A DNA stretch of 28,498 bases from Parvularia atlantis (Eukaryota; Opisthokonta; Rotosphaerida): contig CALSCO010001811.1 of the NCBI GenBank assembly GCA_943704415.1, positions 1-28,498 of the forward strand. The letters are read 5' to 3'. Shown piece by piece: positions 1 to 28,498 of this stretch (the stretch's first letter is position 1; the number at the start of each line of letters is the position of its first letter). The notes under the pieces are model-generated. The model did not search any database. It had not been told where the DNA came from and saw nothing but the letters and a program-made list of their open reading frames with translations. A program made the translations under genes and the position numbers.

Positions 1-1350
1 CGCACTTGATCGTGCGCTCGACCGCGCCCGTCTCGGCGTTGAGCAGCTCCAGGTGGTTGTTTTCACTAAGCGCCACCCAGATGCTGCCATTCCGCGTGAC
101 AGCGACGCCATAAGGGTTGCCCGATGTCGCCACGCTGCGCAGATGCGTCCCGTCGGGCGAGAAGAACTGCAGGCGAGTGTTGCCGTACTCTGCGACGACA
201 AGCTGACCTTGCGCTGTGAACGTGGCGCCGCGCGGCAAGTTGAACTGTCCAGCCGCTTTGCCGTTTGTGCCGTTGCCGATCGCGCGCACGGGCTGGCCAA
301 GCGTGCGGTAGTCGCCTCCAGCGGGTCCATGCAGCGGCACAATCTTGACCTGGCCCAGCTTGCTCGTGTCCGCCTTGAGCACGGCCTCGACCGTCGGCCG
401 CGGTCCAAACACCACCGCCGTCGTCTGCCCCACCAGCGGCACGTCGTTGATCGGCTGCTCCTCGAGCGTCTTCAGGCGCGCCACAAGCTGCCCGCGCTCG
501 CGTGCAGCCTGTGCCGACTCGCCCGCCGGTGCAGCCTCCGCCGCCGCGCGCGCCCTCGCCAGGTGGTCGTCGATCAGCACGAGCGCGTCCTTCTGCTCGA
601 GCAGCGCCTTGATGTCGGCCGTCAGCGCCCGGTCAAACACGTGCTTGAGCTCGTGCTTGCGGCCCTTGAGCTCGTCCAGCTTGCGCTGCAGCGGCTCGAT
701 CAGCGGGTCGAAGAAGCCGTCGACCGTGGCCAGGCCCGTGCGCTTGAGCTCCTCGAGGCGCGCGATGTCGGCCTCGATCGCGTCGATGCCCGCCTTGACC
801 TTCTGCTGCTGCGGCTCGAGCGCGCTGCCGAGCGTGACGATGGCCGCGTGCTGCTTCTCGAGGCCTTGGCGACGGGCACGAACGGGTGGCCCTTGTGCGG
901 CGCGGTGATGCAGTCGACGCAGGCGAGCTGGTCGCATCGGTCGCAGAACTGCGTCGCGCGGTTGGCCGGGTGCGCCTTGCACGTCGGCACGCTCGTCGCC
1001 GCGCCGGGCTTGGCCGTCACGACGTGCGTCCGGTTCACCTTGGCGCGCTGGTGCGCCTCGGCCTCTGTCGTGCACAGGTCGATCGCGCACGTCTCGCAGC
1101 GGTGCGTCGCGGGCGCGTCCTCGCACGACTGGCACACCGTCGCCACCGCATCGGCCGTCGCTGCGGCGGGCTCGAGCAGGTCGGCGCGGGCAAACTCGGC
1201 GTGGCAGTACGTCAGGCCGAGCAGGAACAGGCACTTGCGGCGCGCGTCGGTCATCTTGCGCACGCACGCGGCGCAGATCGGGTGCAGGCACGGCGTCCGT
1301 CCCGCATCCGCGCTGAGCGCCTCCAGGCAGAATGGGCACGCTTGCGCCAT
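1..1350 (-). CDS. TRIM-type RING / B-box / coiled-coil / NHL protein, C-terminus cut by window edge
   Basis: A likely E3 ubiquitin ligase of TRIM-NHL architecture. Seen: the N-terminus has a RING-like cluster (CPFC, then CLHPICAAC), followed by two B-box-like Cys/His clusters (CQSCEDAP, CKAH, CDRCDQLACVDC) ending in HKGHPFV. A long charged coiled coil follows (core LEKQHAAIV, later LEELKRTGLATVDGF and LLEQKDALVLIDDHLA). At the edge come NHL-type beta-propeller blades (FNLPRGATFTAQGQLVVAE; NPYGVAVTRNGSIWVALSE). The last RING pair is oddly spaced, with eight residues between cysteines instead of two. Reading frame changes by one base near 860-890, between the B-box and the coil. This is either a one-base sequence error or break, or a short GC-AG intron (about 53 bases, HPFV joined to ALEPQQQ); I cannot decide. 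The start at 1350 is the first ATG before the RING. It is divergent from the ankyrin gene. The family is known for ubiquitin ligase and RNA-binding roles; target here unknown. Confidence 0.8.
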
Positions 1351-1446
1351 GCACGCTGTGAGCGACAGCCGGCAAGCATCGGCCGAGAGCAGCCATCGCT
1401 CACGGTAACTTCAATGCGGGCTGAAGGTCAACTGGCGCACACACAG
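1351..1446. promoter_or_regulatory. 96-base divergent promoter between the TRIM-NHL and ankyrin genes
   Basis: The two start codons face away from each other with only 96 bases between them, so both core promoters and 5' leaders must lie here or overlap coding sequence. I see no TATA box or clear factor site. Confidence 0.5.
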
Positions 1447-4400
1447 ATGGATCTCGGCAGCGAGACCGGCGCGTCGTCGCCGTCTGCGCCGTCCGTGGCC
1501 GCGGCCGGGCGGCGCCTGAGCTTCCGCACGACGTCGCTCAGTGCGCGCTCCGATGATGACACCCGCGCTGCTGTGCTGACGCCCGCGACCGGCGCGGCAC
1601 AGACGCGCTCGCCGCGGCCGTGTCGCTCTCGACGCCAACGCTCTCACGCGAGGCCTCGCCCGCACCCGACGCGCGCCGGCGCGGCAGCCTGAGCGGTGAC
1701 GGCGCGAGCATGACCGCGTCGGTCGAGCAGCACGTGCACAGCGACGGGCGGCTGCGCACGCGCGCCGAGTTTGCCCGCGCCGACCGCCACCGGCAGCGGC
1801 AGCGCGCTCTGCTCTGGCAGCTGCACGAGGCGCACGCGGCGCAGCTGGCCGCGCAGGCCGAAGGGGCGACGGCGGCGCGGCAGCCGATCTCGCGGTGGAG
1901 CAGTGCTGACGGCGATGACGCGCTGACGGGCAAGTTGCGGCGGCGCGGTGCGCGGCGTGTGCGCGCGCCCAGCCAAACATGACAGGCGCGCGGCAGACAA
2001 GGAGCTGCGGCAGCGCAAGGACGTGCTGCGCGAATACGAGCTGCCGCGGTCCAAGGCCATCACCACGACGCTCGCGGCCATCGAGCGGCTCAACTCGTTC
2101 TTCCGGCTGCGTCGCACGAAGCGCAAGTCGTTCGCAGGTGTGCGAAGCAGATTATCTTTACTTGCACCGAATGACGGCGTGCGGCGCGCGCAGAGACGCT
2201 GCACCTGCTGCGGCTGGCGATCCAGGACCACCGCACGGAGCAGGCGATCGAGCTCGCGTCGACATTGCCCTCGGAGCTGATGCGCGCACCGCCGAGCAGG
2301 TGTGCTTCCACGAGGTCATCACGCGAGTGTGCTGACGCGTGCGTGCAGCGTCGTGCAGGTATTCCTCATGGCCATGGCCGAGAACCTGGAGGCGATCGTG
2401 CTGCAGTTTCTGTCGCGCGACTTCCCGCCAGACGTCAACGCGCCGACCTTGACAGCCGTGCTCGACACGCTGCCCGGTACGGCGCTATGTTGTGCGCGTG
2501 TGTGTGCGGGCTCATAGCGTGTGCGCAGAGGTCGAGCTGGATCTGCTGCGCGGCGTGATCCCGGGCTGTGCGTGCGCGCTGGTGTTGGTTGATGTGGGCT
2601 GACGACGCGGCATGCAGCGACGGCGAGCGTGCGGTCGTTTCTGTGCCCGTCCTACTTCATGCTCGCCGTCAGCTACGAGCTCGAGGACGTGGTGATGCTC
2701 ATGCTCAAGGTCTATACGCCGTGCGACGCCCAGTGCAGCTGCTGACGGCGCATCAGGCCGGTGCGTCGCTCACACAGACGTGGTACGGCATGACGCCACT
2801 CCTGCTCGCGTGCTACGTCAACTCGCGCGGCAACGCACGCATCGTCAACTTGCTGCTCGAGTGCGGCGCCGAGCCGGCGCAGGGCATCCCGCTCAAGCTG
2901 TACCGGCTGATGCTCAAGCTGCAAAGGCACGACCGTGCGCGTGTCATGCGCTGATATGGCTGACATCGCGCTGGCAGAACGGTCATCCCCAGGCGGCAGC
3001 AGCAAGAGCTACAAAACGAACAGGCACCGCAGCCACCGCAGCTGCGGCAGCCGCTACAGCAGTCGCAGCACCGCCAGCGCAGCCACTCGCTGCTCTTGCG
3101 CCCGGGAGGGTTCCCGGCAGCGCCCGCCGCCGGAAACGGGCATGCACGCACGGCGTCGCGCTCAAGCTTCTCGGGCAACGTGTCGCGCACGCCTACGCCG
3201 CCACCGTCTGCCGCCGACTCGCGCTCGCCAAAGTGTGCTGCCTGCGCGCTTCCCGCTATGGTGCTCATCCTGCGTGCCCAGCCGCTCGTACATCCGGCGC
3301 GGCAGCATCCCGGCCGTGGTCGCATCCAAGCTGCTGGTGCGCGTGCGCGCGTGCACATGCGCGCAGTACGCGGTCGCGCTGACCGGCGTGCAGGCGCAGA
3401 CACCGGAGGGCAGGGACCACATCTACCCGCTCGACGTGGCCGCCGTGCTCGGCAACCGCGACATTGTGTCGCTACTGCTGTCGCGGTAGGCAGTTGTGCG
3501 CGCTTGCGCAAGACGAGCGAGCTGACACACTACGCGCAGCATGACGCCGGAGGAGGCGCTCCTGTCGCAGACGAGCGTCGCCGTGACCACAGACGTCGTG
3601 ATCCTGGTGCAGCTGGTCGAGGCCGGGCTGCCGGTGACGCAGCAGGACAGCCGGTGCGTGAGGACGTCGTGCATACGCACACAGCTCGAGCTGAGCGCGC
3701 GCCCAGGGGTGCCACGGCGTTCCACACGGCCGCGCGCCGCGGCGACCTCGAGATGCTCGCGGTGATGAAGATGTACCAGTTTCCGCTGAGCATGCCTGGC
3801 GAGCAGGGCCGGTGCGCGCGCTCTCGTTGCGGCGTGCGTGCTGCTGACAGCGACACGCCGCGCCAGCACCGCGCTGCACGAGGCCGTGCTGGGCAACCAT
3901 GCCGAGCTCGCGCAGTGGCTGATCCACCATGGCGCCAAGGTGCGCGGCGATCCCTGCCGCGATGACGTTCCGCTCAGCCGCCCGCGCACAGCTCGACGCC
4001 AGGACAGCCGCAGGCGACACGCCGCACGACCTCGCGCGCAAGTGCGGCCGCGGCGCAGACGACCGCCTGACGCGGCTTGTCGGTGCGTCCGCCCGTCGCC
4101 GTCGTGCGGCGTGCTCACGTGTGGCGCGCGGCAGACCCGGCCAACATCGCCCTGAGCTCACTGCCGCCGTGGGAGCCCGACGCAGTCTCACTCATCGTCA
4201 ACTGCCGCGAGTTCCGCTCGTCGCTGCGGCGCAACTCGTCCGTGCGGCTCGACAAGATCCGCTCCGAGCAGGACATTCGCGTGCGTTCTTGATGTCGTGC
4301 TCGCACCCGCGCCGCTCACGCCTTGCACCGCCCGCAGCGCATGGAGCGCCGGCCGAGCGGGTCCGGCTCCAGCCTCGACGGCTTGGACGGGTCACTGCTG

Positions 4401-4572
4401 AGCGGGTGCGTCCCTGCATGTGGGGCGATCGTGGTCGCGGCTGAACCGTCGCGCCAGGCGCTTCGCGTCCAAGCGCCGCGCCTCGTCCACGCCCATCACC
4501 GGCGCGCCCGACGCACCGCTCCTGAGCATCGTGCACGCGCTCGTGAACGGCGGCGGCAACGGGTCGTCTTGA
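1447..4572 (+). CDS. Ankyrin-repeat protein, 742 residues, 18 exons
   Basis: Exons: 1447-1540, 1603-1947, 1997-2137, 2194-2299, 2349-2476, 2529-2567, 2618-2709, 2757-2926, 2978-3232, 3282-3336, 3394-3485, 3540-3653, 3707-3811, 3867-3939, 3992-4082, 4135-4280, 4338-4405, 4458-4572. Joined they give one open frame. The N-terminus is Ser/Ala-rich, then comes a basic helical stretch (ITTTLAAIERLNSFFRLRR). Two ankyrin blocks follow: the first includes MLKAGASLTQTWYGMTPLLL and NARIVNLLLECGAEP; the second includes YPLDVAAVLGNRDIVSLLL, ATAFHTAARRGDLEMLA and TALHEAVLGNHAELAQWL. They are separated by a Gln/Pro/Ser-rich linker (exon 9). The tail is Ser/Arg-rich. No membrane segment or catalytic domain is visible, so it is probably a scaffold; partner unknown. 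The intron before exon 9 keeps frame only with a GC donor. The ALKBH8-type gene starts 27 bases after the stop. Confidence 0.82.
2927..2977 (+). other. GC-AG intron in the ankyrin gene
   Basis: Donor AAAG|GCACGA, branch GGCTGAC, acceptor GGCAG. The nearby GT donor at 2935 would put the Gln-rich linker in the wrong frame; the GC donor restores TVIPRRQQQELQNEQ and lets all 18 exons close without a shift. Confidence 0.7.
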
Positions 4573-4599
4573 CTGTGTAAGACTCACCAGTTGATCGAC

Positions 4600-5229
4600 A
4601 TGGCATCGCTGCAGCCACCAGGCCTTGCGCTGCACCTGGACTTTGTTACGCCCCACGAGGAGCGCGCGCTGCTGGCCGCGGTGGACGCGCTGCCGTGGGA
4701 GGCGCTGCGGCACCGGCGCGTGCAGCACCACGGCGTACGCTTCATCTACGGTCGCAACGGCGTCGATCCGCGCGCGACGCCGACCGAGCTGAAGGAGGTC
4801 GTGCGCGCGGTGGCCGAGCGGGCGCGGGCGCGCGGCATCGTCGAGTGGGTCGCGGACCAGTGCACGGTCAACGACTACGGGCCGGGCGACGGCATCCCGC
4901 CGCACGTCGACACGCACTCGGTCTTCGAGGAGGCGCTGCTGTCGCTGAGCCTGGGCGCGGCCGTGCCGTTCGAGTTCCGCGCGGCGACGGGCACGTCGCG
5001 GCAGCGCGTCGCCGTCGTGCTGCTGCCGCGCTCGCTGCTTGTGCTGCGCGGCGAGGCGCGCTACGGCTGGCTGCACGGCATCGCCGCGCGCAAGACGGAC
5101 GAGATCGCGCCCGGCGTGGTCGTGCCGCGCGGCCGGCGCGTCTCGGTCCCGTTCCGCAAGGTGCGCGACCCGCCCTGGTGCGCCTGTGCCTACCCGGCTC
5201 TGTGCGACATGCAAGCTGGACAAAGATGA
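4600..5229 (+). CDS. ALKBH8-type AlkB dioxygenase (wobble-uridine hydroxylase domain), intronless
   Basis: An Fe(II)/2-oxoglutarate oxygenase of 209 residues. It aligns in memory with the AlkB domain of human ALKBH8, which hydroxylates mcm5U at the tRNA wobble position. Seen: the iron-binding HVD at residues 102-104 and distal histidine 159 (GWLHG); arginines 180 and 186 (RRVSVPFRKVR) for 2-oxoglutarate and substrate. The ALKBH8-specific zinc site is also present: His106 (HVDTH) with Cys194, Cys196 and Cys202 (CAC then YPALC). Human ALKBH8 also has an N-terminal RRM and a C-terminal methyltransferase; both are absent here, so a separate Trm9-type enzyme would be needed. ATG 4600 is chosen because an in-frame TTG at 4591 is the only upstream alternative. 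It is the only complete gene here without an intron. Its stop is 9 bases from the stop of the convergent Mtd1-type gene. Confidence 0.9.
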   Translation: MASLQPPGLALHLDFVTPHEERALLAAVDALPWEALRHRRVQHHGVRFIYGRNGVDPRATPTELKEVVRAVAERARARGIVEWVADQCTVNDYGPGDGIPPHVDTHSVFEEALLSLSLGAAVPFEFRAATGTSRQRVAVVLLPRSLLVLRGEARYGWLHGIAARKTDEIAPGVVVPRGRRVSVPFRKVRDPPWCACAYPALCDMQAGQR

Positions 5230-5238
5230 AGATGCTCT

Positions 5239-6398
5239 CTAACGCTGCTGGTGGAAGTTGTCGAAGAGCCGCAGGATGTTGCGCTCGAGCATCGCCACGG
5301 TGACCTTGCCCACCAGCGGCACGTACGTCACACCCGGGATGGCCAGCAGGCCGGTCTCGTCCACGTTCTTGAACGTGGACACGTTCACGACGGTCGTGTT
5401 GGGCCGCACCCACGCGCACGGCAGCTGGTACGCCTTGCTCGGCACGCCCGTCACGATCACGTCCGCCTGCCGGCACGCCGTCTCGGCCGTCTCGGCCGTC
5501 TCGAGCAGCTTGCCCTTGCGCATGAGGTAGATCGAGCTGATGTCGATCGAGTACACGTCCGCGCCTGGCCGAGCGGTCAGCACGCACGTGCGCGCGCGCA
5601 CGCTGCCTGCCCGCGCGTGCACCGTCGTTTGCCAGCATCGCGGCCAGCGGCCGCCCGACAATGTCGCTGCGGTTGACGATCACGACGCGCTTGCCGAGCA
5701 GGGGCGCCGCGGGCCCGCCGCTGTACACGCCCAGGTGCTCGAGGATCTTGACGACGGCGAGCGGTGTGCACGGCAGGATGCACTGCGCGCGTGTGCGTGC
5801 ATGTGTGCGCATGAGCCATGCCGTCGTGCGTACGCACGGCCCGCACACCTTGATCGTGTTGCGCGGCGCGTCGAGATAGCGCACGTTGTGGTACAGGTTG
5901 TAGCGGTACGTGTGGCACAGGCCCTCCACATCCTTCTCGACCGCGATGCTGTCGCGCAGGTAGTCGTCCATCGTGCCGCCGTAGAACGAGGGCATCGTGC
6001 CTGCGGCGCGCGTCGGATGAGCGAGAGGACGGGCGCGCATCGCGCGGCGCGCGCACCAAAGACCGGGTAGTAGATCATGATGCCGTGCACGCGCGCGTCC
6101 GCATTGGCCTCGTCCAGCCGCTCGGCCAGCTCGTCGCGTGTGCACCGGCGCAGCTCGTAGCGGATGCCGTCGGCCTCGCACGCCTTGCCCGTCCACTCGG
6201 CGTACTTGACCGCGGCCGGGTCGTCGTTGCAGAGGAAGCCCTTGGGCGCGCTTTGGCGTCAGCTCTCCACGCCGCATCGGGCACGCAGCGCACGATGCGC
6301 ACCACCATCAGCGGCGCGCGCCCCGCGAACCGCGCCGCGATGGCTGCGCGCACGTCGGCGCGGAACGGCGCGGCGACATCGGCTGCATCCACGCGCAT
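5239..6398 (-). CDS. MTD1: NAD-dependent 5,10-methylenetetrahydrofolate dehydrogenase, Mtd1 type
   Basis: Oxidises 5,10-methylene-THF to 5,10-methenyl-THF in cytosolic one-carbon metabolism. Exons in transcript order: 6303-6398, 6057-6240, 5849-6000, 5623-5782, 5239-5564. They give 305 residues, close to yeast Mtd1 (320). Seen: GFLCNDDPAAVKYAEWTGK, GIMIYYPVFG, KDVEGLCHTYRYNLYHNVRY, ILPCTPLAVVKILE, the Rossmann segment VNRSDIVGRPLAAMLANDGA (starting about residue 180) and the C-terminal PLVGKVTVAMLERNILRL. These match the monofunctional fungal enzyme segment by segment rather than bifunctional FolD/MTHFD. All four introns start GTG and end AG. The start is the first ATG of the frame. It shares a 60-base divergent promoter with the GPI-phospholipase D gene. 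Confidence 0.93.
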
Positions 6399-6458
6399 GG
6401 TCAACCAGATGTCGTTTCTTGTGGCCACGTGTTGTGTGACACGACCGGGTTTCCCGCG
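6399..6458. promoter_or_regulatory. 60-base divergent promoter (Mtd1-type / GPI-phospholipase D) with CACGTG
   Basis: Only 60 bases separate the two ATGs. The gap holds a CACGTG E-box palindrome at 6426-6431. Such sites bind bHLH factors (Cbf1-like in yeasts), but CACGTG also occurs often elsewhere in this GC-rich window, so function is only possible. Confidence 0.35.
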
Positions 6459-9453
6459 ATGCGCACGGCCGCGGCCCTCGTCGTCGCGGCGGCGGCCCTG
6501 GTGGCGGGCGCACTCGGCTGCGGCATGAGCGTGCACAACGAGGTCGCGCGGCGCGCATCGCTCTGGTTCGCCTCGCCCGAGCACCCGGAGTACGTCGAGT
6601 TTGTGCAGCAGGCGATGGCATGGGTGCAGCCCGGCGCCTTCTACCCGGACTGGTGCGCGTGGGCCGCCGCGAGGGCGCGAGGGCCGCGGCTGACGCGGAC
6701 ATCGCAGGGGCTTTGCGTGCTCCGGATGGGGCAATGAGGCCGAGCACTGTGCGCGCGCAACCGCCCCTGCGCCTGCCTGTCGCTCACAGACGCGCGCGCG
6801 AAACAGCGCACTGGCCGCCGTACCTGAACGCGACCGTCAACGTGATCAAGGCCAAGTACCCGCGCCCGTGGGGCCGCGACGTGCACGACAAGATCGCCTT
6901 CGTGCTCGGCCTGCTCGCGCACAGCGTCGGCGACACGCCGTGGCACTCGCTCGGCATGCGCGAGGGCTTCATCAACATGGTCTCGGCCGGCGACGGCACG
7001 TCGTACGGCGACGCCCACAGCCACGCCGACAACGGTGCGTGCCAGGCGATCCTGGCCTATGACGCGCGCCTGAGACCGCTCGCTGCAGGCGGCGAGTTTG
7101 TCCTCAAGCACTTTAGCGACGTCGACTACATCGAGGTGCACGAACGCCGCGCAGCACCGCCCCGCCCTGCTCACGCGCGCGTCGACAGCGCCGCTGGTAC
7201 ACACCGAGCGAGGATCTTGCCGACGCCTACGCACTCAACGGCTACACGGTCGACCCAGCGCTGATCGAGCGCTGCATGAAGATCGGCTTCATCGGCGCGT
7301 GGGGCAACAAGGTGCGGTCCGTCGCACCGATTGCGCTGTGCCTCACGCGTGCTTGTGCAGATTGCCGGCGAGCTGCTGTTCCGCTACGTTGAGGAGGTTC
7401 GCTCACCCGCTGCCAGCGACTTTAGCTGACGTGCACTTGCGCAGTACCCCGCCATCGTTGAGCAAATTCAGAACTACTTTGGCGGCGGCCTGAACGACAT
7501 GGCCACCTGGACCGAGATGTGCTGGGAGGACGTCGTCGGCTGGTTTGAGACCAACGCTGAGCGCCGGTGCGCCAGCCGCGCTTTGTTTGCGCCGCCCGCT
7601 GATGACGCCCGCGGAACAGGCCCTTTTGCCGCATGCTCGAGAACCAGTGGCGCTCGGGTCTGTCATCGTCGCAGCTGCGCGAGGGCCGCTACCCGCTGTC
7701 GTACTTTGAGTCGGTGCGCGCATTGCCCTGCTAGCCCAATCGTGCGTAACCGCCTCTGCGCCGCAGGCCGAGGAGCGTCTCGAGGCCCAGGGCTTCAGTT
7801 TCCGCACGGGCCACGTCGGCGACGCGTTCTACACCGAGATCTACCGCCAGGACGGCGTCGACGTCGACGAGTGGGTCCGCGAGACGCGCGCCAAGATGGT
7901 GCGCCACCTTCGCCGCATGCACCGTGCCGCCTGTCTGATGCGCGCGGCGCTAGGCGAAGGGCGTCAGCCGCCAGGAGGAGGATCGACCGGAGCGCGCCGT
8001 TGTGTGCGAGCCGGACGTCGACTGGGCCGTGCGCCGGCTCGCGACCGAGGTGTCGCTCTCGCAGCTGGGCGCTTCCCTCGCGACGGGCGATTTTGCGGGC
8101 GTGGGTGCGTCGGATCTGGCAGTGGGCGCTCCAGCGTACGGCACACGTGGCAACGCGCAGCGCGGCGCCGTGTTCATCCTCAGCAAGTTTGACCAGGCGG
8201 GCAGCGGCGTCGAGCAGATCGAGCAGGCTGCCGACCTGACGCTGCTCGGTCCCGAGGCGCGCGGCCGTTTCGGCACAGCGCTGGCCGTGGTCGACCTCAA
8301 CGCCGACGGCATTGACGACCTCGCCGTCTCGGCCCCGACCGTCAACATGGACCAGATGTACTACGACGGCCGCGTCTACGTCTACTTTGGCGTGGCCGGG
8401 CGCGGCCTCAGCAGCACGCCCGACCTGTTCCTGACCGTGAAGCAGCGCGTGGCCGAGCCGCCGTCGTACCCGCCCGACAGCAACTGGACGTGGGAGTTCA
8501 AGTACACGCTGCTGGGCACGCAGCTGTTTGCAGGCGACGTGGACGGCGACGGCTGCGCGGACCTCATCGTGGGCTCGCCGCATGCGTCGACGACGGACAC
8601 GAATAGGCAAGTTGGCACGGTGCTGGTGTTCAAGAGCTCGACGCGGCACCGCGGCACAGTGGAGGCGTCCGTCGCGGCCGACATCGCGCTCGAGGGCGTG
8701 CACGACTACGACTGGTTCGGCCACTCGGTGGCGCTAGCAAATACGAGCGGCGGCCTGCTGCTGGTTGTAGGCGAGCCGGGCTTCAACCCGATCACGGCCA
8801 ACGGCACGGACGGCTGGGAGGCCGGCGCGACGTTTGGCCGCGTCTCGTCGTTCCGCCTTACCGGCTCGCCCGGCCGCGAGAACCCGCCGGCCGTGTTCAC
8901 GATCGCCGGCAACCAGCGCCTCGCGCGCTTCGGCCACACTCTGGCCGTGGGCGACTTCTACGGCAGTGGCAACGGCACGGCGCTGCTCGCCGTCGCCTCG
9001 CCCGCGGAGGCCAACGGCGACGGCAAGTGGCTCTCGGGCGTCGTGCGCGTGCTGGACGTGTCGCGACTGTCGGGCGCGGTCGACCTCGACAGCATCACGC
9101 CGCTCACGACGCTCCGCGGCGGCCAAAACGCCGGGCTACTGGGCGCGGGCAGCCTCACGGTGACGCCGCAGGCGCTCTGGATCGGCGAGCCGCTGTATGG
9201 ATCGCTGTCGAGCGTGCGCGACGGCCTGGGCCTGGAGACGGGTCGCGTGCTCGCCATCACGCGCGGCGCCGGCTTCCCGCGCGGGGACTACGCCATCGAC
9301 GACGTTGCCGCGCAGTGTGTGCGGGGCGCCGAGGCCAAGGAGCGCTTTGGCGCGGCCGTGAGCGCCGGCGCGGCGGTGGCCGTGGGCGCGCCGCACGCCT
9401 ACACGCTCAACCGGCTCGGCGGCCAGGTGCTGATCGGCCGGGTGTGGCCGTGA
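6459..9453 (+). CDS. GPI-specific phospholipase D, secreted, 838 residues
   Basis: Cleaves the inositol-phosphate bond of GPI anchors outside the cell (family knowledge). Exons: 6459-6652, 6708-6748, 6807-7034, 7089-7135, 7189-7311, 7361-7396, 7445-7566, 7620-7713, 7767-7898, 7954-9453. Length is almost that of mammalian GPLD1 (840). Seen: an Ala-rich signal peptide (residues 1 to about 22); a zinc-dependent phospholipase domain with SVHNEVARRA, FYPDW, HSHWPPYLNAT, SVGDTPWHSLG and YGDAHSHADN; linker NYFGGGLNDMATW. From about residue 355 come FG-GAP/integrin-type propeller repeats with calcium loops (DLNADGIDDLAVSAP, DVDGDGCADLIVGSP). The propeller is one 1500-base exon, while the catalytic half is split by nine introns. 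Its stop is 66 bases from the convergent H+-ATPase stop. Confidence 0.95.
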
Positions 9454-9519
9454 GCGGTCCCTTCTTGACCCCAATACGGCCAGTGCAATACCAGTCTACA
9501 GCTTGTTCACGCAGGCCGT

Positions 9520-12500
9520 TCACGGGTGCGCCAGTGCCTGTGACGGCGTCGGCGACACGGCGGGCAGCGGGGGCGGGTACGCCGGCGGGGGCGGTAGGGG
9601 CTCGCCCTTGGCCAGCCCGTTGGCACTCGCGACGGTCGTGGGCAGCGCAGGGTTGTACTTGACGCGCATGGCGCTGGTGACCGAGCGCGTGGAGATGGCG
9701 AGGTACATGAACGCGATCTTGATAAAGTCGAGCGGGATGTACCACATGGCTGCCAGGCGCGGGTGAGCACCGCACGGCGCGCGGCCACGCACGCACACGC
9801 CCAAAACCACGCGAGACCGGCGTAGGCCCACCCGCAGCCAAAGAATGCATCTGTGTTGCGCGTCAGTCATGCAAGCATCGGAGAAAGACGAGACACCGCG
9901 CACCGCGACCCCAGATGAGCACGTCCGGCTGGACGCCGATGGCCGCCTGCGCGCGCACCGTCAGGCGGGCGCGCGAGTGACGGCAGACAGCAACACGCAC
10001 AACGTCGTACGACGGGTAGCCGTTGAAGCCTGGCCGTGCTGTGAGACCGCGCCCGTGCACGCGCCCGCACGGGAGAGCGCGCACCGTACACGGCGATGAA
10101 CGTGTTGCCGATCTGGGCGACGAGGAACGCGGCGATCACGTACGGCGACGGCATGTCCATCCACGAGAACAGGCGCGAGCGCGTGACAAAGATGAGCGCC
10201 TGGTCGCGCGTCAGCACTGACAGCTGCAGCGCCCGGTCACGTGCACACACCTGGCCCGAGATTGACACCTGAAGGTAGATCAGCCCGCGCAGGCGCGCCT
10301 GGCCCTCGTACGTGTTGACCGCGAGTGGGAACACGCCTGCGCGACGCTGAGCGGCTCACAGGCAGCCGCGCGACCGTGCGCACCCATCTGTACCCACAGG
10401 CTGCGTGTGCATGGCGAGTGGGCACCGTGCTGCGCCCGCACCGGCCGCGCACCTGTTGTCGAGGCTGGCCATCGCAAACAGGATGATGGTCGTTCCGGTC
10501 AGGTACAGCCCTGCGACGGGCGACCTGTCAGGTTGGCTTCGCGTACACGGCTGGTGCGCACCAAAGATGAACGCAAGCGCGAAGAGGCTCTTGAGGCTCC
10601 AGTGGTCCGGCTCGGGGCTCGGCTTGACCCAGTCCTGCGCGGCGTGCTTGTGAGCTGGCGTGGCCGCCAGCACACGCGGGCCGACGCGTGCCTTTGAGAT
10701 CGTGAGCATAGTGCCGTCGTTGAAGATGGCCAGGATGAGGATAAGGATCGGCGGGAAGAACCAGTTGTAGATGCACGTGAGCAGACCGAACGTGAACGTG
10801 ATACGGATGGTCATCGACACCGAGTACGTCGCGTAGTTCTTCATGCGCTGGAAGATCATGCGCGCACCTGTCGCACGGTGTTACCAGGCACGTGCACGCG
10901 CACGGCGCGCACGGCGCGCACCGATAATGGCGTCGATGATCACCGACAGGCCAGGCGTCACCAGGACGATGTCTGCTGCGGCGCGCGCCGCGTCCGTTGC
11001 GCCGGCGACAGCAATGCCAATGTTGCTCTGCTTCAGCGCGGGCGCGTCGTTGACCCCGTCGCCTGCAGCGCACGCATCGGCTCAGCCCGCGGCGTCTCGC
11101 TCGGCCGCGCAGCGCAGCGCACCCGTCATGCCGACTTTGTGGCCCAGGCCCTGCAGGCACTTGACGATCTCAAACTTGTGCTGCGGGAACACCTGCGCCC
11201 GGCGTCGTCTCAGCACCGGCTTCGCGCGCGCATGCCAGCTCAGCAGACCTCGGCAAACCCAGCCGACTCGGCGACGACCTGCTCGGCCGTGAGGGTGCGG
11301 CCGGCCTCGTTGACGCGGCCCTTGCCGAGGAACTCGGTCGTCTGACGTGCGCGTGTGTGCAATGTTGGCCGTGGCAGCGGCGGAGGGCTGCACGCGCACG
11401 TGGATGTTGGTGCTGATGCCGAGCTGGCGCGCGGTCTCCTTGGCGATCGCGAGCTGGTCGCCCGTGATCATCTTGACGGCGATCTTGAGGTCCATCGCCG
11501 CCCTGCCGGGCGGACGTCAGTCTCGCGGCATCGTTCGCCAGCGGTGCCGCACTTGATCGTGGCCGCGGTATCGGCGCGCGGCGGGTCGTACAGCGGCAGC
11601 ACGCCGACCATCTCCCACCGGCGCTCCTCCAGCGGCACGTCACCCGAGTAGCTCTTGCCGACGCCTGGCCCTTCCGCGGTCAGCCGCAACACCGAGCAGT
11701 GGCAGGGCCCGCGGCGCACCGAGCGCGCGGTACCCGCGCGCGGCGTAGTCGGCGATGATGCGGTTGACCTCGTCCTTGACCGCGTCCGAGTCGTGCGCCA
11801 TGCGCAGGATGACCTGTTCGGCGTGAGTGCTTCTACCCGCTGTGTGCGGCGCTGCACGGGCAGACCTGCGGCGCGCCCTTGCACGTGTGGAAGATCGCGC
11901 CCGTGTCGGTCGTCTTGAGCGTCGCGATCGTGCGCTTCTCGATCGGGTTGAACGGGATAAAGTGAACAACCTCGAAGCGCTGCGACCACGTCAGCGGCCC
12001 GGTTCGTCCCAGCGAGCACCACGCACGTGCAGCTCGTCCAGTTGTTGCTCGTCGAGCGTGTTGATGATGGCGATGTCGATCGGCTCCTGGTCGTCCGTGC
12101 GACAGCTCAGGGCGGCGTACTGGATCACCTCGTTCACTGTGTACCGCCCCATCGGCTGCGCTGCCGTCACATCGCGCCGCCGCGCGCGCACAGACGCCGT
12201 CACGCACCACAACCGCACTGCGGTCGATCGAGAGCTTGTTCAGCGTGAGCGTGCCCGTCTTGTCGGTGCAGAGGACGTCCATGCCGGCGAGCTGTACGCA
12301 CCGCCGTTCATCAGCGGCTTTCGCACAAAAGCGCGCGGTGCGCACCTCCTCGACGGCCGTCAGGCGCGAGACGATGGCGTTGCGCTTGGACAGGCGCAGC
12401 GCGCCGATGGCGAGCGTGACGGAGAGCACGGTGGGCATGGCGATGGGGATGCCGCCGACGATGATCACGATGATGTTCTGCGTGCGCCGTGAGCGCGGCC

Positions 12501-14232
12501 CGAGCTCGTTCGGCCATACGGCAGCGCGCACGTTGAGCACGGGGCACTGGTTGTCGCCGGCTGCGAGGCGCGCTGGTTAGCGCGAGCGTGCCGCACACAC
12601 CAGCGCAAGCGCACGCGCACGCGCACCGTAGCAGTAGTTGGTGCCGTAGGGCTGTGTGGGTGCGCGCTGTGTAAGCCAACCGAGCGAGTGGCGCTCGCGG
12701 CACGCACGTTTGGCGCGCGCGGGTCCTGCGAGCCGACCGGGTACGCCTGGTTGTCGCCGAGGCGGTTCTTAGAATTGACGACGCCAAACTGGACGATGAG
12801 CTCGATCAGGACCCAGACGAAGATGGACGTGAGGCAGACGTAGCCAACCTTGTTCATGATCTGGCGCGCGCACGCCACCCCGCGCGTCAGCATCATGCGT
12901 GCGTGCTCACGCGGCGTGCCGACTGCAGATGACCCGTCTTATTGACGTCCTCCAGCAGCGACGCCGCACGCCCAAAGAACGTGCGCGCGCCTGCGCAAAC
13001 GCGGCGATCAGAACGAGTGTGCGCGCGCCCACGAGAGGTGTGCACTTCACCGGTCGAGTGCACCACGGCCTCAATCTCGCCCTGCTTCACAACCGAGCCG
13101 GCAAAGGCCTCGTCGCCGGCCACCTTCGACACTGGCAGCGACTCGCCCGTGAGCGCGGCCTGGTCAATCTTGACCGACTCGCCCTGGATAAGCTTGATGT
13201 CGGCTGCGCGCGGGCAACGGGTCAGGCGGGCGGGCGGCCGGCCCGGTGCCGCCGCACCGGGGATGATGTCGCCGATGCGCACGCGGATGATGTCGCCGGG
13301 CACGAGCTTGGCCGACGGCACGGACTTGAACTCGCCGCTGCGCAGGACGCGGCTCTGGTTCTCGAGCTGCGCCGCGCCGCGTTTGGGCTGGTGCCGCGAC
13401 ACATGCACACACGCGGCGGCGGCGCACCTGCGACTTGAGCGCGGCCACGGCGCTGCCGGCCGTGCGGTCCTCGTACCACCCAATGGTCGCGTTGATCGTG
13501 AGCAGGAAGATGATCAGGCCAAAGTCGGCGTAGTCGAGCAGCACGATCGAGATGATTGCCGCGCCCTCCATCGCCCACGCGAGCGGATTCCAGAAGAAGC
13601 TGCCGCACGCGCTTAAGCCGCGGCCCTGCTCGACCGCGCGCGGCGCGCACCCGAGGAACACCAGCAGCTCGTTCTTCTTGTGCTCGGTGATCATGTTCTG
13701 ACCAAAGAGGCCCAGCCGGCGCTCGGCCTCCTCGTCCGTCAGGCCGTCCATCGACGTGCGCAGGCGCTCAAGCGCGACGTCGCGCGGGATGTCCTGTGCA
13801 CGGCGCGTCCCGCTAAGCGGGCGGTGGCGTCCGGCAGCGCGCGGGGCACCTTGACGGGCGTGTTGTCGTCGTCGCGCTTGATCACGATCTCCGCGGCCTC
13901 GCCCGTCAGTGTCGGTGCGCGTGTCGGCGCCCGTCCTCGCCCTCGCCCGCGTTCGCGTCGGCCGCGCGTGTCGCCGGCAGCATCGGCCGCCGGCTGCGGC
14001 GCATCGGCCTCCGGGAGCTGCGCGCGCGCCGCGTCGGCTGCGCGGTTCAGCGCGGGTGTCGCGTCGGGCTGTCCGGCCTGTGCGCGCGCCGCGAACGTCA
14101 GCGGCCGCCGTGCAGCGAAGCGCGCCGGCGGACCGTCGTGTCGGCCTGGGCCATCGCCTCGGCCACGGGCATCGGCTGGCGCACGCGCGCCTCGCCCGGC
14201 GCCGGGAAGACGTTTGTTGGCATGCGTTCCAT
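9520..14232 (-). CDS. PMA1: Plasma-membrane H+-ATPase, P-type class IIIA, 29 exons
   Basis: Electrogenic proton pump of the plasma membrane. Transcript-order exons: 14134-14232, 13850-14077, 13651-13793, 13428-13599, 13258-13366, 13051-13203, 12911-12990, 12708-12860, 12627-12651, 12346-12560, 12208-12291, 12027-12155, 11866-11979, 11720-11813, 11553-11664, 11400-11502, 11249-11341, 11123-11192, 10922-11062, 10686-10867, 10562-10634, 10453-10510, 10384-10400, 10251-10336, 10085-10199, 10004-10038, 9904-9946, 9797-9850, 9520-9749; 1069 residues, one open frame. Seen: [21 protein letters not shown] (269-272), phosphorylation site CTDKTGTLT (Asp469), [31 protein letters not shown] (726-733), C-terminal membrane helices and a Pro-rich tail after [19 protein letters not shown]. 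Odd: about 58 residues between helices M3 and M4, where the family usually has about 10. The junction after GHLQ is the least certain. Confidence 0.95.
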
Positions 14233-14418
14233 GGTCGCGCGGGCTCAGCAGCGCATCCAGTCGCAGACGCGGCACGTCCGAAGAGCCGTGCGATCGCAGC
14301 AGCCACTCTCGCGAAGTGCGCGCCGACACTGCGGCCGGCCAGGGGTGCCCCGCCCGTCCGCGTGCGGCATTATGAGGCGGGCAAACTGTCAACACACTGA
14401 GAAGGCCCCCCTTTCACG
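14233..14418 (-). promoter_or_regulatory. 186-base upstream region of the H+-ATPase gene
   Basis: Separates the ATPase start from the stop of the Vps60 gene on the same strand, so it must serve as Vps60 3' end and ATPase promoter. I see no clear factor site in it. A weak alternative is that an open frame reading through from about 14395 adds N-terminal residues, but that frame is far less protein-like than the one from 14232. Confidence 0.4.
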
Positions 14419-15472
14419 TCATGACCGCGCAGGCGCCGCGGGCAGCCCAAACTCGTCCACTTGCGCCCCGCCGGCCGGCACGGCGGCGGGCACCTGGGCG
14501 CGATCGGGCGGTGAGCACGCGGGGTCACACGAGGGCGCACAAGCCGCACCTCGGGTAGCCGCGGCTCGCGCGTGGGCACGGCCGGTGCGTCGTCAGCCAA
14601 GTACGACGGCTCCTCCTCGGCCACATCGAGGTCGTTCCCGAGCGCGTCGAGCTCTGCGGCGCGTCAGGCGCTGCTTGCGTGGGCCGCGAGCGGCAGCCGC
14701 ACGCGCCTGCGTCGAGGTCGTCCTCGTCGATCTCGTCGGGCACGCCGTACGAGCGGCTCATCACCTCCTGGATCTCGTTGGCCTGTTCCATCATGTCCTC
14801 CATTTCATCGCGCACGTCCTGCGCGCGTGTCGCTGTGCCGTGAGCTGGCGCTGGGGCGAGCGCGCAGTGTCTTTCGCACGCACCTCAATCTTGTCGATGT
14901 TGATGTTCTTGTACTGCTTCTTCATCTCCTTGTTGGCCTCCTTCATCGCGGCGACCTGGCCGTGGACGGTGTGCGCGTGAGCGTGCTGCGCAGCCGCGCC
15001 GGCCGGCCGCCTGCGCGCACGGTCTCGATCGTCCCGCGCAGGCTCTCGGCCGTGAAGCTGGCCTGGTCCATGTTGAACGACTGCTGCATCATCTGGTCGC
15101 GCTGGCCTTCATACATCTTCTTCTGCTTGAGCAGGAGCATCGCCCGGTTCTTGAGCGATTGCTGCGCGGGGCGGCGCGCGCCCGTCGGTCCACGTGTGGC
15201 GAGCGAGCGCGCGCCGCACCTTGGCGGACCCGTTCGGCATGCGGTTCATCTGGTCGCGCATCTTCTTCAGCTCCGCGTCGAGCTTGGCGATCTTGCCGTC
15301 AATGTCGGCCGTGCGCGTGTCGGTCTGCGCGGGCCGTGCGCCGTGCGTGAGCGCTGCTGACGTCGACGTGTCCGGGGGCGTGCCCAGCGCGGGGTGACCG
15401 CACCCGCTTGATCGCGTCCTGCAGCGTCGGCTTGGGCGCCGGCGGCTTGGACGTGCCGAAGATGCGGTTCAT
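14419..15472 (-). CDS. VPS60: ESCRT-III subunit Vps60/CHMP5, 225 residues
   Basis: Snf7-family protein acting late in multivesicular-body sorting, recruiting Vta1/LIP5 to Vps4 (family knowledge). Transcript-order exons: 15404-15472, 15220-15324, 15021-15161, 14884-14955, 14707-14818, 14550-14653, 14419-14493. Seen: start [98 protein letters not shown] and the C-terminal VDEFGLP signature. Human CHMP5 (219 residues) shows the same blocks in the same order. The basic N-terminal helices and acidic C-terminal half are typical. The intron after residue 172 uses a GC donor. It is divergent from the GLYR1-type gene. Confidence 0.95.
14654..14706 (-). other. GC-AG intron in the Vps60 gene
   Basis: Donor GCAG|GCGCGT, branch CCTGAC, acceptor CGCAG. 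It joins DEDDLDA to [11 protein letters not shown] exactly as in CHMP5. The GTGCGG five bases downstream would shift the frame. Confidence 0.8.
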
Positions 15473-15671
15473 GCTGCAGGGCGTGCGCGGGGCGCGGCGA
15501 GTGCGGGGCGCGAGAGGCGCGGGGAGAGCTTGTAGAAGTGTGACAAGGCGGCCACGTCTGCCGCCCGCCCGGCACTTTGCGCCGCGCAGTGTGGCGACGC
15601 TCGGGCCACGTGCCGGCCCGGAGTGACGTCGGACGCGCCCGCGACGCCTGCTGCCGCTGCCGCTGCGCGAG
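15473..15671. promoter_or_regulatory. 199-base divergent promoter (Vps60 / GLYR1-type dehydrogenase)
   Basis: The two genes diverge here. The stretch is GC-rich with a CACGTG at 15607-15612 and no TATA box. Shared regulation is inferred only from the geometry. Confidence 0.4.
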
Positions 15672-17050
15672 ATGGCCGCCGCGAATGCCGCCAAGGTCGG
15701 CTGGCTGGGTCTGGGCATCATGGGCCGGCCGATGGTGCAGAACGGTGCGTTGTGGCGCGGGCGTGTTGGGGGTGGGGGCAAGCGCTCTGAACGACAGTCC
15801 GCGCCCCCCTCGCCGTCCGTCCGTCCGTCCGTCCGTCCGTCCGTCCGCCCGCAGTCATCAAAGGCGGACACGCCGTGAACGTGTGGAGCCGGACCGCGAG
15901 CAAGGCGCAGGAGCTCAAGGCGGCCAACGCGGCGGGCATGGTCAATGTCTTTGTGTGTGCGCCCTCGCCAGCAGCGCTGCATGCTGACCGCGCGCCCGCG
16001 CAGAACACGCCCGCCGACGTCGTCAAGAACAGCGTCATCACGTTCAGCATGCTGGCCGACCCGTCCGCGGTCGACCAGGTGTACTTTGGCAAGGATGGCG
16101 TGAGCAAGACGCTGACATTGGTGCGCGGTGCTGCGCCTGTGCCTGCGCCTGTGCGGCACTCCAATGCGCGCGACACGCGCGCCACAGGGGAAGAGCATCA
16201 TCGACATGTCGACAGTCGACGCCGCCACGAGCCTAAGGCTCGCCGCGGCCGCAGACAGCGCGAGCGGGAGGTATCTCGAGGCGCCCGTGAGCGGGAGCAA
16301 GCGGCCGGTGCGACGCGCCGCGTGTGCGAGTGTGCCGCGGCGTTGCTCAGCGTGCCGGCGCGACGCGCGCGCATGCGTTAAGGCGGAGGAGGCGCAGCTG
16401 ATCGTGATGGCCGCGGGCGACGCGACGCTGTACGACGAGGCGCTGCCCTACTTCAACCTCATGGCGAAGAAGTCGTTCTTCCTAGGCGAGGTCGGCCAGG
16501 GTGCGTCCGTCGCAGCGGCTGCGTGTGGTGTGTGCGTGTGCTGCACTGTCGCTGACGCTGTGCGCGCGCAGCCGCAAAGACCAAGCTCGTGATCAACATG
16601 TTCATGGGCGGGATGATGGTTGTGCTGTCCGAGGCGCTGATGCTGGCCGAGAAGGCCGGCGTGAGCAACGAGCAGCTGCTGCAGATCCTCCACCTAAGCG
16701 CCGTGGGCAACCCGATGATCGCGTACGGGCAACGTGTGCGCGTGCGGTGTGATCTGACGGCGCTCGTCGCAGCAACAAGGGCCCGCTCATGCGTGCGCGC
16801 TCGTACCAGCCCGCGTTTCCGCTCAAGCACCAGCAGAAGGACCTGCGGCTGGCGCTGGACATGGCCACAGGTGGCGCATGCAAGAGGCGCGCCGCGGTCG
16901 CCACCCGGGTTGACTCTCGCCGCAGACCTCTCGCTCGCCCTGCCTGTCACAGCCGCGGCCAAGGAGCGGTACGACCTGGCCGAGAAGCTCGGGCAGTCAA
17001 ATCAGGACTTCAGCGCCGTGCATGAGATCCTCGTGAAGACACGGGTGTGA
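15672..17050 (+). CDS. GLYR1-type glyoxylate/succinic-semialdehyde reductase (beta-hydroxyacid dehydrogenase family), 297 residues
   Basis: NAD(P)-dependent dehydrogenase. Its closest match by eye is plant GLYR1, which reduces glyoxylate and succinic semialdehyde; substrate here is inferred. Exons: 15672-15744, 15855-15940, 16004-16120, 16188-16307, 16383-16500, 16572-16728, 16773-16870, 16926-17050. Seen: Rossmann GLGIMG (residues 13-18), VWSRTASKAQEL, substrate loop DMSTVDAATS, EAPVSGSKRP, VMAAGD, FFLGEVGQAAKTKLVINM with the family's catalytic Lys region, GPLMRARSYQPAFPLKHQQK and the DFSAV tail. No targeting signal or peroxisomal SKL is obvious. Intron 1 holds a CCGT microsatellite. Intron 6 needs a GC donor. 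Confidence 0.93.
15813..15847. repeat. CCGT tetranucleotide microsatellite
   Basis: Eight perfect CCGT units plus a partial one, inside intron 1 of the GLYR1-type gene, ending just before the acceptor. It replaces the usual pyrimidine tract and makes this the longest intron in the window (110 bases). Confidence 0.95.
16729..16772 (+). other. GC-AG intron in the GLYR1-type gene
   Basis: Donor ACGG|GCAACG, branch TCTGACG, acceptor CGCAG. It joins NPMIAYG to NKGPLMR, matching the plant homologue. The GTGTGC six bases downstream would put PLMRARSYQP out of frame. Confidence 0.7.
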
Positions 17051-17908
17051 CAGAATGTGACAGGACGACGGCGGCACAACCGATCGCTTTATCAGCGCCG
17101 GCAGCGGCGGTTGACGACAGCCCGCTCCAGCCCCCGTGCGCCTCCCGCCGGCGCACTCTGCTCCTGCGCGGCGCTCGTGTCGCGCGCCAATCCCAGCGCC
17201 GCGTGGCCCTGTTCTCAGCAGGCGTCGAGGTGAGATTGCGCGTCGGAGGTTTTCCTGCTCCACCGTTCCGTCGCCGCGCCGCCGTCTGCGCGCCGCCGCC
17301 TCCGCCGCTGCGGCAAATCGCGCAGTCCGCGCGCAACCTCCGCCTGTGCCCTTGCGCCGCGGCCACCCTGCGCCCGCCGCCTGCCAGCGCGGCGCGGCGG
17401 GCTGATCACGTCAGCTGACCTGTCGCAAACTGAGCCGCTGCTCCGCGGAAGGGCCGTGTGCGCCGCAGGTGCGTCGGGCGCGACGCGGGCCGGCCGGGCA
17501 GGGGTTGCCGCGCGCGCGTCGTTGCGCGGCCGGCAGATCGCGGTCGGCAGCGCGCGGCAGATTGCGCCGGCGATCGAGGGTCGCTGGGCGCCCTGAGTGC
17601 CTGTCCCTTTTTTTTCTTCCTCTTTGCCGTCCGCTGCTGCCACGCACATCTCGCCGCGCGGCGCCGTCGTGGCACGTGCGGCGCGCGTGTCGATTTGGCA
17701 CCGCGGCTGCCCAGAGATCGACTAGGCACGGGCACTGTGCCCTGCCGCCCGTGCGCGCGATATGGCAGGCCGCGTTGCCGATGATTGGGTTGCGGTCCGC
17801 CGCGCGCCGGTGGCTGACGCGCGCGCGCCGCGCCCGGAACCGCAGGCACGCACACCAGGCACGCGCGAGCTGACGGAGCACCGCGCGCCCGTGACCAGTC
17901 GGCCGCCC
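17051..17908. other. Longest non-coding stretch, upstream of the GATA-factor gene
   Basis: 858 bases between the dehydrogenase stop and the chosen GATA-factor ATG. Open frames on both strands look like low-complexity Arg/Ala shadows. It holds a pyrimidine-rich run near 17605-17630, one TTATCA (GATA-factor consensus on the other strand) at 17089-17094 and a 13-base palindrome GGGCACTGTGCCC near 17727-17739. Probably 3' region, promoter and 5' leader; non-coding exons are possible. The region is larger than any other gap here, which fits a regulated transcription-factor gene. Confidence 0.5.
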
Positions 17909-18272
17909 ATGGCTTCGTCATCGCCGCCGCCGCCGCCCTGGGGCGAGGGCGACGAGCGTGCGGCCGCGGCTGAGCCCGCCGCTCATCAAGCATCCGCTGG
18001 CAGCCAAGGCACCCGGCGGACGCACGTGCGCGCAGACCGAGCCCCTGCGCCGCCCCGGACGCCGGCCGAGCCCGCGCACGGCTTCGACGATACGACCGCG
18101 CGCAGCCTCATGGCCATGTCGGCCGGGCAACGCTACCAGTGGCAGAACGACGCACGGCCGCCGCACGCCGCCGAGCACCAGCTGCCCGCGGCCCTGCCAC
18201 CCGGCGCGCCGATGGACATGTCGTGGGACACGAGCGCCACCCTCGGCTATGTTTACCCGCCGCCGCCGTCCA

Positions 18273-18308
<36 letters not shown>

Positions 18309-20123
18309 CCATGCTGTCGGCCTCGCTGAACCGGACAATGCAGCCTCACGCCCTGCCACAGCAGCGGTCGTCGAGACCGCCGACGGGCGGCACGCCTAAC
18401 GCGTTCCTAAACGGCCTGAACACGACCAACATGCAGCGCGTGCACGCCCCAGCGTACGGCGCACCCGTCGACGCTGTGTCGGGCCAGCCGTTCCACATCG
18501 CTATGATGCCAGCGCTCATGCCCACGCCCGACTTGGGCATGATGTGGCAAGCCGGGCGCCCGGTCCCGAGCTTCGACCCTTCTGCACCGCATTACATACT
18601 CGCCCAGCAGCCCGCTCCGTTTGACTACGCGCCGCGGGCCCAGCTGTCGTACCCGCACGCCGCCGAGCACAGGCAGGCGCCGCGGCCCTGGCAGCACAAC
18701 GCGTGGTGCGCGCTCCACGCTCGATCATCGCGGTTGAGGCTGAAACCGACCGTCGCGTCTTGGCAGGGCCAGCACCCACAGCGGGCCGATGAAGCTCTAC
18801 GCCACGGCGCCCTACCCGCTCGAGCCTGTGTCGACGCTGCACGTGCGGCCGCCGCCACAGCCCAGATCGCGCGCGGGCAAGGCTGCGCCTCTGGCAAACG
18901 GCACGAGGCGCTTTCTCTCGTTTTTTTTTTTTTTGCCGCACACTGGGCTCATGCACGCATGCAGACGGCGTGTGGGCCAGCCGTGCGCCGGACGCCGGGC
19001 CTGCGGCGCGACATGCCGACCACAGTGACGCTGCGCCCAGGTGGCGTGCGCCGCGCAAGGAGCCTGCGAAGCCTGGTGTGCCACGCGTGACGTGCCTGTG
19101 TGACGTCGAACCCCTGACGCTCCCGTCAGCGCGCGTGCACAGCACCGAGGGTGGGTCAAGCGGTGCCACCGCGCTTGTCAAGACCGACGCCGGCGAGGGC
19201 GGGGAAGCGTCCGCCAGCGGGTCTGGTGAGGTCGCGCCCGGCTCGATGCTTGCAGTCAAGGCGGAGCACTTCGACGACAACGAGGCCGCGACCACCACGC
19301 GCATGTGCAGCAACTGCCACACGACGAGCACCAACAGCTGGCGGCGCGGCGGCCCGACCAAGGTCGAGGTCCTCTGTGCGTTTTTGGCCCGTGAGCTCGC
19401 GGAGCGCGGCTGACCGCGGCTGTCGCGCTCGCAGGCAACCGCTGCGGCCTGTTCTGGCGCGACCACCTGCAGCACCGGCCTAACAACGTCATCGGCCGGC
19501 CCATGCACATCCCGCGCGTCGTGCGGACGCGCCCGCCCTCCGCCGGCCTGTGTAAGAACTGCGGCGTGACGTCGTCGCCGACGTGGCGGCGCGGCCCGCA
19601 CGGCATGCGCCTGTGCAACGCCTGTGCGTGCTGCTCATCGGCGGCGCACGGTAGGCGGTGCTCACACGCGCTCTGCGACACAGGCGGCATCTACTGGCAG
19701 CAGCAGCAGGAGCTCCGGCCGATCGGACTCGCGCTGAAGATGCTCAAGAATGGGCCGCAGCGGCGCCCGCGACGGCGCTACGCCCTGCCCGCGTTTATGC
19801 CAGACGGCGAACAGAACGACAGCGGCCGCGGCAGCATGAGCAGCGACGTGCCACTGCGCGAGGGCGGCGATGCACAAAAACAGCAGCAGCAAGCTCGCAA
19901 GCGGACGCGGCCTTCACGAGCCGCTGCAGCATCAGGAGGCGGTGGTGGAAAGGGGCACGGTGCTGGCGCCGTGCCGCCGCTTGAGGCGACGGACGACGGC
20001 TTGGGCGACGACGACGAAGACGACGACGACGGCGAAGACTACGACGATGACGACGACGACGACCAAGACGCGCCCCTCGACAAGGACGACGGGCCATACC
20101 GTGCGGGGCGCAAACTGAAATGA
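17909..20123 (+). CDS. GATA-type transcription factor with two zinc fingers, polyglutamine and acidic tail, 638 residues
   Basis: DNA-binding regulator. Exons: 17909-18705, 18767-18900, 18965-19075, 19130-19375, 19435-19623, 19684-20123. Seen: a Pro/Gln/Met-rich N-terminal half with Q11 at residues 123-133; basic stretch APRKEPAKP; finger 1 CSNCHTTSTNSWRRGG...CNRC (Cys407, 410, 430, 433; 19 residues in the loop); finger 2 CKNCGVTSSPTWRRGPHG...CNAC (Cys469, 472, 490, 493; canonical 17-residue loop). The tail has basic PRRRYALP, then long Asp/Glu runs. Paired fingers 35 residues apart recall animal GATA factors or fungal siderophore regulators; I cannot choose between them. An in-frame ATG at 17762 would add 49 Arg/Pro-rich residues; 17909 is preferred because protein-like sequence starts there. 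Intron 2 needs a GC donor. Confidence 0.88.
18275..18307 (+). repeat. CAG/CAA run encoding polyglutamine
   Basis: Eleven Gln codons (ten CAG, one CAA) in frame in the GATA-factor gene, in a Pro/Gln-rich presumed activation region. Length is probably variable between strains. Confidence 0.97.
18901..18964 (+). other. GC-AG intron in the GATA-factor gene, with a 14-base poly-T
   Basis: Donor AACG|GCACGA, identical in its first six intron bases to the ankyrin-gene GC donor; acceptor ATGCAG. A run of 14 T lies at 18921-18934. GT choices nearby either break frame or make a 125-base intron. The flanks here are low-complexity, so this is less certain than the others. Confidence 0.55.
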
Positions 20124-20233
20124 TAAAAGCTGCATGCCAAGTTTGTTTTCTTGACACCGCAAAACCCATCTACACCACACACGCACACGGGCGCGCTTGG
20201 AGCAGGAGGCGGGAGCAACGGCCGCGCAGCCGC
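20124..20233. other. 110-base convergent intergenic gap
   Basis: Lies between the stops of the GATA-factor gene and the glutathione transferase gene. An A-rich TGATAAAAG overlaps the GATA-factor stop codon and may help 3' end formation. No other signal seen. Confidence 0.4.
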
Positions 20234-21343
20234 TCAGCGGAACAGGGCCGACTTGCCGTTGATCGGCAGACGCGTGTCGCGCACCTGCTTGATGTACGCG
20301 GCCAGCGTCGGCAGGGCCTGCGTGCACTGCGTCAGCGCGGCGCGCGAGGCGTGCGCGGCGCACCTCGATGCGCTTGTGGAACTTGAGCAGGTTCTCGAAG
20401 CCGGCCATGGCCTCGGCGTTGAAGATCAGGAGCGTATCGATCAGCTCAAACAGCAGGAAGTCGACGAAGGTGCTGGCGGCGCGCGGCAGCGTGAGCCCAC
20501 ACCAGCGCGATCATCGACAGTGCACGCGCACATGTGCGAGCCGGCGGCGTACTCGTGGCCCTTCATGAACTCGTCCAGCAGCTTGCCGTGCGTGGGGATC
20601 GTCTTGGACAGCATCTTTGCCTTGAGCTCGCTCTGCGCCGACGGTCAGCGGCCGCCCACGGCTGGCACAGCGGCGCACGAAGGCCGGCTCGGACGAGTAC
20701 GCCATCCTCACGAACGGCTCGCGAAGGTCGATGATCTGCGGCGACGCTCAGCGACGCGCACGGGGGCCGCGCACGCAGCGCACCTGGAAGTGCAGCATGT
20801 CGAGGCGGATGCGCTCGTCCTCGGTCTTGGCGTCTGGCGCGGCCCGTCAGCCCGCGCAGAGGGGCGCGGAGACGGCGCGCGCGCGCACCGAGGTCGAACT
20901 TGCGGGCGAGGTAGCGGATGATGGCCGCGCTCTGCGTCAGCTTGCGGTCGCCGTCGATCAGGTACGGCAGCTGGTCGCCCGCGTGGCTTTGTCAGCAGCG
21001 CCCTCAACACACGGCCGCCACCGCGCACGTTCGGGAAGTCGAGGCCGAGCGCAAACTTCTCCTTGTACCACTCGTCACCGTCCGTGTGCATCTGCGCGGC
21101 CGCGGCGCGCCCGCAACCCGCCGTCAGGCCCCGCCAGGTGCGCTGCTTACGAGATCCTTCCACGCGCGACGCACCTTGTCCTCGAACGGCGTCTGCGTGT
21201 AGTGCAGCAGCCAGCGGATCGGCTGCGCGAGGCCGCGAATGTCCCCTGTGCGCGTCCGCGGCCCCTGCGTCAGCCGCGGTGACGTCGTGCGGTCGGGCTG
21301 AAGGCGACGCGGGCGCACAGTAGGCGAGCTTGAGCAGAGCCAT
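20234..21343 (-). CDS. Glutathione S-transferase, mu-like, 213 residues
   Basis: Cytosolic enzyme joining glutathione to electrophiles. Transcript-order exons: 21319-21343, 21175-21245, 21029-21091, 20889-20970, 20784-20833, 20679-20735, 20532-20632, 20364-20472, 20234-20317. Seen: N-terminal LAYWDIRGLAQPIRWLL with the family's catalytic Tyr at residue 8; WYKEKFALGLDFPN; thioredoxin-fold proline in LPYLIDGDRKLTQS and the glutathione-binding Gln-Ser before AAIIRYLARKFDL. The helical half has KTIPTHGKLLDEFM, HITFVDFLLFELIDT with the N-cap motif Thr-x-x-Asp, and AMAGFENLLKFHKRIE. Order and length match animal mu-class enzymes (about 218). The first exon codes only eight residues plus one base. 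It shares a 97-base promoter with Timeless. Confidence 0.94.
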
Positions 21344-21385
21344 GTGCGCTCGATCGGCTGCGAAAGTGTGTACATAGTCTCACGG

Positions 21386-21390
21386 CCAAT
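21386..21390 (+). promoter_or_regulatory. CCAAT box
   Basis: GGCCAATAGG lies near the middle of the divergent promoter. The flanks fit the NF-Y/HAP core, which acts in both orientations. Confidence 0.45.
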
Positions 21391-21418
21391 AGGCTGCACA
21401 TTGAAGGGTAACACAGTT

Positions 21419-21430
21419 TTTGGCGCGAAA
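21419..21430. promoter_or_regulatory. E2F/DP-type palindrome TTTGGCGCGAAA
   Basis: A perfect match to the E2F consensus TTTSSCGC on both strands, ending 10 bases before the Timeless ATG. Placing it on a replication-fork gene fits G1/S control by E2F (animals, plants, chytrids) or MBF (yeasts). Function is inferred. Confidence 0.6.
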
Positions 21431-21440
21431 CCGTTTGAAG

Positions 21441-21733
21441 ATGGCGCCAAGGCCGCCGCTGGACGACGACGACGACGAGGACGAGGAGGCAGCGCAGGCG
21501 CGGCGGACGTACGGCGACGAGGAGGCCGAGGAGAACAGCGAGGACGAGCGCGAGGGCGGCGAGGACGAGGACGAGGACGGGGACGGGGACGGGGAGGGCG
21601 ACGACGGCGATAGCGGCGACGAGGAGGACGCGGCCAAGCGGCGCGCCGAAGACGACGACGAGGAGCGCGCGGTGGCCGACGCCGAGCGCGACGAGTACGA
21701 GCGCGGGCGGCGGTTCATTGTGAACGACGACGA

Positions 21734-21767
<34 letters not shown>

Positions 21768-24700
21768 GACCGCGACGGCAGGGCGGACGGCGACGACGAC
21801 GCGCGCAGCGTGCGCAGCAGCCTTCGCAGCGACAGCGTCCTCGGGCGCGCGCGCCACCCAGCCGCCGACGAGGCCGCGCGGCGCGAGGCGCTGCGTCTGG
21901 TTGGCGAGGCCGCACGCAAGGCGCGCGGCGCGGGTGGCAAGGCGCAGGCCGCCAAGACGACGCTCTTGCGCGACGAGCTCGGCGCGCCCGCCGCGGGGCT
22001 GCGCCCGGACGAGGTCGCGCGGCTGGTCGAGATCTGCGCCGCGGTCGGCGGCTACGAGCCGGACGCCGAGGGCCGCCGGGTCTACGTCAAGGGCGACGAG
22101 TGCCTCGGTGCGGCGCCGACTTGCGCGCCACGGTGCTAATCGCCGTCGCGGCCGCAGAGTGCCTGGGCGACCTCCAGCGCGCGATCCGCCGCGACAACGA
22201 GGAGACGAACGGCGTCGTGCATCAGCTGATGCGCTGGGGCGTCGTGCAGCGTGATCTCGTGCCGATCGTGCAGACGTACCGCACAGACAAGCCGCTCTGC
22301 TGCGCAGCGCGTGCGTCGCCTGTCGCTTTGCGCGCGCCGTCGAGACCGCTCACGCCCTCCGCGCGCGCACCGCAGTGCGACTCATGGTCTACATCACGCG
22401 GCCGATCGCCCTGCTCAAGACCGACCCCGAGGGGCACCTGCAGGCACGCGCGCACAGCCACTGCCGTCGCACAGCTGACGGGTGCGCCGCTTGCAGTACA
22501 TGCACGACCACAAGCTCGCGCTGCTCGGCCGCGACATGCTGCCGCTGCTCGTGAGCATGCTGCTGCAGGCCGTGGCGGTGCCGGCCGAGTGCGTGCGCGC
22601 GCGCGCGGCGCTGTCGTGCGCCTGACCCGCTACCGCCGTCAGAGAGCGCGAGGCGCCCGAGCTCGAGGTGATCACCAACGTCCTGCAGCTGCTGCGCAAC
22701 ATTGCGCTCGTGCCGGACGGGTGCGCCTCGCGCCGAACGCTCGTGCTGGATGCTGACGGCCACGCGTCCCGGCAGCCTGCAGCGCCACCTCGCGTCGAGC
22801 GACAAGTCGCCGCACATCCACGACTACCTCATCACGCGGTTCGCCAACGAGCAGGTGTTTGAGCTGCTGACGACGATCGCGAGCTCGATCGACGAGGAGG
22901 TGCGCGCGCACGGGCATTCGTTTGGGTGCAGCGTGTCTCACGCACGCGGCGGGCGCAGTCCAAGAGCAAGCTGCAGATCGACCACCTCATCCTCGAGATT
23001 CTCTACCTGTGCTTCTACCAGACCACGCCGGACGCGATCGCGCGCGCCAAGCAGCTCGTGCGCCGCGTGCCCGCCGCACCTCCCGCGACGCACCGCTGAC
23101 GCACACGCCTCAGGGCGCGGCCGTCGACGTGTCGCGCGACAATCTGCAGCGCGCCGTCGAGGCCGAGCAGCTGCGCAAGCACCGCGAGCAGGCTGTCGCG
23201 CCGGCGGTTGAGGGCGCCGGGCGGCCCCTGGTGCAGCTCAACGGCAGGGTGCCGTGGGCGCGGCACGCACGGTTCGGTGGGTGCTTCTGGCGCAAGACGC
23301 TGGTGCGCACGGCGCCGGTTGCCGGGCGTCAGGGGCTGATTGGGTGCGCGCGCGTGAGCAGGACGGCGACCGTCTGGCCGTCAAGGTTAGCAAGCGCACG
23401 GTGCTCGACAACAGCCTCGACACCAAGAAGAAGATCTGGAAAATCGGCAGCGGCGGCAGGAAGGCCGGCGAGGTCGTGGTGCGTCGCGGCCGCCTCCCCG
23501 CCGTGCATGCCCAGGCTCACGCTCCCGCGCAGACGATGTTTGCCGACAGTGACGCGCGCATCGGCGCCGAGGCGTGCTGTGCGCTGCGCGAGGTCGCCGA
23601 GGAGTTTCTGGAGACGGGCTACCACTGCACGTCGTCGCCGCTGCCGCCGCTGCCGCGCGATGCTGACGCGCTGCGGAACCGCAGCCCTCCTGTCGCACAC
23701 GTTCAAGCGGTTCAAGCGCAGCTCGAGCAGCGTGCCCGAGAAGGACGTTACGCACTTCTTGTGGCTCGAGGCGTTCTTCCTGCGGTACTTTTTGCTGACG
23801 CGGCCCAACGCGGGCCAGACGGTGCGGCGCTGCGGCTCGCCGCGCACTGCCCCACTCACGCGCGACGGCGTCGCAGCCGACCGAGGGCGTCCACCCGTTT
23901 GGCCACATTGGTGTGTCGATGGAGCTCGAGACCGTCCGGTTCATGTTGCAGCGGGCAAAGGGTGAGTACCTGACCGACACGCCCAAGAACTGGACGATGG
24001 TGCACGTGTCCCTCGTCGTCCTGCGTGAGAAGGTGCTGCTGCGCACGTCTGCCCCCCCCCCCCCCCCCTGCGCACTGACGCAGATGACGGCGGTGCTCGC
24101 AGCTGCGCGTGCTCGACCTGATGCAGAAGAGCGTGCACGAGCCCTCGCAGGAGTTTGCCAAGCACCTGCAGAACAACCTCTACTACGACAGCACGATCAT
24201 CGGGCTGATCAAGGAGGCGTGGAAGACGTTCAAGCAGCAGGGCCACGAGTGCGGCGCCTGTGCAACATGCGCGACGCCCTGCTGACGCCCGCCCTCGCGC
24301 GCACAGGTACCTCCACGTGCTAGTCGAGGTCACGCACCTGCTCATCAAGCTCGTCGAGACCTTCACCAAGTCCAAGAACGGCATCGTCGTGTCCAAGAAA
24401 GTGCGCCGGCGTAAGCGCAAGACGGGTGCGTGTGGCGCGGCCGCGTTAATGCACACTGACGTCGCTGGCGGGTTTGGTGTGCAGCGTATACCGAGGCCGG
24501 CATAGAGACGGAGGAGCACGGCGAGGAGGCCGGGCAAGGGCCGGCGCAGGAGGACTACGTCACACTGGAGAAGGCGTTCGAGCTGGACGCGTTCATGAAG
24601 GTAGCGATGGGGCGCGTTGCTCCGTGCGGCTGAGCACACAACGGGTGGCAGTCGTTCTTCGAGGACGAGGTCATCTCGGCGTACTGCGACGTGCTCGGGC

Positions 24701-25470
24701 GGCACGCAACGCTGTTGCCGAGTGTCAAGCTGGCCGCAATCAAGTTTGTGCACAAGGCCTTTGTCGAGCACAAGCAGCACGCGATCTTCTTCAAGGTGCG
24801 CGGCCGTTTGCCGCCGTGCCCGTGCGCATGCTGACGCTGCGGCGCCAGCTGGTCAATCTCGAGCGCATCAAGAAGGTGCTCGAGACGCCGACGGAGGACC
24901 ACGAGTACGGCGAGCTGCGCAAGCTCGTCGTGCACATGCTCCGCCAGCTGTTCAAGCTGATGGAGACGAACCCGATCATGCACCTGGAGGTGCGCGCCCG
25001 CGCTCCCCAACTGCTGCGTCGGCTGACGAGGCGCACCGCAGATCCTATATGCCAAGGGCTACGTCGACACGCGCTTCATCGACTTTGGCGAGCGGCTCGA
25101 CGACAGCGCCGGCCGCAAGCGCGGTGCCAAACCAAAGGCCAAGAACGCCGAGAAGGGTGCGTGCTGTGCGCACGACCGGTGACGGACGCGGCTCACGACC
25201 ACACAAGCAGTGAGTGCGCCGGGGCCTGCGCGCACGACGGCCGTCCCGACCATGGTCGGCGTGGAGGACGACGACAGCGAGAGCGACAACGAGCCGCAGC
25301 CGCCACTCAAGCGCGCCCGCACGCCGCCCGTTGACCGACCGCTCGCGGACAGCAGCGACAGCGACAACGACATGCCGCAGCCCAAGCGCGCCCGAACGCC
25401 GCCAACCGCCAACAAGCCGCCACCCACCGCCGCCGCGAGCCACGCGGTCGACGACGATGCGACACAGTGA
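21441..25470 (+). CDS. Timeless/Tof1/Swi1 replication-fork protection protein, 1004 residues, 19 exons
   Basis: With Tipin/Csm3 it keeps helicase and polymerases coupled at forks and supports checkpoint signalling (family knowledge). Exons: 21441-22107, 22158-22310, 22376-22443, 22497-22588, 22643-22720, 22776-22899, 22959-23057, 23114-23302, 23362-23478, 23533-23626, 23685-23821, 23877-24032, 24103-24248, 24307-24425, 24485-24600, 24652-24795, 24849-24989, 25042-25156, 25211-25470. Seen: family blocks ECLGDLQRAIRRDNEETN, QRDLVPIVQTYRTDKPL, LRLMVYITRPIALL, NVLQLLRNIALVPDG, RHARFGG, EVAEEFLETGYHSLLSHTF, HFLWLEAFFLRYFLL, ELETVRFMLQRAK and YLHVLVEVTHLLIKL. Odd: about 120 strongly acidic N-terminal residues with D13, whereas homologues start near the armadillo-like domain. 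The tail has two KRARTPP motifs, possible CDK sites or NLS. Introns 3 and 10 need GC donors. Confidence 0.94.
21726..21764 (+). repeat. GAC/GAT run encoding 13 aspartates
   Basis: In-frame Asp run at residues 96-108 of the Timeless homologue, in the acidic N-terminal extension. Confidence 0.97.
22444..22496 (+). other. GC-AG intron 3 of Timeless
   Basis: Donor GCAG|GCACGC, branch GCTGAC, acceptor TTGCAG. The only GT inside that would still keep frame leaves an intron of about 31 bases, shorter than any other here. Confidence 0.65.
23627..23684 (+). other. GC-AG intron 10 of Timeless
   Basis: Donor CACT|GCACGT, branch GCTGAC, acceptor CGCAG. It joins EFLETGYH to SLLSHTFKRF, matching the Timeless core. 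No GT donor nearby gives the phase that the next exon needs. Confidence 0.75.
24052..24068 (+). repeat. Poly-C tract of 17 bases
   Basis: Lies in intron 12 of the Timeless gene (24033-24102). It makes that intron longer than average; the run length may be a sequencing estimate. Confidence 0.9.
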
Positions 25471-25489
25471 GCAGGTCTTGCTGTACACT

Positions 25490-26563
25490 TCAGCGCCCTT
25501 CCGCCCAATGCCTTAGCAGCGAGCGCGCGAGGGCCGGCGACGGCGGCAAGAAGACGTCGCCGAGCAGCATTGCGCCGGGCGTCAGCGAGCGCTTGACTTC
25601 CTCGCGCGTCAGCCAGCGCGCGTCCTCGAGCTCGCTGCGATCGACCACGAGCGCGTCGCTTGTCACGCGCAGCTGCGCCATCGTTGTCACCGACAACGAA
25701 CCGCGCAAAGCAGCTGCGCACCACACCTCGCAGCCAAGCATGAGCGACGCCGACGCAGGCCACGCCTGCGAGGCGAGCGGGCGGAACGAGGCCCCGTCGG
25801 CCTCGAGCCCAACCTCCTCCAGCACCTCGCGGCACGCAGCGTCCCGCAGCGACTCGCCGGCCTCTGGACTCACGCCGGTTAGCGCTCACTGGCGACCACG
25901 AAGACACGCGCACCGACAAAGCCCGCGAGGCAACTGTACACGCGCACGGGAAACGCGGGCTGGCGCGCGACGAGGCAGCGGTCGCCATACAGCACGAGCG
26001 GCAGCGCGACGGGGTGCACGGGCGGGTAGACGACGTGCGCGCATCGGGGGCAGACGCGGCGCGCGCCGCCGGCGTGCATCGCTGACACTGCCGGGTGAGG
26101 GGAGCGGGAGGCGCACACGATGCGCACCGGTCAGCGCGCCGCACGCGGGGCAGAAGGTGAGGCGCGCGTGCAGGTGCGCCAGCGAGCGCGCCATGGCGAC
26201 TGCGGCCGCGTCCAACGAGCCCTCGTCCATCGCCGTCAGCGCCGTAAGCGTGCCGGCCCACTGCGCGCCGTCGGCCGCAGCCAGGGCGCGCGCATTGTCC
26301 GCGACGGGCACGGCGATCAGCGGGCGTCGCGCGGGCGCCGCGTCGCCGGCCTCAAAGCCGAGGAGAACTGCGCGGTCCGGGTCGACATCGACCGCATCGC
26401 GCGCCGCCCAGCGCAGCTGCAGCCGCCCGTGAGTGGAGCGGACGGGGAACTTGAGGTCACTGCTGACGATGAGCACGCGCGCGTCGGCCGCCTCGCGCAG
26501 CACGCGCGCCAGGCGCGTCGCGTCGTTGCGGAGCGCGGCGGCGCGGTCGAGCACTAGCGGCAT
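25490..26563 (-). CDS. NADH pyrophosphatase, NudC/NUDT12 type, 309 residues
   Basis: Zinc-ribbon Nudix hydrolase cleaving NAD(H) to NMN(H) and AMP; relatives also remove NAD caps from RNA. Transcript-order exons: 26128-26563, 25914-26087, 25727-25863, 25490-25672. Seen: zinc ribbon Cys138/Cys141 (FCPACG) and Cys158/Cys161 (CPRC); VYPPVHPVALPLVL; Nudix box at residues 201-223 matching Gx5Ex7REUxEExGU; the downstream SQAWP variant of the NADH-specific SQPWPFP motif; SLMLGC and LEDARWLTREEV. No ankyrin repeats (present in NUDT12) and no C-terminal SKL peroxisomal signal are present. Its stop is 19 bases from that of the convergent Timeless gene. Confidence 0.94.
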
Positions 26564-26753
26564 CGCACGTGACCGAAGAGTGTGACAGTCAGTGCGGCTA
26601 GCGCGGCTAGCGCGGCTGGCGACGACTGGAAGCTGCCCGTTGCGACGTAGTCGACCGAAAGACGTGTGCCGCTGACTGCGCGAGAAGGAGCTTGAGCAGT
26701 ACCCCGCCATCGACGGCAGCACGGTGCTCGGACTGCGCGAGATTCAGGACACA

Positions 26754-27553
26754 ATGGGCCTGGAGAAGGGTCTCCGAGTCTCTGCGAGCGACTCCGACTC
26801 GTCGTCTTGGACCTGGTCCAGCGGATTGCTGTCGACGCTGCGGCTGCCCGAGCGCGCGTCAACTTGGAGGCGGCATCAACGGCGCAGGCCCGACGGCTAC
26901 GACAAGCACTGCATGATCGCGCGCGAGAACTTGAAGGTGGACTTTCGGCCCAACGGCACCTTCAACTTTCTGTGGGAGTTCGTCAGAATCGGCGACGACA
27001 TGTCTGAGCACCTTGCGCGGTTCGTCAAGAGCGGAGATTCCTGCTGGAAGAATGAGTACAGCCAATACACGAGCAGCGGCGGGTGCTGCTGCTTCCAGTC
27101 GAGCACCACCGCGTGTCCGGCTCTGAGCTTGTTCTGGGTCTCTGCAGGCCCGGGCAATTTGAGGTTCTCCGCAGCAACACACAAACTTGGCAAGCTCACG
27201 TCCGCGGCGGCGCCTCACTGCGCAGGAACGGCGCGAGGAAGCGCCCGGTGACGTGCAGCGGGTTGGGCGTCGGGTGGTGCACAACCACAGATGCGAGCGC
27301 CTCGTCGCGCGACATGCGTGCCCAGCCGGCCGCCACGCCCGCAGCTGCGGCGGGCGCGTCGGCAGACGACGCGGCGCCGACAGCCGTTGCGGCATTGGCG
27401 AGGGCGCTGTCACTCGACGGCAGCGTCGAAAAGTCCCAGGCCGGCCCCGCGTGCGCGCGCTCGGCCCGGATCACCGCCACGGTGTCCTGCAGCATGCGCT
27501 GGTGCGACCCGCCCTCGCGCGTGACCGTCTCGAACAGCTGCACGAGCAGGTAG
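26754..27553 (+). CDS. Hypothetical protein, tentative three-exon model
   Basis: I do not recognise it. Between the NADH pyrophosphatase start and the next minus-strand gene, the plus strand has a protein-like frame with mostly C/G third positions: exons 26754-26815, 26888-27082 and from 27148. Joined, it reads SSSWTWPDGYDKHCMIAREN, FRPNGTFNFLWEFVRIGDDM, WKNEYSQYTSSGGPGQFEVL and RSNTQTWQAHVRG. The two introns (72 and 65 bases) replace stretches that are much less protein-like, but their donors (GTCCAG, GTGCTG) are atypical. Coding character may begin upstream (EQYPAIDGSTVLGLREIQ from about 26689), with no ATG there, so the 5' end could be missing. The 3' end overlaps the opposite gene by 358 bases if the frame runs to 27553. 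It could be a real small gene or a relic fragment. Confidence 0.4.
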
Positions 27554-28292
27554 CGCACGGCTGTGGCCTCTGCGCGCAGAGTCCGCGTGAGCGGCGCAAT
27601 GCGCGGGCGCGTGGGCGGCCAGCACGTGCCGTCGGCCGTCAACGCCGGCCGCGCGCTCGGCAGCCGCGTCGCGTCAAACAGCGAGGCCAGATAGCGGTAG
27701 ATGTTGGCGATGTTGTCGTGCTGCAGCACGGGCAGCTGCAGCTGCGCGGCCGCCGCGGCCGACGGGCGCGCCGATGGCGTCCCCGCGCTCCCTGGATCGA
27801 GCTCCTGCTGCGCGGCAGCCTCCATCGTCTGCGCGGGGCGGAGCGGTCAGGTGCGCGCCACGCAGCCACGGCGAACGCGCGCACGTCGCGCAAGATGTCG
27901 CTGAACGGCGTCTTGTCCGGGTCGAGCTGCGCCCACACCTCAAACTGGCGCTGCCACGAGACGAGGTTGTCTGCGCAACACGCCGCGTGAACTGGCACAT
28001 CGCCGCGCTGCGCGGTCGCACCGGCCGTCATGCGCTCGTTGATCATCGTCTGCCGCACGACGCGCCGCTTCTTTGCCGCCGCGCCACCGGCCGCGGCGCC
28101 GCTCGCGCCCGCCGCGCTGCCCGCGCCACCTGCCGGCGTCGACGGCTCCGAGCCGCGCGCCGACGCGCTCTCGTCGCCATCGGCGAGCGTGGGCGGCAGG
28201 GTCACGCCGAGGGTGACGCTCGGCAGCGTGCGGTAGTTCTGCGCGAGCGGGTCGTGAGGGGGCGGAGGGCGATGGTATGGGGCGGAGGGCAT
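27196..28292 (-). CDS. Unrecognised protein, 334 residues, three exons
   Basis: I cannot assign a family. Transcript-order exons: 28022-28292, 27870-27970, 27196-27828. The N-terminal 75 residues are Pro/Ala/Ser-rich, followed by a basic KKRRVVRQTMINERMT (a possible nuclear signal). Then come a short Trp-rich helical segment (WQRQFEVWAQLDPDKTPFSD), LQHDNIANIYRYLASLFDAT, and helices RAEATAVRYLLVQLFETV and RMLQDTVAVIRAERAH, ending in VVVHHPTPNPLHVTGRFL. No membrane segment or catalytic motif is visible. Both introns (51 and 41 bases) keep frame. The chosen ATG is the first before the ordered region; in-frame upstream sequence continues toward 28451 and could extend it. Confidence 0.7.
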
Positions 28293-28498
28293 CGCACTCG
28301 TCGTGGCTTTGGCGGCGGCTTTGTCGCTGCGGGAGTCATCGCGTCGAAATGTGTGCGCGTGTGCGCGCTTCCAGGGCCGCAGGCGACACACACAGGCAAG
28401 CAGGGTGGGCGAGAGGGGCAGGGCGCGATGTACAGGCACGAAGCGCAGCACCAGCAGCGTCGGGCGAGAGCGAAGGGGGGAGGGAGGTCGGAGGGGAG
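28293..28498. other. Upstream region of the unrecognised minus-strand gene
   Basis: Runs to the window edge. It is purine-rich on the plus strand at the end (GGGGGGAGGGAGG). Probably promoter and 5' leader; no gene or factor site supported. Confidence 0.35.

What the first reader, a model, noticed from the sequence alone, without database searches (positions are those of the whole stretch)
2927..23684. Recurrent GC-AG introns with a shared GCACG donor
In five unrelated genes (ankyrin, Vps60, GLYR1-type, GATA, Timeless twice) the only splice that keeps frame and restores conserved protein starts with GC, not GT. Four of the six begin GCACG, one GCAACG and one GCGCGT, whereas most GT donors here read GTGCG. 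The A at +3 fits compensation for the U1 mismatch. Six among about 110 introns is well above the roughly 1% GC-AG usual in animals and plants.
Basis: partly seen in the sequence, partly recalled or inferred. Interest (0 to 1): 0.75.

Follow-up and report, generated by a model that had tools for sequence, protein, structure and literature searches.

The report
GC-AG introns in GC-rich eukaryotic DNA
A few introns in this very GC-rich eukaryotic DNA start with GC instead of GT, which looks real but fits a pattern already described for other GC-rich genomes; what stands out is that the third base changes from G to A along with it.

Summary
Partly right. A gene finder trained on the window itself favours GC over 14 other non-GT donors: gain 47.9 nats, next 20.1; GC is again first with the tested gene left out. 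Likely or possible: 2927-2977, 27570-27629 (new), 12861-12919 (new). A is at +3 in 6 of 7 GC donors but 4 of 111 GT donors (p = 4e-7), although +3 was not scored. That argues against miscalled GT donors and fits compensation for a weak +2. The share, 4 to 7 of 118 (3-6%), exceeds the usual 1%, but raised GC-AG shares in GC-rich genomes are published (Aureococcus 39.6%, Micromonas pusilla 22.2%, Chlorella 7.7%, Emiliania 56-65%). No RNA data; species unknown.

The parts
22444..22496 (+). GC-AG intron in Timeless, donor CAG|GCACGC, branch site GCTGAC
   Evidence: restores VYITRPIALLKTDPEGHLQ, +14.8 nats; Pfam TIMELESS 151.3 v 129.8 bits. In one search the restored part aligns to Timeless 7pfo but with gaps, one of five residues ending two residues before the junction
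23627..23684 (+). GC-AG intron in Timeless, donor ACT|GCACGT, branch site GCTGAC
   Evidence: restores CALREVAEEFLETGYH, +5.0 nats; this stretch aligns without gap to Timeless 7pfo, from EEF on without gap to 6xwx, and with a one-residue gap to yeast-type chain 6skl
14654..14706 (-). GC-AG intron in CHMP5/Vps60, donor CAG|GCGCGT, branch site CCTGAC
   Evidence: restores [13 protein letters not shown], +14.8 nats; Snf7 160.9 v 131.0 bits; CHMP5 chain 2lxm has ELDEDDLEAELDALG, gapless over the junction
10635..10691 (-).
   Evidence: +3.3 nats; gapless to 5ksd NDGTIMTISKDRVKPSP when removed, 19-residue gap when retained
2927..2977 (+). probable GC-AG intron in ankyrin gene, donor AAG|GCACGA, branch site GCTGAC
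   Evidence: +5.2 nats; junction not tested by homology (one search ran only the GC version)
   Evidence: +3.6 nats; no Pfam match for either version or for a piece at E up to 1; PDB not searched
12861..12919 (-). possible GC-AG intron in H+-ATPase, donor TCG|GCACGC; a GT donor, GTGAGC, nine bases further in would add residues ARR
   Evidence: model indifferent (-0.1 nats; not called); E1-E2_ATPase 134.2 v 130.4 bits; gapless to 5ksd there, three-residue gap with ARR
16723..16772 (+). GT-AG intron in GLYR1-like dehydrogenase, donor GTACGG, in place of the claimed GC-AG intron 16729-16772
18901..18964 (+). claimed GC-AG intron in GATA gene, not supported
   Evidence: -9.5 nats against the GT-only parse; low-complexity stretch, not tested by homology

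Best explanation
These are ordinary U2-type introns whose donor has C instead of T at +2. Shown by computation: at four sites the GC donor is needed to restore conserved protein, the predicted branch sites and acceptors are like those of GT introns, and +3 is A where GT introns have G. Inferred: T-to-C change at +2 is favoured by the base composition of a genome of about 70% GC and survives where A at +3 (pairing with U1), G at +5 and often AG at -2/-1 (4 of 7) make up for the lost pair. GT donors can afford G at +3 because they keep +2. One weak position, +2 or +3, is tolerated, but seldom both.
For: Of 15 non-GT dinucleotides GC gains most: 47.9 nats, next AC 20.1; with the tested gene left out of training 50.3, next CA 23.3 at prior 0.01, and 64.2, next CA 31.1 at prior 0.05. 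Much of the gain of the other dinucleotides falls at the 3' ends at or near 14654 and at 22496, so an intron seems to end there without a usable GT donor. Pfam and PDB comparisons at CHMP5, Timeless and H+-ATPase. A at +3 in 6 of 7 GC donors and 4 of 111 GT donors, p = 4e-7; in 3 of 4 secure ones, p = 6e-4. Matches to the U1 consensus outside +2: mean 5.0 for GC and 3.6 for GT donors.
Against: No transcript data, and U1 of this species was not seen. +4, +5, the exon bases, branch site and acceptor were all part of the score, so agreement there is partly built in (+3 was not). CHMP5 has G at +3. Over the whole donor GC is 5.0 v 4.6 without G-U pairs but 5.1 v 5.6 with them, so the GC donors are not stronger overall. 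If every GC call of the laxest run is counted (prior 0.05: 11 calls), A at +3 falls to 6 of 11. At that prior controls also called 0 to 8 sites each, so the small gains at 2927 and 27570 are not proof. A whole-window run gave GC a gain of -110.8 (see Tried and rejected). Some GT introns in the comparison are surely modelled wrongly.
Confidence: 0.76

Rival explanations
1. The C at +2 is a sequencing or assembly error and the donors are really GT.
For: No reads or second assembly could be checked.
Against: Miscalled GT donors should carry the usual G at +3 (101 of 111); instead 6 of 7 carry A. An error at +2 would not change +3.
Confidence: 0.03
2. GT donors nearby are used, and the reader and the gene finder misplace the junction.
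For: Best reading for GLYR1 (16723, GTACGG) and open for 12861-12919 (GTGAGC).
Against: At CHMP5 and the two Timeless sites the best GT-only parses delete 11 to 19 residues net, and at H+-ATPase 10635 the GT-only parse keeps 19 extra residues; homologues side with the GC versions.
Confidence: 0.09
3. The GC introns are recent copies of one mobile intron family (introners), which would explain the shared donor.
For: Introners are known from Micromonas and Aureococcus (recalled), which also have many GC-AG introns (PMC3033335, passages). Local alignment scores among the window's introns are slightly above shuffled ones (mean 7.8 v 6.9; best 18 v 16).
Against: No pair stands out: five pairs share the best score of 18, and of the three best pairs printed one holds a GC intron (23627), matched to a GT intron. 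The shuffle keeps base counts only, so shared word use may explain the small excess.
Confidence: 0.03
4. The GC donors mark regulated or inefficient splicing; the introns at 10635 and 27570 stay coding if retained.
For: GC donors are enriched in alternatively spliced genes of human, nematode and Arabidopsis (PMC2490688); 3 of 7 GC introns are multiples of three.
Against: So are 39 of all 119 modelled introns. Retention at 10635 would put 19 residues into a conserved part of the pump.
Confidence: 0.09

Closest known systems
GC-AG introns of GC-rich algae (Aureococcus anophagefferens 39.6%, Micromonas pusilla 22.2%, Chlorella sp. 7.7%; PMC3033335, passages)
   Same: High genomic G+C and a GC-AG share above the 1.3% found over 61 species.
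   Different: Lower share here (3-6%), one contig of an unidentified species with dense introns of about 55 bases. The same paper finds only 2.7% in Micromonas RCC299 and a weak correlation with G+C outside those three species. Donor logos were not seen.
GC-AG introns of Emiliania huxleyi (PMC4028052, passages)
   Same: GC-rich genome, GC donors with AG acceptors; the authors name base composition as the probable cause.
   Different: There GC is the majority donor (56% of curated, 61% of Cufflinks, 64-65% of hand-inspected junctions; 39% in filtered ESTs); here GT remains dominant.
Mammalian GC-AG introns (PMC2490688, part 1 of 2 of the text)
   Same: The rest of the donor keeps closer to the consensus and seems to make up for C at +2.
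   Different: Here GT donors have G at +3 in 91% and C at +4 in 85%, so A at +3 in GC donors is nearly a switch.

Membership tests
GC-AG U2-type intron | GC at +1/+2 and AG at the 3' end, junction needed by the coding frame | tested here: met
   four sites by score and homology, two by score alone, one open
GC-AG U2-type intron | donor otherwise closer to the U1 consensus | tested here: met
   A at +3 in 6 of 7 v 4 of 111; 5.0 v 3.6 matches outside +2; over the whole site 5.1 v 5.6 once G-U pairs are counted
GC-AG U2-type intron | U2-type branch site, no U12 signals | tested here: met
   best-scoring branch site CTGAC or CTCAC in 7 of 7, though it is part of the score; no RTATCCT on either strand, two TCCTTRA matches in the window, neither in a GC intron
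GC-AG U2-type intron | spliced RNA joins these exons | not testable with these tools
   no transcript data; no whole genome held
GC-AG excess of GC-rich genomes | high G+C together with a GC-AG share clearly above 1-1.3% | tested here: met
   67-72% GC in 2-kb windows; 6 or 7 of 118 exceed 1% (P 0.001, 0.0002), the 4 secure ones alone only marginally (P 0.03); one contig only
introner (mobile intron) family | introns share sequence along their length | tested here: inconclusive
   best pair score 18 v 16 in shuffled introns, mean 7.8 v 6.9; no pair stands out

The most novel reading that the evidence does not exclude
This lineage has two donor classes, GTGCG and GCACG, that differ at +2 and +3 together and behave as alternatives, because the spliceosome here reads +2 and +3 as a pair (for example through two U1 variants, or a changed U1 or U6 whose pairing fits C at +4), rather than through ordinary tolerance of a weak +2.
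Probability: 0.06. Interest if true: 0.65.

Novelty: new member of a known kind. Interest (0 to 1): 0.3.

Why it matters
With only GT donors allowed, the gene finder mis-models four junctions in three genes (it drops conserved residues or leaves an intron in the coding frame), so annotation of GC-rich protists should allow GC donors. The near-exclusive pairing of C at +2 with A at +3, in DNA whose GT donors have G at +3 and C at +4, offers a natural test of how U1 pairing sets donor tolerance.

Tried and rejected
The first gene finder collapsed into one chain of 340 'introns' and was discarded. The second uses normalised scores and 36 seeds of the form GTGCG...TGAC...AG, so its donor matrix starts from that motif. 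Whole-window runs with one extra donor each gave negative gains for 7 of 15 dinucleotides, GC among them (-110.8), while AC had the best gain, 20.1. In one search the tested gene is left out of the training set, but the training introns are parses made by the full model.

The GC call 13889-14029 was dropped: at prior 0.02 AC, CG, GA and GG donors also called an intron with that 3' end.

Relatives: a scan of genome contigs with part of Timeless gave one locus, L001, from a record titled Methylocystaceae bacterium; the match is 39 residues at 44% and contains an exact pattern word; I judged it chance and dropped it. No Rfam family or tRNA was found in the window, so U1 could not be read, and the species stays unknown. 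Paper searches on GC donors in haptophytes (0 papers) and on GTGCGT donors (2 papers, listing only) gave nothing used; passages of PMC8379373 say nothing on donors. CpG decay as the link between GTGCG and GCACG (each one deamination from GCGCG) was considered; CpG is not depleted (observed/expected 1.29).
Full report
What the window is. GC-rich eukaryotic DNA (67-72% in 2-kb windows) with no Rfam or tRNA hit. No whole genome is held for it. A small semi-Markov gene finder trained on the window itself (codon use, donor, branch site, acceptor, intron length) gives 11 gene chains with 114 GT introns. I then set 13 gene regions by hand: B-box/NHL, ankyrin, 2OG oxygenase, tetrahydrofolate dehydrogenase, a phospholipase C/FG-GAP protein, plasma-membrane H+-ATPase, CHMP5, GLYR1-like, GATA, glutathione transferase, Timeless, NUDIX, and one without a Pfam match (names). 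GT introns have a median of 55 bases; donors read GTGCG in 82 of 114, and GCTGAC (30) and GCTCAC (15) are the commonest of 114 branch sites.

Are the GC donors real? Each of the 15 non-GT dinucleotides was allowed as a donor in turn at the same prior (0.02), with +3 left out of the score. GC gains 47.9 nats; next are AC 20.1, CA 18.4, TG 16.6 and CG 16.0. Much of what the others gain falls at the 3' ends at or near 14654 and at 22496, where GC gains too, which suggests that introns end there with no usable GT donor. With the tested gene left out of training, GC gains 50.3 against 23.3 for CA (prior 0.01) and 64.2 against 31.1 for CA (prior 0.05), and all seven GC sites discussed below are called at both priors. 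Six of them were called; 12861-12919 was not. An earlier whole-window run gave GC a negative gain; see Tried and rejected.

Site by site (best parse with the one GC intron minus best GT-only parse, prior 0.02). CHMP5 14654-14706: +14.8; the GT-only parse has AQ in place of [13 protein letters not shown]; Snf7 160.9 v 131.0 bits; CHMP5 chain 2lxm carries the matching ELDEDDLEAELDALG. Timeless 22444-22496: +14.8; GT-only loses 19 residues; TIMELESS 151.3 v 129.8 bits. The restored part aligns to chain 7pfo, but with gaps close to the junction. Timeless 23627-23684: +5.0; GT-only loses 16 residues that align without gap to chain 7pfo. Ankyrin 2927-2977: +5.2, junction not tested by homology. Gene at 27.6 kb, 27570-27629: +3.6, no Pfam match. 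H+-ATPase 12861-12919: -0.1; the GC version is gapless there and scores 134.2 v 130.4 bits, but GTGAGC nine bases on would only add ARR. GLYR1 16729-16772: -7.4; donor GTACGG at 16723 gives NPMIANKGP, while the GC version has two extra residues against all 5 PDB chains shown of 85 matched (the GT version was not run against PDB) and scores 90.1 v 96.0 bits. GATA 18901-18964: -9.5.

The donor. Among the seven GC donors +3 is A in six and G in one; among 111 GT donors it is G in 101, A in 4, C in 4, T in 2 (Fisher p = 4e-7; for the four secure sites 3 of 4, p = 6e-4). Were all 11 GC calls of the laxest run taken, it would be 6 of 11. After a GC dinucleotide anywhere in the window, A follows in 18-19% of cases and ACG in 3.4-3.6%, so base composition does not explain it. 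If the Cs were miscalled Ts, G at +3 should prevail. Outside +2 the GC donors match the U1 consensus at 5.0 positions on average and GT donors at 3.6; over the whole site the means are 5.0 and 4.6, or 5.1 and 5.6 with G-U pairs. This fits compensation, not a donor that is stronger overall. Branch sites, acceptors and lengths look like those of the GT introns. No RTATCCT motif of the U12 type is in the window; two TCCTTRA matches occur, neither in a GC intron.

How often. Four secure, six probable or seven at most of 118 introns: 3.4, 5.1 or 5.9%, with 95% intervals 0.9-8.5, 1.9-10.7 and 2.4-11.8%; against 1% the P values are 0.03, 0.001 and 0.0002, against 1.3% they are 0.07, 0.005 and 0.0009.

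What is known. GT-AG makes up 98.3% in animals, 98.7% in fungi and 97.9% in plants (PMC7072748, passages); GC-AG is 0.8% in human protein-coding genes (PMC7242645, passages) and 1.3% of 2.46 million introns of 61 species (PMC3033335, passages). [quoted passage not shown] Emiliania huxleyi uses GC donors for 56% of curated and 64-65% of hand-inspected junctions, with 9 GC junctions checked by RT-PCR and Sanger sequencing (PMC4028052, passages). PMC2490688 (part 1 of 2) states that GC donors keep closer to the consensus elsewhere, apparently as compensation. The finding is therefore a new instance of a known phenomenon. What I have not seen described, in the searches, is a near-complete switch from GTGCG to GCACG; figures are not held, so donor logos in those papers were not visible to me.

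Verdict.

Noticed in passing
   Followed up: yes
window 16723-16772 (+): GT donor GTACGG explains the GLYR1 junction better than the claimed GC donor; it is one of only four GT donors with A at +3.
   Followed up: yes
window 15745-15854 (+): The first GLYR1 intron seems to be 110 bases and carries a tandem CCGT repeat; the gene finder chose an earlier acceptor (15797) that adds 19 odd residues.
   Followed up: partly
window 9520-14223 (-): H+-ATPase with 28-30 modelled introns, closer to plasma-membrane ATPase 2 of 5ksd (774 bits; a plant enzyme, recalled) than to the fungal 1mhs and 7vh5 (510 bits); may help to place the species.
   Followed up: partly
window 26744-28292 (-): Gene with five or six modelled introns and no Pfam match.
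   Followed up: partly
whole window: GT donors have G at +3 in 91% and C at +4 in 85%, a consensus that pairs poorly with the usual U1 at +3 and +4.
   Followed up: no
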